Source: Nitrospirota bacterium (GTDB taxonomy: Bacteria > JACPQY01). From it: a stretch of DNA of 64,000 bases. The stretch is from the NCBI GenBank assembly GCA_016180645.1, contig JACPAV010000018.1, positions 57,035-121,034 on the forward strand, in the 5' to 3' direction. A model generated the notes under the pieces. The model saw only the letters and a program-made list of their open reading frames with translations. It searched no databases and was not told the origin of the DNA. Below, piece after piece: positions 1-64,000 of this stretch (its first letter is position 1; each line of letters begins with the position of its first letter). A program made the translations under genes and the position numbers.

Positions 1-2118
1 GTCATAGAAGTGAAGGACATCGCGATCCAGACCGCGCGCGCACTGGAAGCGCGACTCCCGTCCACTCAACCTCTTACGATGCACTGGTCCGGCTGCCCGG
101 CGGGATGCGGGAACCATCAGCAGGCGGACATTGGTTTTCTCGGAAAGAAGATCAAGATCAATGGGACGGTTCAGGATGGCGTGGACATCTTCGTCGGCGG
201 ACGTTCGGGGCCCGGAGCCACACGTCCCCTCCGGGTGATCGAAGACATCCCCGTGGGGGAGGTCGAGGATTTTTTGGTTTCAATGGTGAAGTATCACCCG
301 CGCGAGAAACTGGTCGAGGCGCTGCGGAAGAGAGGGCGGGAGGTTTCCTTGGATGGAAATCCCACGAACCGTTCGAGCGGTTCAGTCAACCCCCCATCGG
401 CCGCGTCAATCGCCACCCTTCGCCAGGACGACATTCCCTCATCGGGTGCGGCGGTCACATCGTTGGGCGGCAAACCCGTTGCGGTGCTCAGGAATGCCGG
501 TCGCCTGTGCGCCTTTTCGAATGTGTGTCCCCACGAGAATGCCCCGCTTGATGAGGGCGTCGTGGATGGCGATGAAATCATTTGTCCCTTGCATGCCTAC
601 CGATTCAGCTTGACCACCGGGGCGTGCAGTACCGTGCCCGGGCTCAGCCTCGAAATCTATGATGCCGCCGAGAGCGCATCGGGAGAAATTACGGTTCGGG
701 AGCGTTCAGCCGAACCTTCAGGGACTCCGGCCCCTCCGGCACTCACCACTTGGAGTTGCCGGTCGTGCCGTTTCGAACAGAAAGGGGAAAGGCCGCCGAC
801 GATTTGCCCCGTGTGCGCTTCGGGAACGGACCAATTCTACGCTGGCACGGAGCCTGCAAAAGCGGCGACGCGGGATCGGAGCGGCAAACGGGTCGTCATT
901 GTGGGTGGGAGCATCGCGGCCCACGTCGCCGCGCAAACGTGCCGGCAGGTCGACCCTGAGGCGCATGTGCAGATCATCACCGATGAAGCGGTGTCTTTTT
1001 ACAATCGATTGGGCCTCACACGGTGGATGTCCGACGAAATCCAGGAGACCCACCTCTTCGACTATTCACCCGATTGGTACGTGACGCAGGGGATCGAGGT
1101 GGTGACGCGGAGCCGCGCCGTTGCCCTCGACCCGGTCCTACGTCGCCTCATGCTTTCTACCGGTCAGGAGATCGGTTTCGATGTCCTCATTCTGGCGCAC
1201 GGGAGTGGGGCGTTGACCCCGCCGTTCTATCGTGGGGCGACTCCCGGAGCTTACCTGCTGCGCACGCTGGAAGATGTTCGCGGTATTCTTGCCGCTGCTT
1301 CGGAGGCCACCCGCGCGGCGGTGATCGGGGGGGGGGTGCTGGGGCTCGAAGCAGCCCACGGGCTGCTGAAGCGAGGTGCCCGCGTATCGGTGTTTGAGTA
1401 TGCCGCTCACCTCATGCCCCGCCAGCTCGATGCGGAGGCCGCGGGATTGCTCGCAGCCTACATATCCTCGAAGGGCACTCACGTCCATGTCGGGGCGGGG
1501 GTTGCCGCGCTGGAATCCAGCGGGACGTCGTACCTGATTCGGACGACGGACGGTCGCGAGTTCGAGGCCGATCTCGTGGTCGTTTCCACGGGCATCAAGC
1601 CCAATATCGACTGGGTCTCCGCATCCGGCATCCGTTGCGAGCGCGGCATTCAGGTCGACGATCGGATGAAGACCTCCAGCGATTCGGTCTATGCCGCGGG
1701 AGATGTCACCGAGTGGAGGGGCCAGGTGGTGGGGTTGTGGGCGAACGCGATCGAGCAGGCGCGCGTGGCGGCGGCCAACGCCATGGGCCAAGAGAAGCGA
1801 TTTTCGGGTTTCATCCCGGCCACCATCCTGAAATGTTGGGACTACCCGGTGTTTTCCATTGGGGAAATCGCTCCCATTCCCGCACCCTCCGCTGCCGTTC
1901 CTGGCGCTTCGGGGAGCAACGGTACAGAGTCAAAAACCTTCTTGGACCCGGTGAAAAAGGTATATCGGCGGATCGACTATCGGCATGGCCTCCCCATCGG
2001 GGCCATCCTCGTCGGTACCCGGGAGGGGACGGCCGAGCTGAAGAAACTGGTGGAATGGCGACTCCAAATCCAATCGATCGAGACCAAGCTGTTCGGGGAT
2101 CACGCGGCCGAAGCGTAA
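1..2118 (+). CDS. Multidomain nitrite reductase (siroheme reductase C-terminus + Rieske + rubredoxin + FAD/NAD reductase), 5' partial
   Basis: The reading frame is open at the window edge, so the N-terminus is missing. The first ~100 residues are the C-terminal part of a siroheme/[4Fe-4S] nitrite or sulfite reductase, with the CPAGC ligand pair followed by NHQQADIGFLG. A NirD-type Rieske domain follows (CPH...CPLH, about nt 525-610), then a rubredoxin-like knuckle (CRSC...CPVC, about nt 757-830). The rest is a pyridine-nucleotide-disulfide reductase with an FAD motif near nt 893, a GGGVLGLEAA NAD motif near nt 1325 and an AAGD motif near nt 1696. The polypeptide probably carries electrons from NAD(P)H through FAD, rubredoxin and Rieske centres to siroheme, reducing nitrite to ammonium in the cytoplasm. 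The order is opposite to NirB, where the FAD part is N-terminal. The adjoining nitrate reductase genes support nitrite rather than sulfite as substrate. The 3' end overlaps the next gene. Confidence 0.85.
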   Translation, partial: VIEVKDIAIQTARALEARLPSTQPLTMHWSGCPAGCGNHQQADIGFLGKKIKINGTVQDGVDIFVGGRSGPGATRPLRVIEDIPVGEVEDFLVSMVKYHPREKLVEALRKRGREVSLDGNPTNRSSGSVNPPSAASIATLRQDDIPSSGAAVTSLGGKPVAVLRNAGRLCAFSNVCPHENAPLDEGVVDGDEIICPLHAYRFSLTTGACSTVPGLSLEIYDAAESASGEITVRERSAEPSGTPAPPALTTWSCRSCRFEQKGERPPTICPVCASGTDQFYAGTEPAKAATRDRSGKRVVIVGGSIAAHVAAQTCRQVDPEAHVQIITDEAVSFYNRLGLTRWMSDEIQETHLFDYSPDWYVTQGIEVVTRSRAVALDPVLRRLMLSTGQEIGFDVLILAHGSGALTPPFYRGATPGAYLLRTLEDVRGILAAASEATRAAVIGGGVLGLEAAHGLLKRGARVSVFEYAAHLMPRQLDAEAAGLLAAYISSKGTHVHVGAGVAALESSGTSYLIRTTDGREFEADLVVVSTGIKPNIDWVSASGIRCERGIQVDDRMKTSSDSVYAAGDVTEWRGQVVGLWANAIEQARVAAANAMGQEKRFSGFIPATILKCWDYPVFSIGEIAPIPAPSAAVPGASGSNGTESKTFLDPVKKVYRRIDYRHGLPIGAILVGTREGTAELKKLVEWRLQIQSIETKLFGDHAAEA

Positions 2119-3650
2119 GCCCGCTCGGCCTGGTTCAATCGCTGGGGCCGGAGGAGCAGCTCCGGTTCCACGTGGATGTGGGCAAATGCATTGGTTGCAA
2201 CGCTTGCATGGTCGCCTGCAACGAACAACACGGAAATCCGTCCAACCTCTTCTGGAGGCGCGTGGGTGAATGCGAGATCGGCTCCTACCCCGAAGCGAGA
2301 CGGCTCTTCACCTCCATGGCGTGCAATCACTGCCTCGATCCCGCCTGCCTCAAGGGCTGTCCGACGGAGGCGTACGTCAAAAACCCGCGAACGGGCATCG
2401 TCCGCCACATCGATGAGGAATGTATCGGCTGCGAGTATTGCGTCTGGAATTGCCCCTACACCGTGCCTCAGTACGATAAGGCCCGTCACATCGTCACCAA
2501 GTGCGACATGGGTTTTGAGGAGCTGATGAACGACCAGTGGCCGGCGTGCGTGAGCACGTGCCCCACCGATGCCCTGGCCATCGAGACCGTTGACACACGG
2601 GAATGGCGTGAACGACCGGACTCGGGTGACGCCCCGGGTCTCCCTTCGGTACGGATGACGTACAGCACGACCCGGTTCTCGTTTCCAGACGGACGTTCCT
2701 CCGCCGGGACCGATTTGCTCCATGGGGACCATGCGGTGGCCGCCCGATTTCGGCTCCATCCCGAAAAGCCGCATCTCCCGCTGGTGCTCTTCACCGTGTT
2801 GACGCAAATGGCCGTCGGCACCCTCTTCATGTTCTGGGTGGCCCGGCTGCGTTCGGCGCCCGACCCCGTTTCGGCGAACACGATCTTGCTGCCCCTCTCG
2901 ATCGTGATGCTGTCACTCCTCGCCGCCACGCTCCATTTGGGAAGGCCCTTGCGCGCGTACCGGGCGCTGAGGAACTGGCGACACTCCTGGCTGAGCCGCG
3001 AGATCGGATCGTTTGGCGCGTTTGCAGCGCTGACGACCGCCGCGGTGCTGATTCCCAAAGTGTGGTCTACCCTGCCCTCCGCAACCCTCCGCGTTCTGGA
3101 GGGATGCGCCGTCCTTCTGGGTCTGGCCTCCCTCTACTGCACGGCCCGGATCTACCGCGTGCCCGCCCGGCCTTCGTGGGATTCCCCCCGCACCACGGCT
3201 TCGTTCCTGCTCAGTTCACTGATTCTCGGCCCGGCCCTCGCGGGTGTGTTGGTCGCGTGCGTTCCCTCCTGGACGCCGGCCCGATCACTGGATTTCGCCG
3301 AACTCTGCCGATGGGTGACGTTGGGCGCCGCCGCGACCTTGCTGGCCATGGAGCTGGTCTGGCTGATATTGACTCGCCGCGACTCGCGACGCGAAATCCA
3401 AGGGACCCGGTCTCTGCTTTTCACGGATTTTCTGAACCATGCGGCCGTCCGCATTCTCATGCTGATCGTCGGCGGCATCCTCCTTCCTCTCGGGGTCTCC
3501 GGTCGGCTGAATCCCCTGCTTGTTGCCATCGGCCTCGGCTTGCTCCTCGCCGGCGAGCTGATGGGCCGATATCTGTTTTTCGTCACCGTGGTTCCCATGA
3601 GTATTCCCGGAACGATCCCCGGAACACCCTTCAGCCGGCGCCTGCCATGA
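2055..3650 (+). CDS. Fused four-cluster ferredoxin (DmsB-like) and DmsC-type membrane anchor
   Basis: The N-terminal ~180 residues are a DmsB/NrfC-type ferredoxin. Cys groups sit at 45/48/51/55, 90/93/98/102 and 123/126/129/133. A fourth group has only Cys150, 165 and 169, because the expected second Cys (position 153) is Gly. From about residue 240 the protein becomes a multi-pass membrane domain of about eight helices resembling DmsC, which normally oxidises quinol. Known DmsB and DmsC are separate subunits; here they are one chain. I chose the ATG inside the preceding gene because no ATG lies between it and the first Cys group; a later GTG near 2172 would fall just before the first cluster. 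The gene ends in an ATGA overlap with the nitrate reductase gene, so the two are probably translationally coupled and form one complex, feeding quinol electrons to the molybdenum subunit. Confidence 0.8.
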   Translation: MATPNPIDRDQAVRGSRGRSVSPLGLVQSLGPEEQLRFHVDVGKCIGCNACMVACNEQHGNPSNLFWRRVGECEIGSYPEARRLFTSMACNHCLDPACLKGCPTEAYVKNPRTGIVRHIDEECIGCEYCVWNCPYTVPQYDKARHIVTKCDMGFEELMNDQWPACVSTCPTDALAIETVDTREWRERPDSGDAPGLPSVRMTYSTTRFSFPDGRSSAGTDLLHGDHAVAARFRLHPEKPHLPLVLFTVLTQMAVGTLFMFWVARLRSAPDPVSANTILLPLSIVMLSLLAATLHLGRPLRAYRALRNWRHSWLSREIGSFGAFAALTTAAVLIPKVWSTLPSATLRVLEGCAVLLGLASLYCTARIYRVPARPSWDSPRTTASFLLSSLILGPALAGVLVACVPSWTPARSLDFAELCRWVTLGAAATLLAMELVWLILTRRDSRREIQGTRSLLFTDFLNHAAVRILMLIVGGILLPLGVSGRLNPLLVAIGLGLLLAGELMGRYLFFVTVVPMSIPGTIPGTPFSRRLP

Positions 3651-5839
3651 CAGTAGGTCCACTCTGGCGAAAACTCCGGTCGTGGATCGGAGAGTCCGAG
3701 CTGCTGAGTCGCGAACGGATGGGGAAGGATTCCCGCTTCGGAGTCATGGCCGCCGACACGATCCCGGATCGGTGGGTACAAACGGTGTGTGGCTATTGCT
3801 CCGTCGGCTGCGGGATGTATGTGGGTGTCAAGAAGGGTGAGGCCGTGGCCGTCAAAGGCGATCCGAAATATCCCGTGAACGAGGGGAAATTGTGCCCGAA
3901 GGGACTCTCCGAACACCACACCCTCCGAGCACCCTCTCGCGCACGCGCGCCCATTCTCCGGGGAGCGGATGGAAAACCGCACCCGATTGGATGGGACGAC
4001 GCCTTGGATCTATTTCTCGGTCGCGTTCGCAGCCTCCAATCTCGATATGGATCAGCGGCGTTTGCCGTGCTCAGTACCGGACAACTGGTCACGGAGGAAT
4101 TCTACGCGCTGGGAAAGCTGGTCCGACTCGGAATGCGCGTGCCGGATTTCGACGGAAACACCACGCTCTGCATGGCGAGCGCCGTGGCCGGATACAAGCG
4201 TTCGTTCGGGAGCGACGGTCCACCCGGGAGTTACCTCGATTTCGAAACGTCCGATGTCATCCTTCTCGTCGGAGCCAACATCTACGATAATCATCCGATT
4301 CTGACGCACCGCCTGGCGAAAAACCCGAAGAAGACGGTCATCGTGGTCGATCCCCGCGCTTCGAAGACGGCACTCCTCGCGGATCTCCACCTCCCCATCC
4401 GACCGCGTTCGGATCTTGCCCTGTTCAACGGCCTCGCCTATATCCTTCTCCGCGAAGGTTGGATCGATCGTCGGTACGTGTCCGAGCACGTGGACGGATT
4501 CGACGCCCTCCGGGAGCATCTGGCCGCGTATCCTCCTGAACGCGTGTCGGAAATCACGGGTCTCACACCGGAACTGATCATGCGGGTGGCGCGACTCTAC
4601 GCTGAGGCGAAGCGACCCTTGATCGCCTGGACGATGGGCGTGAACCACAGCGACCAAGGCACGGAGACGGTCAACGCGATCAACAACCTCGCCCTCCTCA
4701 CGGGGAATGTGGGGAAGGAAGGGGCCTCGCCTTTTTCCATCACCGGACAATGTAACGCCATGGGGACGCGCGAGGCAGGATTCACGTCCAGCCTCCCCGG
4801 ATACCGAGCGTATGACGACCCCGTTTCGCGCAACGAACTGGCCCGGCTGTGGGGAATCGGGCCGGAAGAACTGCCGGCTGCGCGTGGTCGCGCCTACCCG
4901 GACATCATCAACGCCGTCATCGACGGCCGAGTCAAGGGATTGTGGATCATTGGAACGAATCCCATTGCCTCGTTCCCGAATCTGGCCAACACAGAGGATG
5001 CCCTCTCACGACTGGAGTTTCTCGTCGTTCAGGATGGCTTCTACCCCACTCCCACGGCGGAGCGCGCTCACCTCTTCCTGCCCGCCGCGATCTGGGGTGA
5101 AAAGGAAGGCACGTTCACCAACTCGGAGCGCCGCGTGGGGCGTGTGCGTGCGGCCGTTCCCCCCGTGGCCGGATGCCGCACCGATTTCGACATTATTCTC
5201 GATCTGGCGCGGCGCGCGGGTTGGGCCGATCGGCTCTTTCCCGGCTGGACCACCCCGGAGGATGCCTTCAATGAATGGGCACGGGTCAGCCGGGGCAGGC
5301 TGTGCGACTATTCGGGCATGAATTACGGTCGGCTCGACCGGGAGGGAAGCATCCAATGGCCCTGCCCGGACCACGACCGCCCCGGAGATGAGCGATTGTA
5401 TTCCAGCGGCGAGTTTCCGACCGCCACGGGCCGGGCGAAACTGTGGTGTGTCGACTGGGCCGAACTCCCGGAGGAACCGCGCCCCGAGTTCCCCTTCATC
5501 CTCAATACCGGACGAACCGTGGAACACTGGCACACACGCACCAAGACGCGCGAGGTCGAAATCCTCGAAACGCTCTCACCGGAAGCGTGGGTGGAAGTGA
5601 ACCCCAGGGATGCCGCGCGACTCCGGATCCGGGACCGCCAGCGGATCACCCTCCGATCCCAGCGGGGAAGCGTGTCCGGAATCCCGGCTCGAATCACTGA
5701 AACGGTCGCGCCGGGTCAGGTCTTCGTCCCCTTTCACTTTTTCGAAACGAACGCCAATGCGCTCACCCTCAACACATTCGATCCCCTTTCCCGTGAACCC
5801 AACTACAAACAGTGCGCCGTTCGGATTGAACCCGTCTGA
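3647..5839 (+). CDS. Molybdopterin-dependent nitrate reductase catalytic subunit (NasA/NapA type)
   Basis: This 730-residue protein is a bis-MGD molybdoenzyme. It has the N-terminal [4Fe-4S] motif Cys48/51/55/83 and the NapA/NasA signature TTLCMASAV, in which Cys175 is the expected Mo ligand. Later conserved blocks include GTNPIASFPN and the C-terminal dinucleotide-binding domain with NTGRTVEHWHTRTKT. The length suits assimilatory or periplasmic-type nitrate reductases. No twin-arginine signal is visible at the N-terminus, so a cytoplasmic location is likely. The start is the ATG overlapping the previous stop (ATGA). Partners are the ferredoxin/DmsC fusion just upstream and the multidomain nitrite reductase before it, which argues for nitrate assimilation or cytoplasmic ammonification. 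A formate dehydrogenase role is less likely, because the active-site Cys context is that of nitrate reductases. Confidence 0.85.
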   Translation: MTVGPLWRKLRSWIGESELLSRERMGKDSRFGVMAADTIPDRWVQTVCGYCSVGCGMYVGVKKGEAVAVKGDPKYPVNEGKLCPKGLSEHHTLRAPSRARAPILRGADGKPHPIGWDDALDLFLGRVRSLQSRYGSAAFAVLSTGQLVTEEFYALGKLVRLGMRVPDFDGNTTLCMASAVAGYKRSFGSDGPPGSYLDFETSDVILLVGANIYDNHPILTHRLAKNPKKTVIVVDPRASKTALLADLHLPIRPRSDLALFNGLAYILLREGWIDRRYVSEHVDGFDALREHLAAYPPERVSEITGLTPELIMRVARLYAEAKRPLIAWTMGVNHSDQGTETVNAINNLALLTGNVGKEGASPFSITGQCNAMGTREAGFTSSLPGYRAYDDPVSRNELARLWGIGPEELPAARGRAYPDIINAVIDGRVKGLWIIGTNPIASFPNLANTEDALSRLEFLVVQDGFYPTPTAERAHLFLPAAIWGEKEGTFTNSERRVGRVRAAVPPVAGCRTDFDIILDLARRAGWADRLFPGWTTPEDAFNEWARVSRGRLCDYSGMNYGRLDREGSIQWPCPDHDRPGDERLYSSGEFPTATGRAKLWCVDWAELPEEPRPEFPFILNTGRTVEHWHTRTKTREVEILETLSPEAWVEVNPRDAARLRIRDRQRITLRSQRGSVSGIPARITETVAPGQVFVPFHFFETNANALTLNTFDPLSREPNYKQCAVRIEPV

Positions 5840-5984
5840 CCTGCGGGCGGCATCGAGCGTGGGCGATGCCGGGAACGAGGTTGCCACGGGATCGACGCCC
5901 CAGGCGCCGATCTCCCTCGCAACGACATCACAGGAAGTCATTGCGAGCAGGTTGCTGCACGGGCAACTGCGAAGCAATCCCCGG

Positions 5985-6971
5985 ATGGATTTGGTGGACC
6001 GATTCGGCCGTGTACCGCGCGACTTGCGAATTTCCGTCACCGAGCGTTGCAATTTCCGCTGCACCTATTGCCTCCCGGAAGAGGAGCATCTTCACGGTGG
6101 CCGCCCCCCCCTTCTGAGTTTTGAAGAAATCGACCGGCTTGCGCGACTTTTCGCGGAACGCGGAATCCGGAAGTTCCGGCTGACGGGAGGCGAACCGCTG
6201 CTCCGAAAGAACCTTCCGGATCTCGTCGCGAAACTTTCGAGTATGGCCGGCATTGAAGACTTGGCGCTCACAACGAATGGATTTTTTCTGGCCGAGGTGG
6301 CCAGAGACCTGGCCGGAGCCGGTCTCAAGCGAGTCAGTGTCAGCCTCGATTCACTTCAGCCCGACGTATTCGCCCGGCTCACCGGGCGCCGGGCCCTGAA
6401 TCGGGTGCTTCAAGGCCTCGATGCGGCGCGCGCCGCGGGCTTTTCTCCCATCAAGCTCAACACCGTGCTCATTCGCGGAGAAAACGACGGAGAAATCCTC
6501 AACCTCGTGGATTTCGCGCGCGAGACCGGCTGTCCGATCCGATTCATCGAATTCATGCCGCTTGACTCCGGCCGGGAGTGGACGCGCGATCGGGTCGTCC
6601 CCACGGACTTCATTCTCGAAGCCATCTCCGCACGATTCCCTCTCGTGCCGGTGATCCCTCGAACCGCCTCGGAAACCGCCCGGTGTTTCGCGTTCGAGGA
6701 CGGCAAGGGTGAAGTCGGGTTCATCGCCTCGGTGACCCGGCCCTTCTGCGCCCATTGCAACCGGCTTCGGCTGACGGCGGACGGCCGGCTCCGAACGTGC
6801 CTCTTCGCGCACACGGAAATCGACCTGTGCACGCCGCTTCGACGATCTGCGCCCGATGAGGAAATCCATGCCCTCATCGTGAACGGCGTCTACGGGAAGG
6901 AGTGGGGACACCGGATTGCCGAACCCGACTTTTTGCCTCCGCAGCGTGGGATGGTCAGAATCGGCGGATAG
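5985..6971 (+). CDS. moaA: GTP 3',8-cyclase MoaA (radical SAM)
   Basis: MoaA catalyses the first step of molybdenum cofactor synthesis, turning GTP into 3',8-cyclo-7,8-dihydro-GTP. The protein has 328 residues, the family's usual size. The radical SAM motif is Cys22/26/29 (ERCNFRCTYC) and the GGEPLL SAM-binding motif follows. The second [4Fe-4S] site is CAHC...C near residue 255 (CAHCNRLRLTADGRLRTC), and the C-terminus ends in the conserved GG dipeptide needed for catalysis. I placed the start at the ATG giving MDLVDRFGR, the usual MoaA beginning; the open frame continues upstream for about 145 bases without a recognisable domain. It lies behind the nitrate reductase on the same strand and starts the cofactor block that serves it. 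Confidence 0.93.
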   Translation: MDLVDRFGRVPRDLRISVTERCNFRCTYCLPEEEHLHGGRPPLLSFEEIDRLARLFAERGIRKFRLTGGEPLLRKNLPDLVAKLSSMAGIEDLALTTNGFFLAEVARDLAGAGLKRVSVSLDSLQPDVFARLTGRRALNRVLQGLDAARAAGFSPIKLNTVLIRGENDGEILNLVDFARETGCPIRFIEFMPLDSGREWTRDRVVPTDFILEAISARFPLVPVIPRTASETARCFAFEDGKGEVGFIASVTRPFCAHCNRLRLTADGRLRTCLFAHTEIDLCTPLRRSAPDEEIHALIVNGVYGKEWGHRIAEPDFLPPQRGMVRIGG

Positions 6972-7160
6972 CACTTCCGAAACTCCGATCAACCATCCAT
7001 CTTCGGTTCCGATCGTTTCCACAATTGAGAAGTCCCCTGGCAGAGACTTCCCATTTGGTGTATCAGACTGTGGAAAACCGAGTAACCATTGGAATGCACT
7101 GGTAGTTCAGATCGCTCGGTTGGCCATCGCTTTGCACTGACCGAGCTGGAGTAATTGCCG

Positions 7161-7820
7161 ATGTCTTCGATAGCATTTGCCATCCTCGCGGGCGGCCAAT
7201 CGAGCCGATTCCGATCGGACAAGCGAATCGCCAGGTTCAGAGGCAGGCCCCTGCTCGGAATCATGATGGACAAGGCGAAATCCCTCGGCTGGCCCCTTAT
7301 TCTTTCGGTGCGAGATCAAAGCCAGATGGCGACGCTGGAATCCATGGACGGGATTTCTTGGCCGGGGGTGAGAACGGTGCTGGATCGGCCGGAAGTGGAA
7401 GGGCCCATCGCCGGCCTGATGGCTTCCCTCGCCACCGTCGGACATGATTACGTTTTCGTCACGTCCTCCGACTTGCCTTTGCTGGAAACCGGAACAATCC
7501 AAAGGCTGTTCAGAATGGCCTCCGATCCTTTGGCCGCCCTGTGTGTGCCGCGGACCCCCAGGGGCATCGAGCCGCTCGCCTCCGTCTACTCCTGTGAGTG
7601 CGCGAGCGAACTTGAATTGTTCGTCCGGAACGGCGGCCGTTCTCCGGAAAAGTTCATCCACTCACTCCCCCCGCACAGGGTCCGATTCTGCGATTTCACG
7701 TTGGAGGACTCCCGGCAGTTCGCCAATATCAACACACCGGCTGATTTGGAAGCACTGACGATCTCCCCGCCCACCACCCCTTCAAGCACCGTTCACGCGA
7801 GAACCGCCCATGCAGGTTAG
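7161..7820 (+). CDS. mobA: Molybdenum cofactor guanylyltransferase MobA
   Basis: MobA attaches GMP to Mo-molybdopterin to form the MGD cofactor used by enzymes such as the nitrate reductase upstream. The N-terminal nucleotide-binding signature LAGGQSSRFRSDK is a good match to the family (LAGGxSxRMGxDK). The metal-binding region reads SSDLPLL, and NINTPADLE near the C-terminus is also typical. ATG 7161 is preferred over an in-frame TTG six bases upstream because GGAG at 7148-7151 lies at a good distance. The last 11 bases overlap moaD. The ~190 bases before it have no gene and may carry a promoter. Confidence 0.9.
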   Translation: MSSIAFAILAGGQSSRFRSDKRIARFRGRPLLGIMMDKAKSLGWPLILSVRDQSQMATLESMDGISWPGVRTVLDRPEVEGPIAGLMASLATVGHDYVFVTSSDLPLLETGTIQRLFRMASDPLAALCVPRTPRGIEPLASVYSCECASELELFVRNGGRSPEKFIHSLPPHRVRFCDFTLEDSRQFANINTPADLEALTISPPTTPSSTVHARTAHAG

Positions 7821-8100
7821 CGTCCGTTTCTACGCAAAGGCCCAGGAGCTGGCCGGACTCTCGGCGGCACTCATGGAGGTTTCACCCCCCGTCACGGTCG
7901 CCGACTTCCGCCGATTGCTTTCGGAGCGGTTTCCTCGGTTGTCCGGAATGGAACGAAGCCTGGCGCTGGCCGTGGTGGAGCGGTTGCCCGGGGAGACGGC
8001 GGACCCGCTCGACGCCCGACCGGCCATGGTGGTCACGGATGCCTACCAATTCAACGGCAGCGAGGAAGTGCTCGTCCTCCCGCCGGTGAGCGGAGGCTGA
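7810..8100 (+). CDS. moaD: Molybdopterin synthase small subunit MoaD
   Basis: This is a 96-residue beta-grasp sulfur carrier. It begins VSVRFYAKAQELAG, as in MoaD, and ends PPVSGG; the terminal GlyGly is adenylated and thiocarboxylated to supply sulfur to cyclic pyranopterin monophosphate. It overlaps the end of mobA and lies six bases before moaE, the partner subunit. No separate MoeB-type activating enzyme is visible in the window, so activation must rely on a gene elsewhere. Confidence 0.92.
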   Translation: MQVSVRFYAKAQELAGLSAALMEVSPPVTVADFRRLLSERFPRLSGMERSLALAVVERLPGETADPLDARPAMVVTDAYQFNGSEEVLVLPPVSGG

Positions 8101-8105
8101 TCGCC

Positions 8106-8567
8106 ATGGAGGACCGGCCTCGGCACCTGACCCGCCGCGAACTCCGGCAGGAGGAACTCCTTCCGCGGAGTGGGGATCCTGAGTGCGGAGCCACGGTGAT
8201 TTTTTCCGGAACCGTCCGCCGTGCGAATCAGGGCCGGACCGTTTCCAGCATCGACTATGAGGCGGAAGAGCGATTGGCGGATGCCGCCCTATCGCAGATC
8301 TTCGAGGAAATGGAGAGGACCGCGGGCGGCCCAGGCGTCCTCATCCATCGGTTGGGACGCGTCCCCGTGGGGGAAGCGTCAATTTTCATTTCGGCTTCGT
8401 CCGCGCATCGCGACCAGGCCTTCCGCGCCGTGCGCGATGCCATCGAGGCGGTGAAGGTCCGCGTTCCCATCTGGAAAAAGGAACACTACGAGGACGGTTC
8501 CTCCGAGTGGCTCGACGGCAAGCCGCTCCAATCTGCGCCCCAATCTGAGAAGGAGATCCAAACGTGA
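8106..8567 (+). CDS. moaE: Molybdopterin synthase catalytic subunit MoaE
   Basis: MoaE with MoaD inserts two sulfurs to make molybdopterin. The 153-residue protein has family blocks GATVIFSGTVR near residue 23, a central LIHRLGRVPVGEASIFI segment, and the catalytic VPIWKKEHYEDG segment, whose lysines match the conserved active-site lysines. GGAGG at 8092-8096 sits nine bases before the ATG. The stop overlaps the GTG start of the next gene, so coupling is likely. Confidence 0.92.
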   Translation: MEDRPRHLTRRELRQEELLPRSGDPECGATVIFSGTVRRANQGRTVSSIDYEAEERLADAALSQIFEEMERTAGGPGVLIHRLGRVPVGEASIFISASSAHRDQAFRAVRDAIEAVKVRVPIWKKEHYEDGSSEWLDGKPLQSAPQSEKEIQT

Positions 8568-9610
8568 AAGACGTCAGCGAGAAATTTGAGACGTTGCGCA
8601 CCGCGAAGGCCCAGGCCCAGATCCGCGTGGGGGCCGGGACGCCCGCACTCATGGCCGCGGGGAAATTGCCCAAGGGGGACCCGCTCCCTGTCGCTCGGGT
8701 CGCGGCAGTGATGGCCGCGAAGCGCACCTCGGAAATCATCCCCTACTGTCACCCGATCCCCATCGATCACGTCGACGTGCAAATGACGAGCCTCGATCAT
8801 TGGCTGATCGTCACCGCCGAGGTGAAGGCCATTGCGAAGACGGGCGTCGAGATGGAGGCGCTGACCGCGGCCGGCGTGGCCGCTCTCACGGTGTACGACA
8901 TGCTGAAACCGGTCGACAACGAACTCGTTATCGAGTCCATTCGACTCGTCGAGAAAACCGGAGGAAAGTCCGATTTCGCGGAGGCGGTGGCGTCGCCCCT
9001 CAGGGTGGCGGTCCTGGTCCTCTCCGATTCCGTCCACTCCGGCGCCAAAGAGGACAAGGCCGGAAAAGCCATCGTGGAAGCCCTCCAATCGCAACCGGTC
9101 AAAGTCGAGAAATACGAGATCCTGCCGGATGAGACGGCCCAAATCCGCGAGGCCCTGGTGCGCTACTCGGATGAATACAAGATGGACATGGTCATCACAA
9201 CAGGCGGAACGGGCCTCAGCCCGCGGGACGTGACGGTCGATGCCGCGCGGGCGGTGATCCGGCGCGAGATCCCCGGCGTCATGGAGGCGGCGCGGAGCTA
9301 CGGTCAGCGACGCACTCCGTACGCCATGCTTTCGCGCGGTATTGCAGGCTTCCGGAACGGGACGCTCATCGTCACCCTCCCCGGCAGCTCGCGTGGGGCC
9401 AAAGAATCCATGCAGGCGCTCTTTCCTGCGCTCCTCCACGTGTTCCGCATTGCGCGCCACAATCCGCAGCACGACGCCGGGACCCCACCTGCAATCCACT
9501 CGTCGTCCCGGTGCCGATCCTCATACCCTTCCGATCACCGTCCCCGGAGGGGGCCGAAGCGAACCGAAGGGGGCGACGCCGGAAGAAAAAAGAAGAAACC
9601 CTTGGAATGA
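8564..9610 (+). CDS. moaCB: MoaC-MogA fusion protein
   Basis: Two cofactor enzymes are joined in one 348-residue chain. Residues 1 to about 145 are MoaC, cyclic pyranopterin monophosphate synthase, with TSEIIPYCHPIPIDH, KTGVEMEALTA and the KTGGKSDF end. Residues from about 146 are MogA/MoaB-type molybdopterin adenylyltransferase, with LVLSDS, ITTGGTGLSPRDVT and LPGSSRGAKE. MoaC acts directly after MoaA, and the MogA part activates molybdopterin for Mo insertion by MoeA. The start is GTG, overlapping the moaE stop. A basic, low-complexity tail of about 45 residues follows the MogA fold and is not part of either family. The stop overlaps the next ATG (ATGA). Confidence 0.92.
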   Translation: MKDVSEKFETLRTAKAQAQIRVGAGTPALMAAGKLPKGDPLPVARVAAVMAAKRTSEIIPYCHPIPIDHVDVQMTSLDHWLIVTAEVKAIAKTGVEMEALTAAGVAALTVYDMLKPVDNELVIESIRLVEKTGGKSDFAEAVASPLRVAVLVLSDSVHSGAKEDKAGKAIVEALQSQPVKVEKYEILPDETAQIREALVRYSDEYKMDMVITTGGTGLSPRDVTVDAARAVIRREIPGVMEAARSYGQRRTPYAMLSRGIAGFRNGTLIVTLPGSSRGAKESMQALFPALLHVFRIARHNPQHDAGTPPAIHSSSRCRSSYPSDHRPRRGPKRTEGGDAGRKKKKPLE

Positions 9611-10371
9611 CAGACTTCCCCCTCTGGCTCATCCCCGGATTTTTCGCCGCGGGGGCGCTCTACGGCTCGGTAGGACACGGGGGCGCCACGGCCTACCTCG
9701 CCCTGATGTCTCTCGCGGGAATCCTGACGCCCGGACTGATCCCGTTCGTGCTTGTCGTGAATGTCGCGGTCGCCATCGGATCTTTCATCCGATATGCAAA
9801 GCAGGGACTTCTCCCATGGAAGATCCTCGCCGCGTTCGCGGCAACGTCCGTACCGGCGGCCTTCCTGGGTGGCGCCGTTCCGCTGCGTGGTACGACCACC
9901 TCCATCCTTCTCTCACTGAGTCTGCTCGCCGCAGGGCTAAGATTCCTGCTGCTGGCGAGTCCCCATTCGGCCACACCCGCATCCCTCAGGCCCAGGCCCT
10001 CGCTTGCGGTCACTCTCCCCGCAGGGGCCTTTCTTGGATTTCTATCCGGTGCGGTGGGCATCGGAGGCGGCGTGTTCCTCAGTCCCCTTCTCATCCTGGC
10101 TCGATGGGCCGACCCGAAAGCGACCGCGGCCATCTCCAGCGGTTTCATCGTTCTCAATTCACTCTCCGGGCTGGTGGCGCGTCACGCGGACTTCGCCGCC
10201 GCATCCTCCTGGCCCTGGCCGCTCCTGGTGGCCGGGTTCCTCGGCGGATCGTTCGGAGGCTGGGCCGGGGCGCAGAAACTTTCACGTGCCGCCTTGGTGA
10301 GGGTATTGGGAGCCGTTCTCGTCGTGGCTGCCCTGAAGCACGGGTTGGACACCCTCGCCCGAGTCTCCTGA
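9607..10371 (+). CDS. TauE/SafE-family membrane permease
   Basis: This 254-residue, almost wholly hydrophobic protein has about eight predicted membrane helices in two similar halves. Each half carries a Gly-rich motif: ALYGSVGHGGATAY near residue 18 and GFLSGAVGIGGGVFLSP near 140, the hallmark of TauE/SafE proteins. The family moves organosulfur or other small anions. Its place inside the cofactor block, with ATGA overlap to moaC-mogA and a 9-base gap to moeA, suggests an anion linked to the pathway (molybdate, sulfite or another sulfur species). That substrate is inference. An in-frame upstream ATG would add 32 polar residues from the MoaC-MogA tail and was rejected. Confidence 0.82.
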   Translation: MTDFPLWLIPGFFAAGALYGSVGHGGATAYLALMSLAGILTPGLIPFVLVVNVAVAIGSFIRYAKQGLLPWKILAAFAATSVPAAFLGGAVPLRGTTTSILLSLSLLAAGLRFLLLASPHSATPASLRPRPSLAVTLPAGAFLGFLSGAVGIGGGVFLSPLLILARWADPKATAAISSGFIVLNSLSGLVARHADFAAASSWPWPLLVAGFLGGSFGGWAGAQKLSRAALVRVLGAVLVVAALKHGLDTLARVS

Positions 10372-10380
10372 AGCACCCCC

Positions 10381-11703
10381 ATGGGAAAACAGGGTTTTCT
10401 GATCTCCGTGGATGAAGCCCGAAGAAAAGTTCTTGACCGCGCCCTCCCCCTGCCCCCTACGGCCATGGCGCTTGAAGACGCGCTCGGACATGTTCTTGCG
10501 GAAGAGATCTCGGCTACCACGGACATGCCGCCGTTCGACGCGTCGGCGATGGATGGTTTCGCCCTCCGCTCGGAGGACACCAAGCGGGCCGGAGCCGAAA
10601 CGCCGGTTTCGCTCAGCGTGCAGGGTGTTATCCGGGCGGGAGACGCCTCGGCGCTGGCGTTGGCACGCTCGGCCGCCATCCGAATCATGACGGGGGCCGT
10701 GGTCCCCCCCCTTGCGGACGCCGTGGTTGAAAAGGAAGCGGTGGAGGAACATGACGGACGCATTCTCCTGCGCGCACCGGTCCCTCCGGCAAACCACATT
10801 CGTCGGCGCGGATCCGATGTCCCGTGCGGGAGGAGACTTCTGGCGCCGGGCCACGTGCTGGACGCGCCCTCGTTGTTCCTCGCCGCGGCGTCGGGGAGAA
10901 GCCGCTTGACCGTAGGTCGTCGGCCTCGCGTGAGCATGATCGTGACCGGTGACGAGCTGGTGCCGTTCTCCGAGACACCGGGAGCGGCCCAGATCCGCGA
11001 CGTCAATTCACCGCTCATCGGCGCCTTCCTCCGGGAGATGGGAATCGATCCGGAGCCGGGCTCGGTGGTGAGAGATTCGGCCGATGATCTGGCGGTGGTC
11101 CTGGGTCGCTCCATCCGGCAGAGCGAGGTCGTCATCCTCTCCGGAGGAGTATCGGCGGGTGACTACGATGTCGTTCGCGAAGTCCTGAAGCGCGTCGGCG
11201 CGCAGGAGCTTTTCGCCGGCGTGTCTCAAAAGCCGGGAAAACCGATGACCTTTGCCGTAGCCGATTCCAAATTGATTTTCGGCCTTCCCGGAAACCCGAT
11301 CGCGGTCCTGGTCTGCCTCTACGAATACGTGCGGCCCGCGGTTCAACGCATGATGGGATTTCCAGAGGGAAACTGGTTCCTGCAAGAGTCACCCGCGAGA
11401 ATCACCGAGAGCATCACGAAAAAGGCCGGACGAACGCACTTCCTTCGAGCGTGTGTCGAACAATCAGAGAACGGTCTTGTCGCCGAGATTCTTGAAGGAC
11501 AGGAATCCTACCAAGTCTCCAATCTGGCCCGGGCCAACGCATGGGTCGTGTTGGATGCGGATCTTCGCGCGGTCACGAAGGGTTCGCTCGTTCGGGCACA
11601 CCTTCTGCCTGGGGCGCGGCTCCGGTCCATCGCCGTGGAGGCGGGAAAACTCCGGGGACGGGACATGGGCCGGCTTCATCCCGCGGGAGGGGAGATCGCA
11701 TGA
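10381..11703 (+). CDS. moeA: Molybdopterin molybdenumtransferase MoeA
   Basis: MoeA inserts molybdate into adenylylated molybdopterin, the last step before MobA. The 440-residue protein has the expected blocks MPPFDASAMDGFAL near residue 50, IMTGAVVPP near 100, LSGGVSAGDYDVV near 255 and GLPGNPIAVLV near 300, followed by the C-terminal domain IV. It lies 9 bases after the permease gene and overlaps the next gene by ATGA, so it is part of one transcription unit. Confidence 0.92.
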   Translation: MGKQGFLISVDEARRKVLDRALPLPPTAMALEDALGHVLAEEISATTDMPPFDASAMDGFALRSEDTKRAGAETPVSLSVQGVIRAGDASALALARSAAIRIMTGAVVPPLADAVVEKEAVEEHDGRILLRAPVPPANHIRRRGSDVPCGRRLLAPGHVLDAPSLFLAAASGRSRLTVGRRPRVSMIVTGDELVPFSETPGAAQIRDVNSPLIGAFLREMGIDPEPGSVVRDSADDLAVVLGRSIRQSEVVILSGGVSAGDYDVVREVLKRVGAQELFAGVSQKPGKPMTFAVADSKLIFGLPGNPIAVLVCLYEYVRPAVQRMMGFPEGNWFLQESPARITESITKKAGRTHFLRACVEQSENGLVAEILEGQESYQVSNLARANAWVVLDADLRAVTKGSLVRAHLLPGARLRSIAVEAGKLRGRDMGRLHPAGGEIA

Positions 11704-12545
11704 ATCCCGCCAGACGATCGCGCGGTAGATTGGAAGCGGTCGCGATCACCTCTCCAACTCCTCCTCCCGCCGGCGGACCCCTTCGGCACGCCGCGAATCC
11801 TACACCGCACGGTTCCTCCTTCGCCCGGTCGCCCGTCATGGCCGCCATCTGCCGGGAGGCGAGGCGAATTGCCGTGCACCCGGAGCCCGTGCTCATCTTG
11901 GGCGAAACGGGAGTGGGCAAAAGTACGCTGGCTCGATACATTCATTCAGAGTCCGGGCGAATGGCGGACCGCTTCCTCAGTTTCGATTGCGTCGGCTTGG
12001 AGGACGAGATCGTCAGGCGGGAACTCTTCGGGGAATGGAATGGCGATCGATGGGAAAAACAGGGACTCGCCTCTCAGGCCGGAAAGGGCAGCCTTTTCCT
12101 TAGCAACGTGGATGAACTTCCTCACAAGACACAAGGGGAGATCCTGCGGCTCATCGAAAAGGGAGAATTCTTTCCAATCCATTCGACCGAACCTCACCGG
12201 GCTGACCTAAGACTCATCAGCTCAGCGGGTCTCAGACTTACCGACAAAATCGAAGGAGATGGGTTTCGCGCCGATCTCTACTACTCGATGAGCACCTATA
12301 CTTTGCGGATACCCCCATTGAGAGAGCGGCGCGAGGAAATTCCGATCCTCGCCGGCTCCTTCGCACAGGAGGCCACCGGCAAGGACGTGCCGTTGGATGC
12401 AGAAGTCCTGGAATCGCTGATGCGATATCCCTGGCCTGGAAACATTCTCGAGCTCAGGAATACGATTTTTCAGGCCTCCGAACGGGCCGGCCACAACGCC
12501 CTCCGGGTTACTCACCTCCCCTCCTGGATCCTCCAGTCCGGGTAG
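11700..12545 (+). CDS. Degenerate sigma-54-type AAA+ protein
   Basis: The 281-residue protein resembles only the central AAA+ domain of sigma-54 activators. Walker A is intact (GETGVGKST near residue 70) and the conserved block FRADLYYSM...PPLRERREEIPIL is present. However, the GAFTGA loop that touches sigma-54 is absent; ELFGEWNGDRWEKQ stands in its place. The Walker B box reads GSLFLSNVDELP where the family has GTLFLDEIGELP, so both acidic residues are replaced. The second arginine-finger position (LYYR) is Ser. There is no receiver domain and no C-terminal helix-turn-helix. It therefore probably does not activate sigma-54 promoters and may be a nucleotide-binding regulator or chaperone. 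Translation is coupled to moeA (ATGA). Confidence 0.72.
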   Translation: MNPARRSRGRLEAVAITSPTPPPAGGPLRHAANPTPHGSSFARSPVMAAICREARRIAVHPEPVLILGETGVGKSTLARYIHSESGRMADRFLSFDCVGLEDEIVRRELFGEWNGDRWEKQGLASQAGKGSLFLSNVDELPHKTQGEILRLIEKGEFFPIHSTEPHRADLRLISSAGLRLTDKIEGDGFRADLYYSMSTYTLRIPPLRERREEIPILAGSFAQEATGKDVPLDAEVLESLMRYPWPGNILELRNTIFQASERAGHNALRVTHLPSWILQSG

Positions 12546-12612
12546 AATACAGAATAAACGGCGACCGTATACTCTATTTGAGAGTGGTTCGCACTGTCCC
12601 CGTTTGTTCGCG

Positions 12613-13170
12613 CTACTTGAAGAGTTCCCCCACGCTGACGGAAAAGCCGGGGACGAGGACCGCCCGAAGGGTGTCTCTGCGGGTGAAGCGCTTCGGAGGG
12701 GAATAGCCTGACTTGCCGAGCCGGAAAACATCCACGGCGCGCTTGGCGGGATCGACGATCCAATATTCCTTCACGCCGGCGCGAGCGTAGAGATCTTTCT
12801 TGAGCGATTGGTCCCTCTTGGCGGACCCCGGGGACAAGACCTCGACGATCAGGTCCGGCACTCCTCTGATGTTGGCCTTCGTGATGATCCGCGCGTTTTC
12901 CTTCGAAACATAGATGAGATCCGGTTGAACAACGTTTGTGTCCGACAAAACAACGTCCGTCGGAGCCACCAGAATCTCCCCTTGACCCGACCTCTCAAGA
13001 TGGTTCCCCATCAAACGTGCAAGCTTGACAATAATTCTTTGATGTTGCGTTTCCGGCGCTGGACTCATGTAGTGCTCCCCCTCAATGATTTCGTGACGAT
13101 TCCCATCCTCTGGGAACAGAAGGTAGTGATCGTAGGTCAGCTTTATTCTTCGAGCAGGCAGAATGCCCAT
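12613..13170 (-). CDS. Uma2-family (DUF820) restriction-endonuclease-like protein
   Basis: The 185-residue protein fits the Uma2 family, with a PD-(D/E)xK-like fold. It has the N-terminal LTYDHYLLFPEDGNRHEIIEG block, then QPDLIYVSKEN, PDLIVEVLSP and VKEYWIVDP; the acidic and Lys residues in the last three are the likely catalytic set. Function in the family is poorly known and many genomes carry several copies. I began at MGILPARR, because the 50 upstream codons of the open frame look non-coding. No partner gene is apparent. The 67 bases to the AAA+ gene hold nothing recognisable. Confidence 0.75.
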   Translation of the reverse strand: MGILPARRIKLTYDHYLLFPEDGNRHEIIEGEHYMSPAPETQHQRIIVKLARLMGNHLERSGQGEILVAPTDVVLSDTNVVQPDLIYVSKENARIITKANIRGVPDLIVEVLSPGSAKRDQSLKKDLYARAGVKEYWIVDPAKRAVDVFRLGKSGYSPPKRFTRRDTLRAVLVPGFSVSVGELFK

Positions 13171-13366
13171 ATCCCTAGTACCGCGTTGAGGAATGCAGGA
13201 AACAGATCCGGGCTTGGTCGCGGTGCGGTAGCCCCGCTCTCCTGTCGCAGATCCGAATAAAGGCGGGGCGTATGTACCATGTTGCCGGGAGCCACCCTGC
13301 CCCCAATCTGTTCCAAACATTGCGCAACATGGTGCTATCCGGATGCTACACCGGGCGGTTGCTCTG

Positions 13367-15127
13367 TCAAGGAGCGCGCGGTCCCGGCTCTGGACGATGA
13401 ATCATTTCCCAGTTCGCCTGCCCGGGGGCGTAGGTGGGATCGAGTTCAATCGCCCAGCGGATTCGGTTTTCCGCCTCCTTCGTCCGACCCTGGTGAAAAT
13501 AGAGGAGCCCCAGATTGTTGTGGGCCTGCACGTAGGCAGGGTTGATTTCAAGGACCCGCAGGTATTCCCTCTCGGCAGCCTCCACGTCGCCTTCCAGGTG
13601 GAGGAGTCGCCCGAAATTGTAGTGGCCGTCGGCGAACGCAGGTTCGATTTGAATCGCGATCTCGTAGTGGCTACGCGACTTCGCCCGGTCGAAATGAGCC
13701 GAAGACGGATTCTCATGGATCCGCGCGAGATTCATGTGGGCGATGTAGTCGTTTGGATTGAAGGCAATCAGCCTCTCGTAGAGATCGAAGGCGTCGTCCA
13801 CCTTCCCCCTGACCTGAAGGAGAACGGCGAAATTGTTGAGAGCGCGGGGACTGTCCGGGTAGGTTTTGAGGACATCCTTCCACACTTCGGCGGGATCGTT
13901 GATCATTCGGTTGCGCTGGACCGTCACCATCGAGAAAGCCGCGAGAGGCAGAATCATAGCCACGCGAAAAACATGCCTTGTGGGTCCGGAATTCCGTAAT
14001 ACCTTTGATATCAAAAGGGCGCTGAGAGAAAAGACCGCCATGCCCGCCGGATACAGGCGCCGTTCGACCAGGGCATCGACTGTCGGGAAGAAGGAACTCG
14101 TCGGCGCCAAAAGCGCGAAGAACAGGATACCGAAAAAGAGGGCGCATCGACCAACCGGGGTTCCGGTTCGGTCCCACCGCCACAAGGCCGCTCCGATCCC
14201 CGCGAGCGTGAGCACCCCAAGAATCTTGTCATCTACGGTCAGGGTGGACGGCTGAATGAAGTGATCGATCGCCAGGCCTGTGGGTACGAAAAGCATGCGA
14301 ATGTACTGAACGATGGCGAAGGGCTGGACCGACGTGTAGGCCCATCGCGACCAGGCGTTCTTGCCGCCGACCAAGTCGCCGATCCCGCCGAAGTATGCCC
14401 ACCTTCCCAAGACATATAGGGCGGCAATGGCGAAATACGGCAGCCACCTCCTCAATCTGCTTCTTTCCCGTCCACTCTCATGGTCCACACCGACCAAGAT
14501 ATCCTGAGCCAACAACACAAACGGAATGACCACGGCTGATTCCTTGGTCAACAGGACGAGAACGAAACAGAACGGAGCGAGGCGACTCCCGAATGAACCC
14601 GGAGAGTGCGCACGAGCATAGAGGACCAGCGTGAGCACGATGAGAAATGCGGAAAGCGTGTCCGATCGGCCGTAGGCATACATCACCGTCCCAAACATCA
14701 CGGGATGGCAGAGGAAATACGCCGCTGGAAAGGCGGCGAGTATTCGCCCGCCGTCCAATCCCATCCGCGAAAAAATGACCTGCAGATAGAGAAAGACGAG
14801 AAACGCCGTGCCCACGTGCGCCAGAACGTCGAACAGGTGATACCCAAGCGGGTCGAGCTTTCCGATGCGGTAGTTGAGCGCGTAGGTGAGGGAGACGAGT
14901 GGCCGTGATGGATCGTTCCTCGTGTAGACCGGATAAGGGCCATAAGGGTAGATCAGTTTCTTCGGAAGATCTTTCAGGCTCCGGATATCCAGGTTCTCAA
15001 CGATTCGGATTTGATCGTCGAGGATGAAGGGAGCGCGAAGACCCGGAAAGGCCAGCCCCAACCCGAGGGCAAGGAAACAGGTTAGAACCATTCCATTCGC
15101 CCATCGGGAACGCCAGACCGTACTCAT
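13367..15127 (-). CDS. TMTC-like multi-pass membrane protein with C-terminal TPR repeats
   Basis: The 586-residue protein starts with a hydrophobic segment and has about ten membrane helices up to residue ~400, then at least four TPR units (near residues 415-575; for example NFAVLLQVRGKVDDAFDLYE and NNLGLLYFHQGRTKEAENRI). The first outer loop carries FILDDQIRIVEN, a GT-C-like acidic motif, and RPLVSLTYALNY follows, as in the TMTC/DUF1736 O-mannosyltransferase group. It probably transfers a sugar from a polyprenyl carrier on the outer face of the membrane. Acceptor and sugar are unknown. The gene stands alone and is divergent from the next one (90-base gap). The 196 bases between it and the Uma2 gene hold no recognisable gene. 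Confidence 0.7.
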   Translation of the reverse strand: MSTVWRSRWANGMVLTCFLALGLGLAFPGLRAPFILDDQIRIVENLDIRSLKDLPKKLIYPYGPYPVYTRNDPSRPLVSLTYALNYRIGKLDPLGYHLFDVLAHVGTAFLVFLYLQVIFSRMGLDGGRILAAFPAAYFLCHPVMFGTVMYAYGRSDTLSAFLIVLTLVLYARAHSPGSFGSRLAPFCFVLVLLTKESAVVIPFVLLAQDILVGVDHESGRERSRLRRWLPYFAIAALYVLGRWAYFGGIGDLVGGKNAWSRWAYTSVQPFAIVQYIRMLFVPTGLAIDHFIQPSTLTVDDKILGVLTLAGIGAALWRWDRTGTPVGRCALFFGILFFALLAPTSSFFPTVDALVERRLYPAGMAVFSLSALLISKVLRNSGPTRHVFRVAMILPLAAFSMVTVQRNRMINDPAEVWKDVLKTYPDSPRALNNFAVLLQVRGKVDDAFDLYERLIAFNPNDYIAHMNLARIHENPSSAHFDRAKSRSHYEIAIQIEPAFADGHYNFGRLLHLEGDVEAAEREYLRVLEINPAYVQAHNNLGLLYFHQGRTKEAENRIRWAIELDPTYAPGQANWEMIHRPEPGPRAP

Positions 15128-15217
15128 GCGAGGAGCCGGGATCTTACCACGTCGGACACACCACTGGTCGAAATCGAACCTCTATGGTAAACCATCCCTT
15201 GAGAAACGAGGTGCAAG

Positions 15218-15802
15218 ATGGCGATTCAAGACTTCCTGGGGAAAGAAAAGATCGACATGAAGGGATTGGCGGCCTACCTGGACGGGTTGGACCACCCCAC
15301 GAGGCTGCGCGAGGTGAGAACCCTGACGGCGAAGCAACAGGCCGCCCTTTTTGAGGCGGCGAAAGGGTTTCGTCCGCTGAGCTTGGACGATTTCGTGCCC
15401 AAGAACATTCCCCCCCTCAAACCGGTCATCCATCACGGGAAAAATTCGCTCCCCTTCTTCACCCATTTCCAGAAGCCCATGTGCCGGCCCGACTCCACAA
15501 CCACCCCACCCTCATTGTGGGGTTACAACGAGCAACTGCTCAAGCCCGTCACCGGTCCGGGTTACTTCATGACGAAGCCGGCCGAGGCGGGCGAGGTCGT
15601 CATTGACTATCTGTCCGTTCCTTCCGGAAAGCCTTCCGGTTGGCCGGAAATCCTGCCGAATTCAGCCGGCCTGAGCCGTTTTGTCTACTATCAAACGAGG
15701 GACTTCATGCGGGGAGTGAGCAAGCACGTTTCCATCGGGCGAGCCACGCGGAACGGCAAACCGATGAACAACTGGTTTGTCCTCTGCCGCGAAGACGCCT
15801 AG
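15218..15802 (+). CDS. Conserved-looking hypothetical protein
   Basis: I do not recognise this 194-residue soluble protein. It begins MAIQDFLGKEKIDMKGLAAY, has no membrane segment or signal peptide, and contains a central Pro/Tyr/Phe-rich part (HFQKPMCRPDSTTTPPSLWG) and a C-terminal YQTRDFMRGVSKHVSIGRAT segment. The lack of stop codons, normal codon use and compact length make it a real gene. No cofactor motif is visible. It is followed directly by a palindromic repeat, which begins within about ten bases of the stop and may act as its terminator. Confidence 0.6.
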   Translation: MAIQDFLGKEKIDMKGLAAYLDGLDHPTRLREVRTLTAKQQAALFEAAKGFRPLSLDDFVPKNIPPLKPVIHHGKNSLPFFTHFQKPMCRPDSTTTPPSLWGYNEQLLKPVTGPGYFMTKPAEAGEVVIDYLSVPSGKPSGWPEILPNSAGLSRFVYYQTRDFMRGVSKHVSIGRATRNGKPMNNWFVLCREDA

Positions 15803-15808
15803 GGGTTT

Positions 15809-15916
15809 TAGGAGCCTCTAACAGAATGCCGATTCGTAGGGGAGCATCTTCAGTTGCTCCCTCTTGTCGGGAGGGTCTGAAGACCCTCCCCTACGCATTC
15901 TATTGGAGGTTCTAGG
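15809..15916 (+). repeat. Nested-palindrome element, copy 1 (orientation opposite to copies 2 and 3)
   Basis: This ~108-base non-coding element has imperfect terminal inverted repeats (AGCCTCTAACAGAATGC at left, a diverged partner GCATTCTATTGGAGGTTCT at right). It contains two inner hairpins: GGGAGCATCTTCAGTTGCTCCC and GGGAGGGTCTGAAGACCCTCCC. The asymmetric marker GATTCG lies at the left end here but at the right (as CGAATC) in the other copies, so this copy is inverted. Its outer stem has more mismatches than the others, so it is probably the oldest copy. Confidence 0.9.
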
Positions 15917-15960
15917 AAACCAATTCGCATCCGGAACGTCGGGCGCCCGGCGGTCGAAGT

Positions 15961-18507
15961 CTAGGGGACGTCCCCTGCCCCCTTTTCCGTTTCCTTCCCC
16001 ACCTTACCTACACCCATCGATGCTTTGATTCGTCCGACCACGTCGGTCGCGATCTCGCGCACCTCCACGGGCACCGTGATTTCTTGTCCAATGTACATCC
16101 GGAGTCCGGCCATCAGCGGTTCGAATCGCCCCGCATGCGCGGAGGCCTCAATCCGTCCAAGGACCTCGCCTGCCAGTCCCCGGGCCGCAAGTTGGATTGC
16201 CAAGTCAATCACGTCTTCCACGAATCCCTCCCAATTCGGACTCTGAGCAAGAAGCGCTTCACATGTGGAGAGCGCATCGGGCAGTCGATTCATGCGCAGA
16301 TACACTCCGGCCTTTCCGGATGTACAGACTACACGCATCTGTTCGAATGACGATTCTTCACGAGTGCTACAGAGCACGATTGCATCGTCGTAACGAGCAA
16401 GGCTCTCCTCATCGCGACCGATAAACTCCAGCAAAAGCGCCTTCAGCATGAGCGCTTTGATTCTTCCCTCCACGCTCGCGGCTTCCTCACGCCCCACGAG
16501 TTTTTCCACAGCGGCGTCACACATCGCGATGGCCCTCTCGTGCTGTGAATCTCTGCCCAGCGCGAAGCCTTTCTCGATCAGCACATCGGCGACCCGTTCG
16601 GGCGTCGCGAGATCCGGGCTGCGGTCGAAGCGTGAAAGTACATCGTCAAAAATCCCAATCGACTCCTTGTAACGACCTTGTTCCCGGAGATCCTGACCCT
16701 TGCGGAGGAGGGCAATAACAACCGGCTCGGCAAGAGCCAACTCATTGTTCTGGCCGGAGAGTGACACGATATCATCATAAACCGCAGCGGCTTCCCGCGG
16801 CCGCCCAAGATCACGCAAAGCGTCGCCTTTTCTTACCAGTCCGCTGGCGACTAGATTCATGACCGCCGTTTCCTGCCGGCCGTCAAGCCGTCGCGCCATT
16901 TCATCGATCGCGGCAATTCCTTCTTCCTTGCGACCCAGTCGCACCAGCCCATCACTTCTCATGGCATATGCAACGCCCACCAAACGGGCAAACCTCGGGT
17001 CGGTCATGTTTCGATAGCGTGAGATGAAGTTGTCCAAATCCGCTACGGCTGTTTCGAAGTTGCCCTTGACCATGTCCACGACAATTGATGAAAGGGCCGA
17101 CCGCAGTTCCCGGAGTTCTCTGTCCTGAGATTCCCCGTCACGGAGCAGATCCCCACCTTCGATGGCTTCGATCAGCGCTCTCGTCTCCGGCCATTCTCGA
17201 AATGTGCTATCCGTCGCTGACAAGACTTCCATCCCAACCACGGGTTCCGTGGCAAAACGTTTGCGGAGATAGTGCCAAGCTTCAAGGTAAATCGGTCTAT
17301 CCTCCGTTCTTGCGGCAACCGCTTCCTTCGAAAGAGCCGCCGCGAACTTGACGGGGCCGTAAAAAGGAACCATGAATTCGACGACCCCGCGCGCGCGTTG
17401 GGCCTGCGTGCCGCTCTGCCGCATGAGGAGATAAAGGTTGAACAAGCGTTCGGCCACTTGGTAAAGCTTCTTCCGACCTTTTTGCCCCATCTCAACCTCC
17501 ATGACCGCCCCTCTCTGGACCAGACGTCCCATGATCTGGCTGCACTTGTTCACGTTTTCGCGGGCCAACCGTGCCGCTTCCCGGGCGCCGGCCGGCTTCC
17601 AGAGTTCCGCAAGAGTCACAAAAACCCGGCGTTCCAAGGGGGACAGACCTTCGATACATGCCTTGAAGTACGTCGTGTGGTCGTCGATCAACTCGTCCAA
17701 TTCGCCGAGAATCTCCCGAAACGGACGCCCGACTGAAAATGAAGCCAAAATTGCCACAAGCCTGGGGTTTCCACCGGTCAATATTTGGACGGCTCTCGCT
17801 CGCTCGCCCTCCAACTCCGATTTCACAACGTTCTCCCACATCGATTTGCATTCAGCCTGGGTCAAACGTTCAAGCTTGATCTCACGGAAAAGTTCGTACA
17901 TGGACTTCTTCGCTTTCTCCACCTCATCAAAACGTTGCGTGGCGGTGGCCACCATCATGATTCGGGAATCCCCCAGCATCGTCTTCCGAATGTCCCATCC
18001 CGCGTCGTCGCTCGCCTGCTCGTCGAACAGCAGGTTGAAGTTTTCCACCGCGATCAGGAGGCGTTTCCCCTCCTCGTCAGCCAATTCAAAAAGCCGGGCC
18101 AATACCTGTTCACGGAGACGCTCGGGGTCCTGCTCTATCCGCAGCTTCTCGTGGGCGGCTCTCCACCGTTCAGGATTTCTCACGCCGCAGTCCGGCACGA
18201 TCCGCAGGGCCTCGAGCCACAACTCCCCGGCCGTGGAGATGCTGTATGCCTCCTCGGGTAGGACGATCGGAAGCCACCGATTGCCGAGTCCCACCGTCTC
18301 TCGAATCGCCAGGGCCAATCGCCTCACGAGCATGCTTTTCCCGTAACCCCTCGGGCCTATCACAAGGACGTGCTGATTGGCCTGACCGGTGTTTTCCCTC
18401 ACGATCCGGATGAGACTCTCCAATTCAGCCAATCGCACCGTGAAGGAGGCGCGCAGTTCCTCCGGTGTGAGAAATGCCGGATTATGCTTGATGATCCGGG
18501 CGGGCAT
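15961..18507 (-). CDS. Large P-loop ATPase with C-terminal TPR-like repeats
   Basis: The 848-residue protein has an ORC/STAND-like ATPase module at the N-terminus. Walker A is GPRGYGKS (residues 51-58). The Walker B-like strand RLLIAVENFN (149-158) has Glu and Asn where DE/DD is usual. A winged-helix region follows to about residue 400. From about 480 to 800 there are alpha-helical TPR-like repeats of about 40 residues (for example KGDALRDLGRPREAAAVYDD and KGQDLREQGRYKESIGIFDD). Such ATPase-TPR chains often act as sensors or switches. The start is the ATG giving MPARIIKHNP, two bases after the stop of the smaller ATPase gene, so both belong to one operon. Function is unknown; a defence or signalling role is inference. 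Confidence 0.75.
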   Translation of the reverse strand: MPARIIKHNPAFLTPEELRASFTVRLAELESLIRIVRENTGQANQHVLVIGPRGYGKSMLVRRLALAIRETVGLGNRWLPIVLPEEAYSISTAGELWLEALRIVPDCGVRNPERWRAAHEKLRIEQDPERLREQVLARLFELADEEGKRLLIAVENFNLLFDEQASDDAGWDIRKTMLGDSRIMMVATATQRFDEVEKAKKSMYELFREIKLERLTQAECKSMWENVVKSELEGERARAVQILTGGNPRLVAILASFSVGRPFREILGELDELIDDHTTYFKACIEGLSPLERRVFVTLAELWKPAGAREAARLARENVNKCSQIMGRLVQRGAVMEVEMGQKGRKKLYQVAERLFNLYLLMRQSGTQAQRARGVVEFMVPFYGPVKFAAALSKEAVAARTEDRPIYLEAWHYLRKRFATEPVVGMEVLSATDSTFREWPETRALIEAIEGGDLLRDGESQDRELRELRSALSSIVVDMVKGNFETAVADLDNFISRYRNMTDPRFARLVGVAYAMRSDGLVRLGRKEEGIAAIDEMARRLDGRQETAVMNLVASGLVRKGDALRDLGRPREAAAVYDDIVSLSGQNNELALAEPVVIALLRKGQDLREQGRYKESIGIFDDVLSRFDRSPDLATPERVADVLIEKGFALGRDSQHERAIAMCDAAVEKLVGREEAASVEGRIKALMLKALLLEFIGRDEESLARYDDAIVLCSTREESSFEQMRVVCTSGKAGVYLRMNRLPDALSTCEALLAQSPNWEGFVEDVIDLAIQLAARGLAGEVLGRIEASAHAGRFEPLMAGLRMYIGQEITVPVEVREIATDVVGRIKASMGVGKVGKETEKGAGDVP

Positions 18508-18509
18508 GG

Positions 18510-19763
18510 CTATCGATCCGATCCAGAGGGTGGGACGTGTCCTTGTTTGAAACGCCTCTCCCACCAATCCCGCAGCAGTAGCGATTGAAAGACGTGGCCG
18601 TTTTTCTTCTCGTCAAACCGGAGATAGCCGTCGTGTTCGAGCACTCGGAGGACGTTGCCCAATTCTTCGCCGGGGTTTGCGCCTTTGGGGAGCGCGCGGC
18701 GGGCCAGCGCCTGCGCCATCGCGCCGTCAACCACCCCGTTGACCGCCGCTTCAGTCAGCAGGTCGGGCGCAAGTGGGACGTGTGCGGACCCGAGCACCCG
18801 CAAGAGTCGTTCTTCGTAGTCGGCCAACTCGGCGTGGCCCCTCGTTCCGAGCATCTGCTCCGTGTAGACCCGCTCAACATCCCGCACGGTGGCCGTTTTC
18901 GATCCCCTCCGTTCACAATCGTCGTGGACATGCCCGAAGTACATCTGTACATGGTGGGGCACGAGCCAACCCAGCCGATTAAGCATTGCCTCCCTCACCC
19001 CTTGAGGGATGGCAAGACCATACGAGCGGGCCAGCGCCTCCAGACAGCCATCCGCAACCTCGCGCGACCAAACAGGAAGGTCGAATGACCTCAGATGCCC
19101 AATCGTGTGGCTCAGTTTCACTCGATGGAGGACCGGCTCAAGACCAATCGATCCGCACAGGACAACGCGGACGTGCCCCTTGTGCTCCTGACACATCTTC
19201 CTCAGCCAAGACAAGAATACGCCCGCCTTTTGTATCCCGTCGGTCGTCGCATCTTGTGCCCCACCCCGCAGGAGGCGGTCCACCATGATGGGCAGTTCAT
19301 CAAAACATGCTACGACCGGTTTCTCCGCCTCCGCGAGCGCGGCGAACAGACGCTCCCCCTTGACCTGCCAGGCTTCAGCGGTGCCTTCCCGGATTTTCAA
19401 CTTCACAACATCGATCGACACTTCATCGACCTTGTCGCGGATGCCCTCGACTACGGTCTTGAAAACATCCAGCGTCAGCTTCCAGAGGTTCTTGTAAGGC
19501 TGGGTGGCCATCGAGAGGGCGACGATGACATCTTCCGGCGAGGAACAATCCTCGACGTCCACGAACAGCAGAATATCCCTGTCTCTCGTTCTCAACCGGC
19601 GTATCATCTCTCGGAGCAGACTGGTTTTTCCCACTCGCCGAGGAGCAACGACCAGGATATTCTCCCCTCCGTCTATCAGTTCAGTGAGCCGCTCGATTTC
19701 ATGGTCCCGATCCCAGAAGTCATCGCCGTCCACCCAAACTCCGACCTTGTTTCTGAGTTCCAT
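18510..19763 (-). CDS. AAA/ORC-like ATPase with C-terminal winged-helix region
   Basis: This 417-residue protein is an archaeal-ATPase-type (STAND-like) P-loop NTPase. Walker A is APRRVGKT (40-47), Walker B is VVACFDE (150-156), and a sensor-like VVLCGSIGLEP follows near residue 205. The last ~120 residues are helical and look like a winged helix ending in an LRDWWERR block. I placed the start at ATG 19763, because GGAGG (complement of 19772-19776) lies eight bases before it; the ATG at 19778 would include that ribosome site in the coding region. It is the first gene of a two-ATPase operon with its own promoter and operator-like palindrome, between inverted copies of a palindromic element. 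Confidence 0.78.
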   Translation of the reverse strand: MELRNKVGVWVDGDDFWDRDHEIERLTELIDGGENILVVAPRRVGKTSLLREMIRRLRTRDRDILLFVDVEDCSSPEDVIVALSMATQPYKNLWKLTLDVFKTVVEGIRDKVDEVSIDVVKLKIREGTAEAWQVKGERLFAALAEAEKPVVACFDELPIMVDRLLRGGAQDATTDGIQKAGVFLSWLRKMCQEHKGHVRVVLCGSIGLEPVLHRVKLSHTIGHLRSFDLPVWSREVADGCLEALARSYGLAIPQGVREAMLNRLGWLVPHHVQMYFGHVHDDCERRGSKTATVRDVERVYTEQMLGTRGHAELADYEERLLRVLGSAHVPLAPDLLTEAAVNGVVDGAMAQALARRALPKGANPGEELGNVLRVLEHDGYLRFDEKKNGHVFQSLLLRDWWERRFKQGHVPPSGSDR

Positions 19764-19787
19764 CGATGTTGCCTCCATACATATATC

Positions 19788-19818
19788 ACAACACTACCGT
19801 TGCCAACAGTATTGTTGT
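19788..19818 (-). promoter_or_regulatory. 31 bp operator-like palindrome upstream of the ATPase pair
   Basis: The two 15-base half-sites around a single central base read, on the + strand, ACAACACTACCGTTG and CAACAGTATTGTTGT. They are inverted repeats with 13 of 15 positions complementary. The palindrome overlaps the predicted -10 box and the start of the transcript, the usual place for a repressor. It lies 24 bases before the chosen start codon of the ATPase gene. Local sequence is AT-rich compared with its surroundings. Confidence 0.7.
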
Positions 19819-19842
19819 AATAAGTATTTACATTCTTGTCAA
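19814..19842 (-). promoter_or_regulatory. Predicted sigma-70-type promoter of the ATPase operon
   Basis: On the minus strand a perfect -35 TTGACA (complement of 19837-19842) is followed, 17 bases later, by TACAAC (complement of 19814-19819), which matches the -10 consensus at four of six positions. It points toward the two ATPase genes, and its -10 overlaps the 31 bp palindrome. Confidence 0.6.
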
Positions 19843-19885
19843 GTAATTTCAGGTAATTAGTTGGCTACGACGAACTCTATTTAGA

Positions 19886-19982
19886 GCGTCTAACAGAATG
19901 CGTAGGGGAGGGTCTTCAGACCCTCCCGACAGGAGGGAGCATCTGAAGATGCTCCCCTACGAATCGGCATTCTGTTAGACGC
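19886..19982 (+). repeat. Nested-palindrome element, copy 2
   Basis: This 97-base element has perfect 16-base terminal inverted repeats: GCGTCTAACAGAATGC at left and its exact complement at right. Two inner hairpins follow the same pattern as the other copies: GGAGGGTCTTCAGACCCTCC and GGGAGCATCTGAAGATGCTCCC. Where copy 3 has GCCTC/GAGGC in its outer stem, this copy has GCGTC/GACGC; both sides changed together, keeping the pairing. Between the ATPase promoter and the SDR gene (19843-20080) nothing else is recognisable. Confidence 0.93.
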
Positions 19983-20080
19983 ATGGGGAGACTGTCAGGA
20001 TCCAGTTCTCCGACGCCGTTTTCCCTACTCGACGGGGGCCGGGAGGACCCTGACGATGGTCCCAGAATCGGTCGGAGGGT

Positions 20081-20899
20081 CTACTTCGAGACCAGAAACT
20101 TCGAGAACGGAGGGGGATTCGTGCCGGGAACGACGGCGTACTTCGAGTAGTCCGTGATGCCGATTTCCTTGAGGACGTCCTCATCCATGACCGCGCGGCC
20201 GGTGTATTCCGACGGCTTCCGGGTGACGATGGCCAAGGTGGCATCGCACATGATCTCCGGTGTTCGCCACGTTTCTTCCTGGCCCGGCCAGAAATGCTTG
20301 GTCGCCTGCGACTCGATCGCCGTAACGGGCCAGAGCGCATTGACCGCAATGTTGTGCTCCCGCATTTCCTCCGAGAGGGACTGCGCGATGAAGGTCATGC
20401 CAAGCTTCGAGAACATGTAGGCCGTTTTTCCGGGCGCGCGGTCCACCACCATCGGAGGCGACATCATGATGATGTGGCCATACTTGCGCTCGATCATCCG
20501 TGGAAGCACGGCTCGGCTGCACAGATACGCCGCGCGGGCATTCACGCCCAGAACCAGGTCGAATTTCTTCGCGGGCGTGCTTAGAACATCCGTCAGCGAA
20601 ATGGCGCCGGCGTTATTGATGAGAATGTCGATCCGGCCGAACTTCTCATAGGTACGGCGGACCATGTCGTCGATCTGTTCCTCGTGGCGTACATCGAGCT
20701 TGACGGCCAAGGCACGCCTCCCGAGGAACTGGATCTCCTTGGCCGTTTCATGAATGGTACCCGGTAGCCGGCCATCGGGCTGATCGGTTTTCCCGGTCAC
20801 CACCACATCGGCCCCTTCCTTCGCAAAGGCCAGCGCCAGCGCCTTTCCGATGCCCCGGCTCGCGCCGGTGATGATCGCCACTTGGTCCTTGAGTCGCAT
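20081..20899 (-). CDS. Short-chain dehydrogenase/reductase (SDR)
   Basis: A classical SDR of 272 residues. The nucleotide site is TGASRGIG (11-18), NNAG lies at 95-98, the catalytic Ser is Ser147 in IMMSPP, and the YxxxK pair is Tyr161/Lys165 (YMFSK). An insertion after residue 37 (TDQPDGRLPGTIHETAKEI) and the overall sequence resemble the HSDL2-like branch of SDRs. The substrate is unknown; a hydroxyacyl- or hydroxy-lipid substrate is possible. It stands alone and is divergent from yaaR (89-base gap). Confidence 0.82.
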   Translation of the reverse strand: MRLKDQVAIITGASRGIGKALALAFAKEGADVVVTGKTDQPDGRLPGTIHETAKEIQFLGRRALAVKLDVRHEEQIDDMVRRTYEKFGRIDILINNAGAISLTDVLSTPAKKFDLVLGVNARAAYLCSRAVLPRMIERKYGHIIMMSPPMVVDRAPGKTAYMFSKLGMTFIAQSLSEEMREHNIAVNALWPVTAIESQATKHFWPGQEETWRTPEIMCDATLAIVTRKPSEYTGRAVMDEDVLKEIGITDYSKYAVVPGTNPPPFSKFLVSK

Positions 20900-20988
20900 G
20901 GTCCCGGATGCTATGCATCCCGTGTGCCCGCGTCAAGAACAAAATCCGACTCGTTCCCTTCCCGGCCAATCGCGGTATACTCCCAACG

Positions 20989-21420
20989 ATGAAAGTCGGC
21001 GAGGTCCGAAGGGTGCAGGCGACGACCGCCACGCCGAGCGTGAAGGCGCGGGTGGAAGAAGCGGGTAGTGGCTCCTCCTTTTCCAATGTTTTCGATCAGG
21101 CCCAGGACCAGCAACTTCGCGAGGAGCTCCAGAAGAAGATGAAGGAGATCGATTCGGCGGCGGACGGCCTCCGCAAGGACATCAATGCCGATTCGCTGTG
21201 GGACTACCGAAGCCGCGTGAAAGAATTCGTCGAGATCATTTCCACCCGCCTCTACCACGTCCGCGGCAGGGGCGTGCTCCAAACGATGAAAGTCATCGAT
21301 ACGGTCAATGCCGAACTGGAGGAACTCACCCGGATCGCGATGGAAGGGCAGAAGAACATCCTGCGTGTCGTGCAAAAAATAGAGGAAATTCGCGGCCTCC
21401 TTCTTGATCTCTACTCGTGA
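20989..21420 (+). CDS. YaaR/DUF327-family protein
   Basis: The 143-residue helical protein matches the YaaR (DUF327) family, with a central block LWDYRSRVKEFVEIISTRLYHV and a C-terminal helix ending IRGLLLDLYS. Function in the family is not well defined. In many bacteria, best known in Firmicutes, yaaR lies just before holB, as here (one base separates them), so the arrangement itself supports the call. I began at the ATG giving MKVGEVRRVQ; the open frame further upstream lies in a non-coding part. Confidence 0.75.
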   Translation: MKVGEVRRVQATTATPSVKARVEEAGSGSSFSNVFDQAQDQQLREELQKKMKEIDSAADGLRKDINADSLWDYRSRVKEFVEIISTRLYHVRGRGVLQTMKVIDTVNAELEELTRIAMEGQKNILRVVQKIEEIRGLLLDLYS

Positions 21421-21421
21421 C

Positions 21422-22453
21422 ATGAGCTTCGCCGACATTCACGGCCAGGATCGGGCGATCGGCCGGCTGCGTGGTTTCCTTCAAACCGACGTCGTTCCAC
21501 AAGCCCTGCTTTTCGTCGGGCCCGAAGGGACCGGGAAAGCCAAAGCGGCCCTCACGTTCGCCAGAGCCCTGAATTGTGGGCGGACCGACCGACAAAATGA
21601 ACGAATGCAAGACTTGACACCATTTCAGAGGCGAATCGAGCCCTGTGGGTCCGGTGAGGAGGCGTGCACCTCCTGCCGATTGATCGCCGCCTCCACGCAC
21701 CCGGACGTCCTGGCGGTTGGTCCGGATGAGAGCCGATTGAAAGTCGATCAGGTCCGGGAGGCCCTCGAAATGATCCGCCTCCGGCGTCTCTCCGCCCGAA
21801 GGCGAGTGGTCATCTTTCTCGACGCGCACACACTCATGCTCCAGGCCGCCAACGCGCTGCTGAAAACCCTCGAAGAACCGCCGGAGGCCACTTCGCTCAT
21901 CCTGGTTGCCCAAGGAACGCGGGGGATTCCTCTCACCGTCCTCTCCCGTTGCTGGCCCGTGCGGTTCTCCCCATTGCGAGAAGGTACTTTGAAATCCACC
22001 GTCGATTTCTCCGGACTTTCCCCCGAGCATGCCGAACGAGTCGCGGCCTACGGCCACGGCATTCCCGGCAAGGCGGCCCGGTACGTCGCGTGGTTCAAGT
22101 CCGGCGAGGCGATGAAGTTCCTCAGCGCATATTGGTCAGGGGTTCGCGAGGGCGGCGGCTCGGCCCTCTCCTTTTCGGAAAAGTACGGGCGGGACAAGGA
22201 GGATTTCGCCTCTCGCTTGGATCTGCTGGCGGACGCGCTCAATGCGGGTCTCGTGAGAAGCCTGTCCCCCGCCGAGAAGTCGCCCTATCCTCCGAAGGTC
22301 TGGCTGGGTCTTGTCGAGAGCGTGCTCCACGCGAAACGATTTCTGGATGTCAACGCCAATCGGAGACTGATGCTCGAAGGGCTGATCTACGAAGCGCGCA
22401 ATGTCGCAGGCGTAAAGCCTGCGCCTACAACTTCCAGCCCGGGGCCCCGGTAG
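21422..22453 (+). CDS. holB: DNA polymerase III delta' subunit
   Basis: The delta' subunit is part of the clamp loader that places the sliding clamp on DNA. The N-terminus MSFADIHGQDRAIGRL is typical. The P-loop reads GPEGTGKA (33-40), with Ala in place of Thr/Ser as often seen in this non-hydrolysing subunit. A zinc module is formed by Cys52, Cys75, Cys82 and Cys85, and NALLKTLEEPP lies near residue 144. The chain is 343 residues. The last ~15 residues (AGVKPAPTTSSPGPR) look unrelated to the family and are encoded by a palindromic REP-like sequence, so the natural C-terminus may have been replaced by its insertion. Confidence 0.87.
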   Translation: MSFADIHGQDRAIGRLRGFLQTDVVPQALLFVGPEGTGKAKAALTFARALNCGRTDRQNERMQDLTPFQRRIEPCGSGEEACTSCRLIAASTHPDVLAVGPDESRLKVDQVREALEMIRLRRLSARRRVVIFLDAHTLMLQAANALLKTLEEPPEATSLILVAQGTRGIPLTVLSRCWPVRFSPLREGTLKSTVDFSGLSPEHAERVAAYGHGIPGKAARYVAWFKSGEAMKFLSAYWSGVREGGGSALSFSEKYGRDKEDFASRLDLLADALNAGLVRSLSPAEKSPYPPKVWLGLVESVLHAKRFLDVNANRRLMLEGLIYEARNVAGVKPAPTTSSPGPR

Positions 22454-22471
22454 CCGCGGTCTTCAGCCCGC
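22406..22471 (+). repeat. REP-like hairpins overlapping the 3' end of holB
   Basis: GCAGGC-GTAAA-GCCTGC (22406-22422) forms a perfect stem inside the last codons of holB. A second, smaller hairpin, GCGG...CCGC with loop TCTTCAGC (22456-22471), lies just after the stop. The style (GTAGG-like ends, a central CTTCAG loop) recalls the ~100 bp palindromic elements nearby. The unit may be a diverged relative and may also act as a transcription terminator between the convergent holB and nhaD-like genes. Confidence 0.5.
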
Positions 22472-22490
22472 GCATCCAACAGGCACGACC

Positions 22491-23786
22491 TCAGACCGTC
22501 CTGAAGAAAATCCACCAGTCGAGAACGAAGATCGGGATCAGAAGCGGGATCGAGTACTTGAACATGTACCCGATGAAACTCGCCGTCGGCACGCCGGACT
22601 GCTCTGAAATCGTCTTGACCATGAAGTTCGGCGCGTTGCCGATGTAGGTGTTCGCTCCGAAAAAAACCGCGCCCATCGATATCGCGCGGATGTAGTCCGC
22701 GTGATTCACCAGGAGATAGTGCACGGCTTCATGCTCGGGCGCTCCCGGCGCCTTGAGGCCCATCGCGGCACTCAGGAAGTTCAGATAGGTAGGCGCGTTG
22801 TCCAGAAAGCTCGATAGGATCCCCGTGGCGAAAAAGAAATGGCCTGGCGAGGATACCCCCAGCGTCGAGGCGTTCTGTTCCAACCAATCCAGCGCCGGCA
22901 TCATCGTGGCGAAGATGCCGGCGAAGAGAATCGCCACCTCACGAATCGGCTCGAAATTGAACTCGTTGAACTTCAACGCCTCCTTGTTCGAGAACTTGTA
23001 AGCCAGCACGGAAACCGCAATCATGATGATCTCCCGAACCGGCGTATCGAGAAAGACGGAGCCGAGGATGACGGCCAGGAATCCGACATTCTGAATGCCC
23101 TTGAAGGTGAGTTTGTGGGGCACCTCGGGGAGCGTCGAATTGACCTTCCTGTAGTGGTAGGTATCGATGGCGAAAAACAAGGCGAGAATCAGTCCGTTCG
23201 TAAACGCCCAGATCGGCCAGACATTCTTGAAAACCCAAAAGAACGGGATTCCTTTTAAGTACCCGAGGAAGAGCGGCGGATCGCCGATGGGCGTCAACGC
23301 GCCGCCGCAGTTGCTCACCACGAAGATAAAGAAGATCACGTGGTAGCCCTTGATCCGGGTCTTGTTCAGCCGGAGGTACGACCGGATGAGGAGCATCGAT
23401 GCGCCCGTGGTGCCCAACAGATTCGAGACGACGGCGCCGAACAGGAGGAGCAGCGTGTTCGCCAGCGGCGTCGATTTCCGTTCGATGTCGATCAGGATGC
23501 CGCTCGACACCACGAACAGGGAGCCGATGAGGCAGATGAAACTGAAGTATTCCACCAGGGTGTGCCAGGGTCGTTCGTAATACCGGAGATAACCCAGGTA
23601 GTACGCGACGCTCACGACACCCAGAACAAGACTGACGTGGGGATAGTGCTTTTCCCACCAGTGCTTCTTGAATAGAGGAACAAACGCGATGGCGAGCAGG
23701 AGCAGGGCGAACGGCGTGGACATCGCCAGCGGGATGTCCGGACGGATCGCGTGGCCCGCGGCTTCGGAGGCGAAGGCCGGCGTCAT
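22491..23786 (-). CDS. NhaD-type sodium:proton antiporter (ion transporter superfamily)
   Basis: The 431-residue membrane protein has about 11-12 helices. Conserved blocks are VVSNLLGTTGASMLL near residue 125, CGGALTPIGDPPLFLGYLKG near 160, SSFLDNAPTYLNFL near 335 and GANTYIGNAPNFMVK near 390; these are typical of the NhaD and citrate/arsenite-type families. It most likely exchanges sodium for protons. It lies 49 bases downstream of the PuuD-like gene on the same strand and is probably co-transcribed with it. It is convergent with holB (37-base gap). Confidence 0.82.
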   Translation of the reverse strand: MTPAFASEAAGHAIRPDIPLAMSTPFALLLLAIAFVPLFKKHWWEKHYPHVSLVLGVVSVAYYLGYLRYYERPWHTLVEYFSFICLIGSLFVVSSGILIDIERKSTPLANTLLLLFGAVVSNLLGTTGASMLLIRSYLRLNKTRIKGYHVIFFIFVVSNCGGALTPIGDPPLFLGYLKGIPFFWVFKNVWPIWAFTNGLILALFFAIDTYHYRKVNSTLPEVPHKLTFKGIQNVGFLAVILGSVFLDTPVREIIMIAVSVLAYKFSNKEALKFNEFNFEPIREVAILFAGIFATMMPALDWLEQNASTLGVSSPGHFFFATGILSSFLDNAPTYLNFLSAAMGLKAPGAPEHEAVHYLLVNHADYIRAISMGAVFFGANTYIGNAPNFMVKTISEQSGVPTASFIGYMFKYSIPLLIPIFVLDWWIFFRTV

Positions 23787-23835
23787 TTCACACCGACCGG
23801 CGATGGGATGGAAACTCTCTGCCCGATGCGCTTGT

Positions 23836-24501
23836 TCACATCGTCAGCCCGGAGAACAGCATCGGGCTGTGGTTCGCGGTCATGAAGAACAGCATCGGAA
23901 GCGAGAGCCAGGCATTGGTACGGGATGCCAGAAAAGCGCGACGCGCGCACAGGGGCTTCTCCTCCGGAGTCGCCTGCACCAGTCCCAACACTTTCTTCTG
24001 GTTCGGCCAGATGATGAGCCAGACATTCAGGAACATGATCGTCCCGAAACCGCCGCCGATGGCGATGAAAAGCGTATTGGGAGAGGCGATACTGGGATCG
24101 ATCCACGCCACGCCCGCCACCGCGAGAATCAGCGCCACCGCGCCGATGATCACGGCGAGAAGTTTCCCATTGTTGAGGGCGCCCTTCGCCGGCTGAAGGA
24201 GCGAGTAGATGATCGCATACGCCACGCCAACCACCACGGCCCACTTCAGCAGGGCTGCTTTCGGCGCCGCCAGATGGATAAAGTAGATCAAGCCGGAGAC
24301 GAACGTCACCATGGCCGAGTGCCTGAACCAATAGAGGGCCCGCGGTTGAAGCTTGGGATTCACTTTCGGCTTCACCTCCGCTTCCAATTCTTTCTGGAAG
24401 GGCACGTTCACCAGGTTGAAAAAATATAGGAGGCCGATCCATAGAACACCGGCCACGACGTGAATCCATCTTAGAACCAGCAACAGAGTCGCTTTGTCCA
24501 T
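23836..24501 (-). CDS. PuuD-like (DUF989) seven-helix membrane protein without cytochrome domain
   Basis: The 221-residue protein has about seven membrane helices. The first carries RWIHVVAGVLWIGLLYFFN, and a later block reads FLNVWLIIWPNQKKVLGL; both are characteristic of the membrane domain of urate hydroxylase PuuD. Known PuuD also has a cytochrome c domain, which is lacking here, so urate oxidation cannot be concluded. A strong ribosome site (GAGGAGG on the minus strand) precedes the ATG. It shares an operon with the NhaD-like antiporter, and a palindromic element lies about 57 bases upstream. Confidence 0.7.
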   Translation of the reverse strand: MDKATLLLVLRWIHVVAGVLWIGLLYFFNLVNVPFQKELEAEVKPKVNPKLQPRALYWFRHSAMVTFVSGLIYFIHLAAPKAALLKWAVVVGVAYAIIYSLLQPAKGALNNGKLLAVIIGAVALILAVAGVAWIDPSIASPNTLFIAIGGGFGTIMFLNVWLIIWPNQKKVLGLVQATPEEKPLCARRAFLASRTNAWLSLPMLFFMTANHSPMLFSGLTM

Positions 24502-24557
24502 ACTACCTCCTCATCCCTGTCATGAAGTTCGAACCTTGCAATACGATTGATCTTCCA

Positions 24558-24660
24558 AGAGCCTCTAACAGAATGCGTTGGGGAGGGTCTTCAGACCCTC
24601 CCGACAACAGGGAGCATCTGAAGATGCTCCCCTACGAATCGGCATTCTGTTAGAGGCTCT
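24558..24660 (+). repeat. Nested-palindrome element, copy 3
   Basis: This 103-base copy has perfect 19-base terminal inverted repeats (AGAGCCTCTAACAGAATGC and its complement) around the same two inner hairpins as copy 2, in the same orientation. The outer stem plus two side hairpins would fold as a three-way junction or extrude as a cruciform. It lies in the 540-base gap between the PuuD-like gene and the first radical SAM gene. Confidence 0.93.
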
Positions 24661-24726
24661 AAGTATCGGTGCGTGAAACCTACCGGGAGCCGATCCTATT
24701 GTCAAACACTTCCGGACACGTTTGGC

Positions 24727-24756
24727 TTGACACCTTTCAATGGACTCTGGTAGTCT
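24727..24756 (+). promoter_or_regulatory. Predicted promoter of the 27-codon gene
   Basis: A perfect TTGACA lies at 24727-24732. A weak -10, TAGTCT at 24751-24756, follows after 18 bases. The small gene's ribosome site and start lie 8-20 bases further on. Confidence 0.45.
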
Positions 24757-24770
24757 CCTTCCAAAGGAGA
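24754..24770 (+). promoter_or_regulatory. Hairpin enclosing the ribosome-binding site of the small gene
   Basis: TCTCCTT (24754-24760) pairs perfectly with AAGGAGA (24764-24770) across a 3-base loop. The second arm is the ribosome-binding site of the ATG at 24776, so in RNA the site would be closed. If transcription starts only a few bases after the -10, the first arm may not be transcribed in full; this decides whether it works. Confidence 0.5.
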
Positions 24771-24775
24771 AAACC

Positions 24776-24859
24776 ATGACAGACACTCGCTCTTGGTGGC
24801 CTGCTCCTCGCCGCAAACCGCGCGGCCCAGCGAAGCCGATCCAAACACCCAGCAAGTAG
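24776..24859 (+). CDS. Orphan 27-residue basic Pro/Trp peptide
   Basis: The small gene has AAGGAG five bases before its ATG, its own upstream promoter candidate and a hairpin after the stop. The peptide begins MTDTRSWWPAPRRKPRG and ends IQTPSK. It has two adjacent Trp, five Pro and a net charge of about +6, with no signal sequence and no Cys. I do not recognise it. Possibilities are a regulatory leader peptide (the tandem Trp codons recall trp leaders, though no trp gene follows), a small RNA- or protein-binding peptide, or a peptide substrate of a downstream radical SAM enzyme. None can be shown here. Confidence 0.5.
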   Translation: MTDTRSWWPAPRRKPRGPAKPIQTPSK

Positions 24860-24877
24860 CCGGCGGTTCAGCTTGGG

Positions 24878-24907
24878 ACAGACTCCTTTGCTTGGAAGTC
24901 TGTTTCC
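24878..24907 (+). terminator. Possible terminator of the small gene
   Basis: ACAGACTCC and GGAAGTCTGT form a nearly complete stem around TTTGCTT (24878-24903), with one bulged base; TTT then CCCC follows. The U-run is short, so the terminator may be weak. It starts 18 bases after the stop of the 27-codon gene. Confidence 0.45.
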
Positions 24908-24973
24908 CCTCCCCAACTGAGCCGAAGCAACCCCTGCGATAGGTCCCGGGTGCGCCGGAGTTGCACGCCAATA

Positions 24974-25002
24974 TTGACATCCATCAATAGTTCGGGTAGT
25001 TT
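24974..25002 (+). promoter_or_regulatory. Predicted promoter of the first radical SAM operon
   Basis: TTGACA (24974-24979) and TAGTTT (24997-25002) are separated by exactly 17 bases. The first radical SAM start codon follows at 25044, giving a leader of about 35 bases. Confidence 0.55.
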
Positions 25003-25043
25003 TCCAAGCTGGGAATGCGCGGGATATCGCGCACCCAAGTTCG

Positions 25044-26570
25044 ATGAAGGTTCTTCTCGTCCAATCGCCTCGTTACTACTGGCCTTACGTCGGTGAGGGC
25101 GACAATCACCTGATGCCGCAATGGATGCCCTGTCTCGCGGCGTCGATCCGGCAGGCGGGTCACAGCGTACGCGCGGTCGATTGCATGGCCTCCCACATCG
25201 GATGGAGAAGCCTCGCCGACATCATCCGAGAAGAAAAGCCCCACGTCATCGGCGTCGGCGAGAATCACTGCCTCTACGCGCAGGAAGCGATCAAGGTCTT
25301 CCAACTCGCGAAGTCGATCGATCCCGGCATAAAGACGATTGCCGGCGGAGTCCATTTCACCAATTTGGTGGAGCCGAATCTCATGGCCTATCCCATCGAC
25401 TACATCGCGATCGGTGAAGGGGAGAAGACTTTCGTCGAACTATTGGACGAACTGGAGCGTCAAAATCCGCGGCCCGACAAGGTGACGGGACTCGCTTATC
25501 GCACCAACGGCCATGTCAGCCGGACCGCGCCGCGCGTCCTCGAGCACGATCTCGACACTTACCCCCTGCCCGCGTACGACCTCATGCCGATGGAGCAGTA
25601 CGGGAAATCGAAATACCTCTTCGCGCCCGGCGGGACGACCGCCCAGCACAGCCGGGGGTGCGTCAGCCGCTGCAATTTCTGCGTCTGGTGGGTGCAGAAC
25701 GCGGATCGAAAGATCATCAACGGTGAGGAAAAACTGTTCCCCCGCTGGCGCACGAAAAGCGTGGGGAGGACCGTCGAGGAAATCGAGATTCTCAGCCGGC
25801 GGTACGGGAAGAATTTTCTCGTGTTCGTCGACGACGCCTGGAACATCGACTGCCACTGGACCGACAAATTCGCAAACGAGATGGCCCGCCGCCATCTCCC
25901 CACCCAGTGGTTCGCTTTCATGCGCGCCGATTGCATGATGCGGGATGAACGGCTGGGCCTCAACGAAAAACTCGTCCATGCGGGAATGACCCACATCAGC
26001 ATCGGGGTTGAGCGCCATCAGGACACCGATCTCGCCGAAATGCGGAAGGGATTTTACAAGGACGACTTGACCCGCGAGTGTTTCGGCATGCTCAAGCGGA
26101 ATCATCCGACGGTGTTCCGACAAGGAACCTTCATCGTCGGTATCCGCGACGAAACGCGTGAAAGCATGTACCAGCAACTCCAGTACGCGAAGGAATTGGG
26201 ACTGGATTATCCCGGCTTCCATCCTCTCACGCCGGTCCCCGGCACGGAGGTATGGGAGGACGCAAAAGCCCGAGGGTGGATCGAGGTGGACGATTTCTCC
26301 TATTACGACTGGATGACGCCGATCATGTCGAGCACCCATCTCTCGCGCCGGGAGATCGAGGAAATCCTCATCGACATCAGCCGCAAATTCGTCGGCCTGC
26401 GATGGCTCATGCGGGGCCTCGCGGATCGGCACGCCTACCGCCGGAACATGTACGTCTGGTGGCTCCTGGTCAGCCTGCGCATCGCGGCGGACGCGCTGCG
26501 ACAAAAACTCAATCCGTTCCGAAAGAGCGTGTATACCGCGCTCGTCAAGCCGACCTGGTATGATCACTGA
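25044..26570 (+). CDS. B12-binding-domain radical SAM protein
   Basis: Residues 1 to ~140 form a Rossmann-like B12-binding-type domain starting MKVLLVQSPR and containing IAGGVHFTN and IAIGEGE. The radical SAM motif is Cys206/210/213 (SRGCVSRCNFC). FVDDAWN and the SIGVERHQD strand follow in the TIM-barrel part, and PGTEVWEDAKARGW lies near the end of the core. This is the architecture of methyltransferases and ring-forming enzymes such as BchE and HpnP-type proteins. Substrate unknown. The C-terminal ~100 residues include a Trp/Tyr-rich helical part. It is six bases from the next radical SAM gene, so the two form an operon; its promoter lies just upstream. Confidence 0.87.
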   Translation: MKVLLVQSPRYYWPYVGEGDNHLMPQWMPCLAASIRQAGHSVRAVDCMASHIGWRSLADIIREEKPHVIGVGENHCLYAQEAIKVFQLAKSIDPGIKTIAGGVHFTNLVEPNLMAYPIDYIAIGEGEKTFVELLDELERQNPRPDKVTGLAYRTNGHVSRTAPRVLEHDLDTYPLPAYDLMPMEQYGKSKYLFAPGGTTAQHSRGCVSRCNFCVWWVQNADRKIINGEEKLFPRWRTKSVGRTVEEIEILSRRYGKNFLVFVDDAWNIDCHWTDKFANEMARRHLPTQWFAFMRADCMMRDERLGLNEKLVHAGMTHISIGVERHQDTDLAEMRKGFYKDDLTRECFGMLKRNHPTVFRQGTFIVGIRDETRESMYQQLQYAKELGLDYPGFHPLTPVPGTEVWEDAKARGWIEVDDFSYYDWMTPIMSSTHLSRREIEEILIDISRKFVGLRWLMRGLADRHAYRRNMYVWWLLVSLRIAADALRQKLNPFRKSVYTALVKPTWYDH

Positions 26571-26576
26571 AACCTT

Positions 26577-27992
26577 GTGCGCGTAGCTCTGATCAATCCG
26601 AACATGGACAGCCTGAAGGCCGTCGGGGCCTTCAGCAAAGTGTACTGCGTCATGCCCCCGATCAACCTGGGTTACCTCGCCGCCGTGCTCGAAAAGGAGG
26701 GACACGAGGTGACCGTCATCGACGAAGCCGCGGAAGGGCTGAGCCTCGCGGAAATCATCGACCGCCTCCGACGGGCCTCCCCGGGCATGATCGGCATGGG
26801 CTGCCTCACACAGTCCGCGCCGCATGTCATGGAAATCAGCCGGGCCATCGCCGGGGCCTTTCCCGGCCTCCCCCGCGTGATGGGCAACACCCACGCGGAC
26901 TATTTCGCGGAGCCGATTCTCCGCGAGGGTGATGCGGACGTCGTGGTCCACAACGAAGGGGAATACACCTTCGCCCACCTGGCACGAACCTTCGAACACA
27001 AGGGCGACTTGCAAGAGGTCGAAGGGATTTCCTATCGGGACGGCGACCGGATCGTCCGCACGCCCCCGCGAACGATGCAACCGGATCTCAATCGGATCCC
27101 CTACCCCGCGTGGCACCTCTTCCCGCGCTCCCGCTACCGGCTTTTCACCTTCGCCGAAATCGAGCGGCCGGGCACGCTCATTCTCGGGTCTCGCGGCTGC
27201 CCGTTCAAGTGCAACTATTGCAGCCTGCTCATCATGGGACACGACCGCCGGCGGCGCACGCTCGAAGACATGGCCGACGAAATGGAGTTCATGCACGAAA
27301 CGTACGGCTACAGGCAGATCTCGTTCATCGATCCGATTTTTCCCTTCAGCCGGAAGGAAGGATTGGAGTTCGCTCAACTCCTCGTGAAACGGGGTCTGAA
27401 CCGGAAGATCGTGTGGACCACGGAAACCCGCGTCGATCTCGTGACGCCGGAGCTCCTCGAGGCGCTGAGGGAGGCCGGCTGCCGCAGGGTCATGTACGGA
27501 TTCGAGGTCGGCTCCGAGGAAAGTCTCGATGCCATCGACAAGGGAACGACGATTGACAAGGCCCGCCGCGCGGCCAAATGGACGAAGGAAGCGGGCATGG
27601 AAATCATCGGCTTCTTCATGGTCGGTTGCCCCGGCGAGACGCTGGAATCGATCGACCGTACCGTGCGGTTCTCACATGAACTGGACGTGGATTTCGCGAA
27701 GTTCAATGTGTTCGTCCCGTACCCCGGCACGGAGATCTTCGAGGAGTTCAGCAAGAAGAACGGCGGTCTCCCCACGGATTGGGTGCGATACACGAGCTAC
27801 CCGACGGGCGGAAACCCTCCCGTCTACATTCCGCCCGGACTGTCCGTGGAACAGCTCATCGTGGCCCAGCGACGAGCCCACCGGATGTTCTACCTCCGTC
27901 CCAAGATGATCGCGAGACACATGTTCAAAATCCGCACGATTCCTTTCTCTCATATGGTGTACGGCGCCCTCGGTCTTCTCGGGGAGAACTGA
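26577..27992 (+). CDS. B12-binding-domain radical SAM protein
   Basis: The 471-residue protein starts at GTG (MRVALINPNM). Its B12-binding-type domain covers residues 1 to ~140, and the radical SAM motif is Cys208/212/215 (SRGCPFKCNYC). It ends with the block MFYLRPKMIARH, shared in altered form by several radical SAM proteins of this window. It is a clear paralogue of the protein at 30794-32251: N-terminus, motif context and C-terminal block all correspond. Second gene of a two-gene operon. No enzyme activity can be assigned. The 132 bases after it, before the convergent methyltransferase gene, hold nothing recognisable. Confidence 0.87.
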   Translation: MRVALINPNMDSLKAVGAFSKVYCVMPPINLGYLAAVLEKEGHEVTVIDEAAEGLSLAEIIDRLRRASPGMIGMGCLTQSAPHVMEISRAIAGAFPGLPRVMGNTHADYFAEPILREGDADVVVHNEGEYTFAHLARTFEHKGDLQEVEGISYRDGDRIVRTPPRTMQPDLNRIPYPAWHLFPRSRYRLFTFAEIERPGTLILGSRGCPFKCNYCSLLIMGHDRRRRTLEDMADEMEFMHETYGYRQISFIDPIFPFSRKEGLEFAQLLVKRGLNRKIVWTTETRVDLVTPELLEALREAGCRRVMYGFEVGSEESLDAIDKGTTIDKARRAAKWTKEAGMEIIGFFMVGCPGETLESIDRTVRFSHELDVDFAKFNVFVPYPGTEIFEEFSKKNGGLPTDWVRYTSYPTGGNPPVYIPPGLSVEQLIVAQRRAHRMFYLRPKMIARHMFKIRTIPFSHMVYGALGLLGEN

Positions 27993-28124
27993 ATCCCTGC
28001 TCACAACGCGTCAGATGGGCGAGACCAGTACGCCGCGGGTACCCGCCCGGCCCCGCCAGATGTACAGACCCGGTCCACACAAAGCCAATGCGGGCGTGAT
28101 CTTTGCAGCTTGCCGAAGAAAATT

Positions 28125-28928
28125 CTACAAGGTGGAGGCGGACGGTTTGGCCAGCAGGAAAGCGAATTGGGTACGATCGTGCTTGAACTCAATGCCCCCG
28201 ACGTTGGGCAGCCTCCTCAGAAGGGTCTGCACTTCGGACGCCTCCCGGGACCTTCGGATCGATTCGAGCGTGGCCTTGCGGAGGCCACGGAGCAGATGCA
28301 CCCGCTCAAGGAGTTCCAAGTAGACTCGGAAAAGACGCACTTTCCAGTGACTGCGACTGAAATCCCATAAGACCAACCATCCTCCCGGTTTCACTACCGC
28401 CCACATCTCCCGAGCCATTTGTTCCGGATTCTCGAAGTGATGGATCGATCCCTCCGAAAAGACCAGATCGAAAAACAGCGGGCGAAATGGAAGCGATTTC
28501 GCGTCGTTACGCACGAGCAAGACCGGATTTTCGGCGGTCGAGTATTTCCTACACAGGCTTAGAATCTCCCGGTCCACATCGGATCCGACCCAGATGGACG
28601 GAGACGACGGCATTCTCCTCCGCATGATCTCCGTCATCACGCCGCTCCCAATTCCCACGTCGAGCACGGACCGGATATTCCCGTTCCAGAGATGCTGCCA
28701 TTTCTGGACACGCCGGTCCGCATAGGCAACCCGCCTGTCCCAGCTCTGGCGCACGAACTGTTCCTTGGTGATTCCCTCGAAATCGCTTCCCGGCGGAGTG
28801 TGCCCGTCGGGGGCGTCGCCTTCCCGGCAGACCGAGGGAGAGGGAGAGACCCGCGATGGAATGGACCGCGGTCCCGCGCTAAATGGGTCGATCAAATTCG
28901 ACGATTCGCCCAACATGGGGGAGTGCAT
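28125..28928 (-). CDS. Class I SAM-dependent methyltransferase
   Basis: The 267-residue protein has SAM motif I VLDVGIGSG near residue 89, an acidic loop (WVGSDVDREIL) and a Methyltransf_11-type motif IV region (FDLVFSEGSIHHFENPEQ), followed by VKPGGWLVLWDF. The first ~50 residues are Pro/Ser-rich and probably disordered, so the true start may be later; the given start overlaps the preceding gene by 50 bases. It is the last of four genes transcribed together (radical SAM, two U32-like proteins, methyltransferase). It probably methylates the product of those enzymes; substrate unknown. Confidence 0.8.
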   Translation of the reverse strand: MHSPMLGESSNLIDPFSAGPRSIPSRVSPSPSVCREGDAPDGHTPPGSDFEGITKEQFVRQSWDRRVAYADRRVQKWQHLWNGNIRSVLDVGIGSGVMTEIMRRRMPSSPSIWVGSDVDREILSLCRKYSTAENPVLLVRNDAKSLPFRPLFFDLVFSEGSIHHFENPEQMAREMWAVVKPGGWLVLWDFSRSHWKVRLFRVYLELLERVHLLRGLRKATLESIRRSREASEVQTLLRRLPNVGGIEFKHDRTQFAFLLAKPSASTL

Positions 28929-29661
28929 CCTTCTCCAGATACTTTGAAAGAATGAAGAGCGTATTGCCCGCGAGAATCCGTTCGCCCAGAGGTCCCTCCC
29001 GAATCACAAAGGTTGAGTTCTGACACTCCAGGTCGCATGCCTTGATCACCGGCGTGGCATCCGACGCTTCCCGAACACGGAGCCGGGCCACCGCACATAG
29101 GCGCGTCGTGGTCAGGTACCGGAACGGCACGTATAGGGCAATATCCAGCCGTGGGCCTATCATCTCGAACAACGCCGTGTCCCAAACGTCGGTCTCCAGG
29201 CCCCGAAATCCCAGTTCGCAGAGCAAACCGATCAGCGGCTCGGACACACGGGTGGCGAGCGGAGTTGCCCTGCCGTCGTCTCGAGGAACAAGTCTTGGGT
29301 CACGCGTTTGACGAAGGAGAAGGCGCCCAAGACGCAGGAGCAACCCGTTTTCGCGAGCGAGCCGGTACACCCCCCAGTCGTTAACAACCACCTCGTAGGG
29401 GTCGCCGACGGCCTTCGACAGGAGAGAGAATAGCTGCCCAATCCTGCGCAACCCCGATTCGCCAACGGGAGGGGTCAGAAGACTGAGGCGCTTGCCTTTG
29501 CCGCAAACGTCTTTCACCATCCGGTCGGCCCACACGGAGGAGGGGATCAAATGCTCGCAAAACTCCGAGCCAATGTAGAAGTGGTCGCACCGATCCAGCC
29601 AGGGAGAGAGATCCTCACGGGAAGGTGAGATGAACCTAGCCCTGACCACTCTACCAGGCAT
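28879..29661 (-). CDS. U32-like TIM-barrel protein (UbiV-like partner)
   Basis: The 260-residue protein resembles the shorter member of U32-type pairs such as UbiV. It begins MPGRVVRARFIS, has WLDRCDHFYIGSEFCEHL near the N-terminus, and ends with Cys residues in KACDLECQNSTFVI that may help hold an Fe-S cluster. A central segment reads DPYEVVVNDWGVYRLARENG. UbiU/UbiV pairs hydroxylate quinone precursors without oxygen; here the similarity is weak and the pairing with the next-door U32 protein is the main support. I chose ATG 29661, which overlaps the upstream stop by 11 bases, over an earlier in-frame ATG inside that gene. Confidence 0.55.
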   Translation of the reverse strand: MPGRVVRARFISPSREDLSPWLDRCDHFYIGSEFCEHLIPSSVWADRMVKDVCGKGKRLSLLTPPVGESGLRRIGQLFSLLSKAVGDPYEVVVNDWGVYRLARENGLLLRLGRLLLRQTRDPRLVPRDDGRATPLATRVSEPLIGLLCELGFRGLETDVWDTALFEMIGPRLDIALYVPFRYLTTTRLCAVARLRVREASDATPVIKACDLECQNSTFVIREGPLGERILAGNTLFILSKYLEKDALPHVGRIVEFDRPI

Positions 29662-30742
29662 GCCGGGGGGAGTCCGGGGGGTAATAGCAGGTTCTCGGGC
29701 CGCAGTTCCTACCGAAAACGCGGCGGTACTCAAGACAGCTCTCTCTAGCATGGTCTGAGTCTCGCTTGAAACCTTCGTCCCCTTGCCGCGTCAGGGCTGA
29801 CCGGATGAGGCGTATCGTCTGGGTCTTGCGTGTAGTCGTGCTTCCCCTGTTCACAATCTTGAGATACCTGATTCCTATTCGAACGAGGAGTGGAATGTCG
29901 CATAGAGCACATGCGGCGTAGACATCATGTTCTGCCAACACTTCTCGGACCTTTTCCTCGAGGGGACGTCCTCTCTCATCCATACCCTTGCCCTGCTTCC
30001 GCTCAATGCTCCTCGCATGAAGGCAAGCCAGAGCCGGCCGACCGGCGGCATGTCTCAGGCGATCCGGTACCAGGCGCATGGCGGCTTTGGCCGCATGGGT
30101 GGCCAGGAGCCTGGTCTGCAAAGAGCCCGGTATCTCGTGCGCGAGATTGCAGAAGCCGTCCTCGAAGGGGCAGCGATCGTGAAACACAAAGGCTTCGAAC
30201 TCCAGCTCGGGGTAAGCGACACAGAGCCGAGCCATTTCGCGGAGGGTAACATGGCGGGGCAGGACGATCCTACGTATCGGGAACCGCAGGTAGAACTTGA
30301 TCGCTTCCGTGTTGTACACCACGCCAAGACAGCTCAGAGTGAGAGGAAGGGGAAACCGACTGGTTTCCAAGCTCCGCAGAAGCCCCAAGTCCGCGACGAT
30401 CACCCCGTCGACGCCCGCGTCCTGAGCCCGCAACGCCTGCTGCATCGCCACCCCCAGGCTCTGTTCGTCGTAGAAAGTATTGAGTGCAAACTGGACGCGC
30501 AGGTTGGAACCGTGGGCCATCTTGACCAATTCCCTCAGTTGTTTCTCGCCATCCAGATTGCAAAGGGGATTGTCGCGCCGGTTGGTGGACGATCGTGTGG
30601 CACCTGCCCCCCGAAGACCGCAGTACACTTCGGAAGCCCCAGCCTCTGCCAACGCGGGGGCCTCGGTTGGAAAATCCATTCCCGTTACAACCCGGATTTG
30701 TCCTCGGACGGTTGTGGGAGGGCCGGTCATCACATCGAACAC
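29651..30742 (-). CDS. Peptidase U32-family protein (UbiU-like)
   Basis: The 363-residue protein has the U32 start APALAEAGASEVYCGL, then AQDAGVDGVIVADLGLL, LSCLGVVYNTEAIKFY and the central VFHDRCPFEDGFCNLAHE. A CALCDIPLLVRIGIRYLKI block and a C-terminal NCGPRTCYY follow. The Cys residues are placed as in U32 proteins that bind [4Fe-4S] and act as oxygen-independent hydroxylases (UbiU, RlhA, TrhP) rather than proteases. It lies 51 bases after a radical SAM gene and overlaps the UbiV-like gene. A role in hydroxylating a product of the locus is inference. Confidence 0.75.
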   Translation of the reverse strand: MFDVMTGPPTTVRGQIRVVTGMDFPTEAPALAEAGASEVYCGLRGAGATRSSTNRRDNPLCNLDGEKQLRELVKMAHGSNLRVQFALNTFYDEQSLGVAMQQALRAQDAGVDGVIVADLGLLRSLETSRFPLPLTLSCLGVVYNTEAIKFYLRFPIRRIVLPRHVTLREMARLCVAYPELEFEAFVFHDRCPFEDGFCNLAHEIPGSLQTRLLATHAAKAAMRLVPDRLRHAAGRPALACLHARSIERKQGKGMDERGRPLEEKVREVLAEHDVYAACALCDIPLLVRIGIRYLKIVNRGSTTTRKTQTIRLIRSALTRQGDEGFKRDSDHARESCLEYRRVFGRNCGPRTCYYPPDSPRHAW

Positions 30743-30793
30743 GCACAGACTTCTATCGACAACATGCCGGCGAAACCACCCCGCAAAAGGCCA

Positions 30794-32251
30794 TCAAGAT
30801 TGGGGCCGAAAACTCTCCAACGCCCCGGCACGGGATCGTGTCGCAAATTCCCAAAGAGCCGAGAGTCCGCCCGACAGCACCTCGCGCACAGGTGTTTTCT
30901 TCAGCTGAAACAGGTGGCGGTAAATCATTCGGGGACGAATGTAGAACTTGAAATGCGCGATCTTCTGCATCTCGATCAGGCTGGCCGAACTCAACCGGTC
31001 ATGCCGATACGGCAACTCCTTCGAGGGGTAAGCCCCGTATTCCGACCAATCGTGCGACCGGATGGCCCCGGCCTCCTCATATCGCCCGTAGAGCAGAGTC
31101 CCCGGGTACGGGACGACAAGGGGAAAGTTCGCCAGGTCCAAGTCCAAACTCTTCGCCAAATCCATGGTGCGGCGGAAGCTTTCCCAGTTCTCGCCGGGCA
31201 GACCGAGCATGAAGAATCCCACAACCTCGAAGCCGACGGCCCTCGCCGTCGCGACGGCCTCTCGCGCTTGGGCCACACTGGTGGACTTGCCCACCCCGCG
31301 CAAGAGGTCCTCGGAACCGCACTCAAGACCAAACATGACTCTCGTGCACCCGGCTTCGCGCATGGACTCACCGAGGGAGCGTGTAAACAGGTCCGGCCGC
31401 GTCTCCGAGACCCATGTGATTTTCTTGTGAAGTCTCCGGCGTATGATCTCCCCACACACCTCGTCACACTGGGCCGCGTTCACGGGGAAAATCGCGTCGA
31501 CAAACACAACGGCTTCGATGCCAAAGTGTTCGATGAGGTATTCGATCTCATCTGCAACGTTCTTGCCCGACCGCCGGCGAAAGCCCGGCCGGACGATTTT
31601 CCAATGCGCGCAGAATTGACAGCGATACGGGCAGTCTCGCCCTGCGGCAACCAACATGACTTTTCTTGCAATTTCCGCCAGCGGTATGGCTCGGTACTTC
31701 GCCAACGGTGCGAGGTGCCAGGCTGGGAAGGGCAGCGCATCCAGGTCCACGATCGGCTCCCGGTCGCCCGTATCGTGGATGGCCCCTCCCTCGATATAAG
31801 AGAGTCCGAGGACATCTCCAGGGTTTCGACCCTGCTCCAGCCTTGCCGCCAACTCGGACATTGCCTCCTCCCCTTCACCCCGCACAACAAAATCTGCGTA
31901 CCCTCGGAGGAGAAACTCCTCGCGAAATGTAACCGCATGCAAGTTGCCCATCACGACAGGCGCCAAGCGGGCCTCACGGACGCCTTGGCCGATCGCAACA
32001 GCCTCCGTGGCACTTGGAGTGACGCAGGTAATTCCCACGAGGCCGGGCCCAGCCTCCCCGATCCTTCGCACGACCTCCTCCGCGCAGAGTTTCTCCGCAA
32101 ATGCATCAATCAAGACGACAGAATGCCCGCGCTGTTCGAGGACGGCGGCAATGTATAACAGGCCCATGGGCGGCAGGGCATGATTGTATCGCGCAAACAG
32201 TCGCATCGTTTTTCTCTGATCGCATGAAGGATTAACGAGAACGATTTTCAT
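30794..32251 (-). CDS. B12-binding-domain radical SAM protein
   Basis: The 485-residue protein has an N-terminal B12-binding-type domain (MKIVLVNPSC, MGNLHAVTFR) and radical SAM motif Cys207/211/214 (DCPYRCQFC). FVDAIFPVN and MFGLECGSEDLL follow in the barrel. The C-terminal KFYIRPRMIYRHLFQLKK corresponds to the end of the protein at 26577-27992, its closest paralogue here. It heads the four-gene minus-strand operon with the U32 pair and the methyltransferase. Product unknown. Confidence 0.87.
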   Translation of the reverse strand: MKIVLVNPSCDQRKTMRLFARYNHALPPMGLLYIAAVLEQRGHSVVLIDAFAEKLCAEEVVRRIGEAGPGLVGITCVTPSATEAVAIGQGVREARLAPVVMGNLHAVTFREEFLLRGYADFVVRGEGEEAMSELAARLEQGRNPGDVLGLSYIEGGAIHDTGDREPIVDLDALPFPAWHLAPLAKYRAIPLAEIARKVMLVAAGRDCPYRCQFCAHWKIVRPGFRRRSGKNVADEIEYLIEHFGIEAVVFVDAIFPVNAAQCDEVCGEIIRRRLHKKITWVSETRPDLFTRSLGESMREAGCTRVMFGLECGSEDLLRGVGKSTSVAQAREAVATARAVGFEVVGFFMLGLPGENWESFRRTMDLAKSLDLDLANFPLVVPYPGTLLYGRYEEAGAIRSHDWSEYGAYPSKELPYRHDRLSSASLIEMQKIAHFKFYIRPRMIYRHLFQLKKTPVREVLSGGLSALWEFATRSRAGALESFRPQS

Positions 32252-32605
32252 TGTGGTTCACTCCTCTCGCCTTGGTTCCATATCCCGTCCTGCCAGCAAT
32301 TCCAGGTCCATTCGCGCAGGTCCAACCACCGGCAACCTCCCGCGTCGGCATGGAAATTGAGACGAAAGGCCGCCGGGATCGACATTTTTTCTCAATTGAG
32401 AAATGGTGTGGGGAAACCTTTTCCGAAAGTGGAATCCTTTGGAGTTCCGATGGACTGATCGGCTCGAGCCGTGCGATCTTCGATATCGGCCGCAGCCCGG
32501 CAGGGATGGAGTTGATGCCGGTGGCAACGGCGAGGAGCATCGACTTTCGCCTGTCGGGCTCACGCCGGTGATCCGTGACACCCACCCGGTTGCCGCCTGG
32601 ACCGA
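32252..32605. other. Divergent intergenic region between two radical SAM operons
   Basis: These 354 bases separate two outward-facing operons. Apart from the 16 bp palindrome at 32388-32403 I see no gene and no strong -35/-10 pair. Both promoters must lie here unless read-through occurs. Confidence 0.6.
32388..32403. promoter_or_regulatory. 16 bp perfect palindrome in the divergent promoter region
   Basis: TTTCTCAATTGAGAAA is a perfect inverted repeat and AT-rich in a GC-rich context. It lies about midway between the starts of the two divergent operons (137 and 203 bases away), where a shared regulator could bind. Confidence 0.5.
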
Positions 32606-34165
32606 ATGCGGTATCATGAACCCGTGTCCAGAGTATTGCTGTTAAATCCCCCCGGCCGTCGCCGCTATATTCGCGACAACTATTGCAGCCACGTTTCCAA
32701 GGGAAGGTACCTCTATCATCCCATCGATCTACTCGTCCAAAGTGGAATCCTGAGAGCGCGGGGAGAACAGAGCACCGTTATCGGGGTGCTGGACGCAATC
32801 GCCGAAGGTCTCAAACCGGAGGAGGGCCTCCGCCGCGTACAGGATTTCCGCCCTGACTTTGTGCTGAGTCTTGCCGGAATTGTCTCCTGGCCCGAAGACG
32901 CCGTTTTCCTCTCCGCCGTCAAGCATGCCACTCGCGCCGAAATGGCATTGACGGGAGACAAGCCTCTGTTCGAATGGCCAGAAATGATGGACCGGCTGCC
33001 TTGGATGGACGCCGTCCTATTGGACTACACCACCGACGCATTCGCCCGACACGTTTTCGATGGTCATGCCGCACGGGGTCTGGCGCTCCGGGGCGCCCGG
33101 AGACCGGCACGCGCAGGCCCGGAAATGGGCCCCCCGAACCGAGTCGTGAATGTCCCCCCCCCTTTCTGGGATGCTTTTCCCCTGTCTCGTTACCGCCTGA
33201 TGCAGGCGAGGCACCATCCCTTCATGACCGTGTTCGCAAGCCTGGGGTGTCCTTGGCGTTGTACCTTCTGTCCGATGGAACGCATCCCGTTCGTTCGGCG
33301 AGACCTCTCCAACCTGCTGGAGGAGCTGGATCAACTCCGCCGACTCGGCTACCGGGAGATCAAGTTTCGGGACCAAACGTTCGGGGCGGATCGCGACTAC
33401 TATGAGCAACTTTGCAGGGGAATGATTGCCTATCGATTGGGATTCGGTTGGAGCTGCGAAACTCGAACCGATGTTGTGGACTATCCATTCCTTTCATTGA
33501 TGAAGGAAGCCGGGTGCCATACGGTGATGATGGGAGTAGAAACTTCCACTCAGAATGTTCTTCGGCACACACGCAAGGGCCAGCGCCCCGGATCAGTGCC
33601 GAGTGCTTTCCAAGCTTGCCGAGAACTGGGAATGAAAAGCCTTGCTCATTTTATTATTGGCCTTCCCGGCGAGACCCCGGAAACCACGGAACGGCTGGTC
33701 GAATACGCTTTACAACTCCGGCCGACCTATGCGGCCTTCAATGTGGCCGGACCGGCGCCGGGAACGACCCTGCTGGATCGGGCCCTTGCGCAGGGCTGGT
33801 TACGCTCCAGCCGCGAGGCGATCGATAATTCCGATTCCTACCCACCCATGGAGCTGCCTGGATTTTCTTCCCGTGAAGTTTGGACATGGCACCGCAGAGC
33901 CGTCCGAAAGTTCTACCTGAGTCCATCCACGTGGCTCCGCATGGCCTCCAGCGTCAGGACGTTCCGCGAATGGCTTTGCCTGTTCTCGGAAGCCGTTTCC
34001 CTGCTTCAACGAATTCTGGTCCGGGCCCTTCGATGGAGTCCACACCCCCCAATCGCGCCATCCCCTTTCCATCCTACTGCCGGTCCTGACCATGGGACCG
34101 CCGTTCCGCACGCTGCGAGAGATGTTCTTCTCTCACGGCTTTTCTCAAGTTCGCCGACCTCTTGA
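32606..34165 (+). CDS. B12-binding-type radical SAM protein
   Basis: The 519-residue protein has radical SAM motif Cys215/219/222 (LGCPWRCTFC), FRDQTFGADRDYY, MMGVETSTQN and IIGLPGETPETT. Its N-terminal domain is longer and less like a B12 domain than in neighbours; only the first strand (VLLLNPPG) is clear. An in-frame GTG six codons later (SRVLLLNPPG) could be the true start. The KFYLSPSTWLR block near residue 435 is the family's C-terminal feature, and a further ~65 Pro/Ser-rich residues follow. It overlaps the next gene by four bases and begins a four-gene operon with two GT-C-like proteins and a deacetylase. Confidence 0.82.
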   Translation: MRYHEPVSRVLLLNPPGRRRYIRDNYCSHVSKGRYLYHPIDLLVQSGILRARGEQSTVIGVLDAIAEGLKPEEGLRRVQDFRPDFVLSLAGIVSWPEDAVFLSAVKHATRAEMALTGDKPLFEWPEMMDRLPWMDAVLLDYTTDAFARHVFDGHAARGLALRGARRPARAGPEMGPPNRVVNVPPPFWDAFPLSRYRLMQARHHPFMTVFASLGCPWRCTFCPMERIPFVRRDLSNLLEELDQLRRLGYREIKFRDQTFGADRDYYEQLCRGMIAYRLGFGWSCETRTDVVDYPFLSLMKEAGCHTVMMGVETSTQNVLRHTRKGQRPGSVPSAFQACRELGMKSLAHFIIGLPGETPETTERLVEYALQLRPTYAAFNVAGPAPGTTLLDRALAQGWLRSSREAIDNSDSYPPMELPGFSSREVWTWHRRAVRKFYLSPSTWLRMASSVRTFREWLCLFSEAVSLLQRILVRALRWSPHPPIAPSPFHPTAGPDHGTAVPHAARDVLLSRLFSSSPTS

Positions 34166-35730
34166 GGATATCAACACCACGCGCTCCCGCCTTGCTGGCC
34201 GGGATCATCCTCACTTTCCTCGTCACCCGTCTCGCCACGCTCGGCTATTTTCTGGGAACGTTTGCCTCTTCGGTTGACGAGTTCATGTCCCAAGAACCCG
34301 CGCTGCGAATCCTGACGGAAGGCAGAACAATACCGAGCGACTATCTCCATACTCCTTTCGAGAGCCGCTTGTACGCCGCCTACCTCGCGATCCTCCATCG
34401 GATAGGCCTCCTCCCCGATCCCTTATCTTTCGAACCCCACTATTACCTGGCCAGCCGATGTATTTCTGCCGCGGCCGGAGTCGCGGCTATCTTTCTTTGC
34501 TACAGATTGGGCGCCCTGGTTGGAGGTGCATCCGCGGGACTCCTCGCGGCATTCTTTGTAGCCACCGCCCCCTTGCATTTCCTGCTCTCGGGCACTGCGG
34601 TTCCCCATACGGTTCTCTTGTGTCTCGTGACAAGCAGCTTCCTACTGGCCCACCGAGTCTCAAAGGCGCCTACGGTGCGACGGGACTTGCTGGCGGGAGT
34701 CCTCACGGGTCTGGCCTCTGCGCTCCGATACGATCCCCTGACCCTTGTGCCCATCGCTTCCGCCTACCTTTTTCCTCGAAAACATCTGCCCTTGTGGAGA
34801 ATATTGGGCGGGATCGGCCTGATCCTTTGCCTCGCGTTGCTCCTATTTGTAGCTTTGAATCCATCCGTGCTGACGCAACGATCCGGCTTCTGGGAACCGG
34901 ACCGCAACTATATCGTTCTCCGCTGGCAGCATCTTTTCAACAACGGGATTTCCACCGATCATCTTTGGCCCACCCTCCAGGCCCATTTCGCATTCGGAAT
35001 ACCCCATTCACTGGGCCTCACGACGGTCCTGCTCCCGGTGATCGGACTTTTGAAATTGGCGAGAATACGGAGTCCATGGTTTTGGATCTTCACCCTCTAT
35101 GCCGTTACCTATGGGGTTTTCCTGATCTTGTTCGCCTGGCATCCATACCTCAGCCCGTATCTCCATTTCCTGCCGGTCCTATCGGTAGGGGCCGCCATGG
35201 CATTTCAGACCACCACCCCGCGGAATCCCGGTCACACCCTCGCGCGCGCGCGATTCGTTGCGATACTCCTATGCTTGATCTACGGTGTGATGAACGTAGG
35301 GAGCATGCATTCGCAATTCACCCGTTACGAACAGGCCGCCTCCTGGGCGAAGGCACACAGTTCGGAGGATCGACCCTGGGTGATCTACCTGCCCTTTCCG
35401 GTGAGAAAAGACATGGTCGGAATCCGGTCGCCCCGGCCGGACGACGTGGAAGCCTTGTTCACCCTGCCCCCCGATCGATATGTCATCTCCCCACAGCTCG
35501 CCGCACTCATGACCCAGCGCATGTACCCGGAGCGTACGCCGCACATCGTCGAGGCGACCCGCAGGATCCTTTCGAATCAAGATCCTTGCTATCACGTTGT
35601 TGAGCGATGGACGCCTCACTCCCCACTTGAGCCGCTCATGCGCCGGATGGCCGGTCCCTACGCGGACCCCTCCGCCTACGCCGTCGAAAAAACGCCCGGT
35701 TGCACCGGCTCTTTCACCTTTCGCCCTTGA
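34162..35730 (+). CDS. GT-C-like multi-pass membrane glycosyltransferase
   Basis: The 522-residue protein has about ten membrane helices, an acidic first outer loop (SSVDEFMSQEPALRIL) and a soluble C-terminal part, as in the ArnT/PMT-type GT-C class that uses polyprenyl-phosphate sugars on the outer membrane face. The start is TTG overlapping the previous stop. It ends in a TGATG overlap with the deacetylase. Acceptor and sugar unknown; overall similarity is architectural rather than by a clear motif. Confidence 0.65.
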   Translation: MRISTPRAPALLAGIILTFLVTRLATLGYFLGTFASSVDEFMSQEPALRILTEGRTIPSDYLHTPFESRLYAAYLAILHRIGLLPDPLSFEPHYYLASRCISAAAGVAAIFLCYRLGALVGGASAGLLAAFFVATAPLHFLLSGTAVPHTVLLCLVTSSFLLAHRVSKAPTVRRDLLAGVLTGLASALRYDPLTLVPIASAYLFPRKHLPLWRILGGIGLILCLALLLFVALNPSVLTQRSGFWEPDRNYIVLRWQHLFNNGISTDHLWPTLQAHFAFGIPHSLGLTTVLLPVIGLLKLARIRSPWFWIFTLYAVTYGVFLILFAWHPYLSPYLHFLPVLSVGAAMAFQTTTPRNPGHTLARARFVAILLCLIYGVMNVGSMHSQFTRYEQAASWAKAHSSEDRPWVIYLPFPVRKDMVGIRSPRPDDVEALFTLPPDRYVISPQLAALMTQRMYPERTPHIVEATRRILSNQDPCYHVVERWTPHSPLEPLMRRMAGPYADPSAYAVEKTPGCTGSFTFRP

Positions 35731-36566
35731 TGCACCCGGATACGCCTCGCTATGTTATGACGTTCGATCTGGAAGACTGGGCTGACGCGTTCTTGGTCCA
35801 GGCTCCAAAGCGGATACGAGAGCATCGCATTCGTGAGGGGCTGGACTGGGTGCTCCAGCTCTTGTCCGACGGCCATGCCGGCGCCACTTGTTTTGTGGTC
35901 GGCCGCCTGGCAAGGGAACATCCCGAATGGGTGCGTGAAATCGCGGGCCTCGGGCACGAGATTGCATGCCACGGACAAGACCATCAGAGAGTGGATAGAC
36001 TCACCGCGGCGCAATTCCGGGAGCAGGCGCGAACTTCAAAAAGATTGATCGAGGATTTGACCGGACAACGGGCCGTGGGCTATCGTGCCCCGGGCTTTTC
36101 CATTACCTTCCGCGCTCCCTGGGCGTTCGACATCCTGAGCGAGGAGGAATTTCAGTTCGATTCGAGTTGCTACCTTGAGCACTGGCCATGGAGACTCCCC
36201 CCCTCGGGGATCCACGAAATCCCTCTGGCCACGGCCAGAGCAGGACCGTTCTGCCTGCCTTTCTCGGGGGGGACAACAATGAAATGGCTCCCTTACCGCC
36301 TGTTCGCCTGGGGTCTGCGGCGGGCCCGTTCTTCGTTTCCCGCCGTTGCCGTCTATCTTCACCCGTGGGACTTTTTCCCGCCCCCTAAGGGGATGGGAGG
36401 GGCTGCCAGTCATTACCTGTTTCATCGCCATCAAGGCAGGCATCTCTTTTACAAATGGCAAAGACTCTTGTCTGAGATGACGTGGGTTCGGGCATGCGAC
36501 ACGCTGCCCGAACACCTTCAGGCAGCCTCTGCCAGGCACGGGGTCCGCCCGAATCTTTCGAAGTGA
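35730..36566 (+). CDS. NodB-type polysaccharide deacetylase
   Basis: The 278-residue protein has the NodB fold motifs: TFDLEDW (catalytic Asp-Glu-Asp), GHEIACHGQDHQ (the two metal His), RAPGFSI and VYLHPWDF. It resembles deacetylases linked to exopolysaccharide export (XrtA/PEP-CTERM type), which remove acetyl groups from N-acetylated sugars. No signal peptide is visible. The ATG overlaps the preceding stop by one base. With GT-C-like proteins on both sides it points to a glycan or glycolipid product. Confidence 0.85.
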   Translation: MHPDTPRYVMTFDLEDWADAFLVQAPKRIREHRIREGLDWVLQLLSDGHAGATCFVVGRLAREHPEWVREIAGLGHEIACHGQDHQRVDRLTAAQFREQARTSKRLIEDLTGQRAVGYRAPGFSITFRAPWAFDILSEEEFQFDSSCYLEHWPWRLPPSGIHEIPLATARAGPFCLPFSGGTTMKWLPYRLFAWGLRRARSSFPAVAVYLHPWDFFPPPKGMGGAASHYLFHRHQGRHLFYKWQRLLSEMTWVRACDTLPEHLQAASARHGVRPNLSK

Positions 36567-38371
36567 AAGCGGACATCGCCCTCTTCGGCATCGGGGCCGG
36601 TCTCGGGCTTCTTTTCTGGGACCTCCCATTTGTCAAGCCGGGATACTCCCTCTTCATCAACCTCTCTTACTCCATGGACCTGGATCCATGGGACTTTTTT
36701 TTTCAACCGCAAGGACGAACCTACCGTCCCCTTCAGACGTTGTTGAATCTTGGACTGTACCATCTATGGGGGACCCGCCCTGGACCGTATCACCTTGTCC
36801 CGATGCTGTGCTTGGCCGGCACCGCGGTGGCGGTCCGCCATTTTCTCCTTGAAACGGGTGTTGGGAGAAGAAAGTCCTTCGCCATCTCCTGCCTTTCGTT
36901 CGCCACGCTTCCTTTCATCTATGAGACGATGGCAGGAACGGAGCCCGGCCTTATCTCCATGGCGTCGACCTGCGCGGCTCTGCTCTGTCTCCTCCGCTCG
37001 CGCAAGGGAAAAGTCCGATGGGGGTGGATGGCGGGATTCCTCGCTTTTTCCCTCATCACCCTGTTGTCGAAGGAGATCGCGCGTGCCTTCTTCATCCCCA
37101 TCTTGCTGCTGACGGGATTCTTCTTCGGCAAACAGCGCCACATCCTGTACGGCATCATGGCGGTCCTCTCGCTGACGCTCCTGACCACCCTTCCGCTCAT
37201 GCGCGCGGTGGACACATGGACGTCCGGCCGGATCGACATCGATGCGGGGATGGGATGGCCCTTCCTGGAAACCGCTCTGACGGTGAATGCCATGGCCATG
37301 ATGTCCGCGTTGGGTCCTCAGGTGGGAATCCTCTGGCTTCTGGGTGCGGCGTGCCGGGCGCCCACTCGGGCCGCAAAACTTGTTCTGCTGGCCTGCTCTC
37401 TTGGCCCCGCCTGCGCTCTCCTCCTCTCTCCGCCCATCGGTTATGCCTTCTTCGCTGGAACGTTCTACTTTTCGGGCGAATCCGCCCGGCTTTTCGAAAT
37501 CCTGGGCGGCTCGGCGGTCGCCGGTCTTGCGGCCTGGCTCGTGTGGGGCGATGACCGCGAACGATTTTTCTCTTCCGCCATCCTGACCACCTGCGCCGTC
37601 TATGCGGTCGTCCCCCTGATCTACAAGGAAACGCGCGTGGAACCGACGGCTCGGCATTTTATCTATTTGGTCCCCTGGTCGGTCGCGCTCACGGTCACGG
37701 CGCTCTCGCGCGCGTGGACCGTCACCTCACCACGATTCCCGGCCTGCGTACTGCGAGCGTGGACGCTCGCCATCGCGCTCAGTTGGTTCTATTCGCTCCT
37801 GGCGTTCAGCACCAATGCCGCATCCCAAGTGGGAGCGATTGCGCGAGCCGAGTGGAAGGGTCATGAGTATGTCCGAGATCAACCCAACGCGACCTTTCGC
37901 CTCCTCTCGCCCGGCGATGCCTGGGACCTTGCGAGCTACACCCTGGAGTTTCTGGCTCCAGATCGACTCCCAAGCTTCCTCCAGACACCGCGGATCTTTT
38001 CGCTCTCGAAAATCGCACGCACCCACGCCGCGCTGGGTTCTGGAGGCGAGTTTTGGGGATACTATTCGAGATCCGAAATCTCAGATCCGGCGGACCGGAT
38101 GTTTCAGCAGTCCCTGAACTTTGACGAGTACTACGGCCGCATGGCGCGCTGGGAACACGTCTACGTCATGGAAGGCCTTAAACCTTCACCCTTGCTGTCG
38201 GATTTCAAGAGATTCGGCAAGGTGTTGTTCCGGCAGGAGGAGCGTTACACACGTCTGCCCTTGTGGTTCTCGCACGCGATACAGAGACGTCGTTTCAGAC
38301 TCCCCCTGATCGAACATCGGATCTACCCGGTAGAAATATTCGAGCTTCTTCTGCCCTCGCTAGGACACTAG
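36563..38371 (+). CDS. GT-C-like multi-pass membrane protein
   Basis: The 602-residue protein has about eleven membrane helices and a soluble C-terminal portion of ~170 residues. The first outer loop reads MDLDPWDFFFQPQGRTYRPL, resembling the acidic loop and RPL motif of TMTC/O-mannosyltransferase-like proteins. The start is GTG overlapping the deacetylase stop (GTGA). The 3' end overlaps the convergent radical SAM gene by 12 bases. Confidence 0.63.
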   Translation: MKADIALFGIGAGLGLLFWDLPFVKPGYSLFINLSYSMDLDPWDFFFQPQGRTYRPLQTLLNLGLYHLWGTRPGPYHLVPMLCLAGTAVAVRHFLLETGVGRRKSFAISCLSFATLPFIYETMAGTEPGLISMASTCAALLCLLRSRKGKVRWGWMAGFLAFSLITLLSKEIARAFFIPILLLTGFFFGKQRHILYGIMAVLSLTLLTTLPLMRAVDTWTSGRIDIDAGMGWPFLETALTVNAMAMMSALGPQVGILWLLGAACRAPTRAAKLVLLACSLGPACALLLSPPIGYAFFAGTFYFSGESARLFEILGGSAVAGLAAWLVWGDDRERFFSSAILTTCAVYAVVPLIYKETRVEPTARHFIYLVPWSVALTVTALSRAWTVTSPRFPACVLRAWTLAIALSWFYSLLAFSTNAASQVGAIARAEWKGHEYVRDQPNATFRLLSPGDAWDLASYTLEFLAPDRLPSFLQTPRIFSLSKIARTHAALGSGGEFWGYYSRSEISDPADRMFQQSLNFDEYYGRMARWEHVYVMEGLKPSPLLSDFKRFGKVLFRQEERYTRLPLWFSHAIQRRRFRLPLIEHRIYPVEIFELLLPSLGH

Positions 38372-39757
38372 CGAGGGAAAATTGGCTGTCCGTCGGTCAA
38401 AGTTGCCTGCGGCCCGCATGTAACTGAGCGCCTCCCACCAAGCAATCCCCAAGATGTCCTTGTCCAAACCGGCGGACAGCAGCCGAAACCATGGCTGAAG
38501 CCGCAATCTTCTGCGTCCCGCCAAGAAACGGACCGTACCTTTCAGCGCCGGCCAACGAACGGCAAGGCGAAAGAGGTAGTACAAGTTGGCGATCCGCTCG
38601 TCCGAGGTGCTCCGCCGTTCGGGAAGCCATCCCTGAGTCAAGTCCGGGAGGTCGGTCGGAACGCTTTCCCCCAGGGGCGTTCCCGGCAAAGGAATGTACA
38701 GGGCCACCCGCGCGTCCGGGATGCCCACCGAAACGTTCCACTCCAAAGTCTGCCAAGCCTCCTCAAATGACTCCTGAGGCCACCCGATAACGTTCAGCCC
38801 CACGCATCGGATTCCAGAGCTTGTCAGCCTTCGGCAGGCCTCCTTGTATTCCCGATCCTTGCCCATCCCCTTCAGGGCTTCGCGAAGGCTTTCCCGCCCC
38901 GTTTCCACGCCCATGCCCACGGCACGGCACCCCGCCCTCGCCAGCAGCGGCACGGAGCGTTCGTTGATCATCGATGCCGTCATGTTGCAATAAAAAGGCA
39001 ACGCCACTCTCGCGTGGTAGGCCTGCGCGAATTCTTCCAGCCAGCTCACATGGGATCCGAAGAGGTCATCCGAAAACACAACGAACTTGAGGGGATGCCG
39101 CGCGCGCACTCGCTCAATCTCGTCGATCACGCGGGCCACCGATTTGCGTCGCACGGAATGCTGATGTCCAGGCGCCAACCGTCTGATCCCCGATATGTAA
39201 CAGAATGAGCAATCGTGAAGGCAGCCCCGGCTGGACAGGAACTTCTTCACGCTGAAGCGAGCCGCGGGGTGATATCGAAAGTATAGATCGCGATCGGGGA
39301 AAGGCATCTCGTCAAGCGAATCCACTCTCGCGAGTCCGACATCGGGTCCCGCATCTTTGGTCCCGAGCCCCGGGATCGACCCCACCTGCCCCCCTCGCTC
39401 CAGCGCGCGGCAAAGGTGTGAGACGGGGATTTCCGCCTCTCCCCGGCAAACATAGTCGACAGAAGCGTCTCGGAGAACGTCTCCCTGAAAGGTGGGCAAA
39501 CTGCCCAGCAGGATGACGGGCCGGTCTAGATGGGCCTTGGCCTCACGAGCGATCCGGAGCGCCCAGCCTGCGGCCAGAATCGAACTGGGAATGGCTACAA
39601 GGTCGGGGCGCCACGCCGCCGCCTTCTCCCAAAGAGGTCTTTCGAGACGTTCGATCAACAGGTGGGTTTCGTTGCCTGAAGCCTTCAGGAATGCCGAGAG
39701 ATCGGCGAGAACCGGTGATTCGTCGATCAGAGCATGTTGGACAAACAGAACCCTCAC
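38360..39757 (-). CDS. B12-binding-domain radical SAM protein
   Basis: The 465-residue protein begins MRVLFVQHALIDESPVL and has VILLGSLPTFQG and VCRGEAE in its B12-binding-type domain. The radical SAM motif is Cys179/183/186 (SRGCLHDCSFC). FSDDLFGSHVSWLEEFAQAY and GMGVETGRESL follow. It is the only complete gene on its strand here, lying between two + strand units, and its start is 76 bases from the divergent GT-C gene. No substrate assignable. Confidence 0.86.
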   Translation of the reverse strand: MRVLFVQHALIDESPVLADLSAFLKASGNETHLLIERLERPLWEKAAAWRPDLVAIPSSILAAGWALRIAREAKAHLDRPVILLGSLPTFQGDVLRDASVDYVCRGEAEIPVSHLCRALERGGQVGSIPGLGTKDAGPDVGLARVDSLDEMPFPDRDLYFRYHPAARFSVKKFLSSRGCLHDCSFCYISGIRRLAPGHQHSVRRKSVARVIDEIERVRARHPLKFVVFSDDLFGSHVSWLEEFAQAYHARVALPFYCNMTASMINERSVPLLARAGCRAVGMGVETGRESLREALKGMGKDREYKEACRRLTSSGIRCVGLNVIGWPQESFEEAWQTLEWNVSVGIPDARVALYIPLPGTPLGESVPTDLPDLTQGWLPERRSTSDERIANLYYLFRLAVRWPALKGTVRFLAGRRRLRLQPWFRLLSAGLDKDILGIAWWEALSYMRAAGNFDRRTANFPSLVS

Positions 39758-39833
39758 CGGTTCATACTACCCCCGCTTGGGAGCCTTGACAAAACTCCTG
39801 AGAGGAGGCGTATTTCATCCCAAGGATCGGCAC

Positions 39834-42068
39834 ATGACGTTGAAACCGCACCGCCAGGCCATGTCAAACCTCAGAAGGGGTTGGGGATGCGCTCTCGCCG
39901 CGGCGATGATCGCGGCGGGTTGGCTGCACCTCAAGTCTGTGGGCTCCGGCGTCCTCCCGGAGGAGCTCATGGCCTATGATGTGGCGCGAGGGATCGCAGC
40001 GGGTGAGCCTCCCCCGCTGCTTCTCAATTCGTACATGCTTCCGTTCTATGAGTATGCGCTGGCCCCCCTCACGGAGCTGGGCCCGATCTCGGCCAGGCTG
40101 CTGGCGAAAGCGGGCGCCGTCGGCTCCATCGGTCTGACGTTTGTGCTCACCCGCCTTTGGCTCGGCACTACACCCGCCCTATGGGCTTCAGCTCTTTTCG
40201 GCGGCTCCACCTTCCTTTTTTACCTGTCCAGTCACGGAGCCTACTTTCAAACCCCCCTATGGTCGCTTCTCACTCTCACGCTTTTCTCGGCCGGCTGGAA
40301 AAGGGCGTCCGGCATCCTGATCGCCGCGTCCGGTCTCTCCTTCGGCCTGGAGATGGGATTCCTTCTTTTCTTTTCCATCACTCCCCTCGTGATCGGGCTC
40401 TTCTGTCTTCTGGCCGGGACTTGGCGGAGAACCCTTCGCGTTGGCCTCTGGTTTGTTCTCGGCTCATCCGTGGTTCTCCTTCCCCTCGGTTGGTCGCTCC
40501 TCCGGAATCACCCGAGCGACCTGTTCCTCTTCTGGGACGCCTTGGCCGGGGGCGGTCCGCACATGCACATCGAGGTCAAGCGACCCTTGACGTCCCACCT
40601 CGTGCCCAAGTTCTTGGAGTTCCTCCAAGGTCTTTGGTACTGCCTGATCGGCCGTCTGCCGTTGTGGCCGCGGGTCGATCTTCTCGCCATCCCGCTTCTC
40701 TTTCTGTGCGCCCTCGTCGGCCTGCACCGTCATGCGAACAAGACGGCCCGAGAGGCCAACCTTTTCTTGCTGGCATGGTTCTACTCGGCCCTCGTCGTCC
40801 TTTCATGGATCGTCACCTGGCTGCATCCCCACGAATCCGCCGGGGGGGAGATCATGCTGCGCCCTCTGTGGTACTACTTGGTCCTTTTCCCGATGCCCTT
40901 CATGGCCATTGCACGTTTTGCGGGCGCGACGGATAGGGGAGAGCCACGCTCCAGGCGCGGAATAGTTCTGGCCATTGCCGCCTGTACCCCATTCCTGCAA
41001 CTGTGGACCGTCGCCTCTGAAGTGATCCCCGTCCAAAACGCCAACCAACGCGCCGCTCTTGATTTCATTCGTTCCCGACTGAACCATGTTGATCTCGTGT
41101 TCAGCAACGTCAACATATTCAACTATGGCGACCTCAAGGAATTCCGGCCGGCCATCCGTCCGAGCCAAGACTTTTACGAATCACAGGGCCGATGGCTACC
41201 GGCGGATTCCGGTGCGTTCCTATCTCGCTTTCCTTACTTCATCTATGCCCGACAGATCACGGATACGTACAACGCAACGCTTCGGGGAGAGGCGGAGAGT
41301 CCTGTGCCCGCTCTCATCTCCTTCTCCGACCTGCCGATCCAGCCGCCGCACAGTCCATCCCCATCCAAGCCCATGGCGTTCAGGGAATTGAACATTGCCT
41401 ACCTCCTCCGTGTAACGCCTGTAGGTCGGGAATCGCCCAGGATCGGGCCAACAACCTCAACGTCCGGAGTTGACCGTACGGAGCCGGCCCTACGCAAATC
41501 CTTCGCGGGGATCTCGCCCATTCAAACGTGGAACTTCGCCGGCCGGAGAAATTATGTCCTGTATGTCGTGCCGATATCGGTTCCCACAGCGGCTCCCGCG
41601 AAGTTCCTTTTCGAACCCCGCGCGGACGAATCCCTACCGGGATCATACGCGGGTACCCGAGGGCAGTTGTTTCTCGACGCCATCGGGTTTGGATGGGACC
41701 ACAATCTATGGCTGGAGGAGGTGTCGGCCGTAGACGCAGCCGGCGAACCCAGGCGTGGCTTGTCCTCCGCTCTGTCGAACGCCTTCCGATGGAAGGTGGG
41801 ACCGGGCCGGTATGTCGTTACATTGACCTGGTTTCACTCCTGCGTCGGTGATCCCAACCTGATGGTGGAGAACGTCCCCTTGCGACTCCTTCCGGCCGGA
41901 GACTGCGGGACCGGGGGCCGGCCGACGACTCTCGAGTCGTCTTCACCCGTCGAGGTGAGCGACGGCCGTCTGGACCTCGTCATTCAACCCACGCCTGGAG
42001 GTTGGAAAACATGGGGATTGGTTTCTCTCGAGATTAGGCCCATCGAGGCGTCCCTCGGGGCGCGCTAG
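39834..42068 (+). CDS. Large GT-C-like membrane protein with C-terminal soluble domain
   Basis: The 744-residue protein has an N-terminal helix, then PEELMAYDVARGIAAGE (acidic outer loop) and about ten further membrane helices to residue ~400, as in PMT-type glycosyltransferases. The final ~350 residues are soluble and end in a beta-rich part (VSLEIRPIEAS). AAGGA lies seven bases before the ATG. A TTGACA at 39786-39791 could be its -35 box; a matching -10 is weak. Residues encoded near 41411-41500 are low-complexity and may derive from a repeat insertion. Confidence 0.65.
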   Translation: MTLKPHRQAMSNLRRGWGCALAAAMIAAGWLHLKSVGSGVLPEELMAYDVARGIAAGEPPPLLLNSYMLPFYEYALAPLTELGPISARLLAKAGAVGSIGLTFVLTRLWLGTTPALWASALFGGSTFLFYLSSHGAYFQTPLWSLLTLTLFSAGWKRASGILIAASGLSFGLEMGFLLFFSITPLVIGLFCLLAGTWRRTLRVGLWFVLGSSVVLLPLGWSLLRNHPSDLFLFWDALAGGGPHMHIEVKRPLTSHLVPKFLEFLQGLWYCLIGRLPLWPRVDLLAIPLLFLCALVGLHRHANKTAREANLFLLAWFYSALVVLSWIVTWLHPHESAGGEIMLRPLWYYLVLFPMPFMAIARFAGATDRGEPRSRRGIVLAIAACTPFLQLWTVASEVIPVQNANQRAALDFIRSRLNHVDLVFSNVNIFNYGDLKEFRPAIRPSQDFYESQGRWLPADSGAFLSRFPYFIYARQITDTYNATLRGEAESPVPALISFSDLPIQPPHSPSPSKPMAFRELNIAYLLRVTPVGRESPRIGPTTSTSGVDRTEPALRKSFAGISPIQTWNFAGRRNYVLYVVPISVPTAAPAKFLFEPRADESLPGSYAGTRGQLFLDAIGFGWDHNLWLEEVSAVDAAGEPRRGLSSALSNAFRWKVGPGRYVVTLTWFHSCVGDPNLMVENVPLRLLPAGDCGTGGRPTTLESSSPVEVSDGRLDLVIQPTPGGWKTWGLVSLEIRPIEASLGAR

Positions 42069-42071
42069 TCT

Positions 42072-42983
42072 TCAGCCGCCGCGCGCTTCTTCGCGCGAAC
42101 TCGGCCCTCTTTGCGGAGATTTCTCGGCCACCAGCAGGGATTTCCACGCCCATCTCGGGAAACGCGGCAACAGAAATCGATCCGCCAGCGCATCCACCTT
42201 GACGGTGAGGTGCAGCATGAGAAGGAGACCCTTGGCGGCCCGAGAGGACCCAAGCGCCAGCACCTCCGCGCAGTAGAGGATGAAATCGGAAAGGAGCGTG
42301 TGGTCACAACGACGGCGCACTTGGAATCCATTCTCCTCCAGCAATTGAACAATCCTATCCGGATCCATCGCGCTTTCATCGGGGCTCATGAGGCGGGTGC
42401 GTCTGCCGACCCAATTGACGATGGGACGGGAAATGTGTCCTCCATTCGGATCGACGAGAAAGAGCTTGCCGCCGTCTCTAAGAACCCTCCTGGCCTCCTG
42501 AAGAGCATCTACGGGAGACGAAAGATGATGAAACACCTGGGAGAGCCACGCGGCGTCGAAACTCGAGGATCGAAACGGAAGGACTTCGATCGCCGCCTGG
42601 ACCGTCCTTCCTCCCGCGACCTCGATGTCTTCCCCGCAGACGGTCCGCGGCGATTTCGCCACACCCCTTCGAAGGTGCCCCAGCGAAACGTCCACCCCGA
42701 TGGCCAAGCATTCAGCCTTCTCCTGAAAGTAGGAAGCATGTCGCCCGTCTCCACAGCCAAGGTCGAGAAGACGGAGCCCCCTGATCTCATCGAGGTCAAC
42801 CAAGGCCACGGCCCGATCGAAAGTGCGCGCAGCCAGACCTTTCAGCCGGCCCTCCAGGCCGGAGGCGCCGAGTTCCTGAAACCAGAGTGTTCGGGAATCG
42901 TAGAAGGCCCTTTCATGGTCCCATCGAACCCCGCGGCTTCGAGCGTTGGCCGGGCCTGAATCGCGTGTTATTCTATCGGCCAT
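42072..42983 (-). CDS. Class I SAM-dependent methyltransferase
   Basis: The protein of about 303 residues has SAM motif I LLDLGCGDGRHA near residue 76, AIGVDVSLGHL as the acidic loop, and AAWLSQVFHHLSSPVDALQE as motif IV, then LRDGGKLFLVDPNGGH. This is the Methyltransf_11 type. A hydrophobic segment near residue 245 suggests membrane association, and a lipid or quinone-like substrate would fit. ATG 42983 and ATG 42995 are both possible. It is convergent with the GT-C gene (3-base gap) and divergent from the broken radical SAM gene, with which it shares the CATG at 42981-42984. Confidence 0.8.
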   Translation of the reverse strand: MADRITRDSGPANARSRGVRWDHERAFYDSRTLWFQELGASGLEGRLKGLAARTFDRAVALVDLDEIRGLRLLDLGCGDGRHASYFQEKAECLAIGVDVSLGHLRRGVAKSPRTVCGEDIEVAGGRTVQAAIEVLPFRSSSFDAAWLSQVFHHLSSPVDALQEARRVLRDGGKLFLVDPNGGHISRPIVNWVGRRTRLMSPDESAMDPDRIVQLLEENGFQVRRRCDHTLLSDFILYCAEVLALGSSRAAKGLLLMLHLTVKVDALADRFLLPRFPRWAWKSLLVAEKSPQRGPSSREEARGG

Positions 42984-44507
42984 GTCCTGCGTCATCCTGA
43001 TTCACTTGGCGTTCGACCCTCCCTCCGGCCATGTCGACAAGAAGATCCGCTACCAGCGCATCCAAAGACGGCCCCAACTGGGCCTGCAATACATCGCGGC
43101 CGTCTTGGAAAACCTCGGACACGCCACCGAAATCTGGGACCAGGCGGTTGAGCGTTTCACCATGGAAAGCCTCCTGGCCCGGATGAGCCGCACAAAACCA
43201 CTCTTCTTCGGCTACTACTCTCATTCCTTTGTCCGGGACAAGCTATGCCGTCACCTCCGCCAAATCAAGCCCATCGTTTCCTCAAAACTGATTGTGGGTG
43301 GGCCTGGTGCGTTGCACGCCAAAGACTTCCTGGAGGCAGGGGCGGACGGCGTGGTGCGAGGCGAAGCTGAAGCCGTCTTGCCTGCGTTGGTCCGCTTCTG
43401 CGGCGGCGAGATACCCGGAGGGTCGGTCCCGAGCTTCGCATTTTTCGAGCCGGGCGGGATCCACTCCACACCCACCGCGACCCCTATCGCGGATTTGGAT
43501 ACGTTGCCTTATCCGAAACGCGAACCTTTCCAACCCGATGCCTACCACGACTATTTCATACCCACGATGAGGTCCCCCTACGCAACCTTGATCACCTCTA
43601 GAGGTTGCCCCTACACGTGCACCTTTTGCGGCTCACCGACTCAATGGGGCCATAAGGTCCGACAACGGTCGGTCGAGAACGTCCTCAGCGAAGAACAGAA
43701 GGGACGCGTCCCCGCCTGGTGTCCTCTGTGTCCCACCCTTCAACCCGCCCCGGCCCACCGGGCCACCCACCGCGCGACGCGCGGATGTGCATTTTGCACC
43801 CCTACAGCTTCCGCGGCCCGCGAAAAGCGGAATTCTTCAGACTCTTGAGGCAAGCGGGATGCAACTTCATATCCTTCGGACTCCAGTCGGCGGATCCCGG
43901 GATTCTGGAAAATATCCAGCGCCATGCCGACGAACCGGACCACCTCGAAGAAAGCCTGCGATTCGCCCGGCAGAACGGCATCATGACCGTTGTGGATTTC
44001 ATACTCGGCCTGCCCGGCGAAACCCGTGAGACGGCGGAACGCACGGCACGGTTCATCCAAACGACCCAGGCGGATTTGGTCAATCTACATCGGCTGACCC
44101 TGTTGGACGGAACCGAGATCGGCGAGCGATTCGACCCCCTTCATCCGCCGTGCAACATCTCGCAGGACGAATTGACGGAAATGTGTGAGAGACTGAACCG
44201 CATGTTTTACGGCAATCCGAGACGAATCGCCCGACTGGGCCTCGGGGTCCTTCGCGCGAACCCGGGGTGGTTTCTCCATGCGCATCGTTTCCTCGGCGCC
44301 TATCTGAATGTGTCGGGATTCTCCAGGCCGAGACCTCGGGCGGCCGCTTCAGCCGAACCCCGCTCGTCTACGTTCTTAGGACGCCCGCCGCTGTCTGAAA
44401 CCACGCCGGGACTTGCGCCGGATCCTGCAAGACCCGCCACACCACCGCGAGCAGCTTCCTCGGCCTACCGTAAAATCTCAAATTCGCGCGCAGCGTTTCG
44501 GCCCTGA
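42982..44507 (+). pseudogene. B12-binding-domain radical SAM gene broken by frameshift and internal loss
   Basis: The first part encodes an intact B12-binding-type domain (VGGPGALHAKDFLEAG, VRGEAE) and radical SAM motif Cys209/213/216 (SRGCPYTCTFC). After RQRSVENVLSE at about 43700 the frame becomes a Pro/Arg-rich run. The family sequence resumes in another frame near 43790 with HPYSFRGPRKAEFF, AGCNFISFGLQSADPGIL and LGLPGETRETAE. The expected FxDDxF barrel strand is missing, so about 30 codons seem lost as well as the frame changed. The resumed frame lacks its own stop at the normal end and runs 140 bases into the convergent gene. It may be a true pseudogene or an assembly error. Confidence 0.75.
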
Positions 44508-45675
44508 GCTCCGGCGAATAGTGGAAGAATGGCTCATGGATATCCACCAACATGTTGAAATGGGCGAAATCGAGAGGGAGGGAGAGGGCCAGAGCCAGGG
44601 TCTCCCGGACCGTCCGGGGTGTTTCCCCTGCCAACCCCAGAACAAAAAGCCCCGTAGCTTCCAATCCCACACTCTTGACCAGATGGACGGCCATTCGAGC
44701 CTGCTCAACGGTGGCCGACTTGAGGTGCCGGTCGAGGAGGGCCTGGCTGCCGGTTTCCAGGCCAAAGGAGATCTGGTGGCATCCGGCGCGCCGCATGAGG
44801 ATCAGCAACTCTGAGTCCACCTCGTCCACCCGCGCCAGACATCTCCAACTGAACCGAACATTCCGCCGCAGGATCGCCTCGCAGATTTCGAGCGCCCAGT
44901 CCCGCCGATGCGTGAAAACGAGATCTTTGAAATTAATTTGCGGAATACCGTTGCGATCGAGGATCGCCGCGATTTCCTCCACCACATGGGCCGGACTGCG
45001 ATAACGAACTTTGGCCCCGAACCACAAGGAATCCGGGCAGAAGGCACAGGCATAGGGGCAACCCCGCGACGCCTGGATCGTCGTATAGGGCGCCCGCCGG
45101 TCGAGAATGGAACGGTATCTTCTCACGTCCATCAGGCCGCGATCCGGGATGGGAAGGTCGTCCAGACGGGCGACCCAGGCGCGCTGCCCCAGCACCACCG
45201 CGCCGTCGCTCCGGTGGGCCAGGGAACGTTCAGGTTGGCCGCGCAGGAAATCCAAGAGCGGCATTTCGGGCTCTCCCTGGATCACGTAATCGACGCCGCC
45301 CGCCAACGCCGGTCGCGGGTCAACCGTAACGTTCGCGCCCGCGAAGAGGACCCGCAGATCCGGAAGGGCGGCCTTGACCGCCTGAATGAGCGCCAAATCA
45401 TCCTCGAGGGAGTACCACGTTGAAATCAGGAGAAGGGCCGGTGCCGGTTGCTCTCGAAGGTATCCCGCGATTTCGCCGGCTCCCCATCCCCGCGAGTCCG
45501 CGTCCAGGAAGTCCGCTTTGAATCCGGAGGCCCGCGCCCACGTGGCCAGTCCGGCCAAGTCGACCGGCGGGTACGGGATGGCCGCCGGCAGGAGCCCTCC
45601 CGACCAGTCCCGGATCACGGCGACAGGCCGGCCCTTCCACTTGCCGGAAGGATGGAGGAACAAGATATCGTTCAT
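44368..45675 (-). CDS. B12-binding-domain radical SAM protein
   Basis: The 435-residue protein starts MNDILFLHPSGKW; the B12-binding-type domain includes LFAGANVTVDPRPAL and IQGEPEMP. The radical SAM motif is Cys206/210/213 (SRGCPYACAFC), with FKDLVFTHRRDWALE and SFGLETGSQALLD following. ATG 45675 lies four bases after the upstream gene's stop, preferred over an ATG inside it. It is the last of four genes in one minus-strand operon (radical SAM, diiron protein, radical SAM, radical SAM). Confidence 0.87.
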   Translation of the reverse strand: MNDILFLHPSGKWKGRPVAVIRDWSGGLLPAAIPYPPVDLAGLATWARASGFKADFLDADSRGWGAGEIAGYLREQPAPALLLISTWYSLEDDLALIQAVKAALPDLRVLFAGANVTVDPRPALAGGVDYVIQGEPEMPLLDFLRGQPERSLAHRSDGAVVLGQRAWVARLDDLPIPDRGLMDVRRYRSILDRRAPYTTIQASRGCPYACAFCPDSLWFGAKVRYRSPAHVVEEIAAILDRNGIPQINFKDLVFTHRRDWALEICEAILRRNVRFSWRCLARVDEVDSELLILMRRAGCHQISFGLETGSQALLDRHLKSATVEQARMAVHLVKSVGLEATGLFVLGLAGETPRTVRETLALALSLPLDFAHFNMLVDIHEPFFHYSPELRAETLRANLRFYGRPRKLLAVVWRVLQDPAQVPAWFQTAAGVLRT

Positions 45676-45679
45676 GGAT

Positions 45680-47095
45680 TCAGCCCGCAAATCCCAGGAA
45701 ATAGCGGAGCCCGTGCCAGTAAGGCTTGGCGTCCTCCCATGATCGGATCCTTCTCAGGTGTTTCCAGAAGAAACCCGGTCTGAGATAGAAGCGTCGGTAG
45801 GCCCGCAGGAACATTCTCGAAACCTCACGCTCATCCTTGTACCCCGTGGGAACGAAGGACGGTTCCTTGAAGTGATAATCGTAGTTCTCCTTGATGCGTC
45901 CCATTTTTCGACACAACTCCAGAAATGCGTGGACTCCTCCCTCCGGGTAGCACAGGTTGAAGATCGCGTGGTCCAAGTCCAGTTCAATCGCGAATCGGAT
46001 GGTCCGTTCCCCTTTTTCCGGAGTTTCGCCCGGCAGCGCCAGGATGAAAAAGGCCGCCGGCGAAATCCCGACTTCATGGGTCCACCGGACCACTTCCCGG
46101 GTCTGCTCGATCGTAATTCCCTTCTCCACCAAGTCCAACAAGTCTTGGCTCCCCGATTCGATTCCGTACGTGATCATCCAACAGCCGGCGTCCGCCATGG
46201 CCCGAAGGATCCCCCGGTCCACGGAATCGATTTTCGTCTCGCAGCTCCAGCTCACCCCCATTCCGCTTCGGGCCATGCGTTCGCAGAACTCAAACATCCA
46301 CTTCCGACGATTGACGAAGTTATCGTCCTCGAAGTATATATCGCGGATACCGTACTCCTGTTGGACCTTCCGAATATCCTCAACCACGCGCTCGGGAGAA
46401 TGGCGGCGGTACTTTACCTTGAATTGCTCCGTGAGGGCGCAAAACGTGCACTGGGCATAGTCGCATCCCCGGGCGGTGACCATGGGGAGCGTCGGGAGTC
46501 TTCTCCATTTGTGGGGAAGCGGTCGATACCTCTTGAGATCGTACAGACGCCAAGCCGGGGAAGGCAGCGAATCAAGATCCGAGACCAAAGATCGAGGGAG
46601 ATTCTTTCTTATGCCCCCCTCGGGCAAGCGGTAGATGATTCCTTGAACGCCATGCCAATCCTCGCCCGCTTCGGCACGCGCGCAGATCTCGCTCAGGGTC
46701 TCTTCGGCTTCACCATAGACGAGGGCGTCGATCTCCGGGCATTCAAGGAGCGACTCTTCGTTCGTAGCCGTAACATGCGGGCCTCCCAGCAGAACCGGAA
46801 CGGGAAAAGATCGCTTCAGTGTCCGAATGAGCGCGAACGCCTGCTGAGACCAGAGGGTCAGGGCGTTCACCCCGATGAGATCGGGACCGAATTCTCCGAG
46901 ACGTCTCGTGATGACCCCCTCCGGAATTCCTTCCGCAAGGGCATCGATCAGGAGGGTCTGATGACCGGCTTTCTCCAGCATTGCTCCGATGTATCCGAGT
47001 CCCACCTGGGGCTGGATGGACAGATTCTCATTCAATTTGATGCCGTAGAGCTGCCTGTAGATGTTGTAGGGCGGAGTGACCAGCGCAAACTTCAT
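45680..47095 (-). CDS. B12-binding-domain radical SAM protein with CX4CX2C motif
   Basis: The 471-residue protein begins MKFALVTPPYNIYRQLYG; the B12-binding-type domain has VLLGGPHVTATNEES and VYGEAEE. The cluster ligands are Cys211, Cys216 and Cys219 (ARGCDYAQCTFC), giving CX4CX2C instead of the CX3CX2C of all its neighbours here. FEDDNFVNRRKWMFEFCE and YGIESGSQDLLD follow, and RFYLRPGFFWKHLRRIR is the shared C-terminal block. The ATG overlaps the stop of the diiron protein gene (ATGA), so the two are translationally coupled and may act on the same substrate. Confidence 0.87.
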   Translation of the reverse strand: MKFALVTPPYNIYRQLYGIKLNENLSIQPQVGLGYIGAMLEKAGHQTLLIDALAEGIPEGVITRRLGEFGPDLIGVNALTLWSQQAFALIRTLKRSFPVPVLLGGPHVTATNEESLLECPEIDALVYGEAEETLSEICARAEAGEDWHGVQGIIYRLPEGGIRKNLPRSLVSDLDSLPSPAWRLYDLKRYRPLPHKWRRLPTLPMVTARGCDYAQCTFCALTEQFKVKYRRHSPERVVEDIRKVQQEYGIRDIYFEDDNFVNRRKWMFEFCERMARSGMGVSWSCETKIDSVDRGILRAMADAGCWMITYGIESGSQDLLDLVEKGITIEQTREVVRWTHEVGISPAAFFILALPGETPEKGERTIRFAIELDLDHAIFNLCYPEGGVHAFLELCRKMGRIKENYDYHFKEPSFVPTGYKDEREVSRMFLRAYRRFYLRPGFFWKHLRRIRSWEDAKPYWHGLRYFLGFAG

Positions 47096-47811
47096 GCGGC
47101 CTTCGAGTCGGAGGGGAACACACGCAGGAGAAGATCGTCCCAGAAACACCGACGGGCATCCAGCGAGGCATGGGCCCCAACCTGGATGTCTTCCCACGCC
47201 CTTCCTCCCGTCGCGTACTTCCCGATGAGTTCGGAGAAGATCCTGCCGTGTTCCTTGTCTTGCTCAATGTGGAGGTGGAAATACTCCATGTCATCCCTGG
47301 ACACCTGTCCCCATGCCTCGAGGCCTTGCCGGAGGTAGCCGAACATGGTCGGCAGCGACCATTCATGGCCGGGACCCATCGCACCCATCCCCACCCAAAG
47401 CGAGGAGCGCCGGGTGAGCTTCCAATGCGTTGCGACAAACCTATCGGTTCCCGGCGCCCAATTCACGAAGTCCCACGTCTTTCTGGGCACGCCCACGGAC
47501 AGCAGAAACTTCTCATACAGGCGCGGATGACTCTCGGAGGGGTTCACTCCCCCATACTCGTCCGCCAAGACCTCTCGAAGCTTGTCTGAAATCTCACCCG
47601 GACCGGACGTCTTCATGAGCGACGTAATGTACTTGGGGAAAACCTTCACCAACTGATAGTGCTGGAGGGCAAAGGCCCGAACTTGATCCATCGTGAGATC
47701 GCCCCGCGACATCCTTTGCAGAAAAGGGTGGTGAAGAGCCGGATGTGCGAAGACGGTTCTTTCAAGCGCCGAAACGATGCTGCGGCCCGAGCCTCCCTCT
47801 CGACTGGACAT
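47092..47811 (-). CDS. Haem-oxygenase-like diiron protein (TenA/PqqC/CADD superfamily)
   Basis: The 239-residue all-helical protein has HPFLQRMSRGDLTMDQVRAF and FALQHYQLVKVFPKYITSL near the start, then LADEYGGVNPSESHPRLYE. Putative iron ligands are Glu85, His95, Glu150 and the HxxxDxxH set His181/Asp185/His188, the pattern of haem-oxygenase-like diiron oxidases such as CADD, BesC and UndA. These use O2 for C-C or C-H cleavage or for p-aminobenzoate synthesis. I started at the ATG giving MSSREGGSGR; the upstream open frame is non-coding. It is coupled by ATGA to the next radical SAM gene. The 128 bases before it hold nothing recognisable. Confidence 0.78.
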   Translation of the reverse strand: MSSREGGSGRSIVSALERTVFAHPALHHPFLQRMSRGDLTMDQVRAFALQHYQLVKVFPKYITSLMKTSGPGEISDKLREVLADEYGGVNPSESHPRLYEKFLLSVGVPRKTWDFVNWAPGTDRFVATHWKLTRRSSLWVGMGAMGPGHEWSLPTMFGYLRQGLEAWGQVSRDDMEYFHLHIEQDKEHGRIFSELIGKYATGGRAWEDIQVGAHASLDARRCFWDDLLLRVFPSDSKAA

Positions 47812-47939
47812 GGTCGAATTGTATCGTTTTGACTCTACCTTGCAAATCTCCACGCCTTCACGGGATGCGCCGCTCGATGAAAGACCTCCCCTCGGCTCCA
47901 CGGATTCATGGTGTTTGCTGCTGGATCGGCCTCCTCCCG

Positions 47940-49319
47940 CTACCTGGAGCGGTCCGGGGTTGACCCGGCTGCGGAGGCCGCCGGAAGGAGATCTTCCCGC
48001 TTCAATCTGAGCCGATCCGCGCGTCGCAGGTCGAACAGGGCCCGGGCGGTGGCATAGTGATACATGGCTTTCGTTCCCCGCGGCGAGCGCCAACACCGCG
48101 GGGCGAGAAATCGCCGCCCCCAGTGGAACCCGCCGACCTCCGAACTGAGGCGGCGGAACTTCTCAAAGTCCGCCCGTTGCTCATCCAGGTCGGATCGGGG
48201 CAACGGCTGATCGATCGCCCAGAAACTATTGTTCAGGAGCACCATGCGATGCCGTCTCCACAATTTCAGAACGGCCTCAACGTACCCCACCGCGCGATGC
48301 GCAAGACCGTCATCCACGAACAAGTAGACCCGGCAGTTGCGACCACGCAAATACTCCATGAGATGGCTCAGGTATTCGAAGTTCGTTCGTCCCGACTTAT
48401 CGGCATGGTTCCGCTCCGAACTGAACCAGAAGTGGCACGAGTTGAAAACGTTCAACATCCGATCGAGAACCCTCTCCTCCGGCAGGTTGTAGAATTCAAA
48501 ATACAAATCCAGATCGTATTTTTCTGAAAAGACCGGCTCGACGTACCTCCATCCATAGGCATCTACAAAGTCGCTGATCATGTGGACCGTCCGCACCCGA
48601 GGGTCCGCGCTCCAATGGCGAAGATCGTCCCGGATGCTCTCCGGGGTCCGACGCGCGACGCCTCGCCCCATGATCGCGCGCTGCAGCTTGGGATTGCCAT
48701 AGCAGAATTCACAATCATAGAGACACCCCTTCATGGCCGGGACCCAAGGGTAGATCAGGGTCGGAAAAGGGTTCTCCTGGTATCGGTACATCACTTTCTC
48801 GAAGGAAGGAAACCAGTCGAGCGCTCGATAGTCGGATCGGCTGTACTCCTCCGCACCAACCCGATAGGCAAAGGGGGATGAAAACTCCTTGGCGATAAGG
48901 TTCGGAACGTGCGCGGGGTCTCCACCCTCCATCAACGCATGAACCAGTTGGGGAAAGGGACCCTCCGCGTCCCCTCGAATGACAAAATCCACCTGGGACC
49001 CCGACACCAGTGCTCTTCCCAGAACGGAGGCCGTATAGCCGCCGACAACAATTTGGATCGAAGGGTTGATCCGCTTGTAGGCTTCAGCCAGTCGGACCAA
49101 CCGGTCCAAAGTGTAGTACCAGTGCAGATCCATGGCCACGACTTTCGCCCGGCGGAGGTGAGCTTCCGTAACCTCCCTCTCGAAAAGACCGAGCTTCGGA
49201 TACGGAATACTGTTCATGAGCGGGACAACGCCCATGGGAATGATATGGTTTTGCCCCTCCCGACCCGGACGAGGGTGAACATACAGCACCCTCGCCGTGT
49301 CGCTTCCTTCACGACGCAT
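47940..49319 (-). CDS. B12-binding-type radical SAM protein
   Basis: The 459-residue protein begins MRREGSDTARVLYVHPRPGR; its N-terminal domain has IVVGGYTASVLGRAL and IRGDAEGPFPQL. The radical SAM motif is Cys199/203/206 (KGCLYDCEFC). The barrel part is less like that of the other copies: HMISDFVDAYGWRYV replaces the FxDDxF strand, and LYFEFYNLPEERVLD follows. It is the first gene of the four-gene operon leading to the diiron protein. The 265 bases between it and the divergent 49585 gene show no recognisable gene. Confidence 0.83.
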   Translation of the reverse strand: MRREGSDTARVLYVHPRPGREGQNHIIPMGVVPLMNSIPYPKLGLFEREVTEAHLRRAKVVAMDLHWYYTLDRLVRLAEAYKRINPSIQIVVGGYTASVLGRALVSGSQVDFVIRGDAEGPFPQLVHALMEGGDPAHVPNLIAKEFSSPFAYRVGAEEYSRSDYRALDWFPSFEKVMYRYQENPFPTLIYPWVPAMKGCLYDCEFCYGNPKLQRAIMGRGVARRTPESIRDDLRHWSADPRVRTVHMISDFVDAYGWRYVEPVFSEKYDLDLYFEFYNLPEERVLDRMLNVFNSCHFWFSSERNHADKSGRTNFEYLSHLMEYLRGRNCRVYLFVDDGLAHRAVGYVEAVLKLWRRHRMVLLNNSFWAIDQPLPRSDLDEQRADFEKFRRLSSEVGGFHWGRRFLAPRCWRSPRGTKAMYHYATARALFDLRRADRLRLKREDLLPAASAAGSTPDRSR

Positions 49320-49584
49320 GAGGTCAAAATATCACGACGTATGAGGAGCGACAAGGGATGCAAGATCCGACGGGATCACCGCGGCCGGTTCAGCACGGAG
49401 AATACCAGTCGCCGAGGACCGTTCCATGATGTATCCTTGCCTCGATGGTGGGGGTCGAGACCCTATTGCGGAGCCCACGAGGCCCCATGCACGGCCCAAT
49501 AGCCCAGCCCCAAACTCAGGGCCGGTCCCATTGGAGCCAACCGTACACCCGCGGAAGAATCCCCCTCATCGCAAGGAGCTCGGC

Positions 49585-50793
49585 ATGACACGAAGAAGGG
49601 CGATGGGGGTCGGGATCCTGATTTCATTCGTTGCCGCGGCTGTCTTCTTGTTGATGCGAAGCGGCAGAGGGTCAAGAGAATGGGAGATCTCCCGCAACAC
49701 CGCGCCGGTTTTTTTCTACGATCGCTTTCCCCGCGCCACCGACCAAGCCTCCGAAACGCTCTTGAAGCGGCTGTTGAGCGATTACCACGACCCCGCGGAT
49801 GGACTTTTTTTTGATTTCCTCGGAAACGGAAAAGGAGTTTTGTATCAGCTCAATGCTTTCGGCAAACCTTTTGACTTTCATGTAAATGGATCGACAAAGA
49901 CGGCCGCCTTCAATGCCTGGGTGGGAATCACCGCGGCGACCGCTCTCGCGGCCAAGAGCGGCGTTGTCCATCGATCCCTTCTCGAAGACTTGGCCGGATC
50001 CATGCGCCAACGGTTCTGGCAAGACGATGAACAATCCTACGACATTCTTGGGGACGGGAAGCAGTACGATGCCATCAATGACGCCCTCGTCGGGGCGTTC
50101 TATCTGTACTTGGCCCAACGGGTCGGACATGCCCCCTACCTGGACTGGGGCAGAGATGGAATCGAGGCCGTCATGAGACGCATTAACGACGGTGGAAGGA
50201 TCGCTTGTTGCGAAATCGCCGGCCGGCCCTACCCTGAGATGTACTCGCGGCATGGCCTGATTCCGGCCGTTCTGGCGTACGCCTTCCAGCTAACCGGAGA
50301 AGAGCGGTATGCCCGCTCCGCCGTAGCCGTCGCCGATCTCTTCCTCAAAGAATTCTGGACGGGGACTTATTTCCGCGATTGGATCTCGATAGGAACCGAC
50401 TCGGAAATCGGCATGGGCATGTTGGAGGTGTTCGCCATGACCGGCCGCGAAAAGTACCTCCACGCCGTCGAAACATTGGTCGAACACTATCACAATCCGC
50501 ATGGGGAGATAGCCCACGATCCGGGAGATCACAACGACGTGCGCCACGATCAGCATGTCAACTCCGTTGTCGACCAGGCGGAGTTCATCATCCTCCTGCG
50601 CAATCTTGCCCAGATCACAGGGCGCAGGGAGGTACGCCTCTTGGCAGATCAAAGGGCCGCACAATTGAGTGCCTGCTACAATGAGCACCTGCACCTGTAT
50701 CCCCACATGTGCTTCGCGGGTCCCCGGCGGGAAGGCGACTATTTCTCCGCCATCAATGCCCTCGCGTATCTCTCCTTGTCCGGCGGACTCTGA
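49585..50793 (+). CDS. Membrane-anchored alpha/alpha-toroid protein (glycoside hydrolase or epimerase-like)
   Basis: The 402-residue protein has one N-terminal membrane helix (near residues 8-27) and an extracytoplasmic (alpha/alpha)6-type domain of repeated helical hairpins. Segments such as YDAINDALVGAFYLYLAQRV, RHGLIPAVLAYAFQLTGEER and DSEIGMGMLEVFAMTGREKY recall AGE epimerases, C5-epimerases and GH88/105-type hydrolases. No catalytic set could be assigned with confidence. AAGGAG lies six bases before the ATG. It probably acts on a glycan at the cell surface, consistent with the GT genes around it. Confidence 0.65.
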   Translation: MTRRRAMGVGILISFVAAAVFLLMRSGRGSREWEISRNTAPVFFYDRFPRATDQASETLLKRLLSDYHDPADGLFFDFLGNGKGVLYQLNAFGKPFDFHVNGSTKTAAFNAWVGITAATALAAKSGVVHRSLLEDLAGSMRQRFWQDDEQSYDILGDGKQYDAINDALVGAFYLYLAQRVGHAPYLDWGRDGIEAVMRRINDGGRIACCEIAGRPYPEMYSRHGLIPAVLAYAFQLTGEERYARSAVAVADLFLKEFWTGTYFRDWISIGTDSEIGMGMLEVFAMTGREKYLHAVETLVEHYHNPHGEIAHDPGDHNDVRHDQHVNSVVDQAEFIILLRNLAQITGRREVRLLADQRAAQLSACYNEHLHLYPHMCFAGPRREGDYFSAINALAYLSLSGGL

Positions 50794-50803
50794 CCGCAAA
50801 CGC

Positions 50804-50840
50804 CGGGGGCGGCCGTAGGCAGCGCCCCCGCGGTCTGTTT
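50804..50840 (+). terminator. Predicted intrinsic terminator
   Basis: CGGGGGCG (50804-50811) and CGCCCCCG (50823-50830) form a strong GC stem with an 11-base loop, followed by CGGTCTGTTTTA. It lies just after the toroid gene and before the GT2 gene, separating the two units. Confidence 0.55.
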
Positions 50841-50939
50841 TACGTCAAAAGTCGCGCCTCACCGGATCGGGAGTGGAAAAACACCGCTCTTGTGCCGTGG
50901 GCATGCTGATGTATCCTTCCCTGGCGAAGGACATGAAAG

Positions 50940-51671
50940 ATGATTGAGGGGAAACGCGTCTCGCTCATTCTGCCTTGCCTGGATGAGGAAAACGGCCTGC
51001 GCATGCTGTTGAAGAATATTCCGAGTGCCGTAGATGAGACGATCGTCGTGGATAACGGCTCGACCGACAAGACCGCCGCGATCGGCCGGGAAGCCGGAGC
51101 CCGGGTCGTTCATGAACCGCGCCGCGGCTACGGGCGAGCGTGTCTCCGCGGGCTCACGGAAGCGCGGGGAGAAATCCTGGTCGTCATGGATGGGGACGGG
51201 ACCTATCCCGTGAACCGCGTGGAGACCGTCGTGAGCAAGATGGTGCGAGAGAAGTATGACTTCCTGGTTACGAGGCGGCTTCCCCTCGGAACTCCTTCGA
51301 TTCGAAGCCGCCTCCGGAGGCTCGGGTGCTACGTGCTTGATCAGACCGCCCGGCTCCTCTTCGGCATTCCACGGATGGATACTCAATCCGGATTCTGGGC
51401 TCTACGACGAAGCGCTCTGCCCCTTCTTGGGCCCGGAAGTCCGGGAATGTCCTTCTCAGAAGAAATCAAGATTGAAGCTTTCACGCGAAAAGACATGCGG
51501 GCCGGCCAATGGATCGTTGAATACCGGGGAGAACCCAGGCCGGGAACCAGCAAGCTCCGGCCCTTCCGGGACGGGCTCTCCACTTTCCTATTCCTCTGGA
51601 TACAGAGAGGTCGCCATTTTCTGCGGATTCACGGTGAAGAACATCATAAAAACCACGGACCCACCCAGTAG
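50940..51671 (+). CDS. Family 2 glycosyltransferase (DPM1-like)
   Basis: The 243-residue protein has the GT-A motifs VSLILPCLDEENGL, VDNGSTDKT and VMDGDGTYP, the DxD-type metal site near residue 85. A conserved MDTQSGFWALRRSAL block follows. There is no membrane domain, which fits dolichyl/polyprenyl-phosphate mannose or glucose synthases. Such enzymes make the lipid-linked sugar donors that GT-C transferases use, so it may supply the several GT-C-like proteins of this locus. Its 3' end overlaps the convergent gene by 28 bases. Confidence 0.83.
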   Translation: MIEGKRVSLILPCLDEENGLRMLLKNIPSAVDETIVVDNGSTDKTAAIGREAGARVVHEPRRGYGRACLRGLTEARGEILVVMDGDGTYPVNRVETVVSKMVREKYDFLVTRRLPLGTPSIRSRLRRLGCYVLDQTARLLFGIPRMDTQSGFWALRRSALPLLGPGSPGMSFSEEIKIEAFTRKDMRAGQWIVEYRGEPRPGTSKLRPFRDGLSTFLFLWIQRGRHFLRIHGEEHHKNHGPTQ

Positions 51672-53086
51672 TAGCCCTCGCAGGGAACAATGAATCGAAA
51701 ACGGGAGGACCGAGACATCGCCACGCGGTCCCGAGAAGGATCCGCCTTCAGCTCGCGCGCGGTTACGACGGTAAAATCGGAATCGGCAACCTCCAATGTA
51801 GAACCGGCGGGAGCCGACACGCGAACGAGCTTCCCGGCCAACCAAAATGAACGGACGTGCGCCGATACGTCTTTGCACGGCCCCGGAGGCGGTGTCGGCA
51901 GTCGCCAGGTCTGGTTTCCGTACCCCGCCCGCTTCATCGCCAAGTAGGGTTCGAGCGTGTGACACGCCGTTTGGGCGAATTCGGACCCAAAAACGCTTGA
52001 CCTCCCCGCCTTGAATGAATGGGTGGCCGGATCATATCTGTCCCGAACCATCTTCCATCCGACCCGAAACGGGCGGGATGTCTCCGGGAGGTACCCTTGG
52101 AGACCCAGCAGCGCGATGGACGCGGGATACACGTGGGATTCATCCAACGCCGTCAGAAGGTATTCCATCAGCTCCTGGTTGACTTTCCGGAACGCTTCGT
52201 AGCTGCTCACGCCTACGCCTTTCCACATGAGAAGCGTCAGCCCGTCTCCCACGATATAGTCCGGAAAATACTCCCCCTTGTAGGCTGAACTGAGGATCGA
52301 TGCGTCGTTTGCGGCTCGCGCGCCTTGAATGATCTTGTCCCCAACAGGCAATCCCACTTTCAGCAAACCCATGATCGCCGCCGGGTTCGCCTCGTTGGAC
52401 GAAACGGAATACCCTTCGCCTGTCCTTCGTACGGCTCTCGAGTAGTCGAGGTTCACCCAGCCGCCGTCCTGGACACGCAGGCCGATCAAAAGTTTCATGT
52501 GATCCGAGAGGGATCCCGGGGAGCGCAACACGTCGCGGGATCCCGCCAGTTCCAACACCTTTGGACCGGCGCAGCCCATGTCAAATCCGGGGACAATCCC
52601 GCCATGCGAATCCGTCGATTGGCGGATGAATTCAAGGATCTGATTCGTGAGGGTTTCTGATCCGGGAATGAGGGCTGACGCCGCCGCAAAATACAGAATG
52701 CAATGAAGATCGTACCGGAGGCCTAGATCGGATTCACGCTGACTGCCCGTCGCGCGATCGATATGCCGGGGCAAACGGTCCAACTCGTCCGGTGTGTGCT
52801 TCTTGACCTCCTCAAAATGCTCCGCTGTTCTCCGAATCAGCCACTTGGCCGCCTGATCAATCTCAACTTGTGGAAAATCCATTTCGTCGGAAACCATTTC
52901 GACCGTGCGCGGCGATCTCTCCGCGAACACGCAGGCGGGCAGCCCGACACAGCCGACTGAAATGAGCAGGGCCCATCGTCCACCAAGCGCCCCAAATCTT
53001 CGCGCCATGATGGCGAGCGATTTTCCTTCCATGAACATAAATCGACCGGTTATCATGTCCCTTCCCGCTGGAGAAATCAATATCAT
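51644..53086 (-). CDS. Membrane-anchored terpenoid-cyclase-like toroid protein, function unknown
   Basis: The 480-residue protein has one hydrophobic segment near residues 36-55 (WALLISVGCVGLPACVFA) and then a helical-hairpin domain with Gly-rich turns (QDGGWVNLDYSRAV, DSHGGIVPGFDMG), as in prenyltransferase/squalene-cyclase toroids. It lacks the DxDD or QW motifs of true cyclases. The last ~90 residues look beta-rich. GGAG lies nine bases before the ATG chosen; a later ATG (53032) would give a more usual signal peptide. Next gene on the same strand is a GT-C-like protein. Confidence 0.5.
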   Translation of the reverse strand: MILISPAGRDMITGRFMFMEGKSLAIMARRFGALGGRWALLISVGCVGLPACVFAERSPRTVEMVSDEMDFPQVEIDQAAKWLIRRTAEHFEEVKKHTPDELDRLPRHIDRATGSQRESDLGLRYDLHCILYFAAASALIPGSETLTNQILEFIRQSTDSHGGIVPGFDMGCAGPKVLELAGSRDVLRSPGSLSDHMKLLIGLRVQDGGWVNLDYSRAVRRTGEGYSVSSNEANPAAIMGLLKVGLPVGDKIIQGARAANDASILSSAYKGEYFPDYIVGDGLTLLMWKGVGVSSYEAFRKVNQELMEYLLTALDESHVYPASIALLGLQGYLPETSRPFRVGWKMVRDRYDPATHSFKAGRSSVFGSEFAQTACHTLEPYLAMKRAGYGNQTWRLPTPPPGPCKDVSAHVRSFWLAGKLVRVSAPAGSTLEVADSDFTVVTARELKADPSRDRVAMSRSSRFRFIVPCEGYYWVGPWFL

Positions 53087-53132
53087 TGTTCCATCTCCAC
53101 GGATGTCGTCGCGCCCCTCGCAGCATCATGAT

Positions 53133-54578
53133 TCAGTATGGAGAGCAACGGTACACGCGGAGCCCGCCGTCTCGGCTGGAGAAAAGGTACTCCAGCCGCG
53201 CGGCGCCCACGAGGGAATCGCCCGCCGAGGGCGTGACCAGAATTCCATATCCCTGGGGCGGGCGACGGCTCGGCGCCAAGCTATCGCCGAAGAAAAATGG
53301 CGGCGGCCCACCCACCCGCTCTCCCACGTAGGCCCAAGACCATCGGGGAGCAAACCAGATGCAAGGGGAGCGGCTCTGAAAAACGAAATCGGGTTCCGTA
53401 ATGTCCATCGCGACGAAATCCGGCCGCTCCCGGGCGAGGTGGGCCTGAAACCGTCGTTCGAGCTCCTCATAGTCCGAGCCATACCTCACTTTTGGGTTTG
53501 GAAAAAGCGACGCCGGGAAACCCCTGCGCAGGATCGGCCACGATTGGACGCCAAGGGCCAGGAGAAGAATGACGACACCGTATTTCCGGAAATGCGACGA
53601 TACCCGATTCTCGGCAAGCCGGTCGAACACCTGCCAACTCCACAGGATCAGCCAGGGGAGAAGAAACAACAGGAAACGGATTTCAAATCCCTCTCCAAAG
53701 ACAGTCATCAGGACCACCGTCCCGATCACCGTCGCGATCAGGACAAAGTAGGTGCCGAAGTACCATCTGCTCTTGACCCACCAACCGAGCAGACCGCCGA
53801 CAATCCATAACGGTCCGATCACGCGGAAGATGTCTGCCACAACGGCAAGATCGAAGCGTCTCGCGGCCCGCGCGGGAAACAGAGCGTGACGCTTGGCGTA
53901 GTAGGCCACCGCGTGAAAAGGATTGCCGAATACGATCGCGTCCACCGCCAAAGACAAGAACACCGGAAGGACAATCCACATCATGCTCCTCCACTCTTTG
54001 CGGTGAACCATGATCAGGAACCAAGCCCCGGCGGCGAAAGCCCCCTCAAACTTGACAAGGGGGAGACACCCGAACAAGGCGGCGGCGGCCTTGCCGTGCC
54101 CGAGAAGCCCCGACCAGAGCGCGCCAAACAGAACCAGGGCGAAGAAAGGTTCCGGGAGAGCCGTCCAATGCGCCACGCTGAACCAAGGATGCAGCGCCAG
54201 CAACAGGACCGGCGCCGGATGCGGCCGCCCCCCCGCCTCCTTGGAAAAAAACACGATCATGATCAAAACCGCGGCCCCGCAGAGAACGCTGAACATTCGG
54301 CCGGAGGTGACCGGATCCAAGCCCAGGGCGCTTCCGGCGTGAGTGGCCAGCCACACCAGAGGCATCCAAGGACGACGCTGAGGATTCGTCAACAAACGAG
54401 GATTTTGATCGGCACAGTAAGCCATGATGGCGTTGATCTCCTCCACGCAGCCGATGTCGGACCCGAGCCCAATCCGACGCGCCGTGGGGAAGTCCCGGAC
54501 GCGCAGAAGGGAAATCACGGAGCCAACCACCCAGGCAAGAACCACAAGAAAACACGTGAGATGCGCCCTTCGGTTCAC
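53133..54578 (-). CDS. GT-C-like multi-pass membrane protein
   Basis: The 481-residue protein has about ten membrane helices and an acidic first outer loop (GLGSDIGCVEEINAIMAYCA). FGCLPLVKFEGAFAAGAWFL and IRFLLFLLPWLILW lie in later helices. The C-terminal ~130 residues are soluble. The layout fits PMT/GT-39-type transferases. It lies 46 bases before the toroid protein on the same strand, probably one operon, and is divergent from the next GT-C gene (39-base gap). Confidence 0.65.
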   Translation of the reverse strand: MNRRAHLTCFLVVLAWVVGSVISLLRVRDFPTARRIGLGSDIGCVEEINAIMAYCADQNPRLLTNPQRRPWMPLVWLATHAGSALGLDPVTSGRMFSVLCGAAVLIMIVFFSKEAGGRPHPAPVLLLALHPWFSVAHWTALPEPFFALVLFGALWSGLLGHGKAAAALFGCLPLVKFEGAFAAGAWFLIMVHRKEWRSMMWIVLPVFLSLAVDAIVFGNPFHAVAYYAKRHALFPARAARRFDLAVVADIFRVIGPLWIVGGLLGWWVKSRWYFGTYFVLIATVIGTVVLMTVFGEGFEIRFLLFLLPWLILWSWQVFDRLAENRVSSHFRKYGVVILLLALGVQSWPILRRGFPASLFPNPKVRYGSDYEELERRFQAHLARERPDFVAMDITEPDFVFQSRSPCIWFAPRWSWAYVGERVGGPPPFFFGDSLAPSRRPPQGYGILVTPSAGDSLVGAARLEYLFSSRDGGLRVYRCSPY

Positions 54579-54617
54579 GGATGGGGAAGATCATGGCATG
54601 ATCCCGGTCACCAAACA

Positions 54618-56144
54618 ATGCCGGGAGAAAGAAGTCATCCACGCCGCCCGCGAAGACCTTTGCGGTGGATCCTTGCCGCAACTCTCCTGTGGCTTTCGCT
54701 GCTGGTGGCAGCCGGCTACCATCTCAATGATCTTTCCTCGGCTGCAAAGATTGACCGGAGGATCCTCCATACCATCGATGACCACTGGAGAGGAACGGTT
54801 CCCGTATGCGCTCTGGAGAAGCCGAGTCTCCTCTTCTATTCAAACCCCCGGTTCGGTTTCGGCCTGATCGTCATGGCGTTTCAGGGCCTCTGGAGCCGCT
54901 GGGCCGGACTGGACCCCTTTCTGGGGTTCCGTTGGCTGAACGCCGCCATCAGCGCGGTCGGCGCGGCCGTCTTCCTTCTCCTCGCTCGAAACTCGATCCC
55001 ACCCCTGCTTCGATGGGGCGTGATTCTCGCCGCCTTGGGGCAACCCTTGTCCCTCCTCCTATCGATTTCAGGATTTCAAGAAGTTCTGTGCGCTTGCCTG
55101 CTTCTGCTGCTCGCTCATTCCTGGGGAAGGAACAAGATGGTCTGTGCCGTGCTTGCAGGCTACCTCCCCCTCGTGAGGGCGGAGACGATCTTCATCACGC
55201 TGGGGGTGTCCATCTCTCTCATGAGGTCCCGGCGCATTCTGCCTGGGATCGCCGCTCTCGCGCCTCTTTCGGCCTTCCAACTGGCCGGGAGATGGCTGTT
55301 GGGCGACTGGCCGGATGCCATCTCCTACGCCGCTCTCGGGCCGTTTCAGATCTCAGGAAGATCCTACTGGACTGAGCTCAAGCCCCATCTCTTGGAAACG
55401 TTGACCTCCTACGGCTGGATCACCAGCCTGGGCCTTCTGGCGGCCGTTGGAACAGGCTTGTGGATCCCCAAAGCGCGAACAAACGCCCTCCTCGCCGCTT
55501 CCTACCTTCTGGGTTCGGCGGCCGCCTTCACCGTTTCTCCCGCGCAATTCCCGTGCGGCCGGTACGTATTCCCCGCCTTCGTCCTCTCGCTCCTCTGCCT
55601 CCCGCAAGTCGTGGCAAACGCCGTGAATAGGTTCCCAAGCTTGAAGCGATCTCTCCCGCCTGTTTTCGCGGTATGGGCGATGATGTCCTTCGTCGAAGGT
55701 TTGTCCATCTGGCGCCGCGGACTCCCCCCGCAGTCGAGCGCGTACCAGTTCGGCGCTCTCGCGAAGGCGGAAAACGACCCCTTTCGCGGTTCTCGGGAGT
55801 GGCTCCTCGACTATCTCAAGCGTGACCCTGTCGATTGGGTCTTCTTCTCGTGGGAGTTCTACGATGTCCGGTCCTTCACCGCCGAAAACTGTTTCATCTT
55901 CCGCCGACATCAACTGCTTTTCGGCCCGCCCCGTCCCCCCGACGACTACGTCATCGCCCAATGGAAAGGAGGCGTACCCGTGCTCGATCTCGGAGCCATG
56001 AAAGTGCGCAAGTCATTGCCGGAAAACCAACCCGGTCTGATGATCACGAGATCCAGGAGATACGCCCCCTCCTCCGGCAACTGGGAGAAGATCGCGGTCT
56101 TTCCAAACGACGTCCAAGTCTTCCGGCACACACCCGTCAGATGA
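54618..56144 (+). CDS. GT-C-like multi-pass membrane protein
   Basis: The 508-residue protein begins MPGERSHPRRPRRPLRW, a basic cytoplasmic start before the first helix. About nine helices follow, with an outer loop containing KIDRRILHTIDDHWRG. The last ~130 residues are soluble (DWVFFSWEFYDVRSFTAENC). It ends in an ATGA overlap with another membrane protein of the same class, so the two are coupled. Confidence 0.62.
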   Translation: MPGERSHPRRPRRPLRWILAATLLWLSLLVAAGYHLNDLSSAAKIDRRILHTIDDHWRGTVPVCALEKPSLLFYSNPRFGFGLIVMAFQGLWSRWAGLDPFLGFRWLNAAISAVGAAVFLLLARNSIPPLLRWGVILAALGQPLSLLLSISGFQEVLCACLLLLLAHSWGRNKMVCAVLAGYLPLVRAETIFITLGVSISLMRSRRILPGIAALAPLSAFQLAGRWLLGDWPDAISYAALGPFQISGRSYWTELKPHLLETLTSYGWITSLGLLAAVGTGLWIPKARTNALLAASYLLGSAAAFTVSPAQFPCGRYVFPAFVLSLLCLPQVVANAVNRFPSLKRSLPPVFAVWAMMSFVEGLSIWRRGLPPQSSAYQFGALAKAENDPFRGSREWLLDYLKRDPVDWVFFSWEFYDVRSFTAENCFIFRRHQLLFGPPRPPDDYVIAQWKGGVPVLDLGAMKVRKSLPENQPGLMITRSRRYAPSSGNWEKIAVFPNDVQVFRHTPVR

Positions 56145-58036
56145 CTGAAGACCCTCTCCGAATCGTCGGAAAGCCGCCCGACTCACCCGCGTGGAACTGG
56201 GTGATCCGCGTCTCCCTTCTGGCGCTCGGCATGAGCACCTCTCTGGCTCTCGGAAACACGCCGTTCTTCACGAACGAATACGACGACATCGTCGGGTTCG
56301 GAAAGGAAGTGACCGGGTTTGAATGGGACGATCTCTGGAGAGTATTCGCCGCAGGATCGCCCCGCATGACCAACTGGCGCTACCGGCCCGTACCGGACCT
56401 GTTCGTGATCGTGATGCACATGTCGGTCGGCGCCGTCCCGATCTACTTTCGGATCTTCTACGGCCTCGTCCTGGGCACGTTCCTCAACGCCGTCTACGTT
56501 GTGGGCAGAAGGCTTGGGGGATCAAGTCGTGTCGCCCTGGCGACCGCGGTCGTATCGGGGTTCCTCGGTCCGGTCCTTTGGGAAACCTGGTTCTACAGCG
56601 GATCGGAGTTGGTGGCCGCAACGTTTCTCTACATCGCGCTCGGAACCTTGGCCCGAACCGAAACGCGATCTCGCCGCTGGCCCCAATGGATCTTGTTCTC
56701 GTTGGCGTTTGGCTTGGCTGTGTTCAGCAAAGAAACCGTCCGCGCCTATGGCCTGCCCGTCGTTGCCGCCTTCCTCTGGGCTCACCGCATGCGTCTCCGA
56801 AGCATCGGGGGCGTTTTGGCGCCTTCCCTTCTCCTGACCGGCCTGTCGGTCTGGCTCTCCAACCGGAATACGCCGCCACATTGGAGTTGGATCGCGAAGT
56901 TCATGCCCGGAGAAGAGGGGTTCTGGACTTCCGCTCAATCCCAACTCCTTAGCTTGGCCGCTCAATGGACGACTCCTCTCGGCGTGGATTTCTTCCTTCT
57001 TCTCGCGGTCGGGACATCGGTGCTGAGTCTGAGTTCGGCCCGAAGCACCACTGCACGGCGATGGGTTCTCCTCGTAGGGATCATGCTTTTCATCGCTCAC
57101 CTTGGAGCGCCGGTGCTCGAACCGGTCGTCTACTTCCAAGCGTACTACTACTCCAAACCGTGCTACACGTTCCTGCTCCTCGGACCCGCGTACTTCCTCC
57201 TCGGCTCAACAGCCGCTTTCTTCCGCCCGGCTCCGGGGACTCGGCTTGCGGCAGCCACCGCATGGATCGTTCTCGCCATTCTGGCGGGTTCGGTCATTCT
57301 CTTCCCCTTCGGGAAAACCGACCCGTCCACCAGAGCGCTCCTACCGGTCCTCCCTCTCATCGCCCTCCTGGGAATTCGCGGGGGGGCCGCGCTTCTCTCC
57401 ACACAGACAGATGCAGTGAGCAAATACGCGGGCCTACTGCTCTCCGTGCTGGTCTGCCTCTCGACAGGCTATCACTTGGTTGCCGGAACCATCAACCTGG
57501 CGAGCGAGACGATAGCCCGGGGAGAAGTGGACCATGGAATGCGCAAACATCTTGCGGGCATGGACCTGGAGGGCACGTCGGTCATCGATCCCGACCCGCT
57601 CTTCCCCTTGACGGCGAGATTCTTCGCCGTCTTTTCCGAGCAGCCGCCCCGGCGGGTTTTTGACTCGCCCTCTTGGCAGGAGGTCCTGGTGGCGGTGAGA
57701 GAGGGGCGGCTGGGCAACCGGAAAGTTCTGCTCTCCCACTGGGAGACCAAACCCGATCCCGGCGGAAAAAACCCCTCGGCGTTTTGCCTCGACTTGTCCT
57801 GGATGGACGAACACCACGACCTGATTGGAAAGTGGAAGGTGGAGAGACTGGCCTCGGCCTCCTGCCCGAAAGATTCGGATTTCGTCCTCTTGGATCGGTT
57901 CGGCTCCCTCGTCAGACAGGAAAAGTCCTCGTTCATCCACCTCCCTCTGTTCGCCAACGATATTCCCCGTCGAACCCAGCAGGGAGTTTCGCTGCTTCTT
58001 CGCTTCACGTTGGACCGCAGAACCTACTCTTTTTGA
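56141..58036 (+). CDS. GT-C/TMTC-like multi-pass membrane protein
   Basis: The 631-residue protein has about eleven helices. The first outer loop has NEYDDIVGFGKEVTGFEWDD and then NWRYRPVPDLF, close in style to the YRPL loop of the protein at 36563-38371. The soluble C-terminus is ~170 residues. The start is the ATG of the ATGA overlap. It is the last gene of the sugar/radical SAM region; 156 bases with a CRP-like site follow. Confidence 0.63.
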   Translation: MTEDPLRIVGKPPDSPAWNWVIRVSLLALGMSTSLALGNTPFFTNEYDDIVGFGKEVTGFEWDDLWRVFAAGSPRMTNWRYRPVPDLFVIVMHMSVGAVPIYFRIFYGLVLGTFLNAVYVVGRRLGGSSRVALATAVVSGFLGPVLWETWFYSGSELVAATFLYIALGTLARTETRSRRWPQWILFSLAFGLAVFSKETVRAYGLPVVAAFLWAHRMRLRSIGGVLAPSLLLTGLSVWLSNRNTPPHWSWIAKFMPGEEGFWTSAQSQLLSLAAQWTTPLGVDFFLLLAVGTSVLSLSSARSTTARRWVLLVGIMLFIAHLGAPVLEPVVYFQAYYYSKPCYTFLLLGPAYFLLGSTAAFFRPAPGTRLAAATAWIVLAILAGSVILFPFGKTDPSTRALLPVLPLIALLGIRGGAALLSTQTDAVSKYAGLLLSVLVCLSTGYHLVAGTINLASETIARGEVDHGMRKHLAGMDLEGTSVIDPDPLFPLTARFFAVFSEQPPRRVFDSPSWQEVLVAVREGRLGNRKVLLSHWETKPDPGGKNPSAFCLDLSWMDEHHDLIGKWKVERLASASCPKDSDFVLLDRFGSLVRQEKSSFIHLPLFANDIPRRTQQGVSLLLRFTLDRRTYSF

Positions 58037-58111
58037 TTCCTGTTCAAGATAATCATGGCTTCCACTGTCAAAATCAAAATGCACTAACGTGGCGTCACAT
58101 TACCGCCCCTT

Positions 58112-58127
58112 TGTGATATGAATCACA
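58112..58127. promoter_or_regulatory. CRP/FNR-type palindrome
   Basis: TGTGATATGAATCACA has perfect TGTGA and TCACA half-sites separated by six bases, the classical CRP core. It lies 66 bases before the lipoprotein start. A TTGACA follows at 58157-58162, with only a poor -10 (GCAAAA) after 17 bases. Confidence 0.65.
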
Positions 58128-58192
58128 TTCCCATTTTGTTCGACAGGTAGTATCCCTTGACATTTCACGAACAATTCGGGCAAAATGCAGTA

Positions 58193-58966
58193 ATGGGAAC
58201 CATCGGAGTCCTCGACCTCCGACATGGTGGCAGGGTATTTTCCAGTTGGCTCATGGTTGTGCCCGCCGCCGTCATCGCCATAGGAGCAGCCGCCTGCTCC
58301 GAAAATACCAAGACTGAAGAAATGCTTGCACCCACCAAAGACCCAATGCCCGTGCTCGAAGGGTCGATTCTGTCGGCCGTTCCGGAACCGGCCAGGGCCC
58401 TTGTCGTCGCAGCAAACGATGCCCTCGCCAATTCCAAGAAGATTGAAGACGCAAAAGCTTTGGCGCAAGGATTGAGTCTTCAGATGGACGTGCTGAAGAA
58501 CAATCCGGAATGGGGTCAGGCCCTTGAAGCCGCCGCCACGAACGAGAAGGCTAAGGCGGAGTTGCTCAAGCAGGTTCAAAAGGAGCATGGCGACAAGGGA
58601 GTAGAAGTCGTAAAATATGTTCTTTCGCAGTACATGGATACTCCGGAGGAAAGAACGATGTCCACGTTTACAGCGGAAATCTTGGCCGTCGACGTGGCCT
58701 ACATGTCGCCTGAAGCGGATCCACCTCACCTTCTCCTGGAAAGGTACCAAAAAACGCGTTTGCAAGTCGAAAAGTGGGCCCCTCAGCCGGCTGAACCCGA
58801 CGCCCAGGGAAAAACCACCCCCTCCAAAACGGAGGAAGGTCGCCTGGCGCTTCTGCTCCAGTTGGATGAACGAATTTCACGCCTGGAGAATCACATCCAA
58901 GAAAAAAGGCAGGCCGCATTAAGTGCCCCACCCCTGCCGGTCGGAATGTCGGAGGGTTCCGATTAA
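58193..58966 (+). CDS. Lipoprotein of unknown function
   Basis: The 257-residue protein has a lipoprotein signal ending in the lipobox IGAAAC, after which Cys would be lipidated. The mature part is helical and rich in Ala, Lys and Glu, with a likely coiled coil near the C-terminus (LLLQLDERISRLENHIQEKR). I do not recognise a family. ATG 58193 is preferred over an upstream TTG that is part of the putative -35 box. It begins a three-gene unit with a TPR protein and a large secreted protein, under a CRP-like site. Confidence 0.7.
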   Translation: MGTIGVLDLRHGGRVFSSWLMVVPAAVIAIGAAACSENTKTEEMLAPTKDPMPVLEGSILSAVPEPARALVVAANDALANSKKIEDAKALAQGLSLQMDVLKNNPEWGQALEAAATNEKAKAELLKQVQKEHGDKGVEVVKYVLSQYMDTPEERTMSTFTAEILAVDVAYMSPEADPPHLLLERYQKTRLQVEKWAPQPAEPDAQGKTTPSKTEEGRLALLLQLDERISRLENHIQEKRQAALSAPPLPVGMSEGSD

Positions 58967-58967
58967 C

Positions 58968-60386
58968 ATGCCCTCCAAAGGACGGCAGGCGCGCCGGCTT
59001 CCCCGATGGGGAATGACCCTCGCCATTGCCGCGTGCTTGGCCGCACTCGCGGGCTTGGCCTCCCCTTTCGTCTTCGTCTACCTCCAAGGAGGGGAAATCC
59101 ATTTCACGAGCTACGATGGCCTCCGGATCGTTGCCGGAGATCGCACCGCCCAGTCCCTCATTCGCAACCTGGATCTCTCATCCAAAGCGGCTGGGCAGGT
59201 GGATGATCTCAACCGGCTGAACGAGACGGACCGCTTCAAATTCCTGCTCTATCGCGCGCTCGCGGACGTTCTCAGGCGAAACCGCCAACCCGAGGCGGCG
59301 GCCTATATCCTGGGTCGGCTCAGTCGGGACCCGGCCGTTCACTCCATGCAGACCAGCCTCTTCCGCTACATGGGGTCCCTTCAACAGGAAATGGGGGACT
59401 ACCGCTTCGCCATCGAAAGCTACGAAAAAGCGCTCAGCGGCATCCAGGACCCTTCCGAACGCTACTACACGTACCGATCGATTGCCGACTGCCTCGTCAG
59501 CCTCCAACAGTACGGCCGCGCTCGCCGGTTGTACCGCGAACTCCTGGAAACGGTTCCCTCCACACACGGCCTCGGACCTGAGTACCTGAAGGACATATAC
59601 CGGCGTCTCTCAGACGTAGAACGATACGCGGGCGAAATCCGCCAATCCGCCAAGTACTTGGATCTGGCCCTCGAAAAATCCCAGAACGATCTCCGCGAGC
59701 GGAACGCCATTCTGTTCGATCGAGCGCAACTCGAAATCGGCATCGGGGACTATGAAACGGCCCTGCGAACGTTGGCCGACCATATCGAAACTCAGGCTTC
59801 AGAGGTGTCCGCGCCGCCGTCCGCCGATCTGAACGTCATGCTGATCAATCTCTACCTTCGCTCAAGAAAGTACCCCGAGGCCAAAAATCTGTTCCTCAAG
59901 ATCGTTTCTTCGCGGGAAATCAGCGCGGACCGGCTTTCTCAGCCCGGCGTCCGGTTGGCCACTTCCCTCCTGGAGGGATCCGACCCTTCATCCGCCTTCA
60001 AAGTGCTCGACGCCCTCGCGGCCATGAACGGCACCCAAGAGACCCTGGACCAGCTGGCCCTGACCGAATGGGCACTGATGAGCATCGAGGACGGCGGGCC
60101 GGAACGAATCCGACAGGCATGGCAAAGAATCGGTGCCTCCCAATCGCTGCAAGTCCCGAAGCCCGACCTCGACTTCATGGAAGCGTACACCCTCGAACGG
60201 GCCGGCCGATCGGAGGAGGCCCTGAGACAATACCTCGCCCTCTCGGATAAGAATGCGCCGACATCGATGGAGTTCTTCCGCCAGGTCGCATACCGAAAAG
60301 TGGGCCAGGCCGAGGCCAAGCGCCCCATCAGTCCAAACCGCAAGCTGGTCGAAATCAAGCACGGTGGGGAGGACCCCTCCCGATGA
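58968..60386 (+). CDS. Membrane-anchored TPR protein
   Basis: The 472-residue protein begins MPSKGRQARRLPRWGM, followed by one membrane helix (near residues 17-38), and is otherwise alpha-helical with at least six TPR-like units (for example YRFAIESYEKAL, YGRARRLYRELLE, YPEAKNLFLKI and RSEEALRQYLAL). GGAGGG lies 11 bases before the ATG. It probably faces the periplasm or cell exterior and holds partner proteins, perhaps the large secreted protein, with which it overlaps by ATGA. Confidence 0.72.
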   Translation: MPSKGRQARRLPRWGMTLAIAACLAALAGLASPFVFVYLQGGEIHFTSYDGLRIVAGDRTAQSLIRNLDLSSKAAGQVDDLNRLNETDRFKFLLYRALADVLRRNRQPEAAAYILGRLSRDPAVHSMQTSLFRYMGSLQQEMGDYRFAIESYEKALSGIQDPSERYYTYRSIADCLVSLQQYGRARRLYRELLETVPSTHGLGPEYLKDIYRRLSDVERYAGEIRQSAKYLDLALEKSQNDLRERNAILFDRAQLEIGIGDYETALRTLADHIETQASEVSAPPSADLNVMLINLYLRSRKYPEAKNLFLKIVSSREISADRLSQPGVRLATSLLEGSDPSSAFKVLDALAAMNGTQETLDQLALTEWALMSIEDGGPERIRQAWQRIGASQSLQVPKPDLDFMEAYTLERAGRSEEALRQYLALSDKNAPTSMEFFRQVAYRKVGQAEAKRPISPNRKLVEIKHGGEDPSR

Positions 60387-63300
60387 CTTCGCGCAGCCGC
60401 CCCCCGTTCTTTCTCCGTCCCCTGGTTTCCCTGTTCGCGTGCGCCGCCCTGTTCGGCCCGGCGGTTCAAGCGAGAGCGGAAGTGAGCGGATACCACCGGT
60501 TCAACGTCGATTGGGTCAACAATGCAGGCGACACCAGCGGCTGGGTCGACTTCGAGGGAGAACTGGCCGATCAGGATGAGTGGCACATCCACTTCGACAT
60601 CACCGATACAAACAACAAGGATGGCTTGGGCGCGCGGCGCTCCCACGTCGCTTGCACCGCCATCGATGGCCCGGAGTACTACCTGATCACGAACCCGGAT
60701 GTGTATGACCTGGACGTTTCGGACACTTCGAGCATCGACCCGTGGCGCTTCACCGTCTACACCGAGGCGTGGGAAGATGACTATGGAAGCTGCGACAGCA
60801 GCTACGTTGGATCCGCTCCCTGGTGGGCCGATGTCGACGAGTGGTGTTCAAGCGGGAGCGTCAACGGGGACAACACGACGGGAACGGAGGGCGCCTGGCA
60901 AGAAAACCAAGTCGGCGGAGCATGTTGGGTTCGCTGGCGGCGGAAATGGGACGATTTTCGGACCCCGGATATCACAACATTCACCGACGACGGAAACAAG
61001 GCATACGACCTCACCTACAACACCCAAGCCGACCTCTCGGACGTCATGGGGCTTGGCGCCACGAAAAACGTCCACTACAAGTACGACGCCTGCCCCACCA
61101 CGGGCGACGTCTCGGTCGCGATGTCCTTCGTATCGGGCAATAACTACCGAGGAACGATTCCCGCCCCGGGAGCGGGGAACTGGAACAAAACCCTGTACTG
61201 GATCGTTCGGGCGTGCGACACCCAGGGAAATTGCCTCACCTCGTCCTGCCAGACGGGCGGCCGAATCACGGACCCGTACGCACCCACCGTAACGCTGAGC
61301 AATGTCGCGGGGTCGTGGGTTCAATCGGATGTGATCAACTTCGCCTGCTCCGATAGCGGCAGCGGATGCCAATCCACCTTCTGGTGGGACTACGATGCCG
61401 ACGGCGTCTGCTCAACCAACTCCGCCATCTACGCGAATAGCACGACACTCACGTCCGTCACCATCAATACCACACACAATGATTACATTTGTCTCTTGGT
61501 GAAAGACAACGAGCCCAACGTGAGCACCACCAGCGCACGCCTCTGGGTGGACGCCACCAATACCGTTCTCAACGCCTCCTCGTTCTCAGGGTGCAACTAC
61601 GTCAACGGCTCCATCTGCTGGGTAAAAAACGGAACCAACTTCACGGTTCGGCTCCGTTACTACGACCAACACAGCGAACCATCCGGCAATCAGTTTCTAT
61701 CGTTCACCAGCGGATGTACTCCGAACAATTGCGGCTGCGCCTGGTATGAACTGTGTGCCACAGGCAACGAGATCAAGTCCTACATCGATACCGACCCCGT
61801 AGGAGGATATGCCGACTCCCATTGGAATGACAGCTACCTCAACATTACAGGCGCCTCGTGCACCGAAGCAGGGGGATGTACCGGAAACTATGCGCAGATG
61901 GACTTCACGGTCACCGGCGGCAGTTCGGAAAAGAATTACGATATCTACGGATTCCAGTACGATCTGGTGGGAAACGGGCCGGCAGCGGGCTACAATGATA
62001 CGGGCCTCGACTTGAGACTGGACAACACCGCGCCCACTTTCGGCGCCGTCACGCCCGCCAACACCGCCACGGCACTTTACGTCGACGGCACGTTCGACCT
62101 CAGCACCACTTTCGCCGACGGCACGGGCTCCGGCGTCGCCTCCTGCCAATACTGCAAGTCCACCGACGGCGTATGCGACACCGAGTGGGCCGCCGCCACC
62201 TGGAGCGCCGGCACCTGCTCCGTCACCGGCCTGACCTGCACGAACGGCCAGGCCCTCACCCTCAACATGCGCGCGACTGACAACGTCGGGATCGTGGGGC
62301 AAGCCTCTGGAGCCAGCCGCACCTGCGACACCACAACCCCAACGTTCGGAACCGTGACCCCGGCCAACACGGCCACCGCCACCTACGTCGACGGAACCTT
62401 CGACCTCTCCACCACGTTCAGCGATACGGGATCGAACGTCGCCTCCTGCCAATACTGCAAGTCCACCGACGGCGTGTGCGACACCGAGTGGGCCGCCGCC
62501 ACCTGGAGCGCCGGCACCTGCTCCTTCACCGGCACAACCTGCACCAACGGCCAGACCGTAACCCTCAACATGCGCGCCTACGACGGCGTCAACAACCTCG
62601 GCACCGCCACCGCCGTCTCACGCACCTGCGACACAACAACCCCAACGTTCGGAACCGTGACCCCGGCCAATACCGCCACAGCCTCCCACGTGGACGGGAC
62701 GTTCGATCTCTCCACCACGTTCAGCGATACGGGATCGAACGTCGCCTCCTGCCAATACTGCAAATCCACCGACGGCACCTGCGACACCGAGTGGGTCAAC
62801 GCCACCTGGAGCGCAGGCACCTGCTCCTTCACCGGCGCAACCTGCACGAACGGTCAGGCCCTCACCCTCAACATGCGCGCCTACGACGCAGTCAACAACC
62901 TCGGCACCGCCACCGCCGTCTCACGCACCTGCGACACCGCCGTCCCCACGTTCGGCACCGTCACACCCGCCAACACGGCCACCGCCACCCACGTCGACGG
63001 AACCTTCGACCTATCCACTACCTTCGCCGACGGCACCGGCGCCGGCGTCGCCTCCTGCCAGTACTGCAAATCCACCGACGGCACCTGCGACACCGAGTGG
63101 GCCGCCGCCACCTGGAGCGCAGGCACCTGCTCCTTCACCGGCACGACCTGCACCAACGGCCAAACCGTAACGCTCAACATGAGGGCCGCCGACAGCGTCG
63201 GCAATCAGTGGGGCACCGCCACGCAAGTCTCACGCACCTGCGATACCGCCGTTCCCACGTTCGGCACCGTCACGCCCGCCAACACGGCCACCGCCACCCA

Positions 63301-64000
63301 CGTCGACGGAACCTTCGACCTGTCCACAACCTTTGCCGATGGCACGGGCGCCGGCGTCGCCTCCTGCCAATACTGCAAATCCACCGACGGCACCTGCGAC
63401 ACCGAGTGGGCCGCCGCCACCTGGAGCGCCGGCACCTGCTCCTTTACCGGCGCAACCTGCACGAACGGCCAGGCCCTCACCCTCAACATGCGGGCCGCCG
63501 ACAGCGTCGGCAATCAGTGGGGCACCGCCACGCAAGTCTCACGCACCTGCGATACCGCCGCCCCACCCGTTCCCACGATCTCCTCCGTAACGAATACGGG
63601 CAACCTGAAACTCACCGTCAACTGGTCCACCGTTGTCGACGCCGGCTCCGGCCTCGCCAACTATGAACTCGACCGGATCGGCGCCGGCCAGATCGCCACC
63701 CCCGCCTCGGGAGCCACCTCGTACCAAGACACCGTCGCCTCGGACAATACCGAGTACTGCTACCAGATGCGCTCCAAGGACAATGTCGGGAACCTAAGCG
63801 CCAATTCCACGCAGAAATGCGCCACCGCCATCATCGCCAACGAAACCATCGCCGCCGAAGTCAAAGGCTTCCCCGCCTCCGCCACCGACCAAGGCGGCAC
63901 CTACATCGGCACCTACGTCGGCGCCGGAACCACCGTCTACCTCCTCAGCGCCAACGGCACCGTCGCCGACAGCGAAGCCCTCCCGGGCGCCTCGGGGTCC
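60383..64000 (+). CDS. Large secreted Cys-rich repeat protein, 3' partial
   Basis: The frame is open for 1206 codons to the window edge. A Sec signal peptide (FFLRPLVSLFACAALFGPAVQARA) starts the protein. The next ~530 residues are beta-rich with many Trp, Asp and Cys. Five tandem repeats of ~101-103 residues follow, each with six Cys. An FN3-like domain (LKLTVNWSTVVDAGSGLANYELDR region, near nt 63590-63830) is next, then sequence running off the end. The layout suits a surface or extracellular adhesin or matrix protein, with intra-repeat disulfides. No catalytic domain seen. ATGA overlap with the TPR gene. The C-terminal sorting signal, if any, lies outside. Confidence 0.85.
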   Translation, partial: MTSRSRPPFFLRPLVSLFACAALFGPAVQARAEVSGYHRFNVDWVNNAGDTSGWVDFEGELADQDEWHIHFDITDTNNKDGLGARRSHVACTAIDGPEYYLITNPDVYDLDVSDTSSIDPWRFTVYTEAWEDDYGSCDSSYVGSAPWWADVDEWCSSGSVNGDNTTGTEGAWQENQVGGACWVRWRRKWDDFRTPDITTFTDDGNKAYDLTYNTQADLSDVMGLGATKNVHYKYDACPTTGDVSVAMSFVSGNNYRGTIPAPGAGNWNKTLYWIVRACDTQGNCLTSSCQTGGRITDPYAPTVTLSNVAGSWVQSDVINFACSDSGSGCQSTFWWDYDADGVCSTNSAIYANSTTLTSVTINTTHNDYICLLVKDNEPNVSTTSARLWVDATNTVLNASSFSGCNYVNGSICWVKNGTNFTVRLRYYDQHSEPSGNQFLSFTSGCTPNNCGCAWYELCATGNEIKSYIDTDPVGGYADSHWNDSYLNITGASCTEAGGCTGNYAQMDFTVTGGSSEKNYDIYGFQYDLVGNGPAAGYNDTGLDLRLDNTAPTFGAVTPANTATALYVDGTFDLSTTFADGTGSGVASCQYCKSTDGVCDTEWAAATWSAGTCSVTGLTCTNGQALTLNMRATDNVGIVGQASGASRTCDTTTPTFGTVTPANTATATYVDGTFDLSTTFSDTGSNVASCQYCKSTDGVCDTEWAAATWSAGTCSFTGTTCTNGQTVTLNMRAYDGVNNLGTATAVSRTCDTTTPTFGTVTPANTATASHVDGTFDLSTTFSDTGSNVASCQYCKSTDGTCDTEWVNATWSAGTCSFTGATCTNGQALTLNMRAYDAVNNLGTATAVSRTCDTAVPTFGTVTPANTATATHVDGTFDLSTTFADGTGAGVASCQYCKSTDGTCDTEWAAATWSAGTCSFTGTTCTNGQTVTLNMRAADSVGNQWGTATQVSRTCDTAVPTFGTVTPANTATATHVDGTFDLSTTFADGTGAGVASCQYCKSTDGTCDTEWAAATWSAGTCSFTGATCTNGQALTLNMRAADSVGNQWGTATQVSRTCDTAAPPVPTISSVTNTGNLKLTVNWSTVVDAGSGLANYELDRIGAGQIATPASGATSYQDTVASDNTEYCYQMRSKDNVGNLSANSTQKCATAIIANETIAAEVKGFPASATDQGGTYIGTYVGAGTTVYLLSANGTVADSEALPGASGS
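62033..63562 (+). repeat. Five tandem coding repeats of 303-309 bases
   Basis: Units are 62033-62338, 62339-62641, 62642-62944, 62945-63253 and 63254-63562. Each encodes PTFG(A/T)VTPANTAT, then a DGTFDLSTTF segment, VASCQYCKSTDG, CDTEW...TWSAGTCS, TCTNGQ and RTCD. Units 4 and 5 are nearly identical in DNA. Differences cluster near the ADGTG(S/A)G versus SDTGSN segment and before the final RTCD. The strong DNA identity points to recent duplication or gene conversion. Confidence 0.92.

Follow-up and report, generated by a model that had tools for sequence, protein, structure and literature searches.

Introduction

The cobalamin (B12)-dependent radical SAM enzymes are among the largest of the enzyme groups for which few reactions are known. 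The described systems closest to the locus considered here include the BchE/HpnJ-like cobalamin-dependent radical SAM enzymes, which have domain order and cluster motif in common with its proteins, and the B12 radical SAM family TIGR04295, which likewise lies in a sugar gene cluster, among epimerases and glycosyltransferases. AprD4 is the radical SAM 1,2-diol dehydratase of apramycin biosynthesis. With the reductase AprD3 as its partner, it takes a hydroxyl group off an aminoglycoside precursor (PMC5461906). UbiU–UbiV hydroxylates without O2, each subunit holding one [4Fe-4S] cluster (PMC6747719), and CADD and BesC are tailoring enzymes of the heme-oxygenase-like diiron superfamily.

In this study, a window of 64 000 bases (57035–121034 of contig C18), taken from a genome of 4.7 Mb that is 97% complete, was analyzed for an array of nine radical SAM genes and their neighbours. 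The cluster is real and uncharacterised. A literature search found no account of such arrays, nor of U32 pairs accompanied by radical SAM and methyltransferase genes. The locus supplies eight intact B12 radical SAM enzymes from families without a curated name, and their neighbours suggest sugar or polyprenyl substrates.

Materials and methods

All coordinates below are positions in the window. The proteins were tested against known families using the NCBIfam curated models, and for HpnP, OxsB and most of the other characterised sequences family models took the place of inclusion in the tree. Trees were calculated from 191 homologues from the scanned genomes, together with a mixture-model tree of 60. 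A plasmid search yielded distant kin only, which served as the BchE and TIGR04295 references. In the comparison set the phylum is represented by two genomes only, the present one and G001, the latter being 84% complete. The iron–sulfur cysteines of Escherichia coli UbiV were taken from the literature (PMC6747719).

Gene content of the array

Pfam radical SAM domains were found in nine genes, r1–r9, between positions 25044 and 49319, eight of them intact and one (r6) broken. The B12-binding domain was identified by Pfam in eight of the nine; it was under the curated cut-off in r5, and r4 gave no Pfam B12 match. The cluster cysteines are kept in all nine, as CX3CX2C in eight and as CX4CX2C in r8, and by cluster motif and N-terminal domain r1–r9 can be assigned to the cobalamin-dependent radical SAM superfamily. 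The whole genome holds about 21 B12 radical SAM genes, 12 of which lie elsewhere; nine within 24.3 kb compare with approximately 0.1 expected by chance (binomial P about 7e-16). Domains, motif and clustering statistic thus bear out the initial annotation, which had described nine related genes, one broken, in 24 kb.

The four operons plus single genes that had also been described were recovered from gene overlap after correction of start codons: r1–r2, r3–U32–X1–MT1, r4–GTC1–DAC–GTC2 and r9–HDO–r8–r7, with r5, GTC3, MT2 and r6 standing singly. GC content is even throughout the region. The neighbouring genes were confirmed with some refinement. The two methyltransferases and the deacetylase stand, as does the 'diiron protein', which is heme-oxygenase-like and has all six metal ligands; of the supposed U32 proteins only one is clear, X1 being a putative remote UbiV-type partner. 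Among the 'GT-C' transferases, GTC1 alone clears the PMT_2 threshold of Pfam, with 0.1 bit to spare; the rest are multi-helix membrane proteins to which no family could be assigned.

The broken gene r6 (42982–44507, forward strand) is split into two frames, 42982–43848 and 43719–44507, as determined by frame analysis. No frame gives a readable version of the barrel segment expected to link the two parts, from residue 251 in the first to residue 33 in the second; r6 is therefore a degenerate or partly deleted gene, truly broken, and a single-base frameshift was rejected for the same reason.

Family assignment and origin of the nine genes

No curated NCBIfam cut-off was reached by any of the nine, and the description of the cluster as uncharacterised is supported. 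The best curated model was BchE for r1, r2, r3, r7 and r8 and HpnJ for r4 and r5, but the array proteins differ from both families: the highest BchE (TIGR02026) score was 204 bits, for r3, against a cut-off of 481 bits, and the highest HpnJ (TIGR03471) score was 183 bits, for r8, against 578 bits. The ladderane-type radical SAM model (TIGR04072; cut-off 360 bits) gave at most 117 bits, again for r3, and all nine were far under the cut-off of the HpnR model. Furthermore, a scan of the genome for HpnJ returned no match at E 1e-100, and with these models so far from their cut-offs the hopanoid-like product suggested earlier loses its support. None of the nine groups with TIGR04295 in the tree or attains its cut-off.

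In the trees the nine genes were distributed over at least seven clades, the placement of r6 being uncertain. The clade formed by r1 and six orthologs from other genomes is sister to BchE, and r2 and r3 fall into one clade of eight members together with genes of G001, G258, G036 and G071. r4 belongs to a well-defined family and r5 to another, r7 and r8 are each placed elsewhere, and r9 forms a deep separate clade. The phylogeny thus scatters the genes, although among uncharacterised clades and not among well-known families. Within the array only r2 and r3 are closely related, r3 being nearest to r2 (about 40%); r2 is nearer to the G258 gene than to r3, and the two are therefore not the result of a recent duplication. 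Forcing r1–r5, r7 and r8 into one clade made the tree 1126 log-likelihood units worse (p-AU 3e-53), and the tree and this test rule out tandem duplication as the origin of the array.

The shared (R/K)FYLxP C-terminal block reported initially is real in six of the nine (r2, r3, r4, r6, r7 and r8). Beyond the array, 99 of 182 homologues have it too, and as a family-wide feature it is no mark of local duplication or of common local origin. The proposed history of duplication followed by diversification was accordingly discarded. The tree method is able to detect duplication, since five of the eight radical SAM genes in an array of the genome G168 were recovered as true local duplicates.

Operons and their conserved neighbourhoods

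r1 (508 amino acids; 25044–26570; Pfam, family models and tree) and r2 (471 amino acids; 26577–27992; Pfam, ortholog and tree) lie on the forward strand, r2 starting 6 bp downstream of r1. Their orthologs (76 and 73%, respectively) adjoin in the same order in G001, the nearest genome, where the rest of the array has no orthologs. Full-length r1 homologues were found in eight of the 290 genomes scanned, from seven families, and two genomes, G071 and G036, have a member of the r2 clade on the contig of the r1 homologue, no more than about 10 kb away from it. The r1–r2 module is thus supported from outside by its conservation in the nearest genome and its co-location in two distant lineages, and the two proteins would represent a conserved couple of the BchE-like class. 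In five other families a large multi-helix membrane protein adjoins the r1 homologue or is at most two genes away; one of these proteins belongs to PMT_2, one to MMPL and three have no family. Outside conservation is confined to r1–r2 and the U32–X1 pair, with r3–r9 lacking orthologs in G001, and the earlier assumption of one single pathway is not supported.

The second operon is on the reverse strand and consists of r3 (30794–32251; Pfam, family models and tree), the UbiU-like protein U32 (29651–30742; Pfam and alignment), X1 (28879–29661; the longest reading starts at 29751) and the SAM methyltransferase MT1 (28125–28928; Pfam Methyltransf_11). U32 matches E. coli UbiU at E 3e-25 with the C-X6-C pair aligned. 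It does not follow the complete UbiU motif, CX6CX16CX38C: CX6C is kept and the third cysteine is found in seven of 11 sequences. U32 differs from UbiU by the further invariant cysteines C278-X2-C281 and C347-X4-C352, which bring its invariant cysteines to six.

X1 has no match in Pfam or NCBIfam. Matches to it were found in 11 of the 290 genomes besides its own, with a U32 homologue adjoining in 10 of these 11 distant hits, and four cysteines (C65, C219, C239 and C243, numbered on the longest reading) are invariant in 11 of 11 sequences. The similarity to E. coli UbiV is weak (E 0.06; control 0.43), with the four iron–sulfur cysteines aligned in order and a spacing of CXnCX19CX3C compared with CXnCX12CX3C in UbiV. 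The predicted model of X1 resembles many TIM barrels; a U32 protein, 5d88, comes third (Z 13 over 197 residues), a result compatible with the assignment without being specific to it. From these alignments, X1 is best described as a putative remote UbiV-type U32 partner of the UbiU-like U32.

Like UbiU–UbiV, the two genes form an adjacent U32 pair, with a UbiU homologue and a protein carrying a putative UbiV-type CXnCXnCX3C set. The pair differs in having a methyltransferase and a radical SAM enzyme in its operon. Among the array neighbours scanned, the accessory protein UbiT was not found. G121 has an X1 homologue fused to a methyltransferase, with the U32–X1 pair next to a homologue of r4; a methyltransferase also adjoins the pair in G258, and radical SAM genes are nearby in G189. 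In other genomes the pair is found with transporters, and it is therefore a reusable module. Since UbiU–UbiV hydroxylates independently of O2, this operon is read most economically as a hydroxylation step with a subsequent O-methylation: r3 would be paired with an O2-independent UbiU/UbiV-like hydroxylase, and MT1 would O-methylate the new hydroxyl. U32–X1 offers a test of hydroxylation of this type beyond ubiquinone and nucleic acids.

The third operon, on the forward strand, comprises r4 (32606–34165; Pfam and structural model), the GT-C membrane glycosyltransferase GTC1 (34162–35730; Pfam PMT_2, 26.2 bits against a gathering score of 26.1), the NodB-type polysaccharide deacetylase DAC (35730–36566; Pfam and NCBIfam), which carries DUF3473 and is XrtA-type under the cut-off, and GTC2 (36563–38371), a GT-C-like multi-helix membrane protein by topology, without a Pfam family. 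The genes of r4, GTC1 and DAC overlap and are translationally coupled. At least 20 members of the r4 family were aligned, and their N-terminal part is strongly conserved. In the AlphaFold model of r4 (pLDDT 87) the N-terminal half has the Rossmann-like fold of the enzyme class despite the missing Pfam B12 match, and the model superposes on the AprD4–paromamine complex (6fd2) with Z 35.5 and 2.5 Å over 415 residues, the next best structure giving 26.8. Both the sequence profile and the predicted fold of r4 point to AprD4 as the best match among solved structures. Along with r1–r2 and the U32–X1 pair, r4 is one of three modules that draw support from outside. However, r4 is 24% identical to AprD4, scores 108 bits with the AprD4 family model (NF033070; cut-off 500 bits) and lies among GT-C and deacetylase genes with no aminoglycoside genes. 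With the sequence score this far under the AprD4 model, r4 was filed as AprD4-like in predicted fold only.

As modelled, r4 most plausibly removes a hydroxyl from a sugar or amino sugar by radical dehydration, and DAC would provide the free amine; the r4–GTC1–DAC operon is compatible with radical chemistry on an amino sugar. With regard to an AprD3-type partner, the operon partners are GTC1, DAC and GTC2, and a short-chain dehydrogenase at 20081–20899 is unlinked to the operon. r4 allows a direct test of AprD4-like sugar dehydration in cell-surface glycans outside antibiotic producers. The single gene r5 (38360–39757, reverse strand; Pfam and tree) belongs to a clade whose members adjoin r4 homologues in G220 and G078 and lie near one in G172.

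In the fourth operon, on the reverse strand, r9 (47940–49319; Pfam and tree) is followed by HDO (47092–47811), r8 (45680–47095) and r7 (44368–45675), the last two identified by Pfam and the family models. r9 is divergent, with remote kin only (about 30% identical), and its clade is weakly similar to TIGR04190. HDO belongs to the CADD/BesC superfamily and shares its fold family and metal site, all six ligands of the heme-oxygenase-like diiron oxidases (E, H, E, H, D and H) being kept; it differs from both in falling under the two curated cut-offs (82 bits with CADD, TIGR04305, against 200 bits) and in having leucine in place of tyrosine at CADD residue 27. Oxidative tailoring, and nothing further, is proposed for this operon.

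Link with membrane glycosyltransferases

Two further genes stand singly: GTC3 (39834–42068, forward strand), a GT-C-like multi-helix membrane protein without a Pfam family, judged from topology, and the SAM methyltransferase MT2 (42072–42995, reverse strand; domain match). Beyond the array, GT2 (50940–51671, forward strand) is a family 2 glycosyltransferase that reads as DPM1-like, and topology indicates three more multi-helix membrane proteins, O3–O5 (53133–58036), with a weak PMT_2 match in O5. No similarity was detectable between GTC1 and O3.

A GT-C-like gene was found within one gene of the radical SAM gene at 14 of 40 loci, compared with 12 of 134 more distant background genes (∼9%; P about 0.005, assuming independence). 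The rate was equal for r4-family loci (seven of 20) and other radical SAM loci (seven of 20), so that a link specific to r4 was rejected; the GT-C link is real but modest. Together with the predicted fold of r4 and the G168 array described below, it supports in kind the glycan that had been proposed as one possible product from the membrane sugar transferases and the deacetylase.

Discussion

The explanation that accounts best for the locus, held tentatively and with slightly less than even confidence, is a composite of several independently acquired modules, and not of one duplicated gene, that assembles and tailors a cell-surface glycan or its polyprenyl-lipid carrier. The domains, motifs, operons, conserved neighbourhoods, scattered phylogeny and predicted r4 fold are shown by the data, whereas we infer every substrate and the overall product. 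In favour of this explanation are the overlapping genes of the r4 operon, the match of the r4 model to AprD4, the GT-C-like genes near radical SAM genes, the membrane proteins by the r1 homologues, the G168 array and the conserved U32–X1 pair with its cysteines. GT2 would act as a polyprenyl-phosphate-sugar synthase, its product being the likely donor for the GT-C enzymes, which would use it outside the inner membrane; the radical SAM enzymes may alter sugar or lipid units at unactivated carbons ahead of export. Several observations speak against such a glycan locus. Within 25–49 kb, no glycan-export or nucleotide-sugar genes of the classical kind were identified. Most of its membrane proteins have no family, so that GT-C is a topology guess for them, and the excess of GT-C genes is modest and does not differ between r4 and the other radical SAM genes. 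In addition, joint function is not backed by conservation because r3–r9 have no orthologs in the phylum's only other genome (84% complete), and HDO needs O2 whereas the radical enzymes are O2-sensitive.

The scattered phylogeny can also be read as a hotspot that gathered unrelated radical SAM operons, possibly by horizontal transfer into a permissive region, so that the four operons would belong to different pathways with location alone in common. The nine genes in at least seven clades with a single clade rejected, the absence of r3–r9 orthologs from G001, the mixed strands of four separate operons and the broken gene all agree with this. However, nine of 21 genes fall within 24 kb, members of the r4 and r5 clades recur side by side or close together in G220, G078 and G172, an r4-like gene stands beside U32–X1–MT in G121, and GC content is uniform over the region. 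The hotspot is a possibility to be taken seriously, if a doubtful one, and stays close to the composite-locus reading.

Production of a small natural product for secretion, or of a quinone or other isoprenoid in modified form, is unlikely. Such a pathway would combine UbiU/UbiV-like hydroxylation with O-methylation, with C-methylation or ring formation by B12 radical enzymes and with oxidation by HDO, glycosyl transfer coming late. U32–X1–MT1 does resemble anaerobic ubiquinone ring tailoring, HDO resembles the tailoring enzymes CADD and BesC, and the chemistry of r1, r2, r3 and r8 may be BchE-like, but among the families scanned at 25–49 kb nothing that forms a backbone turned up, whether PKS, NRPS, terpene cyclase, prenyltransferase or RiPP precursor, and membrane transferases with a deacetylase suit glycans better. 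A single array born by duplication and making a hopanoid-like or modified glycolipid product is very improbable, since the FYLxP-type block common to six of nine and the joint clade of r2 and r3 are outweighed by the loss of 1126 log units in a tree forced into one clade (p-AU 3e-53), the block in 99 of 182 outsiders and HpnJ, HpnR and ladderane models far from their cut-offs.

Returning to the composite glycan locus, it is conceivable, although doubtful, that islands of many unrelated B12 radical SAM enzymes and GT-C transferases, as in the window and in G168, make up a recurrent, undescribed class of loci for surface glycans, whose radical chemistry would yield sugars or lipid carriers that are so far unknown. 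If true, this chemistry would comprise deoxygenation, C-methylation and anaerobic UbiU/UbiV-like hydroxylation with O-methylation. The G168 array, in an unrelated genome, is the best outside parallel: on contig 15, at 177–206 kb, eight B12 radical SAM genes are interleaved with PMT_2, YfhO and several SLBB/Poly_export (polysaccharide export) proteins. One of the eight belongs to the r9 clade and one is r5-like, and an ortholog of r1 lies on that contig as well, at a distance of about 107 kb from the array.

Other features of the array and its flanks

To the left of the radical-SAM array, the region within 10-12545 encodes molybdenum enzyme subunits (Molybdopterin, Fer4 and DmsC), MoaA, MoaC, MoeA and a sigma-54 activator; it also holds a Rieske and pyridine-nucleotide oxidoreductase gene. 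Two consecutive AAA/STAND-like ATPase genes, one of which carries TPR repeats, lie at 15961-19778. To the right, two proteins without a Pfam family are encoded at 49426-53086, the first of which resembles GH88 and GH127 barrels only below the threshold. Close to the contig end, a tandem repeat (62021-63572; 303 bp unit, 5.1 copies, 85% matches) probably represents a repetitive surface protein gene.

Within the array, the radical-SAM cluster motif of r8 (45680-47095) is CX4CX2C, replacing CX3CX2C. In the nearest relative, G001, the orthologs of r1 and r2 are followed by a third radical-SAM gene (L022:3738-5185) that is split into two frames, resembling the broken r6 of the window. In G121, at L082:9281-10660, a methyltransferase domain and a homologue of X1, the UbiV-like U32 partner, are fused in one gene, which is adjoined by a U32 gene and a homologue of the AprD4-like r4.

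A separate B12 radical-SAM array of eight genes, five of which are true local duplicates, was observed in an unrelated genome (G168:C15:176001-215000; L250-L252), accompanied by GT-C and SLBB polysaccharide-export proteins.
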